From NCBI GenBank assembly GCA_949825065.1, contig OX463847.1, positions 32,006,115 to 32,070,114 on the forward strand: 64,000 nt of DNA. The letters are read 5' to 3'. Source of the DNA: Odontocerum albicorne. Its lineage: Eukaryota; Arthropoda; Insecta; Trichoptera; Odontoceridae. A model generated the notes under the pieces. That model had not been told where the DNA came from. It searched no databases and saw nothing but the letters and a program-made list of their open reading frames with translations. The translations under genes were made by a program, and so were the position numbers. How positions within the stretch are numbered: position 1 is the stretch's first letter; the number at the start of each line of letters is the position of its first letter. Of the stretch, positions 1 to 64,000 are shown in pieces.

Positions 1-285
1 ATATATATATATATATATATATCAAACCGTGCCCCTTGCGGGGTAAGCAGAGAGAACAGATCTCCACACTTATCTATCCAATCACACAACTTTCGCCTCC
101 TCCCCATTCATAACTTCTACCACAATCTGTTTTTTGATACAGCCATGTTTTCCTCGATCTACCTCTTATACGCACACTTTGCACTTTTAACTTGTATACT
201 CGCTAGGTCATTCTTTCGTTATTCATTCTTTCCATATATCCAAACTATCTGAAAGCTCCTTTTTTCATTCATTGACTATTTAGAG
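1..285 (-). mobile_element. LINE family 1, 3' end fragment with (AT)n terminus
   Basis: Read on the minus strand, this matches the 3' portion of the commonest LINE in the window. It carries the region around FGHVERMNEER, then a Gly/Arg-rich linker, then the recurring tail that reads roughly RRCMDVE..DVC..R..W..LSAYP. The tail ends in the (AT)n run at 1-22, which is the element's own 3' microsatellite. Frameshifts and stops show it is dead. The element probably continues past the window edge only as simple repeat. Confidence 0.7.
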
Positions 286-1204
286 ATGAAAATCAATACT
301 TCAACTGACGGATCTCTTTATGTAATATTATTAATATCGTGATTGTTGTCTCAATTATAATTGGATTGGGTATCAGACTTCCTTTGGAGCAGTAGCATGA
401 AACATCCAGATAAAAACAGAAGCTTATTTAAGTCGAAGTAAAGAGCGTCTCATTATGAATTCGCTACGCGTTCTTAGTTTTATGAACATTGTGTATTTAT
501 TAATTATCTGACATTATTTTTTTGAATGAATCTTCTAACACAATGACGTATCAACATGACCCCTGAGAGACATTGAATAGATAGTATTGATGCAACCTAA
601 TTTCTAGACCGTCTAATAAGGCACTGATAACTACAATATTTATATTGAAATCACGTATGTTCGCTGTTTATTTTTAGATCTGTTTACATTTATTATTAAC
701 ATTGTATATAAAATTATGTCTATCTGTTTTGTGTAACTGATAAGCAGACTGAAAGAAGAATTAAGGGATTGGAGCAACTAATCTTGTTGCTTTATTTACA
801 AAGTACTAGAAATGACAAAAGAATTTAAAAAATAAGTATGTCAAATAACCAACTAATATGTCTGAATATAATGTTCTGAATTTGAAATATAGTAAATCCC
901 CCTTATTCTCGGTTTCATTTTCCGCGGTGTCAGATAAGCGCGGTCAACCACGGTCGGAAAATTCAACCGTATCATCAGAAGGTCAAAAGTCGACTACCGC
1001 TACACCATAATGACTACCGCATTCACCTTACTTCATCGATCACCACATAATAAGAAGAAAAATAGGAGTGAGTAAAGTACGAAAAGATTTTTTGAAATAG
1101 AGCACATTCATATAACTTTTATTACAGTATACTCGTATTGTTGTACTCGTAACTAATCTATTTTCTCATTTTATAATTGTTGTTAATCTCTTACTGTGTT
1201 TAAT
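286..1204. other. AT-rich stretch without a recognised gene
   Basis: No coding frame or RNA gene is supported. A slightly GC-richer patch at about 920-1030 has several ACCGC and CGGT words but no recognisable structure. Two TACTCGTA motifs, at 1130-1137 and 1144-1151, lie six bases apart. Confidence 0.5.
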
Positions 1205-1650
1205 TTATAATTAAACACTAATGGGCATGTGTGTATAAATGCTGTAGAGACGCGTGCACGAGTGACAATGTATGTTAAGACAGAATACGGAATAAAGTGA
1301 TTAGGAATGAATGTAAACTTACTTTAATTAATAAAACGAAGAACACTATGAGATGGTTTAGGCACGTGGAACGAATGAATGAAGAAAGGCTTTTTATACA
1401 ATATACAGTGAAAGGCGTGATCGAGGAAGACAAAAAAAGTATTGTTGGATCAAAATAATGATATTTTGAACAAATGAAAAGTAAGAACTAAAAGAAATCG
1501 GAGGAGCTGTATGAGAAGGTGTATGGATGTAAATCACGTGAAATATATGTGTTGATATAGACAAGTTTGGCAATCTGTCATTTCGGTCTACCTCCGCTGG
1601 AAAACGGCGAAATGGTTTATATTTATGTGTGTATAAGAAAAAACACAGTA
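1205..1650 (+). mobile_element. LINE family 1, C-terminal RT fragment and tail
   Basis: The frame near 1345-1390 reads TMRWFRHVERMNEERL, the signature of the C-terminal part of this LINE's ORF2. After a decayed linker, the tail at about 1505-1600 encodes a degraded MRRCMDV-type motif. Stops and frameshifts are frequent. The fragment is 5' truncated, as expected from incomplete target-primed reverse transcription. Confidence 0.75.
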
Positions 1651-2984
1651 TGCGATTTCAGGCATACTGGGGGTCTTGACACGTATCTCTCGCACATATT
1701 AATATAATAAAAAAATAAACTTACATGTGATTCTCAAATTGTAACCTATATTAAAATGATACCACATAATTTTGCTTATGAAAAAAACTTTACAAAAGTT
1801 TCTACTGTTCCTTCAGGTGTTTCTGCCTCCAAGTATGTCAAACAACTGTCGTAATTAACATAAAAATAGCTAACAAATATCCAATTTAATGAAATAAAAA
1901 CATTATACATATTTATTTTCTTTTGTTTATAATAAAAACAAAAATATCAGCAAAAATCGAGCACTTTAAGTAAGCCATGTACTTCGCTGTGTTGTTGTTT
2001 GAAGAGCAAATTGTTACAAGGAAAAGTGTCACGGAAGCCGTTTGTATCGGCCTCCCAGCGTCAGCAATAAATATGGGCACTTTGCATTATCATCGCTCGA
2101 CTCGACTCGGCAATGGTGCCGCATGTACACTAATTCGTGCGAGGGACAAGGACGTTACTGGGGGGAAGTCAGCGTGATGTAACAGACTATTCCTTGTACT
2201 CTTATTGTCTATTCTGATTGTTTAAGACTGTTTTGGTGAAGTGCAATGTATTTATTTATTTAATTTACGACACAACAGTGTCTTTTATATACAAATTAAC
2301 ATATGACAAGTTATACAAGTACTTAAAATTATTGAAAAAAAATACAAACTTCATTTTAAACTACCATGGAGATACAAAAAGCAGTAGAAATAATAAAAAG
2401 AGCAATTACAAAGTCATTATATAAAATTATTTAATATTAATATGTATATTTAAATTCAATATATGTATGCATAGGTATATCACAAAATATTACAAAGTAG
2501 ACTTATGTAATTGTAGAAGACTTATTGTAAAGTGGTAAAGAACTTAGATTTGTTTTTAGTGGAACAACGCTTACACAGAAAAATAAGAATTGGATTTTTC
2601 GAGAATTTTATGGATAGATCTTGAGATATAGAAAACACATAGGCTCACTTGTAGAACGAGATGCCAGTTGCTTTGCAGAATCGACTTTGCCTTCTACATG
2701 TTGATGCACGGTTACTCAACTCCAGAGGCAAAGTAACATATATTGTCCTTAATATTTCGTTTATACTAGGTTATTTATATTAATAAAGGAGAGCACAAAG
2801 TTAGTAGCTATTTCTAAATATTGTTGTGATAGTCAGGCGAATACTACATATACTTATATTAAAAACATTAAAATTGTTGCAAAACTCATTTCCAAGTCTT
2901 TGCGTATGAATAATACGGGAGTTAATTATATATGTAGTGTAGCAATTTTCGGTATAAAAGGGATCTCCATAATGGTAAAATTTA
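1651..2984. other. Intergenic stretch with a GC-rich island at 1975-2180
   Basis: Most of this is AT-rich and featureless. At 1975-2180 a 200-base patch is clearly richer in G+C than its surroundings and holds an open frame of 66 codons (1977-2177), which I do not recognise. It could be a remnant of a GC-rich mobile element or a promoter-like island. Nothing in it decides between these. Confidence 0.4.
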
Positions 2985-3260
2985 GAACATATAACATAGA
3001 TACATAGCATCACGCCATTTCTATGTCGGTGTGGACAGTGAGGACAGAACGCTTACATTAAATCGAAGAAACATTTCCTCCACCTTCTCAACATATCAAG
3101 TTTTTAGCTCATATTCATTCTTAATAAATGCATTTCTTATTTCGTGATACGTCGATTACACCACATATTATATTAGTGCATGTATTTCCACTGCATTTAC
3201 TTGGTTCCTTTAATTCAAGTCCACGTTTCACTTCACGATTCTTAATGGGCCTTTTGACAA
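2985..3260 (-). mobile_element. LINE family 1, internally deleted fragment
   Basis: On the minus strand, 3110-3260 resembles the LYGSETWT...INAVEMRAL region of the LINE, and 2985-3060 resembles the terminal tail ending in an imperfect (TATC)n repeat. The segment that should lie between them is missing, so this is a deleted copy. Confidence 0.55.
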
Positions 3261-3734
3261 AGAGTAATGCACTAAGTGATAAAATTAAGAGGGAGGTGCT
3301 TACGTATGCATCATTGTATTATTTATGTTATACACACATTTATAACATAGTGCCATTCCTCTGTTGGTATTGGCGCCAAACTTTCTTTTATTTATTGATT
3401 AACGATACAATGTATGCTATAACAATAACGATAATAAAACAACGAGATTGAGTGCTTCATACATTACAAAAGACAGAATATACATATATAAAAAAAACTG
3501 ACAGTAAAAAATGCAGAGAAACAATCGTATTGAAAAAGTTAAATAATACATAAGAATGCAAGTAATTACATACGTCATACTCTCACAATAATGCAAAAAA
3601 ATCAACTATATTAGTCATCAACACAATATAGGGCTGTTCAAAGGCGTACAGGCCGCACTGCACAAAACCGGGAGTTACTCTTGACATCAATGTGAAAGGG
3701 GAATACACATGCGTACAAACAAAAATCAACCAGT
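3261..3734. other. No gene seen
   Basis: The stretch is AT-rich. Around 3632-3670 the words GGGCTGTTCAAAGG and GGCCGCAC loosely recall a hAT-type terminus, but no second end or 8 bp target duplication was found. Confidence 0.3.
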
Positions 3735-3875
3735 GCATACCACACCTTTTCTACAATGACATACTTCTCTCGTTTTTTTCACATCCATACGTCTACTTAA
3801 ATCTCTTATAGTTCATTCTGTTTCTATTACTCACCTTTCCTTCTTTCAAAATAAACCTTACTGACAAGTAATAAA
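3735..3875 (-). mobile_element. LINE family 1, tail fragment
   Basis: The minus strand carries the AAAGAAGGAAAGGTGAG word typical of the linker encoding ILKEGK, followed by a degraded tail. It is short and decayed. Confidence 0.5.
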
Positions 3876-4466
3876 ACTCCATGAGAAACTTCGAATTATT
3901 GGTTCTACTTGACACAGTGGCGTAACCTGTCGCTGAAAAGGAAAACTGAGTATTCCATCCTAGTCAATCGATTTTGCTTTAATACAACGCTTAAAATGTT
4001 TTATTTAAATGGAAAAATATTTATACTAAAAATACATTCGATATTCCAGATAGATAGGATGTCACTCGTGATTGGGCATGATTGTCAGCTATTCTGCGGA
4101 TGGATGACGTCTTGTCGTGTATTGATTTATAGTGTGCAAATTGCTAAATTTCAGCAAGCACCGTAGTATTGAAAGATCAAACCCAAAGTTCCGATAGCAA
4201 GGAGACCAAATTTCCAGGACGATTGGTAGGTTTAATCTGCTGCAGCCTTTCGATAGGCAGATTTTTTTTATAAATCGCTATTTTAGCGTTACTTAACAGC
4301 GTTAGAAAAAGTTAATTCAGATGTAAAACGGTACAAGAGTTAAACCAGTGCGAAAGTGAATCCGCCAGGAATCCTAACTGTTAGATCATGGTTGTCGACT
4401 TTTATTTAGCTCCAGAAAAGCACGTACCATTTCGAATTTCATATGTATAGGTATTAAAATATATTT

Positions 4467-4827
4467 GACGACTTCCGTAGTCTAGTTGGTAAAGTGCTCG
4501 ACTTCCACGCATAGGTTTTGGGTTCAATTTACGTTACTCGAAAAACAAAAAAAAGGTCCCAGTCTGGGAGAAGAGTTCTACTGATCTTGTACTCGTAAAA
4601 CTTGTTGCTCACACAATAGATTTGACGCTCGTGTGAGTGTTGTTGGCTTTTGACGTAGTATTGTTAACAAGTGCCATGAAAAACCGCGAGTTCCATGCCT
4701 ACTCCAGAGCTTATAAAACGCGAAGGTTCGATTGATGAGACTGACTACAATGTTGTCTACCGGCCACGCTCTCCAGTTTGTTCGAATCACTAGTTTAGAT
4801 AAGTTGAAGGGATATAATTTCATGTGA
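4467..4827 (+). mobile_element. tRNA-derived SINE, family B (long body)
   Basis: The head has an A-box-like TAGTCTAGTTGG and a weakened B box. It is followed by a CCCAGTCTGG segment and a body of about 250 bases that ends near GTTGAAGGGATATAATTTC. The same body occurs at 29579-29883 (+), 52964-53290 (-) and 59251-59425 (-), which defines the family. A TACTCGTA motif lies at 4590-4597. Confidence 0.7.
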
Positions 4828-4881
4828 ATGAAAAAACCATTTGCACTTAGGATGTTAATACGCTATTTTATTTCATTATTA

Positions 4882-5100
4882 GTATTGTATTGCATTATAC
4901 TTTCATTGTATACAGTACAACCTGGTGGACTTATCGCCATGCGGGGATATTTTCCAACCAACCAGAAGGATGGGAAAGAGGCCTTACGTGAAAACCAGAC
5001 TAGAATCCTTTTTAAAAAACCTGGTTTCGAACGGGAATCGAACCCGCAACCTCAGGGTTGAGAGACAAGCGTCTTACCAACTAGGCCACAAAGGTCGTCT
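4882..5100 (-). mobile_element. tRNA-derived SINE, family A, nearly full length
   Basis: This is the best-preserved family A copy. On the minus strand it runs as follows: A box TGGCCTAGTTGG, anticodon-like region, B box GGTTCGATTCC, a TTCTAGTCTGGTTTTC segment, AAGGCCTCTTT, a GGTTGGTTGGAA segment, CCACCAGGTTGTACTGTATAC and an AATAC-type tail. Both polymerase III promoter boxes match the consensus. The body is not tRNA, so it is a SINE rather than a tRNA gene. Confidence 0.85.
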
Positions 5101-6604
5101 TATTATTATTAGTGTTAGATAAGCAAATATAGGTATTGTATTATGATACATAACAATTAGAATGACAATTTGCTACAAAACAAGATAAAATTAATTTAAC
5201 GAGTACTTTAAAAGATTAGTGATAAACTTTATCGTGCACGAACTTAATATGTATTATATTATCCTAATGAAGCGAATTCCCGGAACCGGAAATATTTTTC
5301 GTTATCAACTTAATTATCTTGAATAAAATTTTCCGAGTTTTTCAAACTGACCTTACGTAACACTCCACTGCATCCAAAGGTTCAATGTCAGCCGTACCAA
5401 AGCGGGAAATCACAATTGTTTGATGTGAAACAATTAAATAGATGGCAAGTACAATAAAACGTGACCTTTTTACCAAAGAGCTTATCAAACAAAGAAGCTC
5501 TTATAAAAAATCATTTTTCAGCACTCAAGTATTCTAGTCAACAAAATACACATTTTGACTTGTGGTTGACATTAATTTCCGTCAACACAAACGGTTCTGA
5601 TTTATGATTGACTTCCTGATCTAACACCGATAATCATGATAAAATCTTACATTACATCTAGTATATGATATACCGAATTAAGGCAAGATTTGATTAGGTA
5701 GTGGAATCATGCTTCAAAGTCAAATGCATACAAAAAAGATATACAGTTGATTCTCAATTAGGAAAACCATTACCTGAATAATCTCCGCTAGAAAAACCTT
5801 TTTTTTTTAAACTTTAAAGTACACAAAATAATACTCCGCCCCTTTTATATAAAAAATGACAGCAAAGAAGTTTGTGTTTTTCTTATCTGTTCGCTTTTTT
5901 AAATTGGTACTAAGCAGATTTCACAATATGGTATATGCTTAGGAAATGTAAAATTAACACCGGGACTAAAAAACTCACCAAAAAATATTTAAATATCAAC
6001 AAAAAAAAATAAACATAAAACTAGAGCACATGGCTAAGTGACGTGAAAATACAATATTGAGGGTATAAAATACGAGTATAAACTATAAATAGTGGATAGT
6101 AAATTAACCGCAATACACACGTGGTTTTAATTTACAATTTGATGCGCTCGCCCGCTTGCAGGCAAACACTGAATCTAAATGTACTCAAATAATAATTTAC
6201 AAAGTCATCGACCTTCTTATCGATGACTTGTTTACAATTTCGCTAATTTTATTATCTATGTCATATAACTAATTTTGCCAGTTTAATTTTTTGGTGCATA
6301 TTGTATTATGTAGTCGAATGAAAAAAAAAGTTTTTTTTTTCATTTTACATAATATTTCGAAATGCTAAATTGAAATCCGCAGCCCGGTTAATTCGACCCT
6401 GGATAATTTAGAACCCACTTTACTCAAACCAAACAACATCAAAATTTGTTAAACTGATGGTCCACAACAGTATATTAAACATTGGTGTATTTATCATATT
6501 TAAATGTTTAGTAAATTCTACACATGACCAAATAGGCTCAATGCCTATTAAATATGAGAAAGCTGACTTATCCACACAATTCACATATAAACCATCCAAC
6601 AAGC
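5101..6604. other. AT-rich stretch without a recognised gene
   Basis: Several homopolymer runs and short frames are present, none convincing. A TACGAGTA motif lies at 6071-6078, and the short inverted repeat CATCGA...TCGATG lies near 6206-6224. Confidence 0.4.
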
Positions 6605-6895
6605 CCGAGCTATAGTCGCTTGTGAGAGATTCCTGGAACTGTGAAGAATATGCAGTATATCCATGAATGACAAAATGCGAATGATGTAATTAAAGATGGG
6701 TCTGAGCAAAAACCGATATAATACTTTGGGAAAAAGGAGCATATTGAAGAGGTTTGAAGATGTTGAACGGATGGGCACGAAAAACTAACTAAACAAATTT
6801 ACAACTTATGTGGAGGTGGAGGTCTGTCCTTTCTGCCTAGTTCAAAATGGATATCGCTTGATGGTATGTATGTAAGTTCAAGTATGTATGTAAAT
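6605..6895 (+). mobile_element. LINE family 1, RT C-terminal fragment and tail
   Basis: Translation in shifting frames gives ILKRFEDVERM near 6740-6775, corresponding to LRWFGHVERM of better copies. The terminal tail ends in a (TATG)n repeat at about 6864-6890. The copy is heavily decayed. Confidence 0.6.
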
Positions 6896-6912
6896 ATAAA
6901 TATGAAATATTA

Positions 6913-7147
6913 TAATTTATTTTTAACAAACACTGTTTATTCCACTTTTTTATGACGGTATAACCCTACCGGTTTCAAGGCTTTCACCTCATCTTCAGGG
7001 GAGTACAAACAAGACTGAAGATGAGGTGAAAGCCTTGAAACCGGTAGGGTTATACCGTCATAAAAAAGTGGAATAAACAGTGTTTGTTAAAAATAAATTA
7101 CAATGTCTTTAAACCTCCACAACGTTAATGCCTTAACTATAAACAAC
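6913..7147 (+). mobile_element. Foldback unit with perfect 86 bp arms, Penelope-terminal-repeat-like
   Basis: Arms 6913-6998 and 7015-7100 are perfect reverse complements (86 of 86) with a 16-base loop. A 47-base unique tail follows to 7147. The unit is bounded by an exact 13-base direct repeat, ATATGAAATATTA, at 6900-6912 and 7148-7160, which is its target duplication. The right arm carries CTGAAGA (7015-7021), GAAAC (7037-7041), a CGGTA/TACCG stem and GTC (7057-7059), resembling the hammerhead-like motif in the terminal repeats of Penelope-like elements. An AATAAA lies further along the arm. A diverged copy is at 16621-16863. Confidence 0.75.
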
Positions 7148-7160
7148 ATATGAAATATTA

Positions 7161-8908
7161 ATTTAGTAATCCGAAATGGTTAACATTTTCAGCTTTATAT
7201 TTCAATATGTATAATTTATGGATCCTACCACGAGAAATAATCTAGGTGTTTGTGTTTTGGACGAAACTATGCCTATGCACACATCAAACAATAAAAGGTT
7301 TGGTTATTTAAAAATAGTTTTATTTTAACGATTATTTGCTAAAATTAGTTTCTTTCGGTGTATTTAACCTAGCCTCAAAAACTGATACCAATTGTCCTAA
7401 TAAACCAAAAGATTAAGTAAGGTCATAGGACAACGGAAATTACGATAAAAAATTATATATTTATTGTGTTTTTGGCACAATGTGGATAAATTTGTAATTT
7501 TACCCTCATTTGTTTGTTTATTTAAATAAAAATAAATGAATATAACAATTTAATAACTAATTAGTGGGAATTATAATACTTATACTAAAAAAACGAGATT
7601 AGTAACATATGTAACCATAGGAAGTCGTTGTGTCCATATTGGACACACATTTTATTTATTGAGTTTTAATACGAATACCTATGAAGGCAAGAACATACAT
7701 TCATATACGTACAAATTAAGGGAAATCTAAGGACATCTCAAGTTAAGTTAAGTTGAGAAGACTGGTTTGAGCCAAATACACTGCGAGAGCCGACGCATCT
7801 AAAATATCCAGACTAATATTCGATTGACTTCCCGCGGGAAGAAAGCCTCTTTATTTTACATTTAATACATGTACAACAACCCAATAACATCAACTATGAT
7901 AAATCCACAGTACAAGAAGAAAAAAAAAGTCTAAATATATTAACAACAACAGGAACAAAAATTCTTGTGTTTTTTCTGTGAAATGGCTAAGTTATACCCA
8001 CAAAGTTTATTAAGGAACTCAATTCTCAATTTATGCACCGCGATATAGAAGAAATCGATATCCGAAAATTCATTCAACAAGGTCATTCCATAATAGCTCA
8101 CTTCGTTAATATGCCACCGAAAACATCTTAATTCACGATGGCGTAAATAATTGTCAGATAAATTAATGAATATATTGTTAATCTACAACAAGTTCGCTAT
8201 TTTTCCCGTTAACAACTTGTATATGTACAAAGAGGTGAGTAGATGTATTATTATGCTTAAGGGGAAATATATATGCTTACTCTTTCAAAAATGTGGGATA
8301 AAAACCAATAGCCTTGTCCAATTAGTGCAGATGTTCTAAGAAAATGGCTGTCTGGAGATGCAATGGAAGTTCGTTATAGATTTCAATAGTTTACATCACT
8401 ATAGGAGGAAGGACAAGAAGAATGCAGTTCATTGTAAAAAAATATCGATTGATTTTATTGCCATATAACAATATTTTACGAATAGCCATAAAAATGTTAC
8501 ATAAATTAGCCACAATTGTTGATACACATATTGCGGAAGGAAAGTGACAACCTTGACAAGCTGATGTGGACTGGAAGTGTAAAAAGCAAACGGAGGTGAG
8601 GCCAAACTATTCGATAGCACCCCTTTGACGGATTGATTTGAAGAAAAGAGTGACGGGTTGCGCGCTTTAGGAAGCCTTTTAAAAAAATAGAAACAGTAAG
8701 GTCGTAGAAGGGGTTAGTCACCGTGATTGTGCTTCTCAGAATTTCAGAAACGACCAAAATAAGTAGAAAGGATAAAATAGAATACATACTCGTAATATTA
8801 AGGCTATGTAAAAGAAACCCTATATTAACTTATGAAAGACACAATTATAATTTTATAGCTTATTTTGTTGTTTCATGTATTATACTTATTTACTCAATTG
8901 ACAATGAA
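7161..8908. other. No recognised gene
   Basis: AT-rich sequence with short frames only. The best antisense frame (8506-8787, 93 codons) has no motif I can identify. A TACTCGTA motif lies at 8787-8794. Confidence 0.4.
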
Positions 8909-9122
8909 CTCTGTCGTCTAATTGGTTAGACGTACGAGTATGTGTTCCATTCAGGAATTGCCTATTTGAAATCCGTTGGCACCCAGATTTAAAAAAAAAA
9001 ATTCCAATCAGTTTTTCTCTTGAAGTTTATTCAAAACTTTTCGGGTATGTTGAAAGAGATTACCACATTGAAATAAACCCGATAGGTTGTACTGTATACA
9101 ACGAAAGAGTAATTCAATACAA
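8909..9122 (+). mobile_element. SINE family A copy carrying a 6-base scar-like insertion
   Basis: The copy aligns along the whole family: CTAATTGGTTAGACG head, CCCAGATT, a long A run, and the CCCGATAGGTTGTACTGTATAC end. After GACG the family reads CCTGTCTTCC. This copy reads TATGTGTTCC, but only once TACGAG is removed. The extra hexamer gives TACGAGTA at 8933-8940. Confidence 0.75.
8933..8940. other. TACGAGTA, candidate transposon excision scar inside a SINE
   Basis: The motif is exactly six bases longer than the aligned SINE sequence at this point and has the form TA-CGAG-TA. This is the scar expected after a TA-inserting element whose ends begin CGAG leaves, as described for Minos. The flanking SINE sequence aligns without gaps on both sides. 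Confidence 0.55.
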
Positions 9123-9757
9123 TTATCGCGACAAACGCGTATACTACTAATCTTTATTTGTTACGAAAGTAGTTCATACATAAAATGTGTAACTGAAATC
9201 ATCTTACATTACAAATGAGTAATCTATTGACCCAATTGAAAAAAAGTTTGATAAAGTGTTTTTTTTTTGTTATTTTAATCATCATTATTGTTATTGTATG
9301 ATCGACAGACAATGAATTTTGTTAATATCTACAATACATCAAGTCAATTGTTGAAAAACAGGGGAAAAGTAAAGAATACCTCATTAAAATAATAAGCAAA
9401 TGAAACAAAACACCTCTAAAACAGCTCTTCTTGGTTTGTGTGTAACAACGTGCCTCGACGTTTTTAAATATCAGTACTGACAGCATTATTAGGCAGTTTG
9501 TAAAATGATTCCACTATTCCACTAAGAGTTTTAATTAATGTCCTCTCAGATATGTCAAAGAAACTTTCTGGCAAAGTTCTAAACAATCATAATGACTATT
9601 CAAAATCTTATTATATACTTTCTTGCTGTACATTAATTATTGTTTTATTTCTGCTGCCAACTTAATGCATATTCATTGTTTTAAATGATATATTTAATAT
9701 AAAATTTTGTGATGCAAGTACAAATTTAACATTATTATTATCTTTAAATATACTTAA
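9123..9757. other. No gene seen
   Basis: AT-rich sequence between two SINE copies, with a few homopolymer runs and no repeat that I could match elsewhere in the window. Confidence 0.4.
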
Positions 9758-9933
9758 GCGGTCTTATTGCCATGTGACAGTCTCTTCCAACCGACTAGAA
9801 AGATGTTAAAGAGGCCTTAAGTGAAAACCAGACTGGAATCCTTATTAAAAAAATCTGGATTCCAGCGGGATTTGAACTCACAACCTCCGGGTTGAGAGAC
9901 AGGCGTCTTACCAACTAGGCCACGGAGATCGTT
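9758..9933 (-). mobile_element. SINE family A, 3'-truncated copy
   Basis: On the minus strand it has A box TGGCCTAGTTGG, the TTGAACTC form of a decayed B box, the duplicated CCAGTCTGG segment, AAGGCCTCTTT, and ends near AATAAGACCGCT. The terminal GTACTGTATAC block and pentamer tail are missing. Confidence 0.8.
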
Positions 9934-10628
9934 AGAGTTTTCAAAATTAGAAGGTTGTATTTTAATCAGTAATATCAAAATTTAAATCGCGTTGGAACTA
10001 TGTAGACAGTGGTGATGTTAAAACTCAAATATATCGTAATTCGAATGAAGAGAACACGATAATAAATAAATTACATTTCAGATAATTGATGTATTTTTTA
10101 ATTCATAAAATTGTTTATAGCGCAACTCATTTACAAAACTAATAAAATATTAAAAATCAAATAAATCTACATAACTATGATTAAATAAAGTAGAAAAAAC
10201 ATTTACATGTAATTGGCATTGCAGAAGTATTTTCATCACTTGTGAAAAAAATCAATTAAATTAACAATATATTTTGTGTTCAAATATCTGTTTTCAAATC
10301 AAATCTTGTTTAATTTTACAAAAAATATTGAAAACAAACCATTAGAGTTTTTGGTTGGACGATGTGTAAAAACACGTATTTTAGCAATAAATTATATACT
10401 TGTAAAAAAAATAAGAAAAAAAATATTAATACCGAAATCTTTGAAATACAAAAATTAGATTTTTATGGATATTAACATTGTCAATACTCATAATTCACAC
10501 CAACTGAAGGATGTTAATTCAAACAAATTGATATGGTAATTCTTATTTACAAATTATCAAAAAAATGGCGCGAAAATTTACAAAAACATAAACAAAGAAC
10601 AAAACTGAAATAAGGTAAGGTAACTCAC

Positions 10629-10860
10629 CGATTAAGTTGATATTAATATCTGTTTATATTTTTTCACCAATCTTCTCGTGGATCTTCTCAAGTAACACAA
10701 CACAAAGCAGCACGTTTCAAGTTGAATGTTTTTATTTGCATTCAACCTTGATAAAGCACTCATTGTTTATGACGACTTGATCCGCTGAAAAGGCACTCAC
10801 AGTAGTTTTGTTTTCGTTTTCAATACAAGCGCAGCACTACGCGGTAGGCGCGTATTTAAA
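10629..10860 (-). promoter_or_regulatory. Possible promoter and noncoding first exon (minus strand)
   Basis: On the minus strand a TATTTAAATA box (about 10853-10862) is followed by a G+C-rich patch and about 200 bases with fewer long A/T runs than the flanks. These end in CG|GTGAGTTA, a textbook splice donor whose intron would begin at 10628. The stretch contains a short frame of 43 codons, which may be an upstream ORF. No downstream exon was recognised, so this is inference from signals only. Confidence 0.25.
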
Positions 10861-12604
10861 TATTAAACAATCTTGTCTATTGGCAATTTATAAAAAAATG
10901 GCGGGAGTTTGTGTTATTATTGAGTTGTCACAACTGTTCAATAGACAATGCTGCCAATCACAACAAAAATAAATAATATTATAATCGAGTAGGCGTTTAC
11001 TTTCGTCTGCAAGCTGTGAAATGAACTGAGAAAATGCTCGGCGCTCACCACGCTTTATATTTGATCTGGAATTTACGCTGTATTCAAAGCTAATATCGAC
11101 TCGTGTTGGGAACAAAGCATCGCAGAATGAGATAAAGCATATCTGCATGTGCACGTGAAACTTTGTTATTGTGCGCTAGTTTACAGAAGCCGGCATTGTT
11201 AGGTTGTCTATGAGCATCGCATAAATATCAATATTGTGTTACGTTATCACATTCATCAGAACATATGTCATTTAGGGACTAAATTAAAGCGCCTTAGTTT
11301 AAACATAATGGAATTTAAAAAGGAAACATAAATAAAGTTACGTATTGATTGCTCTCAATTAACAATTGTTGGTGGAACTTGACAATACTCGTACACTTGA
11401 TAATATTCCTGATATACACAAACCCAAACATCAGACTGGTGGATACAACAGTAGATTTTCAGTATTGATATTCTGGTTATTAGACACAACTTTCAATCCT
11501 TATTCCATCTGAATGAATTTAGTGGTTTAAAACTCTCAAAAAATGTTAGTAGTGACACATTATACTGATAATGAAGATTTCACTCTAGACTCTCAAGAAA
11601 TATCCTCTTTGGTGAGTTAACTAAGAAAACAGAGAGGATAGCGCGAGAAATATAAGGGTATATAGCAAACATGCTTAAAAACATGAATGTTTGACCCTTG
11701 AGAAGGAGCCAAATGGAGTACAGATGTTCCTAGTAATCAGGAGCCCAATGGAGAAAGAAGATGCAGACAAGCTGCATGTACTGAAGCGCCATGCCCTATA
11801 TACAACAATAACATATATACTTATCCCAGATTGAATTTCATAGTCATACATCTCTGGTGACACCAACGACAATTACCCTGATCCCCTACTTTGTACTGTG
11901 CGTTCTATTATACTCGTCACGGATAATGGACATTCATATTTTTTATGGCATTGATGAGGTGTCTTTTATACAATAAAGACGACCTTGAAGTAAGTTTTTT
12001 TACTACGGAACATATCAAAAGTTTTTTTTTATTTAGTTCGCTTGTGTTGGTGCAAAAAATGTAAAATTTTCAACATGAGAACTCTGTATTCCTAAAACTG
12101 TTGAAAGGAGTGGTTTTCTTGTGCAGTCTCGCTTGTATAGTAGGCTGCCAAGAACATTGTTTCTCAACATTTTTACCATACCGCTCTACAAAAAAAAAAT
12201 TTGGACTTAGCGACTCCCTGGAAAAATTTAATATCTTGACGATACATGTGACCGCAAAAATGTTGTACTTACACAAAGAAGATAAACCTTATAAGATACA
12301 TTACTTTGCACTACCTACAACACACCGTCATTAATTACATAATATGTAGATATGCAGAGGTAGCCATTGGAGTAAACGATATATGCATATGGAGGAATTT
12401 ATACATATGGAGGAGTAAACAATATACCATATACAACAATGACTTGGACTTTGGACAGTTCTTTTTTAAAGTTAAGTGACTCCCCTGATATTTCACCACG
12501 GGTCGCAACCTATAGGTTGAGAAATTATGGTTAAAGGGAAATCATAAAAATATTTTCAAGTAGTTTATAGGGTTCCAGTGGGGTGGGGTGTAGTTCAAAT
12601 ATTT
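10861..12604. other. No recognised gene
   Basis: The stretch holds a short inverted repeat (TTGTCTATTG near 10872 and CAATAGACAA near 10939) and a TACTCGTA motif at 11386-11393. A near-miss, TACTCGTC, lies at about 11911. No coding frame is supported. Confidence 0.4.
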
Positions 12605-12745
12605 AAAAGATTGATTATATCGATTACGGTGAAGAGTGGTTACATCGATTACAGCGATGTAATTCAATTTTTCCAAAAACATCGGTTACAGTGAACAATT
12701 CTTATATCGGTTACACCGATCTAGTTCAATTCTTCCAACGTTGTC
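12605..12745 (+). repeat. Two-unit direct repeat of about 70 bases
   Basis: Words of the form ATCGGTTACA..GATCTAGTTCAATTCTTCCAA recur in diverged form about 70 bases apart. ATCGATTACAG or ATCGGTTACA appears four times. It looks like an old tandem duplication of unknown origin. Confidence 0.5.
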
Positions 12746-13144
12746 ATGGATCGTCGTGCGTTGTACTAGAATTAATCAAATATTTTGTATTTTATTTGTA
12801 AAAAATAAATATTAGTGATTGTACATTCTTTTTTAAGTGAGAATTAATAAAACGATTAATTTATAAAATAAGTAATTAAAAATATGGATTATTTTCATAC
12901 TTATAGTATACGAGTAGCTCACGTGTTTTTTTCTTTCTGTTAGACGTTTATTTTTTTGTGGTTCTTAGCATTATTTGTGTTAAAAATGATTTCAATGTGC
13001 TAGTTTATTTATTTGCTGTAAAAATAAGGTCAAACGATAATGTTGTAGATAAACAATCGGTATTATCTGAGTGGTATTAATACTGTTATAGGGCGATTTA
13101 TCAGTTAACCTAATTTCACCTACAATATGAAATATTCCAAACAA

Positions 13145-13625
13145 CATAAAAACTTAAATAAAACAATATCGGAATCTTGGTTCCAATATTAAAATATGGA
13201 AGTGAAACTTGGATATGGAAAAAGGTACAGTTTTTTTAAATGATACATAAATTAGAACTATGCGTAGTGTGGAAGAACAATGTATGATATAATAATAAAT
13301 TAAGACATCAAGAAAAATGCGGATTAAGACAGTGTTTAAGATGAAGACAGATGTATTGAGATGATTCATACACGTAGTAAACATATATGTTTACATAAAT
13401 AATGTATTCGAGTAGTATAGAAGGCACGAGAAGTTTAGGAGAACCTGTAAAACATAAGCACGAGCAAATGAACTCAACTCTGAAACAAAACAATTGAAAA
13501 CCTTTATAATAGGTGAGTATGCAAAATGAGGTGTATGGATGTAGGAGAAGTGAAAGATATGCACCAGAATATAATAAAGTAGAGATCTGTTCTGTCTGCC
13601 TACCTCACTAGAAGCATGGCGGTAT
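13145..13625 (+). mobile_element. LINE family 1, long decayed 3' fragment
   Basis: It begins near the motif corresponding to LVPILKYGSETW, continues through a degraded MRALRRMCG segment and an LRWFGHVE-like segment, and ends in the tail coding MRCMDVGEVKD...LSAYLTRS. Frames change repeatedly. It covers about the last 150 codons of ORF2 plus the tail. Confidence 0.65.
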
Positions 13626-16254
13626 GGTGATTATGATATTTGGAGTCTTTCATGTATTGTAGAAGTACGAGCATGTTTTCTTGTTTCAGAAACGTTTTTA
13701 TAATTTCTGTATGATTTGCGATAATATTCTCCCGAAAATTAATTTGGAGACATTGAAAAGAATGATAAATATTCTGCTTACCAAAATATTAACCGCTGAG
13801 TCCAATAACGGATATCAAAAGCGATATATTTAAAGTAAGGTGGCATGTTTATTAAAATATTGACCTCAAGACGCTAGTATGGAAAGCCAGCATCCAGCTG
13901 TTGACGAGATGGTATGTCCATTTCCTGTATTCTGTTTTCGACAATTCATCACACCCGATAAGTAAGATGCAGCTACCACCTGGCGTACATAGGGGTAGTT
14001 GTTCACAATGTGAACAGTCGTTTCCGCATATGCAAAGAAGAGAGTTAGTCACTCTCCATATACCATATGTATAAGATATGTGTAGTGCCGTGAGACCACG
14101 CTGGAATATCTTAAAATTGTACCAGATATTTTTCAGAAGAAATAACCCTAGCAGCTTCAGGTCTAAGTCCTCAAAGGTCACCGATTGATACCTTACTAAC
14201 TTGTATCTTTATCAATTCATTATTTCTATTATATCATAGACATATGTAAGCTGCGATGAATTTCAGGAGTAAGCAAGAAAACAAAATAAAGATGAGTATG
14301 TGAAATGCACCCTGAAAATTATCTCGATCTCGTTGAAATAAAGAAAACTAACCTTTGATGGGATAGACATCTGTAAAGTATGAAAACCAACTAAATATGA
14401 GGGAAACCAGACACTGGGAATGGAAATTCCTGAAAATAGAGGAAGATATCGTCCAAAGAAGCTGTAAACTGATAGCATCAACCAAGACGTGATCTGAACC
14501 TGATTTTGAAGATGATCTTGGACAGATTACGATGGAGAGAGACAACTCACCATAAAGACCCCAAATAAATGGGAAAATGTAATGATGAAATTTCTTGGAT
14601 TACTTAATTCAGTCAAGTTTACTTTCTTTGAGAAGGTGCTATTAAAGTTTTTTTTTATTATTACTGAATACAAATCATATCTGAATCAGAAAAGAAGACT
14701 CAAGATAGAATGTTGAGGATTGGTGAGGATCCCACACAAGATTATGTACTTCTCCAAACAGCGGAGAAAGTCCAATTTCTTTTTGAGTTTACGCTACTTG
14801 CGATAGTGCAATTACTAACCATGTATCTGTCCTACAGGATTTGTTGTAGACATTTTGAGATCCTTTTTTCTAAGCTTAAGACGGGATTTGAGGGTATCTT
14901 CCTATACCTTTGGATCATTGATGATCGAATAATCCAAAGGTATAGGAAGGAGCATGATCGAATTCAACTTTGTTGGAAAACATATGGTTTTATATTTAAT
15001 TCCTGAAAACTATATAAGAGTCAGTAATGTTGATTTGTTTCGACTTGCAATAAGTAGTGCAAATTAGCTGTATCTTTATTTCGCGGGCTGTCATTTTTAA
15101 ATGAGGTCTCGGATATTGCCAAGTTAATAAACTATAACAATTTTGGAAAATATTGTTAAAGAAGGAATTTTAAGCATTCTAGGTAATTAGGGTTAATTGT
15201 TTCCACGGAACAGGTATAAGACGGAACCATTGTTTTATTCAAAAGAGCATTCATTTATACATTCAAAATGGATAATTTTACATAACAATTATTAAAATTC
15301 CAATTTCCAGAGTTCGTATCATGCATAGTTGTCATGTTATAGGTTAGTGAAAATGTTAAACAATATATAGATGAAGAGTAAGAACACTGATTCTTCCGTT
15401 AATTCAGCAACCATTCTCCTAATTTCTGACATCGTTGAACCAAATATGACCACACCCAAGTCATCTATCATATTGCACTCACGGCATATTCTCACTACTG
15501 GGTACCTGTATTATTTCTAAATATATCTAAGCTGAAGAAAGTAGGCCCTTCAAGAGATCCTGCTGTACACTTCTGTATTTTTTTAGCATTTTAATACCGG
15601 CTTACAATGTATTTGGGTTGAATCGTACATTTAAGTTAAATAAAAACATTTTTTAAGTTGATAAAAATCGTACACACATATGTGAAATAAAAAAAATGTA
15701 AATTCTAATTAAATAAAAATAATTATAAATATAGTTTCTTGAAAATATACTGTATTCAGCAGATACAAACATTCGCTCTGTTTTATAATACATATGGTAG
15801 GACATCTCAATGTCCATATGAGCGAGGTCAGGGCATACGTACGAGTAGGTGTTCACTAAATGAGAATACACAGTGATACTCGGTAGTAGGGTTTCTCTTA
15901 TAAGACACTTTTGTTTATCCCGGTATGAAATCGATCTTTCTCGGGGGATTTCCCGGGATATAATAAATTTTATCAATATTTTAACATAAAATAACCTGGA
16001 TAAGGAAGGGGGTGGTTGATTATTTAAAATATGGTACAACTCCTAGTCATGTAATACATTTTGCTCCATGATTGGTATAAATAAAATAGTATTGATGACA
16101 AATATATACTTAAAAATATTATCCTCCCATTTATAGTACATCTAAAATTAAATGAACACTAAATTTTTTTTAAATTAATTTTTATGTGATTTAAGAAAAC
16201 AATTGCTAATTATATGTTCTGATTAGTAATTAGCGATTGTATATTCTTGTAATA
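13626..16254. other. Long gene-free stretch with one hairpin
   Basis: The longest frame (minus, 13852-14181, 109 codons) contains clustered cysteines but matches no family I know. Plus-strand purine-rich sequence at 14260-14540 looks faintly exonic but has no supporting frame. A TACGAGTA motif lies at 15840-15847. A CCCGG-rich near-palindrome lies at about 15918-15960. Confidence 0.4.
14898..14949. repeat. Perfect 18 bp hairpin with 16-base loop
   Basis: CTTCCTATACCTTTGGAT (14898-14915) is exactly complementary to 14932-14949. The right arm sits between two copies of ATGATCGAAT (14921-14930 and 14954-14963), suggesting a template-switch event. The surroundings show no terminator or RNA-gene context. 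Confidence 0.7.
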
Positions 16255-16600
16255 GAGAGTGATATGTTACTCTTTCTTCAATCATTGGTTCTACATGCTC
16301 AAACCATCTCAAAATACTCTTCATAATCCTACTTAATGCAGCAGCCTTAAATTCTCATTCATCCCTATTCAATGACACGCTTACACAGTTTTACACCGTT
16401 CCCCTGGTAGAGCAGAAAGAGAGGCCAGAATGCCACACTCACCCATCTCGACACTTACATTTAGTCTCTTCCACATACATACACTTCTTTATACAGCTCT
16501 TACAAATTTTCTTCCTTCTTACTTTTCCTTCTTTCAAAATTTCATCCACTTGAAACAACCATAGTTTCCTTGGTCTTCCTCTATCTTGCTTTCAATTTAT
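16255..16600 (-). mobile_element. LINE family 1, two joined pieces
   Basis: The low-coordinate part carries the minus-strand motif corresponding to FEHVEPMIEERVT. The higher part, about 16400-16600, carries the RGRPRKLW...VDEILKEGKVRRK linker and the C-terminal tail. The order is not colinear with intact copies, so a rearrangement or two insertions are likely. Confidence 0.6.
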
Positions 16601-16620
16601 ATTAACGCAGTATATGATAT

Positions 16621-16863
16621 TTGTAATTTGTTTTATAAACACTGTTTATTTCACTTTTTGTAACGGTATAACCCTACCGTTTTCAAGTCTTTCCCCTCAT
16701 CATCAGGGGAGCACAAACAAGACTTGGTTGTGCTCACTTGATGATGAGATGAAAGCCTTGAAACCGGTAGGGTTATACCGTGACAAAAAGTGGAATAAAC
16801 AGTGTTCGATAAAACAAATTACAATGTCTTTAAACCTCCACTACGTTAATGCCTTAACTTTAA
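16621..16863 (+). mobile_element. Second copy of the foldback unit, diverged
   Basis: Imperfect inverted arms (about 16621-16700 and 16745-16824) and the same unique tail as the 6913-7147 unit identify it. The bounding direct repeat is ATGATAT, at 16614-16620 and 16864-16870. The right arm keeps the GATGATGAGATG...CCTTGAAAC core and the CGGTA/TACCG stem. The loop has extra sequence compared with the first copy. Confidence 0.7.
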
Positions 16864-16869
16864 ATGATA

Positions 16870-17110
16870 TACTGTATATTTGTTTTGTTAGTCTTTCTTC
16901 ATTCATTCGTTCCACGTTCCCAAACCATCTCAAAGTGTTGTTCTTCACCTTAATTAACACATCAGTCTAAAGTTCAGGTTCATCCCTAATCACATAATTC
17001 CGTATTCTTTCATATACACATATTGTCATCATGTGTATTCTCTTCAGTGCGTGCATTTCTAAAGCATCTATTCAGCACTTTTCAGTCATTTTCCACGTCC
17101 ACGTTCTTCA
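16870..17110 (-). mobile_element. LINE family 1 fragment
   Basis: On the minus strand it carries a decayed NARTEENT...M segment and, toward lower coordinates, FEMVWERGTNE, corresponding to LRWFGHVERMNE. It starts immediately after the foldback unit's right target repeat. Confidence 0.55.
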
Positions 17111-18159
17111 TTTATTCGTTCGGCAAACACAAAAAAGGAAAATAACATTTCTAAATATCCCGGGACAGGGGCCATTTCACAGGAAATTTAAAAAAAGTTT
17201 TAAACAGACCGGTATGTCGAGATACCGGGAAAGAAACCTTAATCGGTAGGAGTCAGCGTATCGAGCTCACACACACCACTCTCACATCCACACGCCATAC
17301 ACTGCTGGACTGCTAGACCAAAATAGACCTACAGAGAACCCGCCGGCACGAGAAGCAAAACTTCTCTAAATACATTTATTTATCTCTCTTATTATATTGG
17401 AGCATTGTCCTCTATCCACACAGAGACGCACTAATTCAAAATTATCTTTTCTATTTTTATTTCACTTAGATATTTTCATTTTCCAGTCTTTCGAATAAAG
17501 AACTTATTTGTTTAAATCCAGATCAGTCAATCATCCAGTCGCATTCGGAGTTGCTTATTGACAATATCTTGCATGGTCTGGTGTTATGCAACATTATTAT
17601 ATATGACTTTTTTTAGTGAGCAACATTTTTATGATATAACATATGTCATGTTCGTACACCGTTCAACCTCAAAAATAGTGTTTAAGGGAGATCAGATTCC
17701 CACACTCATCATCAACGAGGGACGTCAACGTGGTCTGTAGACGAACTTTGGATTTGAAGTCGACAGTTCTTTACTTAGCCGATATTTTTCGGTATATATC
17801 CTCTCATACAATATCGATTCATATCTTCTTATGGAGTTACAAAGCAAACCCAAATATTTCGATAGAATGTTTCAAGTAGCTGAATGTCTTCTGTAGAACA
17901 GTATTCTATCCTTCCTGAGGTAAATCTCCGAATCGATAATGTTCTCAGTAGACTTGAAAAGTCACTTGTCGTCCGTATATCTTCTGAGGTTGAGATAGTT
18001 AGGAAGCGTTCTTGAGGTGATCTTAATGATTGTGAAACAGCGCTATATTAAATTATCGTAAAAAAATAAGATAAATGGGTTTTATGTAAAGCATCTGGAA
18101 GCATTTGAAGACCACTTTTTAAAATATATGTAATAAATATCAACACTGCACATATAAAA
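17111..18159. other. Unassigned; GC-richer patch at 17150-17350
   Basis: The patch has CCCGGGACAGGGGCC and GATACCGGGAAAG words plus a CA-rich run. It recalls the 15918-15960 sequence and could be part of one unknown element. Nothing in it translates into a recognisable product. Confidence 0.35.
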
Positions 18160-18377
18160 GACGATCTATGTGATTCAGATGGCAAGATGCCTGTCTTTCG
18201 ATCCGGGGGGTGCGGGTCCTATCCCCGTTGAAACTCAGATTTTTTTAAAAGGATTCACCCGGCTTTTACTTAAGGCCTCTTTATCACATTTTGGTTGGTT
18301 AGAAGAGATTTCCACATGAAAAAAAGCCTCCAGGCTGTACTGTATACAATGAAAGTGTAATATAATACAAAACAATA
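18160..18377 (+). mobile_element. SINE family A copy
   Basis: It keeps GATGCCTGTCTTTCGATCCGG, a decayed B box (GGGTCCTATCC), the ACTCAGATTTTTTT joint, AAGGCCTCTTT, GGTTGGTTAGAAGAG and the GCTGTACTGTATACAATGA end with an AATAC-type tail. It is full length but diverged. Confidence 0.8.
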
Positions 18378-18799
18378 ATACACACTACCAAATGGCGAAA
18401 ATGTTCCTAACATTGTTTTGCGTTGGTAAGATTTTTGCGGTTTCCTGATCAAGTAATGCTTTTATCCACATATGCGGAGACGTTTCCATTCTTATTTCCT
18501 CACTCGACGACTTCTTTTACTATTTAGGACATTTAATTCTCCATAAACGTGGGTACGATTTCCGTGAAAAGAATATTTATTTTATTTTATAGAGCTCCTT
18601 TGAGGAGAGATGGCTGTCTTAATAGTAATAAATCATCACTTTTATTATTATTTGGTGGCTTGTAACATTTACAAGTACTTATAATGAGAAGAACAATTGG
18701 TAATCTGTTATTTAACGCAAATTACTGTCATTAAATCGTTATTTAAAGCTCAAGTGAGAATATAGCAGTTTTTATGTGTTAACCAACCAATGCATTTAA

Positions 18800-19270
18800 A
18801 AAAAAGCCAACCTAGCTGCTCACATTGGAACCTTGGTCCGAATATTAGGATATGCAAGCGAAACCTGGACATGGTAAAAATTTATGAAAGTAAGATAAAT
18901 GCGGTTGAAATGAGAGCGTTGCAGAGAATGTGTGGGAAAACATTGCATGACTGATTAATGACATGAGAAAATAATGCGGACTGAAAGAACATGCAGTGTT
19001 TTAGATGGATAAAGATCATCGCAATAGTTCAGCCACGTAGAAAGAATGAATGGTGAAATATTTACAATAATAATCTATATAAGTAGTAAAGAAGTTCGGG
19101 AAGACCTAGAAAAACGTGGCACGACCAAAATGAATCGATTTCTGAAAATGGGTAAAGTGTTAAGCTTTATAATAGTAAATTATGCACTTCGAGGAGTATG
19201 TATGTGGCAAAAGCGAAAGATGTATACTAGGATAGAAAAAAGTCGATATATGTTCTCTCTGTATAGGATG
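18800..19270 (+). mobile_element. LINE family 1, long decayed fragment
   Basis: It starts with a sequence corresponding to LVRILGYASETW, then INAVEMRALQRMCGKT, then an RMNGEIFT-type segment, linker and tail. Stops and shifts are present throughout. It covers roughly the same part of ORF2 as the 13145 and 43075 copies. Confidence 0.7.
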
Positions 19271-19469
19271 TATTTGACATAACCGTGTTCATATTTCTTA
19301 TGGCCGTTAAACGATGACATTGGACTTTAAGATGGATGGCGTCAGGTTCATTAAATTTATCATTCTACATCATTATTATGCCGTATTTATTCTAGATATT
19401 TGCACTGATGTCAAAGTCGGCATTAAAAACATTTTTTTATGATTGGTATACTTTTATAAATTCAAAACA

Positions 19470-19640
19470 ATGAGCTCTTCGGATTAAGGAATTATAAAAA
19501 GTCTGGAAAATCGTAAGAGTTGTATGAAGAGGTGTATGGGTGTGGAAGAGGCGAAGGATGTGTGTTACGATAGGAAAAGTTGGTGCTCTATCCTTTCTGT
19601 CTACCCTGACAGAGAAACGCCATATTGATGTGTATGTACT
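19470..19640 (+). mobile_element. LINE family 1, tail fragment
   Basis: One frame reads SCMKRCMGVEEAKDVCYDR and continues to LSVYPDRETPY. This is one of the clearest tails, matching the C-terminus of the family's ORF2. Confidence 0.7.
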
Positions 19641-19714
19641 AAACAAGTATTGTGGATTCGGGTTCGATACATATTGGTACCCACAAATGAATCGTAATGT
19701 GGTTTTATCACGAG

Positions 19715-19794
19715 TCTTGTAAAATAATTCCGGTTTGGTTGGATGAAAATGTTACATAGTAATTAGTCCGCCAGGTTATACTATATACAATGGA
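19715..19794 (+). mobile_element. SINE family A, 3' half
   Basis: The GGTTTGGTTGGATGAAAATG and CCGCCAGGTTATACTATATAC blocks are present; the tRNA head is absent. It runs straight into the pentamer array. Confidence 0.65.
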
Positions 19795-20180
19795 AGTCTA
19801 GTACAGATCAGTGTAGTACAATGCAGTACAGTAGTTTAGTGCATTGCAGAGCAGTGTAGTAAAGTGTAGTGAAATGCATTACGATGCAGCGCAGTGTGGT
19901 GGAGTACAATCCAGTACAGTGTAGTGAAATGCATTACAATGCATTGCAATGTAGTGGAGTACGAATGCAATTCAGTAAAGTGCAGTTAATTACAGAGAAG
20001 TTTAGTGAAGTGCAGTGTTGTGAAATGCATTATAATACAATGCTTTATAGGGGATTCCAGTAGTTAAATGATTAACAGTATAGTGTAGTGGAGTGGATTA
20101 CAGTCCAGTAGCGTTCCGTGTAGTACTGTACAGTGCAGTTTAGTGCAGTGCAAGGCAGTAAAGTATAGCACAGTATAATA
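19795..20180 (+). repeat. Degenerate pentamer array grown from a SINE tail
   Basis: About 385 bases of five-base periodic sequence with units such as GTGCA, GTACA, ATGCA and GTGTA. It begins at the point where a family A SINE normally has its AATAC-type tail. The unit types are mixed rather than homogeneous. Confidence 0.75.
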
Positions 20181-21375
20181 CAAATTTAAGTATGAATGAT
20201 GTTTATTTAAACGTATAAATATATAACGCAATATATTAAATTATGTTGCTTTATTTAAACAAGATTAGTATAAATTCTATCCAATATGTAGCTTTATTTA
20301 TACTAATATAAATCATGTGTTATATGATCAATGAACTCTCGCGATAACACTATCGGTCAAAAGTGATTGTTTCTAAACGTTTTGCAATATTTAGGTTATG
20401 TGTTAAGCTTGGATAAAGATTTTTTGTAAATGATTTCTTTGCTTTGACACCTACAAGTACGAGTTGAACATAAATAGAAATTCAATGAACAATAGAAATT
20501 GTATCTAGGGCAGTTGATCAAAAATGTCACAAATATTTTTGTTTTGTTCATAGGATGCAAACTTTTAATTATAAGGGAAATAATAACCGTTTTGGATGCA
20601 GAATGCAATGTACGAGAAATGTTAAATTAAAAAATCGGATTTCTAGTTCAATTATCCTTCGTATTCAATTTCATTTTATTGTATTTAACTTTATTGTTGT
20701 TATGTTAAATTTCGCCAAAAATAATGCTGCACTCTTTCAAACTGGATTACGTGGCTTATATCTGCCTTTATTTACAATATACTCATCATTGTCTTCTTAT
20801 TCGCCTTTTGGATCAAGATATGAATTATTTTTTACACTATTTACGGGCGATTTTCAAAATTCGAATATCTCGCGTCACCCTGGGGTGAATATTCATTAAT
20901 TTCAATTGAAAAAATACTTTCGAGAAATAATAAGGAGCAGTTCACATGAATATGTGAATGTAATAATTGAGTGCTAATATTTCGAATGTTAAGATTCAAG
21001 AATTCTCAGTCATTATAAACTGCTTTCTGGTTTTAATATTTGTATTTTACTGTTCAACAGTAAAGTGATCTTTTTTAATAAATGCATTATTTACCATTGT
21101 TATTTTATGTATTATAATCATATCAAGGAGTGACAAATATTTTTTTTATATAATTATTAAATCGTAACTATGGCAACACCTATTGTTACATATATGTATA
21201 AAAACAACTGATTTTGTGTTGGTTGGAAAATTTCATACGATTTTTAGATCGTCTTTAGCAGTCATTATTTTCAAATTTTAAGAATATTGTTTTATTCGTT
21301 GTATTGGAAATTTATTAATATGTCGAGAGGAGTTTAAGCTGTCAAATTAAATACTATATTTATTCGGTCCACATG
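20181..21375. other. AT-rich, no recognised gene
   Basis: A 114-codon frame at 20555-20899 is rich in Phe, Ser and Leu and shows no family motif. I regard it as chance. A near-scar, TACGAGTT, lies at about 20458. Confidence 0.4.
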
Positions 21376-21450
21376 TGTGTATACTGAAACGACAGATGGC
21401 TAGGACCTTCGAAACGTATGCAAACGATAAAGTGTCAATAAACCGAGACA
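21376..21450 (+). mobile_element. Penelope-terminal-like motif with AATAAA
   Basis: CTGAAACGACAGATGG, then CCTTCGAAACGT, then AATAAA at 21437-21442 gives the layout seen at the 3' ends of some Penelope-like elements. It is a short fragment with no coding sequence attached. Confidence 0.35.
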
Positions 21451-21599
21451 CAAATAATGCAAGGATAATCTGACCTTGTTTGGTGCAGAGTCGGCGGCAG
21501 TACTTGCGATTAATTCAATTTATATTTTAGTGTATTATTTTATTAGTATACATTATTATCTAGAATTACCATCATGTCGAAATAATTTTAGAAATCTTC

Positions 21600-21850
21600 T
21601 TCTTACAGTGGATTCTTGATGAGTTTTTTCTGTAGTATTTCTGAAATGTGTACCCACCATCTTTTAGGGAGTCTGTCAGGTAGCCAGCTTCATAAAGGGT
21701 AACCATGAGTAAATTTATGAGGAATCCGAATCTCATTAAGTTTTATGGCAATCTCGTCAATAGCGTCTTCAGTGAATCCGCATCTTACAATGTCGTCGGT
21801 TTTAGACACTCTTCTTATTTCCGTGTTTCTTATTCTACCTAAATGTTTAA
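21600..21850 (-). mobile_element. Decayed LINE RT C-terminal fragment (different family)
   Basis: The minus strand reads RIRNTEIRRVSKTDDIV, close to the RNxEIRRRTKVTDVI motif of several insect LINEs, and further on DRLPKRWW, matching a GRPPKRW-type linker. It is frameshifted and truncated. Confidence 0.5.
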
Positions 21851-21868
21851 AGTAAATTGAAAAAAAAA

Positions 21869-21910
21869 CTGACGTTTCAGATCCATTACAGTATTCATCT
21901 TCAGAGTCAT
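21869..21910 (-). mobile_element. Penelope-terminal-like motif
   Basis: On the minus strand it reads TGACTCTGAAGATGA, then a short stem region, then CTGAAACGTCAG. TGAC and GTCA can pair across the motif. It resembles the motif in the two foldback units but stands alone. Confidence 0.4.
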
Positions 21911-23086
21911 GTAAAATATTAAACTTTATATATCATATACGGTAATGAAAAAAAAACACTTGAATGGTGTGCAATTAGATATACAGTAATACTGATTATT
22001 AACATATATTATATATACTGTATTACCATTTTTAATAGACGAAATTACAACTTTTGATATATGGTGTAACCGTATTTAATTTACAGTATAACCGTTTTTA
22101 ATATACTATATTATCGTTTGACATACGGTATTGATAAAAAAAAATGATGTACAATTTTTAATGAATATTGATATTACAATACGTTAAATTAACCAAGTGT
22201 TTCACCAGGATATATTGCATTAATTAAAAATATTATGCATGATACGACTAAGGTATTATTTTTTTTGTGAAAACCCTTAAGATTCGGGAAGTATCAACAA
22301 ATTAGATTTAATCTTATAATTATCCGCTTTTTAGGCAAACAGAAACTGACAGATGTTTATTTAATTAACAGGAAAACCTTGAAAAGATATAAGATGATTT
22401 GTGATAACAAAACAATGAATTTACTACAAGACTTATTTCTTATCAATCGCAAAAAGTAGAAACCTACACTTCAATTTAATTTAATAAAAATAAATTAAAA
22501 ATACGTTTCAAAAGCGTAAGTGAGGGGAAATGTAAGAAGAAAAAGATAAAAAAGTAACATAACCATTTGATTCTGGGGAATAATAGAATTCTTCTAATAT
22601 TTGTATGGCTGCTCTCCAGTTATTCTAAGAATCGAGTTTTTGTATGTTTTGGAGATGAATTATGATACATGGAACCTATGATTCACAATTCTTGCTTAAC
22701 ATTTTTATGTTTTCAAGAATATCATGATTTCATAATTGGTTCTATAGCGCCGGTGGTTCTAAGCCTCATTCAAGAACATTTTTCACTCCCTTCTATCCGT
22801 TTACCGTATATCCATCGAATCATCAAGAACACGTGAAAAAAAAAAGAAATTATTTATCTCTAACCAAAGTTACTGGGTTCATATTTTAAACAATATATGA
22901 ATCTCCTTCTTAAAAAAGCTAGAGCAAAAATTTACATCTTCAAATGCAAGGTCGTCAACTATACAAAAGCAGCTGATGTTGCACGAAGAACTTCCACAAT
23001 ACCCCACCCCGCTGACAAATCATATCACCAATAAAATTAGTCAAATGTGGAGTTCCATAAAAAATGTAGCCCATATTTTCGTGTAA
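21911..23086. other. AT-rich stretch with a degenerate ACCGTT-type repeat
   Basis: Between about 21940 and 22140, words like ACGGTA, ACCGTT and TATACTGTATTACC recur in both orientations. This suggests an old palindromic or tandem element too decayed to classify. The rest shows nothing. Confidence 0.35.
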
Positions 23087-23163
23087 TCTCCGCGGTCGCC
23101 AATTTGGTTAGATGCTGATATTCTTCCCGGGGGCTTCGGGTCCGATTCCCGATGGATTTTATA
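23087..23163 (+). mobile_element. SINE tRNA-like head only
   Basis: TCTCCGCGGTCGCCAATTTGG resembles the A-box region and GGTCCGATTCC the B box. The body downstream is missing or unrecognisable. Whether it belonged to family A or B cannot be told. Confidence 0.6.
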
Positions 23164-23194
23164 TAATAAATAACGAAATTAAAAACACAAATAT

Positions 23195-23370
23195 GTATTT
23201 TCAGACTGGGTGCAAGACTTTCCTATCTTGACACATATACTTTCCCTCTTCCAAGCCCATACACCTTCTCATACAGCACTTATCATTTCTCTTACATTTT
23301 ATTTTTACAAAATACCATTCACTTAATCCAATCGTACTTTCCTTGATCTTTTAAATGTGTAAAATGAACA
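23195..23370 (-). mobile_element. LINE family 1, tail fragment
   Basis: The minus strand carries a degraded linker and the MRRCMGLEEGKYMC-like tail. It is frameshifted. Confidence 0.6.
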
Positions 23371-23989
23371 AAGGAAGTTTTTATAATACGAGAGTATGCA
23401 TGACGAGGGTGATGATGATATAAAAAATGGAACCAAGACATGAATAAAAAAGATGAAACCTGTGACAGTTTTACTGGTCTTCAATTTGAACATACGATTT
23501 TTTTAAGTTTTACACGTATATATATATAATACAATTTTACTTTTTCAATCTCCATATGTTCTGAGTTGTTTTCAGCTTCTATTCAATTAAGTAATTAATT
23601 TAATCACCAAGGTTTATTGAAACTTCGAGTACAACATCAATGGGCTTAATAAAACAGATCGTAATCGATAAATCATGAGTTTTAAAATTTACAAACTCTG
23701 TATCGATGTTATGCCATAAGTTACTAAATAAAATTGAAACTTAACTGAAAAGACTTCACATGTAGATTTATTTTAAGTCAAACCATAAAAAAATATAAAT
23801 TAAAAATTCATCCGAATAAATATTGACGAAACAATAAATGAAAGTAAACAATCGCAGCCTTTACATAAAATCAAATTTCAATTGCAAAATTAAGTGTGTT
23901 TTAACATCAAAACTTGAACACACAATCAAAATGAAAAAACATTAATGTGCATAAAAACAGAAACAGTATAAATACGAGTATATAACGAG

Positions 23990-24180
23990 ATAGTTCGATG
24001 AGTCTAGTTAGTAAGACGCCTGTCTTCCAAAAAAAAGGGGTCTGAGTTCGATTATCATTTAAAAAAATAGATTTTACTCTGGTATTCATTTTAGACCTTT
24101 TCAATATCTCTCTGGTTGGCTGGCAGATATTATCATATAATAATAAACCCGCTAGGTTTTACTGTATAAAAATAATATGT
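23990..24180 (+). mobile_element. SINE family A copy
   Basis: GAGTCTAGTTAGTAAGACGCC, GTTCGATTATC, an A-rich joint, CTGGTTGGCTGG and CCCGCTAGGTTTTACTGTATA follow in the family order. TACGAGTA at 23973-23980 lies just upstream. Confidence 0.75.
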
Positions 24181-24214
24181 GAAAAAAGTTGGAGTATAAT
24201 ATAAAAATTATTAT

Positions 24215-24320
24215 GTTTAAAAGAAAACGCAGTACTTTTAATGAAAAAGAGAGAATTTATATGGTTCGGCCACGTGGAGAAAAACATTTATGAAATACGT
24301 ACGAACAAATTCAATTTTTA
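24215..24320 (+). mobile_element. Short LINE family 1 scrap
   Basis: One frame reads KREFIWFGHVEKN, corresponding to LRWFGHVERM. The match does not extend far on either side. Confidence 0.4.
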
Positions 24321-24779
24321 TTTTTAAAACGTAGCAATGTCAAATTAATCAAATTCTGAAGGGGAAATACTGAAAAATCTTAAAAATACAAGTTATATTG
24401 GACTTTTAACTTGATATATTCAAGTCCCTAACTTATCTTGGCAACTACTGTAGTATCGTGTATATTTTACATTTAATTATTATATATTAAAATTTTATAG
24501 CAAATTAAAATTTGAGGCATAATCAAACTACTTTAGAACAACTAGACAACATTGATATAAATTAGCAACAACTGCTTGGTCAAAGTTTAAAAAAAAGACA
24601 AATATAGTATGTACGAGAAAAAAATAACATTCAACAGAAAATTGGCACACATCAACAAATGCTGGGAAATACGAAAGTAGATGGTAAAAGAAAAAAAGGA
24701 ATGACGAATTAACAAAAACGCAACGTCATTGAAGAGAGTTGTCATTTTTATATTTAAGTTACTCTTTGATTTCTTCTTA

Positions 24780-24990
24780 TTCGTGTTGTTCATGGCTGAG
24801 CGTTGTAGTTCCTTGATGATCTGGAACTAAGTGGATGATTCGCCTTCACTCCTCTCAATCCTGAGCCATAATGAGTGTAGCACTCAATGAGGAACAAGTC
24901 ATCTCTTTGATTTCGTATGATCTATCTGCTTGGGACCGTTCTCTTGCTCGGCGCCCCTCAATACTTTCAGTCAATACCAACTTCTCCAAA
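24780..24990 (-). mobile_element. LINE ORF2 C-terminal fragment (third family)
   Basis: On the minus strand the frame reads CLEKLVLTESIEGRRARERS, then QADRSYEIKEMT, LSATL, RRIIHLVPDHQG and TTTLSHE. This pattern fits the extreme C-terminus of endonuclease-RT LINEs (a GKVEGKRSRGR-type linker followed by an EWR..I motif). It is 5' truncated. Confidence 0.6.
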
Positions 24991-24992
24991 CA

Positions 24993-25082
24993 GTCTTCAT
25001 CTATTCTTGCTATACATGTCATCTATTCTAGCTATACACGTAATCTAGTCTAGCTATACACGTCATCTATTCTAGCTATACA
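24993..25082 (+). repeat. 22 bp tandem repeat, four units
   Basis: The unit GTCATCTATTCTAGCTATACAC is repeated about four times with one or two changes per unit. It directly adjoins the LINE fragment. Confidence 0.8.
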
Positions 25083-25374
25083 GTGTATGTCCAAGTTACA
25101 CCAGTATTATTTTCCTGAATGTCGTTGATATACTGTAGATCCATGAGAATTGACACATTGGTACGTTTTGAAACATCCAGCATTTGCTTTCTTTGATCTA
25201 TTTAGTAAAAACTATATTTCTGAGTTCTTAATTCTAATGTTCCGAGTGTCCTCTAAACAATCATTGTTTTATAGTTTTGGTTTACGTTTTGACTGTTGTA
25301 TTGACCATCCTTGAATTATTTTCATTTAAGAATATTGAACAAGAAATTACTTTATTATTCCATTAGTTACATTA

Positions 25375-25765
25375 ATTCTCACTATACGTATTTCCACTTC
25401 CAGTCCCGAGGCTCTCTTCCGGCGGAATTATCCCGATTTGTTACGTGAACAGTGCTTAGGTCAGACTAATGATATATTACATCGGAAGCATTTGAGGTCT
25501 TGAGGTATTGACCCAAAAGTAAAGTGTTTGAGAAGGGTTAATTATTTTGCATCCCTTGATTATTTCTTATTGTTTTTCGGATCATTTGGTTATTTTTACA
25601 AAAAATGTTACAAACAAACAAACAAAGAACGAAAAATGTTTCTCCCCTCTTAAAAATATTTTTCTTTGGATGAATAGACCATACACACACTTCTGATGTA
25701 ACACGACACCGGAATAATTTCATCTGAAGTCTCTGGATAAGAAGTAGAAACACTTTTAGCGACGA
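25375..25765. mobile_element. Foldback family copy 1
   Basis: Outer ends begin TTACATTAAT on both strands and converge on GGCGGAATTATCCCG (left) and a degraded equivalent (right), giving imperfect terminal inverted repeats of about 70 bases. Related copies lie at 35935-36015 and 40585-40965. No coding frame lies between the arms. Confidence 0.55.
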
Positions 25766-26429
25766 TTAATGTAATTGGTGGAGTAACAAAGTAATTTATT
25801 ATTAATTAAGTACTATAATATGAAGCTCCACAATTATAAAGCCGAAACATAACCTTTTCATTTAATTTTGCAAGTCCTTTTTGACGAAACACTTATATTA
25901 TGAATAACACATATTTAGGGATATTTTATCAAATAGGGTAACACAAATGTTTACCTTTGAATAGTTCAAATACACTTTAGCAGTTGTGACAATATTGAAT
26001 TTATTACATTATATAATCCACAGAATAATAAATAAGTCAGTATCTGGTTTGAACCAGACATTCGATCGTAAACACTGATAAATATTTAAGAGTTTAACAT
26101 TTGCTAACAATGTAGTAAGCCTTCGATTAACGCGCAGGATTACTTAAGTTCAACCCGCCTTCGCAAAACTGGTAGGAAGGCAAAATAATGGTACATAAAC
26201 AAATATACCAGTAGGTACTTCGCTTGGTTGAGAATTCGGAACTCGTATTACTCGTATTTTACTACTTATGGTTTAACGGGTGTTTGAATACATCGTTTGA
26301 ATCACCTTTTATCATGTTCTTTAGATTGATTAGGTAATTATAGGTTACTAAAAAAACATTTATAAAAGATCTTCACTTAATTAAAAATTATGTATTATAT
26401 ATTGGAAGTAATTAGAGCATTTCAACAGA

Positions 26430-26920
26430 AGCAAAGTCAGCTGCACAAAATAACATTTTGGTCCCAACATTAGGATATGTAAGCAAAACTTGGACGTGAC
26501 AAAAAAGTGATGAAATTAAGATTACGTTAGTAATGAGAACGGTGCGAAGAATGTGTGGTAAAACTGTGTGTAACAAAATAAGGAATCAGGACATTTTGAA
26601 AGAATACGGATTGAAATAAGATGCAGGGTTTAAGGTGAAGAAAGGAGCATTGAGATGGTTCGGCAATGTAGAAAGAATTAATGATGAAAGATTTACAAAA
26701 AAAAAAAAACAATACAAGTAGTGCAAAAGGTACAATAAGTTTGTGGGAATTATGTAAAAATATTGCACAACCAAATTAATAAAAAATTTGAAAGAGAGAA
26801 CAGTGACAAGTTAGATGTATGGATGTGACAAAAGCAAGAGATGTGTGCTAAAAGAAAATGAAGCGAATATCTGTTATATCTGCCTAGCCTAATAGGCACA
26901 TAACGTGAAGGTTATGAAAA
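26430..26920 (+). mobile_element. LINE family 1, long decayed fragment
   Basis: A sequence corresponding to LVPTLGYVSKTWT, then RTVRRMCGKTVCNKIRNQ, LRWFGNVERINDERFT, and a tail with DVCXKRK.S.YLLSAXPNRHIT. An A-rich run at 26697-26710 interrupts the linker. A scar-like TACTCGTA lies upstream at 26249-26256. Confidence 0.7.
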
Positions 26921-27789
26921 CACTTATTTCTTCAAATATGTGAGATCTGAATAACTATCGACTTTTAGGCCATATTTTGTCACTGTTTAATAACATACAT
27001 CCAAAACTCTTCTGCCGTCCTATTGTCTTGGGAGATTGGCTTGAAATTTGAGTTTTTACAATTTAGAACCATAATAAAACATATTCAAGTCATTTATTTG
27101 TTTTTTTTTTCATGTAAATTTAAACGAATATATTTTTTGTAACATACTATATTTCATGGATTAAAACAGTAAAATGTATCCAAGATGAGCTGGGTGCTTG
27201 GAAGAAATTTCTGTATAGCAATAAGCTCATCAGATGTACCATGTTTAACCATCTACGAAAAAAAACCGGTATAAGAGAAATTTATTACGATATAATAACA
27301 TCTACAAATTTTCTTCCACTAGGTCATTAAGATATACGAGCATATTATATTGTCGCTAAGTTTTACTATTATTTCTGACAAGTCAACCGCAACCTAAGGT
27401 ACACATAACATTATGTAAAGATAAATATCTTATACATAACATATCGTTGGGTCAACAATTTGATTAAGTAACTGTCTTCCATAACCAAGCCTTTTATGTT
27501 CAGTTTCTTCAAATCAATCATGATAAACTCTTAATAATATTCAGCAGCCATTCCACTTCTGCAAGTCAAACAATCAAATAATAAAATTAAAATAATTTTA
27601 TATGCCGTCAAGTTGTCAAACAGGTGATTGTGAAATCACCTTTGACAACCGATTAATTTTAAATTATCGACATTATTAAGAGCCTATACGCGTGAAAGAT
27701 AAACGACCGTGTTTCTAATAGCCACTGTGGTCTTGTAAACAACAATGCGTTTTCGCGGTTATACGAGTAGTTTAGAATTATATAACTAA
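26921..27789. other. No recognised gene
   Basis: AT-rich. It holds the inverted repeat GGTGATTGTGAAATCACC (27622-27639) and TACGAGTA at 27762-27769, immediately before a SINE. A mutated relative, TACGAGCA, lies near 27355. Confidence 0.4.
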
Positions 27790-27995
27790 AGACGACATCT
27801 GAGCTCCAGTGGATAAAACGCCTGTCTTCCGGTTGCGGGTTCGATTCCCGTCGGTACTCAGATTTTAAAAAGGGTTCAAGTCTGGTTTTTATTTAAGGCT
27901 TATTTAACACATTTCTAGTTGTTTGGAAGAGAGTATAAGATGGCAATAAGCTTTCAGGTTGTATTGTATACAATGAAGTTGTAATGTAATACAAG
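27790..27995 (+). mobile_element. SINE family A copy
   Basis: The B box GGTTCGATTCC is exact. The copy has a short deletion between CTTCC and GGTTGCGGG in the anticodon-arm region. The 3' block CAGGTTGTATTGTATAC and tail AATGTAATAC are kept. Confidence 0.8.
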
Positions 27996-28000
27996 GTTTT

Positions 28001-28489
28001 GTAGATGTTGCTAGTTCCAAGAAAACGATTAGAGAGATGTATGGTATACACCCTTTTTCTAAACCGTAATTAGGACCGACAGTTCATCGATTGGCTTATC
28101 TTAAAAGATTAAGTTCATTCCATTTAAAAAGCAAAATCATGACATGTATTCATGCCACATTGCGCAAATCGAATTAAATATGTTGAAGTAATTATAAAAC
28201 ATAATAACACTGTGCCTGCAACATATTTATATATATATGATACTATAGATACATAAAAAAAAACAATGGCAATTATACAAACTTAAAATGAAAAAAATCA
28301 GAAGTTTCCCTGTAAGAATATATATAAAGCGAGTTTATGGTTTATTTCCAAACATTAAGAAGGACAAACTATCATTCAAATTGAATTTATCGCGCTCTTC
28401 TCTTTATGATGAACTGAAAAGTCGCCACAGAGCGCATCGGCAGCTGTGGTTTAACTGAATGACAGAGTATTCTACAGCAGGGAATCTCC
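28001..28489. other. No recognised gene
   Basis: AT-rich, with short (TA)n and A runs near 28228-28262. Nothing else is recognisable. Confidence 0.4.
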
Positions 28490-29080
28490 CAGTCTAAAAA
28501 GATATTAATCTACAAGGCCATTGTCCTCCCCACACTTCTATATTGGTCTGAGATTTGGGTTTCCTAGAGGAGGCACATACAAAGCCTTGAAATGTTTACC
28601 AGCGTCTCCTTCTTCGTATTCTTTGGATTCACTGAAGTGATCATGTCACAAATGTCTCGGTACTGCAACACTCCAACTGTAAACCAGTAGAAGATATGGA
28701 TGTAAAGGCGAAATTGCGGTGGACCGGCCATAAGCTCCCAAAACGTGTATTTTATAGGGACATAGTGGGCAATTGAAGAGTTGATTTGCAGAGAAATTAC
28801 TATAAGAGCAGTCTGTGAGAATCGCTGACTTTGTATGGGGCGCCTGAGATGGACAGCTATCTCTTCTCGGGCTGATGGCATCTCAACGGCTAGACGTGTG
28901 AGAACAGGTAGCATGCTGTGAACATGCGACAGCATTGCCAGACAATTCAACAGGATCCACGAGTCTGTGACATCTTCAGGAGGGAGAGCGCATCTAGGAT
29001 CGGGCTGTTTTCTCACAGAAGATCACATGATCGACGTAGAAGAGCAGCTCAACGACTTCGAGGCTCAGCAACGACGATCG
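28490..29080 (+). mobile_element. LINE ORF2 C-terminal region with zinc-finger-like end
   Basis: The first frame reads KILIYKAIVLPTLLYWSEIW, then RRHIQSLEMF; a later frame reads VKAKLRWTGHKL and KRVFYRD. Near 28955-29040 another frame reads CDIFRRESASRIGLFSHRRS, which matches the cysteine/histidine finger-like end (SRIGL.SH.R.H) of one insect LINE group. Stops separate these pieces. The 150-codon antisense frame here is a shadow. Confidence 0.65.
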
Positions 29081-29578
29081 CGCCGAAGGAGTTCTGTACG
29101 ATGTTAAAAGGGACTAACACATTAACTCCTTTAAGAGAAAGAAGGACATCACAGATGATAGAAAACTCGTGACTCCCATAGCAATTATGGATCACGCGAT
29201 ACCAAATAAAACTCAACCCTAGAAACAATACACTCATCACATTATCTTAATGCTCAGTAAACTAAACTAATTCTCAATAAGTGTGGTTCCAGTTCCTCTC
29301 AATTTGTCACAGTTGTTCACCTTAGCATTTAGAAATGTTTTCAAGCATTCAAAGTTATTTTTATTCTTCACAAATCTTTATTCCTAAACGGTCGCTTCAC
29401 ATCTCCATCAGATCAAGTTTAAAAGCAGATGAATGGATACTTAAAAGTAATAAAGATAATAGTTTCTTGTTAAATTAAATATATTATTATTAGTCGTTAT
29501 TTGTCAATATGTTTAATATAAAAAGGGTTTAGATAGATCTTAAAATTGACTGAATAGCATGCCATTAAGAATCAATTT

Positions 29579-29883
29579 TCGGTGGCCGGGTTGATAAGAC
29601 GCTTGTTTCTATCCGGGGATTTAGGGTTCGATTCTCGATACCCCATAAAAATGTTCCAGTCTGGTAAAAGAGTTCGTCTGGTAACATTGCATATATTGCT
29701 ACCACCTCACATGCAGTAGTATTGTCAACACATGTATTGACGAATCACGAGTTACGTAATTACTCCAGTGATTCTAAACCCCAAGGCGCGATTACTGGGT
29801 CTGAAGACAAAATTATCTACCGACCACACTCTCCAATATGTCTGAATTACCTATTTGGATATGTTGAAGGGTACCATATGAAA
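29579..29883 (+). mobile_element. SINE family B copy
   Basis: The head GGTGGCCGGGTTGATAAGACGC and B box GGTTCGATTCTCG are followed by TTCCAGTCTGGTAA and the long B body. The body includes ACCGACCACACTCTCCAATATG and GTTGAAGGGTACCATATGAA. Confidence 0.75.
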
Positions 29884-30199
29884 GAAGAATTAAGAACCAG
29901 ACTACTCAATAAATGGAAAAAAATATTATGTTAAGATCCACCATCTCAATGGGCAATAGAGTAATTCAGCCAAGATTACAGTTATTTGATAGTTAAATAT
30001 TGCGGTTTTTTGCTGGCTTAAGATGGCCAACGTTCGAAGTCGTTGCAACCTTCAACCTCAAGGTGATGTTAATAAAACATTACCAAATATGGTAGCTGCA
30101 CACAGTGCGCCTATTTGCCAGAGTTAACCACACTCGCAACCACAACGTAAACATATATGTTACACAGTAGCCGTAAAGGTGTTGGAAAATGCACAGTAC

Positions 30200-30439
30200 G
30201 TGCCCATTAGTGTCCCTTATTTTTTCAAAAACAACAATTTTGCAATTTTTTTTTGCTCTCACTTAGAACTTATAAACCTATAATTACTAACATTCAAATT
30301 TGACGCTCAACTTAGAACGGGTTAACGTCATCCTATAGTAATAAAATTTTGTTTTTGGGTAAATCAAACCAAATAAAAAATATTTAGGGGTGAAAAAAAA
30401 ATGGTTTTTTGACTAAATAAGGGACACTTTAGTGCCCAT
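30200..30439. mobile_element. Possible small inverted-repeat element
   Basis: AGTGTCCCTTATTT near 30208 is matched in inverse by AAATAAGGGACACT near 30415, with GCCCA/TGGGC words outside each. A related GGACACTTTAGTGTC word lies at about 51337. The outer boundary and target duplication are not clear. Confidence 0.4.
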
Positions 30440-30789
30440 CTATCTCAATAATTTAAAATAATTTGACTAAATTGTTCATCATAGGTGAATAATTAAGCAA
30501 AACTGATTATCGTAGTAAAATGAAGATATTTTGGATAGCTTTGATGACAGTAGAACAGCAGAAAGTCTGGACGTTTTCAGATAAAATATTAAAAAAAATC
30601 TTTTCATTTTTGGAGTCATCATCGAGATGCTACACTAAACGGCACAAAATAATGAGTCATGATAGTCAAAATATATTTATTAATGTATTACCTGTTACCG
30701 TGTCAGAGTATTTGTTTATAGATATTTAAAGCGGATAACTAGATTTATACAAGGGCCGCGGCCACCATCTTACTATATAGTATTTCTTC

Positions 30790-31190
30790 TTATTTCGTCT
30801 GACTTTATCCTATCTATTTCGGGTCGGATCTTCTAGTTCTGAGGCGACAGTCTTTCGATAATGAGTTGGAAAGCCCCTTGTCTGACATTTTACTGTTGTC
30901 AGCCATGTGTGAAGTGATCTCCCTCTCCTACCAATATCCACATACATAATAGATCTGCTTTTGTGATCCTCATTCCTTATCATCCACATGGGCATACTAT
31001 TTCAGACGATTGTTCTTCATCTTTTCTATTATCGGTCTCACTCTGAAACTTCCCCAGACGTATTTCTTGTTGACGAGTACAGCTCTGATAACATCATCGT
31101 CCGTCTAATTGATTTCCATGATATTTAGCTTCCGTTCATTATATTTTCTTACAGTCAACTCAGAGCCATACCGAATTACTCGCATAACAG
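30790..31190 (-). mobile_element. Decayed LINE ORF2 C-terminus
   Basis: The minus strand reads MRVIRYGSELTVRKYNERKL, then NKKYVWGSFRVRPIIEKMKN, NRLK.YAHV, and ends near RLRTRRSDPK. This follows the order YGSETW, IVEKMRENRLRWYGHV, ...SDPK of a common insect LINE group. It lies head to head with the RT fragment at 31201-31968. Confidence 0.6.
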
Positions 31191-31200
31191 TTTTCGTTCT

Positions 31201-31968
31201 TACAATAATATCACTCAAATATATGATCTCCAGGACCTTCTTAATCTTGTTGACGAGTCCGGTGAAAGAGTGGGTCTTACAATAAATGTCAGTAAAACTA
31301 AGTGGATGACATTCGGGCGGTTGGATTGCAGTGGGTCAGTGTTGCGTTTGAACGGCCGTAGCGTCGAAAGGGTGGAGAAATTCAGATACCTCGGCAGCAT
31401 ACTCACGCAGTCTCTCGACCCGGATGTGGAAATCAGGTGCAGAATTGAGGCAGCAAGAACTGCATTTAATAAAATGAAGTCGCTCTTCTGTGATGACAAC
31501 TTAAATTTGAAACTCCGTCAGAGGATGATTAGATGCTATGTGTGGTCTGTTTTATTGTACGGTTGTGAAACATGGACCTTGAAAGTCCAGGCAATGAACA
31601 GACTGGAATCATTTGAAATGTGGTTGCATCGTCGAATGCTCAAAATTCCCTGGACAGACATGGTGACAAATACCGAAGTCCTGAGGCGAGCTAGAGCTGA
31701 CAGGGAGTTGTTGTCCACTATAAAAGTTAGAAAGATTTCATATCTGGGTCACGTGCTGCGTGGAGAGAAGTACCACTTGCTCCAGCTTATATTGAAAGGG
31801 AAAATCGAGGGACACCGGGGGGCCGGAAGAAGACAGATGTCCTGGCTGCGAAATGTGAGGGAGTGGACCGGCATCCGGAGTGTAGAGGAGCTGTTCCGGG
31901 CGGCTCAGGACCGAGACGGATTCGCCGAAGTGATCGCCAACGTTGGGGGGACCCGACAGGGCACTTAG
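31201..31968 (+). pseudogene. 5'-truncated LINE reverse transcriptase, C-terminal third
   Basis: The frame is open from about 31201 through the stop at 31966-31968. It includes DLQDLLNLVDESGERVGLTI and NVSKTKWMTFG, the region just after the RT active site, and the expected ADD box before it is lost. Next come FRYLGSILTQ, LYGCETWTL, RRMLKIPWTDMVTN, YLGHVLRGEKYHLLQLI, GKIEGHRGAGRRQMSWLRN and the closing EELF.AAQDR motif. These identify the C-terminus of an insect endonuclease-RT LINE; the exact clade is uncertain. With no active site and no endonuclease it cannot be autonomous. The long open frame suggests fairly recent insertion compared with the family 1 scraps. Confidence 0.85.
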
Positions 31969-33119
31969 AAGAAGAGAAGAAATATATGTCAATTTAAAAA
32001 AAATATATTTAATCTTTTTTTTATATATACCTTTCTACAACCATTAGATTCAATTACCGTTAACAGAAAGTTCCTTTCCACTTATGTTTTATATTTTTTT
32101 AAATTCTATTTTATTTTATTTCAACGTCCAAATGACCTTTTTGGTATAAAACACTCATGGTTAGAGAACTTGCAGGAGTAGTTTGGGTGCAGTTCTACTG
32201 AGTAGTTCTAGGCTGCAGAGAAGAAGATAAGGATTATCATGATGGCGGTCAACTTCCCATAAGAGACGACACCTCAAAAAGAAGTCAGCAGGGCAAAAAT
32301 AGTAAAATTATGACTTTAAAATAAATAACAAGTAGATAATTATTTGATGATAATTGAGACGTCAAATGACATTTGATCTGCTTGTGCAGGCCTTACACGT
32401 GTATCGAGATAATCTAAGTGCAAGTGCCCCGTGTATTAATTAATATACAATAACACTTACAATGGAGAGATAATGTAGTTCATCGTTTCTTGTTTAGGAA
32501 TACGTGTGCTAACAAGATCCAACCCAAGGAACACGTACGATCCTATGTGAAGGAACTGTCGATTTTCTTTTCATTTTGTCTTTTATACTTCTCATATTTT
32601 TTTCTTACCTATAATCACTTCTTGACAATGCCAGGAAAAATAATGAAAGCCACAATTTTCCTTTTAGTCGAATGGATTGGAGAGCATGGGGCATAATTGA
32701 ATCGATCATAAATGACATAAAAATGTTGCGTTTCCAACAATTTAGTTGAGACTGTGGACGATGTTTTGGGAGCTAAACCAAGCCGTTGAAATTCAGGATA
32801 TATTATAAAACAGTGAGATTCGATCGATTCTGGATAAATAGCAGAGAAATTAATTTAATAGGTAAATTATTCTACATGAGAAAGGAATCTTTATTATTAA
32901 TATAATTTTTTTCAATAAACATGTTTAATATTCATTATGTACACTTTCTTTCACAATTCTGTAATGAAATATTAATGAGTCACGTTAAATTCGAGGCCGC
33001 GTTATATTCGGGTTAGTACGGTATTATAGATATTTCTTTTAATTATCAGTTTCTTGTTCTTTGGATATTCCATATATATTACATGTTTAAACATTGTTCG
33101 TGTTCCTACACGGCTTGTG
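31969..33119. other. No recognised gene
   Basis: AT-rich, with T runs at 32005-32025. Frames at 32490-32696 show no motif. Nothing links this stretch to the RT fragment or the satellite. Confidence 0.4.
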
Positions 33120-33915
33120 CTCGTATGTATAGTATATATGTAATGTATTGTATGTAATGTATGTTCTCGTATGTATAGTATATTATACGTGTATGTTATT
33201 TATGTATAGTATATTATATGTTATGTATGTACTCGTATGTATAGTATATTTTATATTATGTATGTTTTCGTATGTATGGCATATTATATTTTATATATGT
33301 ATTCGTTTGTATAGTATATTATATGTTAAGTATGCACTCGTATATACATTATATTTTGTGTTATGTATGTACTCGTATGTATAGTATATTATATGTTATG
33401 TATGTACTCGTATGTATTGTATGTTATAGTATATTTTATGTTATGTATGTACTCGTATGTATGTTATAGTATATTTTATGTTATGTAACATATGTACTCG
33501 TATGTATCATATATTATATAATATGTTATGTATGTACTCGTATCTATAGTATATTATGTGTTATGTATGTACTCGTATGTAAAGTATATTTTATGTTATG
33601 TACGTACTCGTATGTATATTATATAATATGTTATGTATGTACTCGTATGTATAGTATATTATGTGTTATGTATGTACTCGTATGTATAGTATATTTTATG
33701 TTATGTACGTACTCGTATGTATATTACATAATATGTTATGTATGTACTCGTATGTATAGTATATTATGTGTTATGTATGTACTCGTATTTGTAGTATATT
33801 ATATGTTTTGTATGTACTGGTAAGTATAGTATATTATATGTTATGTATGTACTCACATGTATAATATATTATATGTTATGTATGGTATGTATGTGTACTC
33901 GTATGCGTAGTACGA
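33120..33915 (+). repeat. 35 bp tandem array (about twenty units)
   Basis: The unit is about 35 bases and includes ATGTACTCGTATGTATAGT followed by an AT-rich half. Unit edges are clearest at 33211-33830. Most units contain TACTCGTA. Open frames of 65-86 codons here come only from the periodicity and are not genes. A LINE 3' end lies just beyond the array. Confidence 0.9.
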
Positions 33916-33967
33916 GCATATTATAAATTATTTATGTACCTATATGAATTTTATACATATACTCGTA

Positions 33968-34440
33968 TATCATACATACATACTATCGCGTCATTTCCCT
34001 ATCTGAGAAGACAGAGCGCCAGACCTTCCTAACTCGACACACCCTTCGTCTCCTCCACACCCATACAAATTCTCATAAAACGTTTTCTCTGACTTTCTGC
34101 GTTTCCTTCTTTCAAAATATAATTCACTTGATCCATACATGCTATCCTTGATCTTCCCCTCACAGTCCTTTCATTCACACAAAATATTTGTTTTCTTAGT
34201 CTTTCTTCATTCGTTCGTTCTACACGCACAAACTATCTCTAAGTGCTCTTCTTCATCTTCAAGTTTACATTAATTCATAATTTTTAATCGTACTATGTCA
34301 TACATTGTCATCCCATTTCATTCTAAATGCCCGCATTTCTACAGTATTTATTCGGCTCCTTGAATTATTTTTTTATGTGAATGTTTCACTATCATACATC
34401 AAAGTTGGTACAAAAATATTTTATACGTATGCTCTGTATT
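33968..34440 (-). mobile_element. LINE family 1, best-preserved 3' fragment
   Basis: The open frame at 34029-34229 reads RVERTNEERLRKQIF, RGRSRIACMDQVNYILKEGN and MRICMGVEETKGVSS. Upstream on the minus strand, MRAF and the SETFT segment are recognisable. It ends in a (TATG)n tail at 33970-33987, close to the satellite. It serves as the guide for identifying the other copies. Confidence 0.75.
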
Positions 34441-34489
34441 ACCCTAAAGCCTGGCATCAAAATATAGCATATTATAATTAAATCATCAT

Positions 34490-34550
34490 ATGTACATACA
34501 CGTACCATCACGCCATTTCCATATCGGGGTAGGCAAAGAGTTAAGAAAAT
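34490..34550 (-). mobile_element. LINE family 1, terminal tail only
   Basis: On the minus strand, TTTGCCTACCCCGATATGG, then AAATGGCGTGATGGTACGTG, then a TATG-type repeat: the last 60 bases of the element. Confidence 0.6.
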
Positions 34551-34655
34551 CAATCATTCCTATTATGATGTAATTACTTAGCCTCCTCTATAAATATACA
34601 TCTGGTTTGTATCTACTTAAGTCTAGTGTTTACTTAAGGTCTCTTGAACATCGTT

Positions 34656-34878
34656 AGACGATCTGCGTGACCTAATTGCTAAGACACCTACTCCCACCCC
34701 GGGGATTGCAGGTTCGATTCCCGTTAAAACACAGATTCTTTTAAAAAGTACTTCAGTCTCGTTATCAATCAAATTACCTATAACGTGTTTCTGGTTGGTT
34801 GGAATAGGTTGCTCTATGGCACTAACCCCGCCGGGTTAGCTGTATACTCGTACGATGCAAGTGTAATATTTCTAATAC
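34656..34878 (+). mobile_element. SINE family A copy carrying a 6-base scar-like insertion
   Basis: Full length: TGACCTAATTGCTAAGACACC head, exact B box GGTTCGATTCC, GGTTGGTTGGAATAGG and the GCCGGGTTAGCTGTATA end. The family continues CAATGAAAGTGTAATA. This copy continues CGATGCAAGTGTAATA only after CTCGTA is removed. Confidence 0.85.
34845..34852. other. TACTCGTA, candidate transposon excision scar inside a SINE
   Basis: Exactly six bases are added to the otherwise colinear SINE end, with form TA-CTCG-TA. Together with 8933-8940 this is the direct evidence that the motif arrived as an insertion at a TA dinucleotide. Confidence 0.6.
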
Positions 34879-34976
34879 TGTACATCTAATCATGTTATAT
34901 GTCGGCAGTGGTCTAATGTTAACCGTTAGACCACGACCTCCGACTAGATATTAAAACTTGGAATAATGATAATACC

Positions 34977-35070
34977 TCGAACTCCGTGGCTTAGTTAAGA
35001 CGCCTGTCTCCCTCGGGTTATGGGTTTGATTCTCGTTGGTACTTATTGGATTTGTCTGTCTTTTTTTAAA
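34977..35070 (+). mobile_element. SINE head fragment
   Basis: CTCCGTGGCTTAGTTAAGACG and GGTTTGATTCTCG are the A- and B-box regions. The copy stops soon after the CTTATTGGATTTGTCTG joint. Confidence 0.65.
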
Positions 35071-35559
35071 GTTTAATATGGGATAGTACAATACCTTATT
35101 TTAAAATCACAAGTAACGAATATTGTTGAATCATAACCAGATGCAATGCTTTCCTGAACTTAACATACAACAAAGTGACTCAGCCTCTTTTGTGTCGTCA
35201 TGTTGAAGCAGCATGAAGTACTCGATGCCTTTGTCTACTAAAATATGAAAGAGAAAGTCAGAGCTTATGTGCGTTAACTGGCATTAAGAGAAATTGCTCA
35301 ACTATTGCTCAATATTAATGCCTTACCTTTTCAATGTTGTACATAATTCTTGAAAAAGTTTCAGCATTTAGAAAATTCGTGAGTATCGTACATCAATGAG
35401 ACGTATAAAATATGTAGAAAAAATGTTAAAATTATTAAATTATAAAACTTAAAGAAGATAGATGTGATCTGGAGAAACAAAAAACATGGGTATCAATAGC
35501 AAAGTTTTAATATAACATATGAGTTTGAATTAAAACGTTTAAACCAGTGACTTCTTCGA

Positions 35560-35780
35560 ACGCCCGAGATGAGAATAATACGAACCACCGTAAAAATAAT
35601 CTCAGAGATAGGGTTGGAAACTCTCACATTCGACAGATCTGCAACACAAAGGATGGAGCAGGAAGTAAGATGGAGCAGGAAGAGAAGACGGTACTGGCGT
35701 GAACATGTGGATAGGGTGGACATAAACAGAACCAGCTCACGATTACCCGCACGATATCAATAATAGAGGAAGAAAAAGTA
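35560..35780 (+). mobile_element. Possible LINE ORF2 C-terminal scrap
   Basis: The frame reads IISEIGLETLTFDRSATQRM, then a run of Arg/Lys and YWREHVDRVDINR. This recalls the W..HVERM..NR motif of LINE C-termini. The match is short, so the assignment is tentative. Confidence 0.4.
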
Positions 35781-35934
35781 ATGCTTAAGAGGAAGATGAT
35801 GGTTAGACCACTTGAATAAATACTCTTGACAACAAAACGACCATACTTCTGAATATCGTGCTTCAATAATTTAGACTTAAAATATGGTAGCAAAGAAATC
35901 TCTCAAATATTTTATTTTGTTATTCCCCAAATTA

Positions 35935-36015
35935 TATTAATTCTTACGATACATCTTCTACCTCCTATCTCGAGTTTCTCTTCAGGCGGAATGATCCCGT
36001 TTGAGCCGAACCTTT
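35935..36015 (+). mobile_element. Foldback family copy 2 (one end only)
   Basis: CTACCTCCTATCTCGAGTTTC followed by TCTTCAGGCGGAATGATCCCG is the terminal arm of the family. The second arm is not present nearby. Confidence 0.55.
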
Positions 36016-36329
36016 GATAAAAAAAAAAACATTATTTATCTCACAATATCACTCATCTCCAACAACATTCCTATACAATTCGCATCTGTATCCTTATTTT
36101 CTCGAGATTTATGTTTTGTTTTAATTTTTTTGTTACTTTTACTGTTATTCTATTATATTAATTAACTAAGACACAGTTATGGATACCGATGATAATTATA
36201 AAACAAAAATTGATCGATTGGAAGAAATTACTTTAAAGAAATAAATTTGCCAAATGTATTTATTGTATATGAAAGAATTAAATCACTTCAATGAATGACG
36301 AAAATTTTATAAGAAATATTCTACATATA

Positions 36330-36550
36330 CGAGTAGGTAAGAGGGTACAGAAAACTGGAGATGGTTGAGGAAAAAGTGAAAAAATACGATGAATCAGATT
36401 CTGAAAGAGAAAAGTGAGTTGACTTTGTAAAACAGAAAATATACGTTATAAGAGAGAGATGTTTTAATGTGACGGAGATAAAAGATACGTAGTCAGGATA
36501 AGACGAAGTATAAATCGGTTCAGCCTACCCTAGTAAGGCTATGGGAGTTA
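36330..36550 (+). mobile_element. LINE family 1, linker and tail
   Basis: A decayed linker (TENWRWLRKK, MNQILKEKS-like) and a tail with DVTEIKDT..QDKTKYKSVQPTL. TACGAGTA at 36328-36335 sits at its left edge, where intact copies have no such motif. Confidence 0.6.
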
Positions 36551-37074
36551 GGATAATAATTTCCAATTACTTCTTGCCATCACATTAACAAAGAATATAA
36601 AATGATGCATTTAGCTATTTATTTTGTTGTCTATGGTTTCGGGTTTAATTCACTGTAAACGTATGGGCTGATTTTACTCGGGTATGAACGTAAATATACT
36701 AAAAACTTATATGAACGTAAATATGTAAAAATGACCCAACCTACATTTTACGTGTTCTCAGATAATTAAAGAAATGTTTAGCTACTTTTTATGTAAAAAA
36801 ATAAACGGAATTTACAATAACTATAATGTATTTATTAATTTACATGGCTTGATATTTTATTATATATTAATAATATAACCGTACATGCATGTTTTGATAT
36901 GTCAAATATATTAAAAAAGGATTAGTGGGGTTAGATCCTTTTAAAAAATTACATCCATATAATAGTCAAATGCGCTGTTTAAAGTTGAATATGAAATTTT
37001 AAATATATTTTTTGAAATCGTAAAAATATTGAAACGTTTCTATGATGTACTCGTAAATGTATAAAACGTGTCAA
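36551..37074. other. No recognised gene
   Basis: AT-rich, with TACTCGTA at 37048-37055 just before the next LINE piece. Confidence 0.4.
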
Positions 37075-37150
37075 TTAAATGTGAAAAACGAAGCATTAGA
37101 GCAAGTGGAGGATATTTTGTACCTTGGAAGGATGTTCATATCGGATAGAA
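37075..37150 (+). mobile_element. LINE RT fragment interrupted by mariner
   Basis: The frame reads VKNEALEQVEDILYLGRMF, the segment shortly after the RT active site in many insect LINEs. It stops at the mariner remnant. A LINE tail resumes at about 37965. Confidence 0.6.
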
Positions 37151-37955
37151 TAAAGAGTAGATGGAACATCTTTTCGGTATGTCCGGTATGTCCATCAGAG
37201 CCGTCTTAGATTTTTTCATGATATCCTCTCGGGTGCTGTAACGCGTTCCGCGAAGCGGTTTTTTAAGTCGGTTGAACAGGAAAAAGTCGCAGGAAGCCAG
37301 ATCAGGTGAATTTGAAGGCTGCTGGATAGTATTCGTGTGGTTTTTGGTCAAAAACTCATGGAAATCATGTCTTTCGCGATTTCAACGCGGTCCTTTTTTT
37401 GCATGAAATTGAGGTGTTTCGGCACCAGTTTTGCAGCCACACGTCTGAGGCCCAAATCACTAACCAAAATGTCTTGAGCGGATCCAAAAGCGATGTTCAA
37501 GTCCTCTGCCAGCTCTCTAATGGTCGATTTGCGGTTTTCGGCCAACATTTCTTTGATTTTATCGATGTTTTCATCGGTTTTCGACTGCCACTACGTTCGT
37601 CATCCTCGACCGACTCACGACCACTTCTGAAGCGTTCGGGCCACCGAAAAATACTTCTCCAACATTTCCAAGGTCTGCGGACCGTTAAATCCGTTTTTCA
37701 CACAAAATTTAATGTAAACTCGTTGATGCCATTTTCAAACAGTTGATGCAATTTTCAAACTTGTAAAAAATCGAAAACACGCACAAAGGTAGATGTACTC
37801 AGTACAGCGTAACTTTTACAAATGTCAAGCTATGACGCTGAAATTTGAAGGAAAGTGTCAATAATAGATGTGGTAACCTAACAAAAAACAAGAATTCCAA
37901 TTGGGTGGCTGACAGCGCCACACGGTGGCCGGTCCTAAAACTTTTTGATCAAGGT
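37151..37955 (-). pseudogene. Mariner transposase, internally deleted
   Basis: On the minus strand the N-terminal helix-turn-helix region appears as RVYIKFCVKNGFNGPQTLEM (frameshifts follow). Next come STIRELAEDLNIAFGSAQDI and KHLNFMQKKDRVEIAKDM, then a sudden jump to LTKNHTNTIQQPSNSPDLAS and CDFFLFNRLKKPLRGTRY. The part carrying the first two catalytic Asp residues is missing, while the SPDL..CDFF segment of the last Asp remains. The 5' end has a probable TA-CCTTGATCAAAAAG terminus near 37955; the opposite terminus was not found. The element is dead. Confidence 0.85.
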
Positions 37956-38095
37956 AGTATGTAGTATACGTGATGAGGTATATGTTCGTATCAGATGCGA
38001 AATATGTGCGCCAGGATAGAATAAAATGCTTTTCTGTTTTGTCTGCCAACCTCAATAGGGACATGACGTGATGGTTCATTACGATATATATATTA
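37956..38095 (+). mobile_element. LINE tail beyond the mariner
   Basis: A degraded DV...YVRQDRIKC..LSCLPTSIGT segment ends in GACATGACGTGATGG and an (AT)n run. It matches family 1 and may be the other half of the element at 37075-37150. Confidence 0.55.
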
Positions 38096-38977
38096 AACAT
38101 ACTAAACGCCTTTAAACAATGCAAATTATACATGTTGATAACATCCAAAGGAAACTGCCTATCGGTAACACCTTGCAATGGTTTCCTACACAAATATTAT
38201 TACAATACAATAAGTAATTGTCCGACACAAAAACAATATAATTGGTAATCATTAAAACGCGACAGTAGATAATTAGTTTGAATACAATATTACATATCTA
38301 TCAATATTATACATACGTGTATAAAACAATTAGAAAAAAAAATAAATGCGGACACACTTGTATTGTTTTATATTCTGCCAGCGACGGGATTAATATAATA
38401 GAAATAATCAAAATGGGAAACATGTGTCTACTATATTATAATCATCGACAGGTTTCGGTCTATGAGCAAAATACAATACTATTATTAGTAACTTTTAACA
38501 CATTGTTTCGTAATGAGATATCACCTCAAGAGCGCTGCGTATTTCGATATACACATACGAGTATATGTATGTAAAAAAAAGCGTTGACCTTATGTAAAAG
38601 CATTATTTTTTTTTAATATTCTCGTCCTTAACTCCCATAAAAATCTCTTTCTAATACGTATTTTCCTTGAAATGTTTTTTTAATTTTAGATACTTTTCCT
38701 CCAATATTCTTTCCATTTAATGATACTAATAGAGCGACAATTTATTTAGCGCCGTTTAGAGAGTAGACTCTTCTGAATGCTACTCGAACTCGAGAATCGA
38801 ACTATTGACATTTTAAAATTATTATTGGCATTTTAAAAACATAACAAAAAAATAATTATATAACTGTAATGGTGGTGGCTGCACCCATTATATTTAGTAC
38901 TTACCTGCATCTGCATATATTTATAAAAACATATTTGACATGAAAACCATAGAAAATGCAATAAGGGAGATGAACTA
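38096..38977. other. No recognised gene
   Basis: AT-rich. A frame at 38278-38574 lacks any motif. TACGAGTA lies at 38556-38563. Confidence 0.4.
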
Positions 38978-39156
38978 CGGGGCTGCGCAACAAGAACTGC
39001 AATTTTAAATTTAAATGAAGTTCTGCAATCATATATTCTACCGCTGCATGATTAATTTATAGGTTGTATAGATGAAGTATGACCATTATAAATATTATAC
39101 GTTTGACAGCTGAAAAATGTGCGCAAATTTAAAATTGCAGTCTTGTTGCGCCACCC
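38978..39156. mobile_element. 179 bp MITE with about 32 bp terminal inverted repeats
   Basis: Left end CGGGGCTGCGCAACAAGAAC and right end (complement) GGGTGGCGCAACAAGACTGC both continue into TGCAATTTTAAATTT. A TA dinucleotide flanks each side (38976-38977 and 39157-39158), as for Tc1/mariner-type insertion. The interior is noncoding. Confidence 0.75.
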
Positions 39157-39214
39157 TATGAAATAATACCTTCGGTCAATGGAAATCGACATGGTAACAT
39201 GATTCAAACTTTTT

Positions 39215-39540
39215 TTGTATCAATTGAACGATTTGGACTTGGAAAACATGTGGTTCTAGCAGGATGGGGGTACTTGTCATATTGCTGATGAAACAATGGC
39301 TTTATTGCAGGAAAAGTTCTCCGACCGAGTAATTTCTCGTCGTGGAAATGTCAATTGGCCGCCACGATCGTGTGATTTAACCCCTTTATTTTATTGTTAT
39401 CTAGGGTTATGTTAAATCTCAAGTGTACGCCAAGAATCCAAAAATTATCAATGACCTTAAATTCAACATCACTCGTGTCATTGCAGATATACTCGTACAT
39501 GCTTTTGACAAATTTCCTAATAAAATTTTCTAATGTCCCG
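39215..39540 (+). pseudogene. Tc1/mariner-superfamily transposase C-terminal fragment
   Basis: The frame reads MWF.QDGGTCHIADETMALL, then QEKFSDRVISRRGNVNWPPR, SCDLTPLFYCYLG. This is the QDGATCHTA...NWPPRSCDLTPLDFF region with the second catalytic Asp (QDG) and the last (CDLTP). Frameshifts follow. It is probably unrelated by insertion to the MITE just upstream, whose ends do not enclose it. Confidence 0.75.
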
Positions 39541-39794
39541 AATTATTCGTAATGATTGGTTACTTCCATTTGGTGGTATCAAGGAAATCATTTAAGCTAT
39601 CTGACATAATTTGTGAAAACCCTATACTAGAGCAGGGGGCGATAAACTAAGGCTTATAAAATAAAATAATGTTTATTTTATTTATTGTTTATTTCCGTAA
39701 CAAATTTCAATTTGCAAATTAAAATCGTTTGCAGATAAGGTGCACGAGCGAAACGGCTTTAAGTTAGAAAGAACACACATGCCAACAAGTATTA

Positions 39795-39957
39795 GCGACC
39801 TTCGTGGCCTAGTTGGTAAGACGCCAGTCTTCCGACCCGGAGACTGGAAGTTCAAATCCAGCTGGAGCCCACTTTAAAAAAAAGGATTCCGCTCTGGTTT
39901 TTCAATAAGCCCGCCAGGTTGTACTATATACAACGAAAGTGTAATACAATACAATAC
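39795..39957 (+). mobile_element. SINE family A, internally shortened
   Basis: The A box TGGCCTAGTTGG is exact; the B box has become GTTCAAATCC. The segment between TCTGGTTTTTC and AATAAGCCCGCC is deleted. The 3' end GTACTATATAC and the AATAC tail are intact. Confidence 0.85.
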
Positions 39958-40044
39958 TAAGATTACTTTGCTGAAACATAGGTTATATAAAACAATTTTT
40001 TTTATTTATTACGCATATAAAATTTATTATTCAAACATTCAAAT

Positions 40045-40157
40045 CATAAGGCCGCATGTAATAGTCGTATGGCCCAATGTACTCGTATGTGAACGGCAAA
40101 AATACACATACGAGCCGCATGTGGCCTTCGGGCCGCTGGTTACGAACCCTTGTTCTA
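40045..40157. mobile_element. Possible hAT-type terminal fragment
   Basis: GGGCCGCTGGTTACGAACCCTTG at the right edge reads on the minus strand as CAAGGGTTCGTAACCAGCGG, like hAT termini (CAGGGGTTC..AACC). GGCCGCATG words recur inside. No partner end or 8 bp duplication was confirmed. TACTCGTA lies at 40080-40087. Confidence 0.35.
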
Positions 40158-40584
40158 GAGGTTTGCAATCTGCAAATGTTGCATTCTTCAGATTCATCAT
40201 GTTTATACGCCGGATGAGAACGTGATGCTTTCATTCAAAACAATTCCTTCTTCGTCACCACTTCATGTCACGTTTATACAGTAAAAAAAACAATTAAGAT
40301 CTTCCAGTGTACGATCGCAATTGACGAGAACTTATTTTTTGTGTTTGTCACATCAACGTGAATGGTAACAAGGATTCGTAAACAAGAGTTATACATATGA
40401 TGATAAAAAATTATGCTTTGCAATACTGAAATATGTTGAGACTATTCTGTTAATGGATAAAACCCATGGTTTGTCATATTTATGACATTGCACTAGAGTA
40501 AGTAGCCTTGGTGAATCAAACTTAACGATCCGATTTCAAGATTGGATAGTTTGATCAAATTAACTTTTTTCTTTTTATTGCACT

Positions 40585-40965
40585 AGACATATTTATCCCC
40601 ACGAAACGTACTTTTACCTCATATCTCAGGATGTCTTCAGGCGGAATGATCCCGGTTTGTTGGGAAAGCAATGTTAAGATCCAACATGTGTCTTGTTTCA
40701 TCGGAAGTGTGTGTAGTCTAATGCCTCAAAGGAAAAAAAATAACGAGGAAGGAGTTTTGTTTTCTTTGGTTGTTTATTACTGTTTTATTGAATTCAACTC
40801 TCATTAAAAAAAATCCTTTAGATCAATATACTACACACACTTCCAATGAAACGTGATAACAATTGAACCTAATCATTGCTCTTGTATGTTAATAAACTGC
40901 GATAATTTGGCCTAAAGAGAGTCTCGAGATAGGAGGTGCCACGTGTCGTGGTGAAAAATGTAATA
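40585..40965. mobile_element. Foldback family copy 3, both arms present
   Basis: The left arm contains CCTCATATCTCAGGATG, CAGGCGGAATGATCCCG and CATCGGAAGTGTGTGTAGT. The right arm, complemented, contains CCTCCTATCTCGAGACTC and CATTGGAAGTGTGTGTAGT. The arms are over 100 bases each and imperfect, around an AT-rich core. It is the most complete member. Confidence 0.6.
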
Positions 40966-41851
40966 AATGAATAAAAAAGTAATTTGCTCTTAAATATTCT
41001 AAATAGAGTTCACACAAAGTTAGATCCGAAACCTTTGATCATTTTTTGTTATTTAATAACAAAACAGAAAAAAAAATCTGGTTAAGTATGATGAACAATG
41101 TTGGAACTCGCCAGGAGACTAGTACATCAAAATGTTTAAAAATTACAAATTTACAGCTACGTTTATTAATTTTTCTAGCGACATTTAGGGACAAAAAAAT
41201 ATTGCAAGGGATTGAGTCTGAATTAAATGTAATACGTTTCAAATAGTGTGCACTAAGGAACCCTCTTAAGTTAACTAATTTATCTATGTTATAATGAACT
41301 AAAGATTGAATGTTAAATTAATTTGGCGTGAATCAGTCGAATTCGAACCCGCGCTAAGTTATTGGTGACGGTCAAATATGGTGGAGCGAGATAAAATAAG
41401 CTTTATAAAAATACAATAAAGACCTTTTAATATATTTCTGGTAGGAATAAATTGCTGCATGGTGCTCAGGTTATATATACTGTGCATAATAAAAGTACAG
41501 TGAGAACAGCATCAAAGTATAGTGTGTTAAAAGTTGCTGCTTTTTCATTCGACTCCAATAAAATACGTGAATGTCCAGAGATTTTCAGTTAGTTTCTGAA
41601 TCGTTTCATCAGCGATAGGTTTCCGTTTTGCATCTTAATCAGTTCAGAATAGAACAATTTAGTAAATATAATTTTAATTAATACTAGTTAAAACCTTAAC
41701 TAACATTAAATTAATTAACAAAGTTGAACTACCCAATTTCTCTCTAACCATGGGAGCTTTAATGGCAAGCTCTTAAGCTTCAATACATAAGATGTTCACA
41801 TGCATAAACATAAAATGAACGAGATTATTTTATTCAGAATTTTCGCTGCTG
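40966..41851. other. No gene; weak SINE 3' half at about 41415-41505
   Basis: The segment AAGACCTTTTAATATATTTCTGG..GTTATATATACTGTG follows the order of the family A 3' half but is too diverged to be sure. The rest shows nothing. Confidence 0.35.
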
Positions 41852-42283
41852 TCATTTAAAGCAACTGTTTTTTTTCTTCTTCTCCACAATTGTTGGTTCA
41901 AAGTCACTATCATCAGTAGAAATATCTAAAATGTCTGATTCTTTTGGGGAAAAACGCTCTTTGGTTACTGTTGTTAGAAAATCTGTAACAAACATTTGTT
42001 TTTTATTTTAAATAATTTTTTTATGAATTTCTTCATATTGCATATACTCGTAAATATTTTTTATCTCTCGTTGATTTTTTAAAGCTCTTTCAACATTAGA
42101 ATGAATATTTATTACCATATTTTTTAATTTTCTGGCTGATTGAATTAATTCGTCCCCATTCATAGCAGTAAATAAATTTGGTAATAATAACAATAATAAT
42201 TGTTCCGTTGATTTGCCTTGACTTTGGCACCGTGGACTAGTGGTCAAACTATATATAATATTAATAAGAACTATCTTCTTCAA
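41852..42283 (-). pseudogene. Unrecognised coding-like frame with one internal stop
   Basis: A single minus-strand frame stays open across 432 bases except for a TAA at 42008-42010. Before the stop it reads MNGDELIQSARKLKNMVINI, HSNVERALKNQREIKN and YMQYEEIHKKII, which looks helical and charged. After it come FLTTVTKERFSPKESDILDI, STDDSDFEPTIV and a Lys run, which looks like an acidic C-terminal tail. TTTGTTACAG ending at 41983 could be a splice acceptor, so these may be two exons rather than one broken one. I do not recognise the family. A TACTCGTA motif (42045-42052) adds two codons in frame. Confidence 0.35.
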
Positions 42284-43074
42284 TTATCTATTTAAATTTT
42301 AGAAAAACACTCCCTTTAAAAAAAAACATTTTGGAAAACCGCATTAGATTAAAACCACGTAAAAAAACCCCCGCGTTTATCGAGGGACGGGTGTATTTAC
42401 TGTGCTGCGAGTTTTTCCCTCTCCTGTAACATCGGATCTTAAGTTTGTCAGCGCAATTATTCTTTTTACACTCAGGTGTGTCACCACCGAAGAAGGAGTC
42501 CCTTCTGACAGTTCTTTCTTTGTCACAGCGTGACGTCCCACTCATAAAAAAATAAAGGTTTCGAGCTTCTAGTGTGGATCATGCTGGATGGAAACTTATT
42601 TTGTCCCTCATAACAGCGTGAGTGATAGTGGGGTCGAACTGAACTGATCTGTCCTAGTATAATAAAATACAATGGTCATATATGAACGCCCACTAAATTC
42701 ATTGACTCAAGATAATTAACACCATGAAACATTAAAGGAAGCAAAAAAAAAGTATTGTGTTAATCGAGCTTAGTTATCTTTAGTCATGAGAAGTGTTCAT
42801 GAGAGAAAGGTTAAAAGTATAGTCACAACTTAATCGAAATCCCTTGAATAATGAATAATGACCCTTTATAAAAACGATTAAATGCCACATGTTTTATTAC
42901 TGCATACTGGTACTAATGATACAAAACCGCTGTTTTCTTTTAAAATTTGTGCAATGTTTGTATGCGCCCTAGTTAAGAAAAATCAGTTTTTATATATTTT
43001 GAATTTGAACATGTAGCGGCAAGGAACAAAGTTAATGGGATACTAAACATGTATACTTGAACCGGACTGCATCA
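42284..43074. other. Unassigned
   Basis: The 85-codon minus frame at 42288-42545 has several Cys and Arg but no family match. The remainder is AT-rich. Confidence 0.35.
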
Positions 43075-43560
43075 AAATGTGCTACGATGATAGTCCATAA
43101 CAGTATTTTAGTACCAACTTTGATGTATGGTAATGAAACATGGACGTGAAAAAATTGAAAGGAGCCAAATAAATGTTGTAGAAATGCGTGCACTAAAAAG
43201 AATATTAGTACATGGGGTGACGGAATGAAATAATTAGAGATGAATGTGAACTTACGGCTGAAGTGTTGAGTAAGATGAAAAAGAGTATGGAATGGTTTGG
43301 GCTTGTGAAATAAATTAATCAAGAAATAATAACAAAACAAATATAGGTGGTAGGTGTGGTAGAGAAAGATTAAGGAAAGTATGGTTGGATCAAGTGATTG
43401 ATATTCTGAAAGAAGGAGATGTAAGATATAAGATTTTCTATATGCACATCTTAGAGCCTGTACAGAAAGGTGGATGGATGTGAAAGAGGTGAGGGATGTG
43501 TGTTTATATAGGAAAAATTGTACTCTGTACTATCTGACTACCTCGAAAGAAAAATGATGT
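43075..43560 (+). mobile_element. LINE family 1, long decayed fragment
   Basis: One of the most complete copies. It shows SILVPTLMYGNETWT, INVVEMRALKRI, an MEWFGLV segment, RRCGRERLRKVWLDQVIDIL, KEGDVRYK and a tail with RWMDVKEVRDVCLYR. It lacks all RT catalytic motifs and has several stops. Confidence 0.75.
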
Positions 43561-43585
43561 TATGAACTGTATTCATGTATAGTAT

Positions 43586-43665
43586 GACATTTTCTTTCTA
43601 TTTTATGACATGTCATAACACAAAATGTCATAACTTTGAAGTTATGACATTTTCTTTCTATTTTA
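43586..43665. repeat. Duplicated 23-mer and 15 bp inverted repeat
   Basis: TATGACATTTTCTTTC plus seven more bases occurs at 43583-43605 and again near 43643. AAAATGTCATAACTT (43622-43636) faces its exact complement at 43639-43653 with a two-base gap. It may be a template-switch product. Confidence 0.65.
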
Positions 43666-44302
43666 CTGAAGAAATTACGTTATTTTTACAAAACTCGATT
43701 TATACCCGAAGACTTACATATTCTGTCGTAGTACATGACAGAACATGTATGTACTAAAATACTATTGTGGATATCATTTTAGCAGACAAACGTTGAAGAA
43801 TATGTATTTGTAAAAATAGACTCTTTTGAATTATTGTAAAAAAATATATTTTTAAAGATAGTCAGAGAATATCGGTCAAAAAATTGGTAATTGATATCCC
43901 AAGCGAGATTGTTAGAGGGATATATGGTATAACACATCTTCATTCGTTCGTTCCACGTGCCTAAACCATAATCTATAAAAATCTATAAAAAGCCTATAAA
44001 AATTTTAAGTTATTAACAGCTTCTGTTTCATTAAATTTTCTCCTATCTTTATTAAATAAATTATAAAAGATCTTTCCATATCCCGCCAATCATAACATAA
44101 TTAATGATAGAAACAGAAAAGAGATTGGGAGAGGATTGGTCTTTTCAAATTATAGTTGGCTATCTGATACCAAAAATTATAACTCTTCGTTAGGGGTTAA
44201 ATGGAATGTTAAATTATTCGATTTTTAACCCTTATAGTCCCAATGTGCCGATTTATCGGCAAACCATTGGTGGTGCATTATAATGTGCGATTTAACTTTA
44301 TA

Positions 44303-44312
44303 TTTATTACAA
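44303..44312. repeat. Candidate target-site duplication, 3' side of Jockey copy
   Basis: TTTATTACAA, identical to 49786-49795. Because it is AT-rich and only ten bases long, chance identity is possible. Confidence 0.45.
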
Positions 44313-44882
44313 CTGTTCTATAACGGTCAATAAAGACATACTTTGTAGCACCGGTACAAAGACTAGAAAATGTTGATGGTGGCCGCTCAGTGCTCGGAGA
44401 TTCCAGCGTGACTTCAATGAGTCTCGGTGACAGCTGGGTAAAGAGATTTTGACCTTGTTGACTGGTAAAACGTATGAGGTTTCATAACGTATTTTGCTTC
44501 GTCTAGTTGGGGTTTTACTCGGAGTGTCGGTCCGATTAATGGACACCTTACTCCTTCATCGAATGATTTATTGAACGGACTTGTTTGATTGATATTTGGG
44601 TGGTGGTGTGGAAAGTTTTTATTGAATAAAAGAGAGGAAGGATAGAAGTTGATACATATATTAAGGTTACAAATACATATATCGGGTACATATTAATATA
44701 CTTATAATTTATGTGTCACGAGCGTTCATAAATAATTATACAGAAAAGAAAGGATAGAGATAAATACTTAGATATATATGTATAAAAATAAAATATATAT
44801 ATTACGAAGATAGGTGAGGAGAACGCTGTGACTTTAAAATAAATAGTAAATAGATAAATATGGGAGTAAGATAAACTACGTG
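44313..44882 (-). other. Jockey 3' untranslated region
   Basis: About 570 bases follow the ORF2 stop. The distal part (44330-44560) is moderately G+C rich and includes a 79-codon frame without known motif. AATAAA words on the minus strand occur at about 44567 and 44620 and could direct polyadenylation. If the true end lies there, the last 250 bases would be flank. Confidence 0.55.
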
Positions 44883-47648
44883 TTATATATGCGCTCTAGG
44901 CATAATTCGGCGCCTACCGTTGCGAATAGGTGGTCGGGGGGTTGTGCGAAGAATCTGCTTCGGCCTGGGGTGTATGATATTCGCGTTCGCGTCGTAGTCC
45001 GACAGTGAACTGATTAGGGGGTTCGGGTGGCTCGGGAGAGAACTGTAGAACCTCTCGGCCAGAGAGATCGCGTATTCTCGGATGGTGGGGAGATCTAAAT
45101 CTTCATGAAGCCGTTTGTTGCTGACAAAGTAGGGCGCATCCATAATGATGCGCGTAGCCTTGTTTTGCAACACCTGGAGTTTGCGCATGTGGGTTTCGGC
45201 CGCGTGGCCCCACACCGGGATGGCGTAAGTCATCTGAGGACGTATGATGGCCTTGTACAAGTTTAACTTGATACGTGGGGACATCCTACTGTGTCTGCCC
45301 AGGAGTGGTGTTAGGGCTTTCAGAGTGCCGTACGCCCTCCCGGTTATGATGGTGGTGTGCCTTTTCCAGGACAGCTTCGCGTCGAGAGTGACGCCGAGGT
45401 ATTTCACCTCGTCGCACCACGGAACGCTCTGGCCGAAAAGTTTGAGTGGGCGGATGAAGTCGAGACGTCTTCTGGAAAAACGGACTGCTGCGCTCTTGGA
45501 AGGGTTTATCTTGACCTTCCAGTTTCTACACCAGCGTTCTAAACTTGGGAGGAATTCTTGAATGCGAGAGTGGGAATCGCAAGAGTGTCTCGAACTCGAG
45601 AGAAAAGCCGTATCGTCCGCGTATTGAGCCGTGATAGATCGGCTGTTTTGGAGAGAGGGCATGTCGCTGGTGTATATATTGTAGAGGGTGGGAGAGAGGA
45701 GGGCTCCTTGCGGAACCCCCGCTTGTATGGGGTGGTGAGAGGAATTTATACCGCTCACCTTGACGGAAAAGGTACGGTCGCTTAAGAATGAAGCTATGAT
45801 CTGCACGAGGCGGAGAGAGATTCCGGCCTTGTGCAGTTTGAAGAGCAGTCCGTTGTGCCAGACCGTGTCGAAGGCCTTCGCCACGTCCAGCGACAGGAGG
45901 GTTGTTTGTTGTTTCCTATTGTAACCAGTCACTATATGTTCTACGACGCGAAGAAGTTGATGAGAGGTCGAGTGTCGCGGTTGAAAACCGTGTTGCGTAT
46001 CTGGAATTATGTTAAGCGAGGTAATCTCGCTTGTTAGGCGATCGAGGATAAGTCGTTCGAGCACTTTACCTAGGGTAGGCAGTAAGCTGATCGGGCGGTG
46101 ATTTTCGGGGATCGTGAGTTTTTTACCCGGTTTCGGAATCATTATAACGTCTGCGCATTTGAGAGCTGTAGGGAAGAATCTATGCCTGTAGCAGGCATTG
46201 AAGATTGCTGAAATGGCGCAGACGGCTTTATTCGGCAGTTTTTTTAGGGTGAAGTTATTTATGGAATCTGGACCGGGAGCTCTCTTATTATGGAGGTCGT
46301 GAATAATTTTTTGGACTTCTTTCGGGGTGAAGAAATCCGAAGTTGGGGGAGGTCGTGAGGCGATAATTCGTTGGACCGTTCTGTCAACCGAGGCGGAGTG
46401 CGACGGGTTAACGAGGTCCGAGTTTGGGGTAAAAGTGAGGGCGAGCGAGCCCGCAAAGATTTCGGCGCGATCTCGCGCCGAGAAAACTGTGCCGTTAGGG
46501 CCCTGCAGAGGGGAGGGCCGTTGAGGAGTTTTACGGAGAGAACGAGTCAGCCTCCACTTTTTGTGTTCCTCGACTTCGAGTGAATCGATAAATTCGCCCC
46601 AGCGATCGTTACGATGGCGCTGAAGGTCGAATTTGATCTGTTTCACCAGACGATTGTACAACGTTTTGTACGTGGGGTTGGCGGTGTTTTGCCATAGCTT
46701 CCTGATCTTGTTCTTCTCCGCGATTTTCATTTTAATATCAACGGGGAGCGGGGGATCCGGTTTTTGAGGAGGTCTCAGTTTAGAAGCTGACTCGAGGGCC
46801 GATTTGATGTTTTCGGTGAGATAACTCACCGCCACATCAATGGCCTCGACGTCGGGAAGAGAGGTCGGCACTCTTATGTTAGATTCGAGAGTGGTCGCGA
46901 AATCATCCCAGGAGGTGATATGCCTCCTGAAAGGGAACGGATCCGGAAGGGGGTTGTTATCCGTGAGAGTTAATAAAACCGGGTAGTGATCGGACTGCAA
47001 CTGCTCTAGCACTAGCAAGTCGCTGTTGAACGGGATGTCGTTTTTGATGATGATGTCTAAGACGTCTGCAGAGTCGTTATCTCTTTGGGAGTATCTGGTC
47101 GGAGTGGCGGGGGCGTCCACAAAGTAATTTTTGCGGGAGGAGATCTCGGCTAGCGTGCGGCCGTGAGTGTTTTTGACTCGGCTGTGCCAGAGCGGATGTT
47201 TGGCATTGAGATCTCCCGCTACTATAGTGGGAAGATTGTCCGCGAAAAGTGAGTCCAAATCTGACTCGAGAAATGGTAATGTCGGTCGGAGATACACGGA
47301 CACGAGCTTGAGAGGACCGTGGTTGAGGGTTTGAACCACAACGCTGGTGCTCTCCATGTTGTCCGTGGGGGGAGATGCGGAAAGGCAGTGATCGAGACTC
47401 GCCTTTATTATGATAGCTGTGCCGCCTCCTCTGCCTGTGAGGCGGTCATTACGGTAAACATAATAATTACGAAGTGAGTATCGGTGACTGGGTTTTAAGA
47501 AGGATTCATTAATCATCATCACATCTAGGTTGTGCTCGACGATGAAGTCCTCGATTTCTTGCTTGTTGGTTTTGCAAGTACCGTTTGCATTCCAGAACGC
47601 GACGGTTAGATGGCAGGGTCTGCTGACTCTAGCCATTGTGAGGCACAC
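44883..47648 (-). CDS. Jockey ORF2: endonuclease and reverse transcriptase
   Basis: The 921-residue protein would nick the chromosomal target and reverse-transcribe the element RNA there. An APE-type endonuclease occupies about residues 12-235. It contains FWNANGT (Asn20), INES (catalytic Glu48), VAGDLNAKH (Asp146, Asn148) and a closing SDHYPVLL. The reverse transcriptase spans about 475-740, with LLSLDVAKAFDTVWH, GVPQGALLSPTLYNIY and the active-site AQYADDTAFL near residue 675. A thumb-like region with VKYLGVTLD and YAIPVWGHA follows. There is no RNase H. The start overlaps the end of ORF1 by 43 bases in a shifted frame; Met5 is an alternative start. No frameshift or stop is seen and all catalytic motifs are present. 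Confidence 0.93.
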   Translation of the reverse strand: MCLTMARVSRPCHLTVAFWNANGTCKTNKQEIEDFIVEHNLDVMMINESFLKPSHRYSLRNYYVYRNDRLTGRGGGTAIIIKASLDHCLSASPPTDNMESTSVVVQTLNHGPLKLVSVYLRPTLPFLESDLDSLFADNLPTIVAGDLNAKHPLWHSRVKNTHGRTLAEISSRKNYFVDAPATPTRYSQRDNDSADVLDIIIKNDIPFNSDLLVLEQLQSDHYPVLLTLTDNNPLPDPFPFRRHITSWDDFATTLESNIRVPTSLPDVEAIDVAVSYLTENIKSALESASKLRPPQKPDPPLPVDIKMKIAEKNKIRKLWQNTANPTYKTLYNRLVKQIKFDLQRHRNDRWGEFIDSLEVEEHKKWRLTRSLRKTPQRPSPLQGPNGTVFSARDRAEIFAGSLALTFTPNSDLVNPSHSASVDRTVQRIIASRPPPTSDFFTPKEVQKIIHDLHNKRAPGPDSINNFTLKKLPNKAVCAISAIFNACYRHRFFPTALKCADVIMIPKPGKKLTIPENHRPISLLPTLGKVLERLILDRLTSEITSLNIIPDTQHGFQPRHSTSHQLLRVVEHIVTGYNRKQQTTLLSLDVAKAFDTVWHNGLLFKLHKAGISLRLVQIIASFLSDRTFSVKVSGINSSHHPIQAGVPQGALLSPTLYNIYTSDMPSLQNSRSITAQYADDTAFLSSSRHSCDSHSRIQEFLPSLERWCRNWKVKINPSKSAAVRFSRRRLDFIRPLKLFGQSVPWCDEVKYLGVTLDAKLSWKRHTTIITGRAYGTLKALTPLLGRHSRMSPRIKLNLYKAIIRPQMTYAIPVWGHAAETHMRKLQVLQNKATRIIMDAPYFVSNKRLHEDLDLPTIREYAISLAERFYSSLPSHPNPLISSLSDYDANANIIHPRPKQILRTTPRPPIRNGRRRIMPRAHI

Positions 47649-49198
47649 ACATTGCGAGGGCGTTGAAGACTTCGCGGGCCATATGCATGGCCTCGTCGAG
47701 GTTCCTCAATACCGCGGATATGTCGGCCTGCGATGGATAGCGCAGATTGGGGGGTGTTACTAGGGGGGGGCGGTTGGGCGGAGAGCTGGGGGCGGGCATT
47801 TTTCGTAATGCTCGCGTATGAGATCGCGGGGGACGCGACATTCGACGCTGGTTTCGATAAAGGAGGGGTCCTCCTGGGGGCTTCTCTGGCTGGCGGGGGC
47901 GCGGAGGGGTAGGCCTGTTTGGCATTTCTGCTAAGAGGGTGAGAGGGACAGCTTCTGTAGTTGGCCGGGTGGTCGCCGCCGCAGTTGGCGCATCTCGCGG
48001 GGGAGTCGTCCGGCTTTTTACAGTCGGACGTTCTGTGATTTCGTGCGCATTTGACGCACACGGGAGGGGCATGACAGCTGCCAGCGCTGTGATAAAACTT
48101 TTGGCAGCGGTGACACTGTCCTGCTGATGTATTCTTTTTCAACTCCTCCACGGAGATCTTCATATCGAAGATGCTGTGGAGGTCGTTGTAAATACGGCGT
48201 CCTTCAGGGGATTTGGTGAGTTTAACAATCACCAATGGCAGGACTTTCCTCTTCCGGTCCTTCATCCTGAAGACGTTCAGGACCGGGTAGTCGAGGGATT
48301 TCAGTTCGGCGATAATCTCCTCGACTCCGAAGGAGGTGTGGACGCCGCGAAGGACAACGAGGAGGGGTCTCTCGCTGTCTAGTTGGTACGTATAGTACGG
48401 TACCTTGAGACGGCTTGATTCCGTTGCTAGCAGACGGTATGCATCGACAGACTTCGTCTGTATACGGAGGTCACCGCTGCTCAAAGCCTTCGATGTGAAG
48501 GGCATATTGGCAGCGTGGAGCTTCTTTCGAAGCTCCGAGTATTTTTCCGCATCCCGCAGAATAATAGGCGGGATGCGTTCCGATTTAGTCGGGAAAGGAG
48601 CGGCTTGGGCGGGAGCCGGTGTGGCTGGAGAGACTGAGCCCGGTGGGCTAGGTAGCCTCTGCCTTTTTTTGGCGGTGGTAATGTTAGGAGCTGAAAGCTC
48701 TTTTGGAGGGCTGTCAGGTGACCTCTTACGACGGATTGGTACCGTCTGCCAGTCCATGTCGGAATCATCCGGCTGGACAGTTGAAGAGGGGCGAGAAGCT
48801 GTGGTGATTGTTATTTTGGGGACGGGGGTGGTGGGTACACCGTCCGTGTTTATTTTGGCGGGAGGGGCCGACGGGGGGTTCGGCTTTCCCAATGTTGACT
48901 TGGGCTGGGCGGGGGTAGGCGCCAGCGTTGGTGGGACGGAGAGCGGGGAGACGACTTTGTCGACTTCCGTCTTGTCGCCCACAAATTGAATTGTACCTCG
49001 CGAGAGGAGGGTCGAGAGGTAGTTAATGGCTTGCGCGAGGGACTTTTTATTTCGAATTTGCGAGGTAAATTCCTCGAGAGACGTAGGGGCATTTTGGGAG
49101 ACCGGGGGGTCTTTTACTGGGAGGACCCGCGTAATTTTTCGCTGCGATCCTTTTTTACGAATACGCCAGTGAACAGCGTCGGCGCTAGTGGAATGCAT
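47606..49198 (-). CDS. Jockey ORF1: gag-like nucleic-acid-binding protein
   Basis: The 530-residue protein would coat element RNA and accompany it into the nucleus. The N-terminal half is rich in Pro, Ser and Thr with basic patches such as RRKRS and KKRQR that could act as nuclear signals. A PRE_C2HC-type domain lies at about 285-350 (LKSLDYPVLNVFRMKD...). Three zinc knuckles follow at about 359-415: CHRCQKFYHSAGSC, CVKCARNHRTSDC and CANCGGDHPANYRSC. The C-terminus is proline-rich. The arrangement matches ORF1 of Jockey-clade elements. The stop lies 43 bases inside ORF2. Confidence 0.92.
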   Translation of the reverse strand: MHSTSADAVHWRIRKKGSQRKITRVLPVKDPPVSQNAPTSLEEFTSQIRNKKSLAQAINYLSTLLSRGTIQFVGDKTEVDKVVSPLSVPPTLAPTPAQPKSTLGKPNPPSAPPAKINTDGVPTTPVPKITITTASRPSSTVQPDDSDMDWQTVPIRRKRSPDSPPKELSAPNITTAKKRQRLPSPPGSVSPATPAPAQAAPFPTKSERIPPIILRDAEKYSELRKKLHAANMPFTSKALSSGDLRIQTKSVDAYRLLATESSRLKVPYYTYQLDSERPLLVVLRGVHTSFGVEEIIAELKSLDYPVLNVFRMKDRKRKVLPLVIVKLTKSPEGRRIYNDLHSIFDMKISVEELKKNTSAGQCHRCQKFYHSAGSCHAPPVCVKCARNHRTSDCKKPDDSPARCANCGGDHPANYRSCPSHPLSRNAKQAYPSAPPPAREAPRRTPPLSKPASNVASPAISYASITKNARPQLSAQPPPPSNTPQSALSIAGRHIRGIEEPRRGHAYGPRSLQRPRNVCASQWLESADPAI

Positions 49199-49785
49199 TT
49201 TATAAAATAAGTTATATTATATATAATAATATATATAAATCGTACAGAGGGGAGGGGAGGGAAGAGAAAAGTCCGTTCACTCACCCGATGAGGAGACGTC
49301 GGTGAACGTCGTCGGGCGTGACACTCGAGCACCGGTGAAGGCTGGAACTGCGGTGTCGGGGGGCCTTCTTTTTCCCTCCTTCTTAGTGTGATGGAGTCCT
49401 GATGAGGTCCAGGGCTAAGATGATTAATTGATGTCCTTTCGGGCTGGTGATGATGATGATGCGTTGCGTTGGAGACACAAACACAAAACACAAGCACTTT
49501 GTAGCAGCTCAAGGGAAAACTGTCACGGGCTCCGTTTACTCTTAGATGGTGAGAGCGTCGGAGAGCGCGGTTATAGGCGACCGTCTAAGTCGGCTGTGAG
49601 CGGCCGAATGTGGTATTTTGCTAATTTTGCGTCCGTCATGTTTAGCCCATCGCACATCGCAAGCACCTCGATCGGACCGCTTACGCCGTCACCCTTTGCT
49701 AACTCAATGTTTGCCACGCGTTTATAGCGCACAGGGGCCGTCCGATCATATGTATTGATAATGCGAGGACCACACAAAGGGGCGT
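49199..49785 (-). promoter_or_regulatory. Jockey 5' leader with presumed internal promoter
   Basis: Jockey elements carry an internal RNA polymerase II promoter at their 5' end, so the first bases of this leader (minus strand CGCCCCTTTGTGTGG...) are the likely transcription start. The leader contains a 68-codon G+C-rich frame (49571-49777) that I do not recognise. A (TA)-rich run lies at 49206-49238 just before the ORF1 start. Confidence 0.5.
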
Positions 49786-49795
49786 TTTATTACAA
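49786..49795. repeat. Candidate target-site duplication, 5' side of Jockey copy
   Basis: TTTATTACAA directly after the sharp change from GGGGCG to AT-rich flank. It matches 44303-44312. Confidence 0.45.
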
Positions 49796-50084
49796 TACAA
49801 TAATATTAAAGCAATGATTTTAAAACAATGTTTACAGGTACTGCAATATAGAAAATCATTAATCTACGTGACGCACGCGTCCGACATGTATAGGAACCCT
49901 TTTGTTGGTAAACTGTGAACTTAAAATATAATTTTCTCATTGTTTACAATGTTTTTAAACAGATTGATTTATTATTATACTTCAAATAAAAAAAAGTATG
50001 TGGTTTATTTTTTATTTCATGTACTATCGAGAGTCAAGTGGAATGTTGGGAAATATACCATCTGTATATTTGTCACCTGCGTTT

Positions 50085-50240
50085 TTTTCGTTAGTGTAAG
50101 TTTATATACTTATTGATTTTTTTTCGTTAGTGTAAGTTTATATACTTATTGATTATTGATTTTTTTCGTTAATGTAAGTTTATATACTTATTTATTATTG
50201 ATTTTTTTTCGTTACTGTAAGTTTATATACTTATTTATTT
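50085..50240 (+). repeat. Tandem repeat, four units of about 40 bases
   Basis: Each unit contains a T run, then CGTTAGTGTAAGTTTATATA and CTTATTGATTATTGA-like sequence. Units differ by one or two substitutions and in the length of the T run. Confidence 0.85.
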
Positions 50241-51417
50241 TAAACATTGAAAAGTATATTATTTTTTTTCATGAAACAACCAACGCGCGTTGGGTTTGGG
50301 GTAAAAGGGATAAAATTCGAAAGACATCTGGGAGATATGAAAGACATAGGCGTTGATGTCAATGGAGTTTTATGTCTAACCCTAATTAAGATAGAAGTTT
50401 ACGAAGCGATCTTTGCTGAAACCCAGCTCTGTTTCTAATTGCGCCAACGCAATCGTGGATGGAAATCTCGTCCAATGAAGTAAGTACCTGTTAAGTACTG
50501 GCAGTGCAGGTTTTCACTTGGATTCTTCAATCTGGTTGTATCCAGTTTACGTACGATTCAGAAGGTACGTACCTACCAGCTTTATATTATTTTCGTGTAT
50601 TGGATATTGAGACATTGGAAGTCATTGACGGAGCTCGTTTTGTCACTTTTAAATATTTTTATGAATACACTTTTATAAGAAACAAATTTGGAAAAAATAT
50701 TTTTTATTAATTCATCTTCTTCTTCGTTATAACTTCAATGCTGAGGAGCATGATCCATAAATTGGTGAGTATATTCATATGATTTTCTAGGGGAAAAATA
50801 ATGCGGTGGTTTCCTATTGCTTTCCGCGCCGCGGTAAATGTTGGGAATTATATACATGTTGTATTATATTGTATTTTGGGATGTAGTTCTAGATCCCATA
50901 TGAAATATGCACTTCTGGATGTTGTTTTGCGATATACTAATGTGGATAGGAGTTAGAAAGAGGATAGGGAAAACACAGAAGCAGAAGGGACCAGTCTCTG
51001 TGCCCCATGCCAAGTTTAACTTACGGGCCCACGCAATTTACGGGTTGTGGCCGCTGTCCGTGCACTGACAGCTACTTGGAAACAAAGGAGAAGAGTTCGA
51101 AATGTCAGCGGAATAGAGGCTGAGTACTTTCTAGGTGACCCTAGATTGACAAGAAAAATTATCTACAGCATATAATTGATGATATTTTGCTGTAGATTAT
51201 TTTTGTTGTGCATTGGTATTTTTAAGCATCATATTTTGAAAGATAACATATGTGTATCACAATATGTGATTTTTTTTGGAAGATATTGATTGATACGTTA
51301 TCTATTTGATTTTAAGTTTTAATCTGTTATGTAAAGGACACTTTAGTGTCGTCTATGAAACGTCGGACATCATTGAAACTAACTCAACACATCAGCAACT
51401 CTGAAAAATATTTTATA
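50241..51417. other. No recognised gene
   Basis: At 50960-51140 the sequence is less AT-rich and one frame holds a basic stretch (WKQRRRVRNVSG), but no family match was found. A palindromic GGACACTTTAGTGTC word at about 51337 recalls the element near 30200. Confidence 0.35.
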
Positions 51418-51986
51418 CCATAATTCAGAAAACCTAGGATGAGTCGCTCACAAATTTGCCCCAATACCACCTTGTAACGACGCTCAGTAATTTTAATTAT
51501 TTTCTCAACTTTAATATATGCCTCGATTCTAATAAATAGCAAGTTATTTAGGTAAATACATTACAAAAAACTAACAATAATGACAAATTAATACATCTTG
51601 TTACAAATTAGCAAAAATGTGGCAGTTTGTTAAAATCAAATAATATTTGGTGACGTTTGTCAAGTCACTACGTTGGTCTGCATTGGCTAGGAATGGGGTG
51701 TTCGATAATTGGATTTTTTAATTTTTTTATACCTAAAATGAAATGTGCGTAATTAGAATTAATTCATTGTGGATCTTGGCCTATTTAAAGATAGATACAA
51801 ATCATACAATACATTAGAAAGTCAGTATAATGAAAATTAGGAATCAAAACGTCAGTTTAGAGAAAAACAATTTTTCGTTTTATAAAAAAACTATTCGATT
51901 TGTAAAAAAAACTATTTTACCCCATCCCTTTGAGATATGACGTTTAAAACGCCACACGACTCATCCTAGATTTTCTGAACTATAGG
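51418..51986. mobile_element. 569 bp MITE with 27 bp terminal inverted repeats
   Basis: The left end reads ATAATTCAGAAAACCTAGG then ATGAGTCG. The right end, complemented, reads ATAGTTCAGAAAATCTAGG then ATGAGTCG. TA flanks both sides (51416-51417 and 51987-51988). The interior has no coding frame. A TA target site suggests mobilisation by a Tc1/mariner transposase. Confidence 0.7.
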
Positions 51987-51988
51987 TA

Positions 51989-52963
51989 GAAAGGACCTAG
52001 GTAGAAAACATGTGTGAAAATCTCCGAACATATGATTTAGATATTTACGAGTACAGCAAAAAATAAATTTGACACTGTAGCAAAATAAAGGAAGATAAAA
52101 CGACAACAAACAATGGAAAAGTAAATATTTCACATAGCATATTTATTTAAAAGCATTGAAAAATCAATGCAAGGTTTCAGCAATTGCAATAATTATTTAT
52201 CTGCACGCATTCTAGAAATTACTTCAATTTGATTACATTATGAAAATGTATTGAGATACTATGAAAATTGTATTAATTGCTACCTAGATATGTACGAGTA
52301 TATATCCGGAACATTCCGAAGTTCGACTGAAGTGAAAAAAAATCTAAAAATAGATGTCACCCAAATAGCACATTATTGTTGATAATAATTAAGATAGTTC
52401 TGATTTTTAATAATAAATGTCGCAAAACTTCTGTAAATAAAATAAGACGCATGCTGTAATAATTCAATTATAAAATTAAAATAATTTCTAAAGATTAAAA
52501 TGAAATCCACATCCTAAGATACATGTGTTGAATAAATAGTCGCGAGGGAAGATTTTATACTTTTGACATTCAGCGAATAGGTGGTGTCGAGGCGGTATTG
52601 TTTTGTTTTATGCGGTATTTAGGAAATTGATATAAAATGTGTTTATAAGAGAAGTAAGTTGTTAACCCTATAAATATTTCAAACACAAGCATCTTTTAAA
52701 AACATAATAGCTATATAACAGTTCAGAAATGTTATAAAAAAAAACCTCTGAAATAGTGCATGGCACAGGTTAATCGTCTAGTTCTAGTATATATAATATT
52801 CTTAGATATTTTAGATCTATTTTTTATGATCCAGATTTCACTATATAACATACCATTTTAATATAATAGACATTTTGAACTTTAATTGCTTCTCTCAGTC
52901 TTTTAGCAACACAGAGAGCCATGTAAAGAAGAATGCTGGATAAACTATTTTTTACATTCTTTT
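51989..52963. other. No recognised gene; two scar-like motifs
   Basis: TACGAGTA occurs at 52046-52053 and 52293-52300, about 250 bases apart. Otherwise this is AT-rich sequence with no frame of note. Confidence 0.4.
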
Positions 52964-53290
52964 TTACATGACACTATATCCGAACTGATGATTCGGTCAT
53001 ATCAAAGAGCGTGGCAAGGAGTCAAGATTGTCTTCAGCCTCATTAATTGAGGTTTTGGGCTAATAACCATTGGAGTAGGCAAGTAACTCACATTTCACCA
53101 TCGTACTTGTTCAATATACCATCGCGCGTGGTCAGGCAACAATATTCCCACATGTTTAGTGCATGCAAGTATTATTACTCTTACGAGACTGGGATCCTTT
53201 TTTTAATCATTTTTTTGGTACAATTGGGAATTGAACCTTAAACCCCCAGGTGGAAGACTAATGTCTTACCAACCAGACCTCAGAGGTCGT
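52964..53290 (-). mobile_element. SINE family B copy, full length
   Basis: Minus strand: AGGTCTGGTTGGTAAGAC head, decayed B box GGTTCAATTCC, CCCAGTCTCGTAAGAG joint, the B body with GCCTACTCCAATGG and GACAATCTTGACTCC, and a terminal GATATAGTGTCATG. The order is the same as at 4467 and 29579. Confidence 0.7.
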
Positions 53291-54633
53291 AAATTTTTAT
53301 TAAGGCTTATTTATATCGTAATGAAAATGCATTGACTTACCATGAAATAGTTTTATTCCTCATTGAACCATTGGTTTTGTATTTTATATATTTTTTACAT
53401 GAGATTTCACAAATCACCCTTTTAATACAATATAATATAAACTGAAAATTTAATTTCGAAGTCTTCTGGTGTAAAGAAGAGCTAAGTGAAGTAGAATGCT
53501 GCGTATACTATTACAGGTTCGAGAGACATATGGATGGATAAAATAGTTGATGTGGTAAAAATGGGCATAGCACAAAAGTTCCTTGAATGGTGATCTAAAA
53601 TAAGGGAGAGAGAGGTATAACGATGGTATTATGATTACCGAAAAGCAGCTCATTATTGAAGAGCTCTGGGTTATGGTGCATTTTTCTATATTGTGTGCAA
53701 AAAGAATCTTACGACACTTTGGGTGCAAAGGGGGGGGGGGGGAGGATGACAACCTTGAGTGTTAATTGCAAAAGGTGTAGAGGCTGCGCACCCCTTCCGA
53801 TAGTCACTACCTGAAAAGAGCAGTAGAGGGCTCATTTCATGAGGCGTTACATAGGTTAAGAGATATCTTGTACTGGAGACGGATGGTTCATAATCATTGT
53901 GATCACGAAGCTCAGAGATGAGGTAACATTCAAGAACAGCTCTAGTGATTGGAAATAGATGATTGTAGAAGTCAAAACCAGATGTCTATGTCTCATGCTG
54001 AATTCAGAAGGGTTAATGAAGGTGAATAAGATGAATTATTCAACGAAAGAGATACTTTTTATTCTAATGTCACAATTCCAATTCCAGTGGAACTGTTGAA
54101 TTCATTTAACTTCTTTACAAGTTCTCTCTCCACAATGTAATGTCAGAGCCTCATAAAATGTTAAATTTATTTTGAGAAAGAAACTAATTTTGAAATATAA
54201 TTTAATTGCAAAAATTATTTGATATGAATATTTTTCTAAGATTGCAAAAGAGTTTTGTGGACATTTTATTCTCAGCGAGTCTCTGTTTGCAACTTGCATT
54301 GAAACTGGACTCTATAATTTGTTTTCTATTGGAAAAAAAGGACTTAATTGAACTAGAAATTTGGAACCTACGCAAATTACCAATACATATATCATAATAC
54401 TCAGCTGTGACAATGAATCTTTCATTAAAAATATACATATTTCTCAACATTTATTTAAGGTGTCATCTCCCATTGGAAATTAGAAGTTCGTTCGTCATGT
54501 AAATATTAACTACATTTACTTCGGCCCTGAACAACTCAATTAAGCCCTCTCCCCTTCCCCTTCAAGGGATGAAAAAAATGTGTCACATATTTTAACTTAT
54601 TAGGCCTCTTGAAACTTTTGAGAGTTCAGAAGA
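53291..54633. other. No recognised gene; G13 run
   Basis: An uninterrupted G run lies at about 53729-53741. Frames around 53760-54000 (for example LRDILYWRRMVHNHCDH) look faintly protein-like but match nothing I can name with confidence. Confidence 0.35.
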
Positions 54634-54690
54634 AGACCTCCGTGGCCATTGGAAAAATGTGACTTTTACCTGGAGGATTTGGATTCGATG
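54634..54690 (+). mobile_element. SINE head fragment
   Basis: GACCTCCGTGGCCATTGG and GGATTTGGATTCGATGAC represent the A- and B-box regions. The body is absent. It lies just before a family A copy of opposite orientation. Confidence 0.5.
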
Positions 54691-54744
54691 ACTGATGATG
54701 AAAATTTATATGACGTAGGTATAAAAATATTATTTTTAACATTG

Positions 54745-54925
54745 TATCTTGTATTGTATTACACTTTCATCGGACACATAACAACCTTTTCCAAGATGGC
54801 AATCTCTTCCAACAAATCAAAAAGATGTACATTAAGTAAAAATCTGATTGGAATCCTTTTTAAAAAACTCTGGGTTCCAGTGGGAATCAAACTTGCAGCC
54901 AACGGTTTGGAAGACGTCTTATCGA
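54745..54925 (-). mobile_element. SINE family A copy
   Basis: The minus strand shows GATAAGACGTCTTCC, the TTTGATTCCC form of the B box, the ACTGGAACCCAGAGTTTTTT joint, a GATTTGTTGGAAGAGATTGC segment and a decayed tail. The first bases of the head are missing. Confidence 0.75.
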
Positions 54926-55949
54926 TATATTGACAACTTGTAAAAAACAATAAATCTTAACTTGCATATAACAAAGATCATACATAATACATAACAAATC
55001 AGATATATTTTATTCTGTCAGGTCATAGAGTAAGCGGAATACAACCACTACTTTTATAAAGTAGTATTTTTCTGTAATAATAATACTTCAAGGTAAGCCG
55101 TCGTCATGGTCTCCCCTTAGGACTTGGGCCCTTGGGTTAATCACCGAATACCCTTTAGATAAAAGAACACAACAGTCATTGATCGTCTAGGAATTTGTTT
55201 GGCCATGACTTTGATTTGGTATTCTTCACATACTATGAAAGGGAAACTGTAGATGCCTGCAAGGGATTCTACGAATTTGTTATTTATTCTACACTATACA
55301 CTGGTGTTTCAATTGGCAGATTCACACTCTCAGCCGGATGTGGGAGAGCGTGAAGTGCTGGGCTATAAACCAACCTGAATGGAGACGTTTTATTTCATCC
55401 CTATGTTTCTAATAGAATATATGGGGTTATTTTGAAATCTCTCATTTCAGAGTATACAAATTTTCAACAAAAACTTTTTGATTTTTTTAATCAACAACGC
55501 CATCTATCAAAATGTTTATAAAACTTATCACGTGTTTCGAATCATTTTCTTAAAATTGGCTCTATCGTAATAGGAATATTTATTTGCATGAGAAAGAGAT
55601 ACCAATCGATAATCTGGAACAACTATTTGAGACGTAAAATTCAGATCGTGACAATGAGTAATCTACCAGTAAATAATAATTCCAAGAAAAAAAGTCACAG
55701 TTCATTTATTTTTGCCTGCCATCTAGACGTGAAAAACAAAAATATTTGTGCAAAATATTCAATTCTAGTTCATTCAGTTGGCATCTCGTCAAAGTAAACG
55801 CGTGGTTTTCACGTTAATTTGCGTCAACGCGACAGGATAAGACTAACGTTATTACGTAATTGTCGTTTATATTAGGAATAAAAAGAGACAACAACAAAAT
55901 AATCTGTCGAATCTTATTGTAAAATTTTCTAGAACGTACTGCGCGAAGT
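54926..55949. other. Upstream flank of Chchd2; no gene seen
   Basis: AT-rich. The frame at 55588-55797 has no motif. No SINE or LINE was recognised in the last kilobase before the gene. Confidence 0.4.
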
Positions 55950-56075
55950 GAGCGTATATTATCGGTGCGGCGCGACATTCGTTAGATAATAAAATTTCAG
56001 CTTTCAGTCGCATTCCCAAATTGTCACAGAATTGTTTGTGTCTGTTGTGGGATTTTCTTTCATTGAAAATTCAAA
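55950..56075 (+). promoter_or_regulatory. Chchd2 5' untranslated region and probable promoter
   Basis: G+C rises just upstream (GGTGCGGCGCGAC at about 55965), followed by AATTTCAGCTTTCAGTCGC, which offers initiator-like TCAGT sequences. There is no clear TATA box. The coding start is the first ATG, in TTCAAAATGCC. Confidence 0.4.
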
Positions 56076-59000
56076 ATGCCTCGCCGTGGAAGGTCTGCAA
56101 GCCCACCGCCAGCCCCGAGAAGGTATATTAAGTTGTTAAAATGTGTGATGTGAAATATGTGTTTTTTTGTTTTTTTTAAACGTGATTGCAATTTGAATTT
56201 CAGGGCTGCTCCCCCACCTTCTGTACCCGCTAGGGCTCCGGCTAACACTCCGATGGTGGCCCCGACTGCACAGCCCCAACAGCCAAGTATGTTTGCACAA
56301 ATGGCAGCTACTGCCGGAGGAGTCGCAGTTGGATCAGCCGTTGTAAGTATCCATCTCAGATGGTTCCACATGAATAGATTACTAAAAAATATTTATCGAG
56401 AAGTTAGGACTTCACTGTTAAGCAGTTTGTTTTATGACTTTCTTTTGCGTACATTTTTTTAGTCACATTTATTCATACTCTGAAGATTAAGACTTACCCC
56501 GGTTGACCTTTGAACCTTCAAATTGCCCTTAAAATTTTCTTCAAGAATTGCGCCACTTTAGCGACTATTTTTGGAGTCAATTGTGATTGTCAAGTGGGGT
56601 TAAAATCTCGAATGTTGAGGTTATGTTGCGTCATCTGTGCGATTTGACGTGCGCAAATGTTTTGATTTTTAATCGAATGGCGCACGTGACAGTGCAAAAA
56701 TTCATTTCAATATTTTCAAGATCTCATTCATAATAGTTTAAATACGTATATGTATTATCTAATAGTTATACCTTGTTTACTTACGTCAATATTGACGTGC
56801 GAAAACTCTTAATAATGATGATTTAATGTGAAAATAAAGATTACTAATGATTATTAAATTTGAATTTTTCCATTAAAAAACAAAAAAATTAATGCATGTA
56901 TATTTATAATTATTTTTGTTCATGGATCTCCATATCACTAAGTTTTTTCCTTTCTTGTTCCATTGCTATATCTAGAGTGTACTTCAATAGATCTAGAGAA
57001 TAAAGACTTACGTGAGAATTTCGAAATGTTTGTTCCGACTAAAGGTGCTCCACAAATATCTATTGAAATTAGCCAAAATTGTACAATACAAGCACTACAA
57101 TTTATTTATTTCATCTATGGTCAGTGCTTACCTTACATTAAAATCATACTTATATAGTTTTTATAATCATACCATATATAGGAGTTTATTGCCATTATTC
57201 AAGGAAAAGAGAAATCATACTTTTTTGTGCAATCAACCAATGAAATTTAAGCTGTCAAAAATAGAAAGGCTATTACTATATGTTAATTCTTGACTATTGT
57301 TAGCATTTTTAAATTTATCTCAAATCTGGAGTATTACTTGCGCTGTTTTATTTGTTAACTCTTTTTAATAGTTTTATATCAAGACTAATTTTTTTGGAAA
57401 AAATATTAATTTTAAATATTCGAAATGCATCTACAGTTTGGGATCCTCATCACCTCAAATATATAAATAATACAGAAAAAAAATCCTCAGATATCTATGG
57501 TACAGAACAAAGGGCGATTACCCAAAATATGCTCACCATGTTGAACTTCTCATGGTATGTAACTATAGAAGCCTCGAAACGAGAAGGCAATAATCCATTG
57601 CGATATTCCTAATAAAGGTTTTCCAAGGTTACTTTAACTGGCCCGCGATTCTAGACGCACTAAGTTTATATGTACCTAATAAAAATAGCCGTGCAAGGAA
57701 TCACCCTCTTCTACATACCAACTTACAGAACGAATATCATAGCTAAACACTCAGTCACACGTGGTATAGAGATATTGAACCAACTGAATGACACTAGATA
57801 TATTCTCATCACCACCTAGCAGTATGAGAAAAGTCCTGGCTGATATTCTTCCTAACGAATAAGCTAACTCTAGAAGCAGACCCTCTTTGTGTAACAGGAG
57901 AATTCCGTGCACAGTGGGAAAAAAATAATAATTATGAGTTTAATAACTTAAGATAATGAAAAATTCACTGGTGACAAATAAACAATTATAGTTTTGTTCC
58001 ACAAAATTACACTAATACACTTTATATTATAAATACATCAAACATAAAGTCACTTAAAAACTGAATTTGAAGTAGAAGTGAAACTGTTTAAAAATTGTAA
58101 ACAATGAGAAGTATATTTTAAGTGTGTAATTTATAGACAAAAAGGTTTGTTATTGATGGTGACCGAATTTATAAAACTGAGAAATGTTAATTATGGCAGT
58201 AAAAAATATTTTTGAATAAAGACATACTTAATAAGTTGATACAAAGAATGAATTAAATTAACATTTGAATAATTTAATTGGCCGAGATTTCTTCATATAT
58301 AATTAGTTTTTAAATCTATCCCAATTGCCCAACTTCTATGGTATTGAACATTATGATGTAATCATTTGAGTTACACCATGATAAGAGTAAATAAATTATT
58401 TTATAGATAATTTTTAAATATATTAATTAATGGTTTTATATTTTATGATGGAACAGATATAAAATTGTACTTTTATAGACATGTTTAAGTAAAACACTAG
58501 CAATGTTCCTCTTGTTGAAAATCAGTCATGTGATATTTTTGGGCTATTTTTACATTATATGCAAGGAGGCCCAATATCAGAATGTGGACTGCCATTTTAT
58601 TATTTGTTGCATATTAAAGTTGCTTACTCTGTACAGATTTGATTGAGTGTTATAAGATCTCATGTAGTCATTTTGATTGCTCAGAACTTCCCCAGTAATT
58701 TTATTTTAACCAAAACATATATTTAAAAAGACACGAGTCAAAACTTTCCGTAACTAAATTCCACAATAATCTCAAGGAAACATTGTTTTGCTTGCAGAGT
58801 TATGTAATCTTAGAACAAACTGCTCAATAGGTAGTAAATGTTGTGATAGTGAACCAGTTTAACAAACGTCTGGACAAGTTTCTACATACTCGTACAAACT
58901 CAGTGTTGTTTTGTTTCCTTTGCTTATTTTTCTCTGCTCATTGCTTTTATTTATGAACATGACAGTTAAACTTGATATAAATATTAATAGAAAATGTGTC

Positions 59001-61302
59001 GCCAGGATCTATAATTGTAATAATCAGGTCATTAATTTGAACATTTGTTCTTAAATATAGAGTATGATAAATTCATACTATAAAATTAATTATATTAAAT
59101 GTTATTGAACCTGTCAATATTCAATTCATAGAATGAATTTTTGAGAAAATCAAATGAAATGCTATATTTACAGTATTTTTAATTTGATTTCACCATACAA
59201 TGACTGTAGAAGTGTGGGTGAAGGTCACACATTTCTATATATACTTTTTTCACTCAAATGGTACTTTACAATATGTCCAAACTTGTGATTTGTAAATAGC
59301 GTGGCCTGGAGAATATATTGTTTTCGGCTCCAGTAACCGAGCCCAGAGTTGAGAATCACTGGAGTAGGCATGGAACTTTCAGTTCGGCATCACACACATT
59401 GGCAATATTGAATGAATACCATGCCATAACCCGTGAGGAGTATAATAGAAAGCACAATACATAATGTGTGATCAGGGTACCTGACAATGCCACTGGAGAT
59501 GACTATGTAAGCCAATTTGTGATAGGCTTATCCTGTTGCATAATTCAGATCTCCAGGGGAGGGTGCCTATTCGAGCAAATCATCGCATGAGATATACTGG
59601 GAGGAATATAACAAAACACTTCACCTTCGGCTCTTGGAACATATGAACACTCGGACTCTCATACCTGCTCACCCTAATAGAAGAATGGGCCCCTATTGAC
59701 AGGGAATTTCAGCGCGTGAATGTGTACTGTTTCTCTCATCGAGACTCACCTTCTTGGTGAGGGTAGCATTGAGTACATATTTTTCTAAAAGAGATATCCT
59801 GCAAATGGCAACAAACTACATGGTGTAAGATTCACTAAAAAAACTAACTGGTTGGAAAACTCGACCAGATCCCAGTGGATATTTCACAAAGATTAATGAC
59901 TTCACTACTAAATTTCTGACAATGTTTACGTTCATGTTATTTCTACCTATGCTCCCACCATGGATGCAACTGAAGTTCAGGAGTCTTATAACCAACTTGA
60001 AAATGTTTTCAACAGAATTTCTGGTTATGAGCGTATTATCCTTCAACACTAAAGTGGGTACAGATTAAATGGCAATATTACCCCACAAGTGAAGAGGCAA
60101 CAACACTCGCACGAGTGTCAAGTCTATTGCATGAACAAAAAGTCTCTCACACGATTATTGTTACCAGACAAATATTTTTACTTTTTTTTTTTTTTTTTAA
60201 ACATCCGGCTTCCGTTGGGAATTGAATCCGAAACCCCCTGGTCAAAAATCTTATCAACTAGACAATGGAGATTGATATCGAGGAGAGCTATATATACTAA
60301 AACCATTTACAATGATTACATAGTATTTTGTATTTACAGTGTTAAAATTCCAAGTATGAAGGTATAATATAAATACTCATTTTTAAGGATTATTTAGGTA
60401 TACACATTTAATATTGATTGTGAAGGGATTAGGAGATAAATGTATATTAAAATATACATAATCCTAATTGCAAGGAGTTAGACAGATTTAAAGGAAATTT
60501 TATGTTGTAAATATAAGTTCATTATGAAGGGATTTAAGTAAATGAATTTAATCTCTGAGGAAAAACCCAAATACTATGGAAACTACAACTATTAATTACA
60601 TTTACAAAATATATATAGAACTATCAAAAGTGTTGTATTTGATTGTTCTAAAAAAGAATATTAAATATAGGTATTGTCTTTTTTATTCTGTATTTGGAAA
60701 TCTTAAATTTTTTTTGTTTCATAATATGATATCTTTGATTTGTAGCAACTGATAGTTGACTGGAATACGAGTAATGTTGGGAAAACCTTATATAGAACTT
60801 CTATGATAATGATAAATTGAATAAGTTTTAGATCAGCGCTGTTTTGCGACAGCGTCACCTCATGGATGACTTCCCAACATTAAAATATTACTCAAGTGTT
60901 CTCTTAAAAATATAGGCTATAAATTGCTCAAACCCAAAAGCAAGTTCATTCGACAGCAGTCATCTAGTTGTGGAATGTACTTCTTATCGGTTAGCAATCT
61001 TAAAAATAACAGTATACAATTTTCTTATACATCCCAATATTCTTTATTTTCAGGGCCACGTAGCAGGTCACGCTTTGACTGGTATGTTCAGCGGAGGCTC
61101 TGATGCCCCAGCCCACGAGCAACAAGCAGCAGCCCCTGCCCAGCAGTACCAGGCACATCCAGGAGCGTCAGAGCCTCAGGGTCCCTGTGCTTGGGAGATC
61201 AAGCAGTTCCTGCAGTGTGCGCAGGGACAGTCTGATCTCACTTTGTGTGAGGGCTTCAACGAAGCCCTCCGACAGTGCAAAGTTTCGAACCGTATGTTCT
61301 AA
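56076..61302 (+). CDS. Chchd2: CHCHD2/CHCHD10-family mitochondrial twin CX9C protein (three exons)
   Basis: Exons are 56076-56122, 56204-56342 and 61054-61302. The introns (81 and 4711 bases) are GT-AG, and the joined frame gives 144 residues. The N-terminus is Arg- and Pro-rich ([16 protein letters not shown]), like a mitochondrial presequence. Residues 45-77 form the conserved Ala/Gly-rich hydrophobic segment ([18 protein letters not shown], then [15 protein letters not shown]). Cys107, 117, 127 and 137 form the twin CX9C motif, spaced exactly nine residues apart, with the family words EIKQFLQCA and [14 protein letters not shown]9C proteins are imported and oxidised by MIA40 into the intermembrane space. 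This family supports cristae, the MICOS complex and respiration, and human CHCHD2 can also act in the nucleus. The sequence does not separate CHCHD2 from CHCHD10; many insects have a single main member. Confidence 0.95.
57340..57830 (+). mobile_element. LINE RT C-terminal remnant in Chchd2 intron 2
   Basis: One frame reads [20 protein letters not shown] and [14 protein letters not shown], the A..VWDPH...I..LE motif of several LINE C-termini. A later frame reads [20 protein letters not shown] then [11 protein letters not shown], matching the closing W.NQLP region. Frameshifts make it dead. Confidence 0.6.
59251..59425 (-). mobile_element. SINE family B body in Chchd2 intron 2
   Basis: Minus strand: AGTTCCATGCCTACTCCAG, TTACTGGAGCC, CAGGCCACGC and GTACCATTTGAG, in the order of family B bodies. 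The tRNA head is missing. Confidence 0.6.
59560..60085 (+). mobile_element. LINE endonuclease remnant in Chchd2 intron 2
   Basis: Frames show FTFGSWN near 59620, [24 protein letters not shown] sequence, and [38 protein letters not shown] near 59930-60045. The order (TWNVRTL, INDRLM, STYAPTM, LGDFN.RVG) is that of the APE endonuclease of an insect LINE. The LGDFN motif is lost. It is the only endonuclease piece outside the Jockey copy. Confidence 0.7.
60198..60282 (-). mobile_element. SINE head fragment in Chchd2 intron 2
   Basis: Minus strand CATTGTCTAGTTGATAAGA and GGATTCAATTCCC are the A- and B-box regions. A T18 run at about 60183-60200 adjoins it. Confidence 0.6.
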
Positions 61303-61395
61303 TTTCACTTTTGTGCCATCGAACCATTCGTGCTGGTTAAATTTTTTATTTTCTTAGAAAAGTTTACTTTTTAACAGTCGAAGAAATGACAATAC

Positions 61396-61401
61396 AATAA
61401 A
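61396..61401 (+). terminator. Polyadenylation signal, proximal
   Basis: AATAAA 94 bases after the Chchd2 stop codon, followed by AATTACGCGTAG. A G/T-rich downstream element is weak. Confidence 0.55.
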
Positions 61402-63565
61402 ATTACGCGTAGATATTCATTAAGTGAGAATTTCAAATTTCAGAGATAATCATGAAAAATCCATTCCATATATACTATATTATGTCTTTTGGAATTAGTT
61501 TTTCATTCTCTTTTTTTACAAAAAAAAATGAGACTGGATGTTACGATTCCAAGTAAAAATTACAAATTATAAAAATCATTCTGATCAGATATCTTGAAAT
61601 AATTTTTTGATATTTTGAAATACTATGATTAACAAAATGACTTAATTTTTTTGTAAACCGTGGTTTGATCTCGAAATTAGTGAAAGAAAAGTAATATAAA
61701 TTTGAAAAGTTGGTATTTCCGCTTCTTGAATATGATCAGAATATAGAATGTATTTTGAAAAAAATTACTGTGATTTATTTATTTATATATTTCTTTAATA
61801 TCTCTTGGAACTTATCCGTTTTTCTTTAAATATAAGTGTGTTAAGAATGTCACATTCATACTTAAGCATTTTTATTAGAATTATCATCATTAAATTGAGT
61901 TTTTGGCAGATCATCAAAAATCCTTCGCATTTTTGTACTTAAGTGTAGTTAGAAAAACATTCTACAAGCAGTTGTTTCATCCTAAGAGTAGCTGTAAATA
62001 TTTAGCATGCTACTCAAAAATCCGAGTAAAAAATAACGCCGCTACAATTTTTATTTGGATTTTTAAGTAGCATGTTAAATAAGATTGAAAAGTAGCTGTA
62101 AGAATCCTACTTTTCGAATGTAGCTTTCACGACAACTTTTACTAATCGTGAATGTAAAATGCAAGTAAACACACATTTTAAGCGAGTAAGCTGCCAAGTG
62201 GATGGGTAAATATTTAGTGCTTTGCATTGTAAAAAATCAGCGCATAATCTTCTTTCTCTCTCAATTTTGATAAATTTCTTTCCTTTTCTAATAAAATTTA
62301 AAGAATTAAGTACTTAACAATATTGTTCCCAGAGCTTTTCAAAAGTTAATGATTTTTTGGTGTATTTTACTGTTATAAAATATAAGCCAAAATTTATTTT
62401 ATAGCAGATCATAACCTATCTATTGCTAGTGTAATTGAAGAGCTACTTAGATTATACGATTTTAATACATATTTTGCTGATGAATTCTGAGATTTTTACT
62501 AAATTAGAAAAGTTTATTTTGAATTTACCGTACTTGCATTGACATTCTTAATTTTCATACATTAAATATATACATCTCAGTATTTATATTGTAATATGTT
62601 TTTTAATTTTATTTCTTGAATTTATTAATCAAATTGTATAATATTTAAAAAAAATGTGATACCTATAATATTTAAACAGTATTACGAGTTTTTTAGCTTA
62701 AAATTTTTACAAAAATTTGTTCTTGAGTTATTGGTGTAAATGAAATGAAAATTGGAAGAAAAAAAAAAAAAAAAAGATATACAAATTCCATACAACACAT
62801 TAAATACAAGCTTTGAAATATAACAAAATATTTTTTTCATATTTTTCTTTAAAATGGTTATAATGGAATTATTAAACTTTTAGTATATTATTTTAATTCG
62901 TAATTATTCCTCAATAAATTTCATAAGAATATGCATAATCAAGCAATCTAGTTGGATTTATTATTATTAAATCAATTGACTTGACATGTTTTAAAAATTT
63001 GTTTTATTTTAATAGCTCTAAATAATTTAAAGAAAGCATGTTAGGAATAATTTTGAGTAATTTAGAATCATTAAAATAAAATTAAAAAACTATATGAAGT
63101 TCTTTTATGTATTCAATATTTCACCAGTTAATTTTTTTTTATTTACCAACTTTAGAATACTGATTATTATTTTGTCCAAACATTTCTAGTTTTTATTTAT
63201 ATTGTGGTTTTGACAGTACACCCCACTATAAGTATTGGGTGTAATTTTTCATCAACATTTCATTTTGGTGTAGTTAAGTTTTATTCTAAGGATTTTTTTT
63301 TGTTTTATTTATTTGTACTATTTTCTTTGTTTCAGATATCTAACAACATTCTGTACCTGTATATATTAAATATATTTTTGGATGCTATTTCAGTTTCTAT
63401 TAGAATAATTTGTATAAGTATTTTATATTAGTTTCAACATATGTACTATATATTGTGAACAAATCTACAGCTGGTACAGTTTTGAAAATTTGCAATCACA
63501 CAATTGCCATTGTTCTATTAGTAAAATTCAAGTGAAAACTTTGTAGTAGATATGCTTTCAATAAC

Positions 63566-63571
63566 AATAAA
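63566..63571 (+). terminator. Polyadenylation signal, distal
   Basis: AATAAA followed within 30 bases by GTTAGTTGTTATTTGTTGTC, a good G/T-rich element. It could end a long Chchd2 transcript. Confidence 0.4.
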
Positions 63572-64000
63572 ACTTGTTAGTTGTTATTTGTTGTCTTATT
63601 TTTCTCATCTCCTGATTTCCGCTTCCTAAAATATATTATTTGCTTTTAAGATCAAGTTATCTAAACCATCTTGACAAAAGGTGAATATGCTTTTTTCAAA
63701 ATGGAGAAAATATTTCCCCAAATGCCTCACCTCGAAATACAATTTTAATGCAAGTCAAATGAACTCACGACCTTCCTTCCAAGAAATTGATCTGGTATGC
63801 CGACATTTCGTTTTTGTTGCAGATGAAAAAACAATGTGATAATAAAATAAAACTCACTGATTGCATACTGCTATCTATGGAGACTATTGCAATCAAATTG
63901 AACATTCACAATTAAACAAAAACACTTCATGAAAAAAATGGAAGTTGTTTCGTCTTCTCATAATTTTACTAATTATTTTTAGTCCATTTTGAGGGACAAG
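63572..64000. other. No gene seen
   Basis: AT-rich sequence to the window edge, with no frame, repeat family or signal that I can support. Confidence 0.4.

Follow-up and report, generated by a model that had tools for sequence, protein, structure and literature searches.

Why does one eight-letter word, TACTCGTA/TACGAGTA, recur along a 64,000-nucleotide stretch of Odontocerum albicorne DNA (contig OX463847.1; hereafter the window)? Exact matching yielded 38 copies, 14 of them in or at the edge of a 35-bp satellite, and recovered at identical positions all 24 copies that a sequence-only reading of this DNA had placed outside it. That reading put the chance level at two to three copies, which our models bear out: Markov orders 0–3 give 1.5–2.4 octamers outside the satellite (1.5–1.8 for orders 1–3), and the Poisson probability of 24 copies with 1.8 expected is 4e-19. 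Among words with at least eight copies outside the satellite, the octamer has the top z-score in the window under orders 1, 2 and 3. Orders 4–6 expect 3.2, 8.4 and 17 copies, these models being trained on the word itself. Spacing of the octamers in the window is random-like (CV 1.00), and an Rfam search of the window returned no matches. The features are listed below, every octamer being an exact match.

1130..1137, plus strand, scar octamer TACTCGTA
1144..1151, plus strand, scar octamer TACTCGTA, 14 bp from the octamer at 1130
4590..4597, plus strand, scar octamer
6071..6078, minus strand, scar octamer
8787..8794, plus strand, scar octamer
8933..8940, minus strand, scar octamer
11386..11393, plus strand, scar octamer
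12909..12916, minus strand, scar octamer
15840..15847, minus strand, scar octamer
23973..23980, minus strand, scar octamer
26249..26256, plus strand, scar octamer
27762..27769, minus strand, scar octamer
33146..33903, no strand, 35-bp satellite of about 20 units (repeat finder: array 33146–33884) with 14 octamers inside or abutting (starts 33230–33896)
33960..33967, plus strand, scar octamer adjoining the satellite
34845..34852, plus strand, scar octamer within a SINE-like repeat (paralog alignment)
36328..36335, minus strand, scar octamer
37048..37055, plus strand, scar octamer
38556..38563, minus strand, scar octamer
39490..39497, plus strand, scar octamer
40080..40087, plus strand, scar octamer
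42045..42052, plus strand, scar octamer
52046..52053, minus strand, scar octamer
52293..52300, minus strand, scar octamer
58887..58894, plus strand, scar octamer
60766..60773, minus strand, scar octamer

The octamers of the satellite probably reflect amplification of a scar-bearing unit and hence not 14 separate events. When the octamer at 34845 is swapped for TA, the SINE-like repeat aligns through the site with paralogs at 4967–4894 (minus strand) and 18289–18363 and with others elsewhere.

The enrichment extends genome-wide, with 381,502 octamers in 1.287 Gb versus 30,151 copies of the reversed word, a 12.7-fold difference that leaves about 350,000 copies above background. The strands are equal (octamer, 190,749 and 190,753; reversed word, 15,070 and 15,081). 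Twenty further 10-kb stretches (L009–L028), placed independently of the word, contain 63 octamers where 3.8–4.6 are expected. Part of the genome-wide copies sits in tandem arrays. Double scars number 935 genome-wide versus 62 for the control, with 1,207 predicted if the TAs of existing scars were hit again at the mean rate; among 100 double scars listed, at least 20 fall in two tandem arrays (by eye).

The word had been read as an excision-type scar, in which TA, four terminal bases and a second TA are inserted at a TA, and this interpretation is upheld by exact empty sites, a TA-centered palindrome and a CGAG-ended element, in keeping with a TA-targeting member of the Tc1/mariner superfamily. 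As judged from sequence comparison, the octamer appears to be mostly a 6-bp insertion at TA. At a fixed TA of one abundant repeat, CTCG and CGAG supply 14 inserts each, together 28 of the 41 that are four letters long (none for the reversed control), the 41 being a raw count that includes any inserts copied along with flanking DNA. Mean hit rate and site preference together predict about 36 CTCG/CGAG inserts at this TA, an estimate based on 10 sampled empty sites. Exact 6-bp empty sites were found, for example, for L017:3912 in comparison with three paralogs and for L025:3964 in comparison with L007. Testing of 113 octamers gave 22 informative cases, in which the empty form was better in 11, the full form in 7 and neither in 4. 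This is contrasted by 787 controls, where 183 were informative with 9 empty and 153 full (Fisher P 1.4e-7 versus octamers). Two of the seven full-form octamers were copied with their repeat (L012:1018 and L024:9738) and one arose by substitution (L014:1904), which leaves four others that fit the full form. The joined flanks of the octamers form a target palindrome, A-Y-A-TA-T-R-T, limited to 3 bp per side, and many Tc1/mariner families have the same target-site preference. In this single assembly, no locus with an element in one copy and a scar in another was found.

Near-misses of the octamer had been taken for many older, mutated scars, a view that the counts do not support: there are 47 in the window versus about 46 expected (hand sum) and 179 versus 157–172 in 263 kb pooled. 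The near-miss words that the sequence-only reading quoted are mostly chance words. Long steady accumulation with decay is likewise rejected, as it predicts a one-mismatch excess about equal to the exact excess, while we found 7–22 versus about 81 (263 kb pooled, by hand). The partial scars that we counted mostly come close to expectation (TACTCTA and TACGATA, for instance); TACTGTA, TATGTA and TACTTA are somewhat above it. With TACGATA/TATCGTA, the 3-bp Mos1-type footprint, at 28 versus 29.9 expected, the enriched scar is the four-base one.

Minos, now lost, had been proposed as the source. The abundant CGAG-ended family that we found is instead a Mos1-type mariner, and it has not been lost: 13,340 exact copies of its ~30-bp inverted-repeat ends persist genome-wide (four outer bases left free; control 0), the window simply having none. 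We consider it very probable that this young, abundant mariner-like element is the source and that most octamers outside tandem arrays are its repaired excision gaps. Among 100 ends listed, the outer bases are CGAG in 70 and CTAT or CTAG in 24. Putative scars of CTAT/CTAG ends show no clear enrichment (TACTATTA, 18 versus 18–22 expected; TACTAGTA, 5 versus 3–4). Both ends are CGAG in five of seven fetched copies, and the repeats read CGAGGC(A/G)TATCC, those of the L019 copy being 91% identical over 33 aligned bases, flank ATA included. The TA beside the seven fetched copies was built into the search pattern and is not independent evidence; TA at the second end of the L019 and L015 copies was unprompted by any search.

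The longest element copies are about 1.3 kb, and shortened copies of 0.87–0.98 kb are common among the pairs listed (by eye). A 354-aa open frame in the L031 copy encodes a Mos1-like transposase (Pfam Transposase_1, E 2.8e-24; HTH_48, E 1.2e-6) that matches Mos1 in PDB entry 3hos over residues 5–352 with an E of 3.9e-47. Its translation contains D,D34D, with 34 residues from the second to the third Asp (counted by eye); the residues that we take to be catalytic were assigned from Mos1. Among TA-flanked inverted repeats of the first 228 kb that carry a CGAG end, a match in at least 20 of 24 bases is confined to mariner-like copies, and six other CGAG-end pairs (16–17 of 24 matching) resemble chance or octamers. 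The second end of mariner copies differs from the first, so a strict CGAG-ended repeat screen misses them. A screen for a CGAG-ended element inside the window found none, and copies of the mariner-like element are absent from the window and from 18 of 20 sampled stretches, save for a 51-bp, 76% fragment in L027.

Element and scars also agree in site and age. ATA precedes TA at 3,457 of 13,340 element ends (25.9%); for 87 octamers the share of sides is 24.1%, and for all TAs it is 5.7%. Nine element copies have a pooled pairwise difference of 3.57% over 36 pairs, and the near-miss excess of the octamer equals roughly 1–4% per site; the 3.6% difference fits this small excess, which suggests that scars and copies are of similar youth. 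About 350,000 scars compare with an estimated 7,000–13,000 surviving copies, about 27- to 50-fold. If a typical insect mutation rate is assumed along with 10,000 copies, this corresponds to no more than a few jumps in each generation for every million copies.

We propose that the element enters TA in the A-Y-A-TA-T-R-T context and duplicates the TA; the context and the insertion are seen at the scars, and the duplication in a few element copies. As the scar and end sequences suggest, excision by the transposase would leave 3' overhangs made of the outermost four bases of either end, 5'-CGAG-3'. These overhangs could pair through outer C-G and G-C pairs around an inner G.A/A.G tandem mismatch, and tandem G.A pairs are stable. 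Mismatch repair would then copy either strand, giving TA-CGAG-TA or TA-CTCG-TA equally, in line with the 14:14 ratio at one site. The scar would be inert and persist, with scars piling up along the lineage as elements move on.

Short non-autonomous relatives (MITEs) of the mariner-like family, nearly all of them since excised, could also have left the scars, and both the surplus of scars over estimated surviving copies and the shortened copies among the pairs listed agree with this. We nevertheless regard it as unlikely, given that 228 kb contain no CGAG-ended MITE and that TACGAG outside octamers shows no excess (60 versus 61–71 expected). The scars might alternatively stem from Minos or another CGAG-ended Tc1-like element that is now rare or lost. 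Minos, a Tc1-like element of Drosophila hydei, has CGAG ends and a four-base footprint, and TA plus four bases plus TA gives the same word. However, the first 228 kb contain 51 non-octamer TACGAG contexts, of which not one reads TACGAGCCCC, and Minos ends (CGAGCCCC...) are absent among them and differ from the CGAGGC(A/G)TATCC of the Mos1-type element. According to PMC7913693, Tc1-like elements typically insert at TA with such a preference, but mariner-like copies are the sole CGAG-end repeats at the above stringency in 228 kb, and their family is abundant with an age matching that of the scars. We find this origin quite improbable, and any contribution of Minos to the scars is unlikely.

In a developmental-removal reading, the germ line would keep many of the elements, mariner transposase would cut them cleanly during development, and an assembly from body tissue would show scars in their place; only exact ends would be excisable, which would explain the scarcity of near-miss scars. 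A milder form would have repair in this species nearly always annealing the CGAG overhangs, so that a common transposon records its single jumps genome-wide. We give this very little credence. A motif of the host, for instance a binding site for a protein, maintained or spread by selection, would suit an exact 8-bp word that has few near-misses and is carried by satellites too, but it has next to no chance: some 350,000 copies and random spacing in the window speak against it, as do the 6-bp TA insertions in repeats, the transposase-type palindrome outside the octamer and the equal orientations at one site. An artefact of composition or satellite, suggested by the 14 satellite copies and the tandem arrays, is refuted by the Markov models, the equal excess in the 20 other stretches pooled, the genome-wide count and the inserts at a fixed TA.

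The mariner-like source shares with Mos1 a TA target, short inverted repeats, a D,D34D Mos1-like transposase and a footprint of terminal bases. It differs in that Mos1 excision leaves 3 bp, not 4, compared with the four (CGAG/CTCG) here, and in that scars here seem far more numerous than copies. Mariner/Stowaway footprints in grasses are also scars of TA-targeting elements and were likewise studied through filled and empty sites (rice, PMC4423477; Triticeae, PMC1925063). In rice, mariner insertions outnumber excisions slightly more than 2:1, and 8 of 94 excisions across all superfamilies were perfect (PMC4423477). In O. albicorne, by contrast, one uniform scar is present about 350,000 times, next to an estimated 7,000–13,000 copies. 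Among the matches listed in literature searches, titles and abstract openings make no mention of this octamer as an excision trace or of scarring on such a scale; matches listed for the octamer string or its complement in published papers are apparently unrelated, and footprint terms are absent from PMC2999598.

Ragged traces, as in rice (PMC4423477), are common after cut-and-paste excision, so that past movement is mostly inferred from surviving copies. If our interpretation is correct, the uniform 6-bp scar is a countable log of about 350,000 excisions by a family with an estimated 7,000–13,000 copies, and it would give a direct handle on the number of mariner jumps, their site choice, repair outcome and timing. 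With so low a jump rate behind the scars, other genomes may carry comparable hidden records, which could be looked for as over-represented TA-N(2-4)-TA words.

Exact matching located 38 copies of TACTCGTA/TACGAGTA in the window, 14 of them in or at the edge of a 35-bp satellite. The remaining 24 occupy the very positions that the sequence-only reading had listed. Markov models of orders 1–3 predict 1.5–1.8 copies outside the satellite, and under each of these orders the octamer has the highest z-score of all words with at least 8 copies. Expectations from orders 4, 5 and 6 rise to 3.2, 8.4 and 17 because these models are trained on the octamer itself. Among the 32 TA-N4-TA words whose four central bases include three G/C, the octamer occurs 24 times, the runner-up 9 times and the other 31 on average 1.7 times. 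Spacing between the window octamers is random-like (CV 1.00). Other features of the window are:

33146-33903, about 20 units of a 35-bp satellite, most with the octamer
44883-49216, minus strand, LINE with two long open frames, one of 940 aa carrying endonuclease and reverse transcriptase domains and one of 536 aa carrying PRE_C2HC
60916-61302, plus strand, open frame encoding a CHCH domain (Pfam)

The LINE is octamer-free and lies within a 10-kb interval between octamers; its domains and the neighboring PRE_C2HC protein would fit an insect genome. The octamer at 60766 stands just upstream of the CHCH-domain frame, which from its resemblance we take to be perhaps a CHCHD2-like gene.

The excess extends to the whole assembly (1,287,057,991 bases, 1241 contigs), where the genome-wide count that the earlier reading had called for gave 381,502 octamers, equally on both strands, compared with 30,151 for the backwards word. 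This total takes in some tandem-array copies, seen by eye among the matches listed; subtraction of a sample-based background leaves ∼350,000. In 20 stretches of 10 kb, L009-L028, chosen blind to octamer content we counted 63 octamers versus 3.8–4.6 expected, with three stretches octamer-free.

The claim that the octamer had been inserted at TA was examined by swapping it for a single TA (empty form) and asking whether this improved the match between the surrounding repeat and its paralogs relative to the sequence with the octamer kept (full form), an empty-form call requiring an advantage of at least 8 bits. In all 288 kb, 22 of 113 octamers were informative, with 11 favoring the empty form, 7 the full form and 4 neither; the 113 take in those of eight stretches, L001-L008, selected for carrying two. 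Control TA-N4-TA sites, defined by two or more G/C among the four central bases, were informative in 183 of 787 cases, with 9 empty and 153 full (Fisher P 1.4e-7 versus octamers). An earlier 228-kb run gave 7 empty and 2 full among 11 informative octamers, and 10 empty and 101 full among 127 controls. Two strict runs tested 23 of the 24 window octamers, 33960 being within the masked satellite margin. The one informative case, 34845 inside a SINE-like repeat, aligned across the site only in the empty form; relaxing the threshold brought up a weaker alignment of the full form as well (38 versus 68 bits). The clearest cases are L017:3912, where exactly six bases are missing and one TA is retained in three paralogs, and L025:3964, compared with a closely similar repeat in L007. 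Against insertion stand L012:1018 and L024:9738, where the octamer is shared within a copied repeat, L014:1904, where base substitution within a tandem array created it, and L025:884, L027:2169, L027:2182 and L028:3208, where the full form also fits and we have no explanation. Judged by these alignments, the octamer is mostly an insertion at TA, much as had been proposed. At the same place in two repeat copies, L009:7723 and L028:3208, one has TACTCGTA and the other TACGAGTA, which could be two events or both repair outcomes of one event.

The sharpest test fixed on a single TA of a palindromic repeat and asked which four letters separate paired TAs there. The repeat, TAACCCTACCGGTTTCAAGG..., was seen at two places in the window:

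6909-7104, palindromic repeat, inverted arms 99% complementary
16638-16806, palindromic repeat, inverted arms 89% complementary

The repeat is abundant, with 10 matches to its 16-bp core in a 264-kb sample. Genome-wide the fixed TA gave 41 matches on many contigs, a number that may include inserts copied along with flanking DNA, and the reversed control gave 0. Inserts were CTCG in 14/41 and CGAG in 14/41; one letter off were CCCG (2), CTAG (2), CGCG (1) and CACG (1), and 7 were unrelated. The 28 exact scars compare with ∼36 predicted, a figure built on how often an average TA is hit, on the site preference and on 49,000 empty sites as estimated from the 10 core matches.

When the octamer was collapsed to a single TA at 87 sites and both sides were pooled, A occupied position -3 in 62% (all TAs: 37%), T or C position -2 in 74% (51%) and A position -1 in 62% (37%); positions -4 to -8 showed nothing notable. 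Unpooled counts at 71 sites gave the same preference at each side. This context is the palindromic A/T target ATATATAT that a passage of PMC7913693 reports for Tc1-like elements.

In 228 kb, only L019:4463-5394 and L015:6760-7593 combine TA flanks and CGAG at an end with inverted repeats that match at 20/24 bases or more; six weaker pairs (16–17/24) resemble chance or octamers. A search that held the inner repeat constant and let the four outer bases vary found 13,340 exact element ends genome-wide (control 0). Among the first 100 ends listed, outer bases were CGAG in 70, CTAT in 18, CTAG in 6 and others in 6, and paired ends lay 0.87–1.34 kb apart by eye. Five of seven fetched pairs had CGAG at both ends, one CGAG/TGAG and one CGAG/CTAT; TA flanks of these seven were demanded by the search pattern, and the L019 and L015 copies, detected otherwise, have TA at the second end too. 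One fetched copy, L031, spans 1332 bp and contains a 354-residue open frame counted from its Met, with Transposase_1 (E 2.8e-24) and HTH_48 domains, D,D34D spacing by eye and Mos1 transposase as best solved relative (E 3.9e-47). In L033, another copy, as in the 18 listed ends, CTAT replaces CGAG at one end, and many such copies are ∼960 bp. CTAT ends, unable to anneal like CGAG, may be harder to excise cleanly; CTAT and CTAG ends left no evident scar class of their own. A 2-kb stretch at L019:6133-8140, which has perfect inverted repeats of 20 bp beside TA at its ends, is perhaps part of a different element.

Within CGAG, the G.A/A.G tandem has unusual stability. Excision would leave a 4-base CGAG overhang per side, and the two could anneal with outer C-G and G-C paired and inner G.A and A.G mismatched. 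Mismatch repair toward one strand or the other would yield CGAG or CTCG; if the two mismatches were corrected toward different strands, CGCG or CTAG would result. These mixed products occur once and twice, respectively, at the fixed TA; in the pooled sample (window plus the 20 stretches) there is a hint of excess for CGCG (4 versus 1.5–1.9) and none for CTAG (5 versus 2.8–4.3). The 3-base scar is not enriched (28 versus 29.9 expected). Excerpts on Tc1/mariner excision describe footprints of 2–4 bp (PMC7913693) arising from short 3' overhangs (PMC3878927).

Two links, context and age, join the scar to the mariner-like element, its probable source. ATA precedes TA in 25.9% of element ends (3,457 of 13,340), compared with 24.1% of octamer sides and 5.7% of TAs overall (octamers: P 0.67 versus elements, P 1e-15 versus background). 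Nine element copies (36 pairs) differ by 3.57% pooled, ∼1.8% per copy, over aligned pieces of at least 100 columns with gaps excluded. Near-miss octamers exceed expectation by 7–22 beside ∼81 exact ones in 263 kb, so roughly 1–3.5% per site by hand, and a rough 2.3–4.4% on 203 kb. In the pooled sample TACTTGTA is mildly over-represented (22 versus 13–15), which would fit C-to-T decay of scars, as is TACACGTA (15 versus 7–8), for which we have no explanation.

A further check comes from double scars, TACTCGTACTCGTA, which number 935 (control 62), where hits on scar TAs at the mean rate would predict 1,207; by eye, 20 of 100 listed lie within two tandem arrays. An octamer-bearing array also occurs at L016:723-915 (spacing 64 bp), and octamers and double scars listed genome-wide include arrays with 33, 52, 66 and 99-bp spacing. 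It looks as if scars were often amplified in tandem, and the satellite octamers probably go back to one or few scars multiplied with their unit.

From the 13,340 exact ends, about 7,000–13,000 copies have at least one exact end; a sample-based estimate is ∼13,000 with wide error (two copies in ∼200 kb). Older, mutated copies fall outside the count, which makes the scar-to-copy ratio approximate. At 2.9e-9 mutations per site and generation, accumulating 350,000 scars within the age of the burst would need ∼0.02–0.06 scars per lineage per generation, or 2–6 per million copies at 10,000 element copies. Extreme activity is therefore not needed, and a long series of jumps with uniform repair suffices. 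Rice offers a contrast: in a passage of PMC4423477, 8/94 excisions were perfect and mariner insertions outnumbered excisions by slightly more than 2:1.
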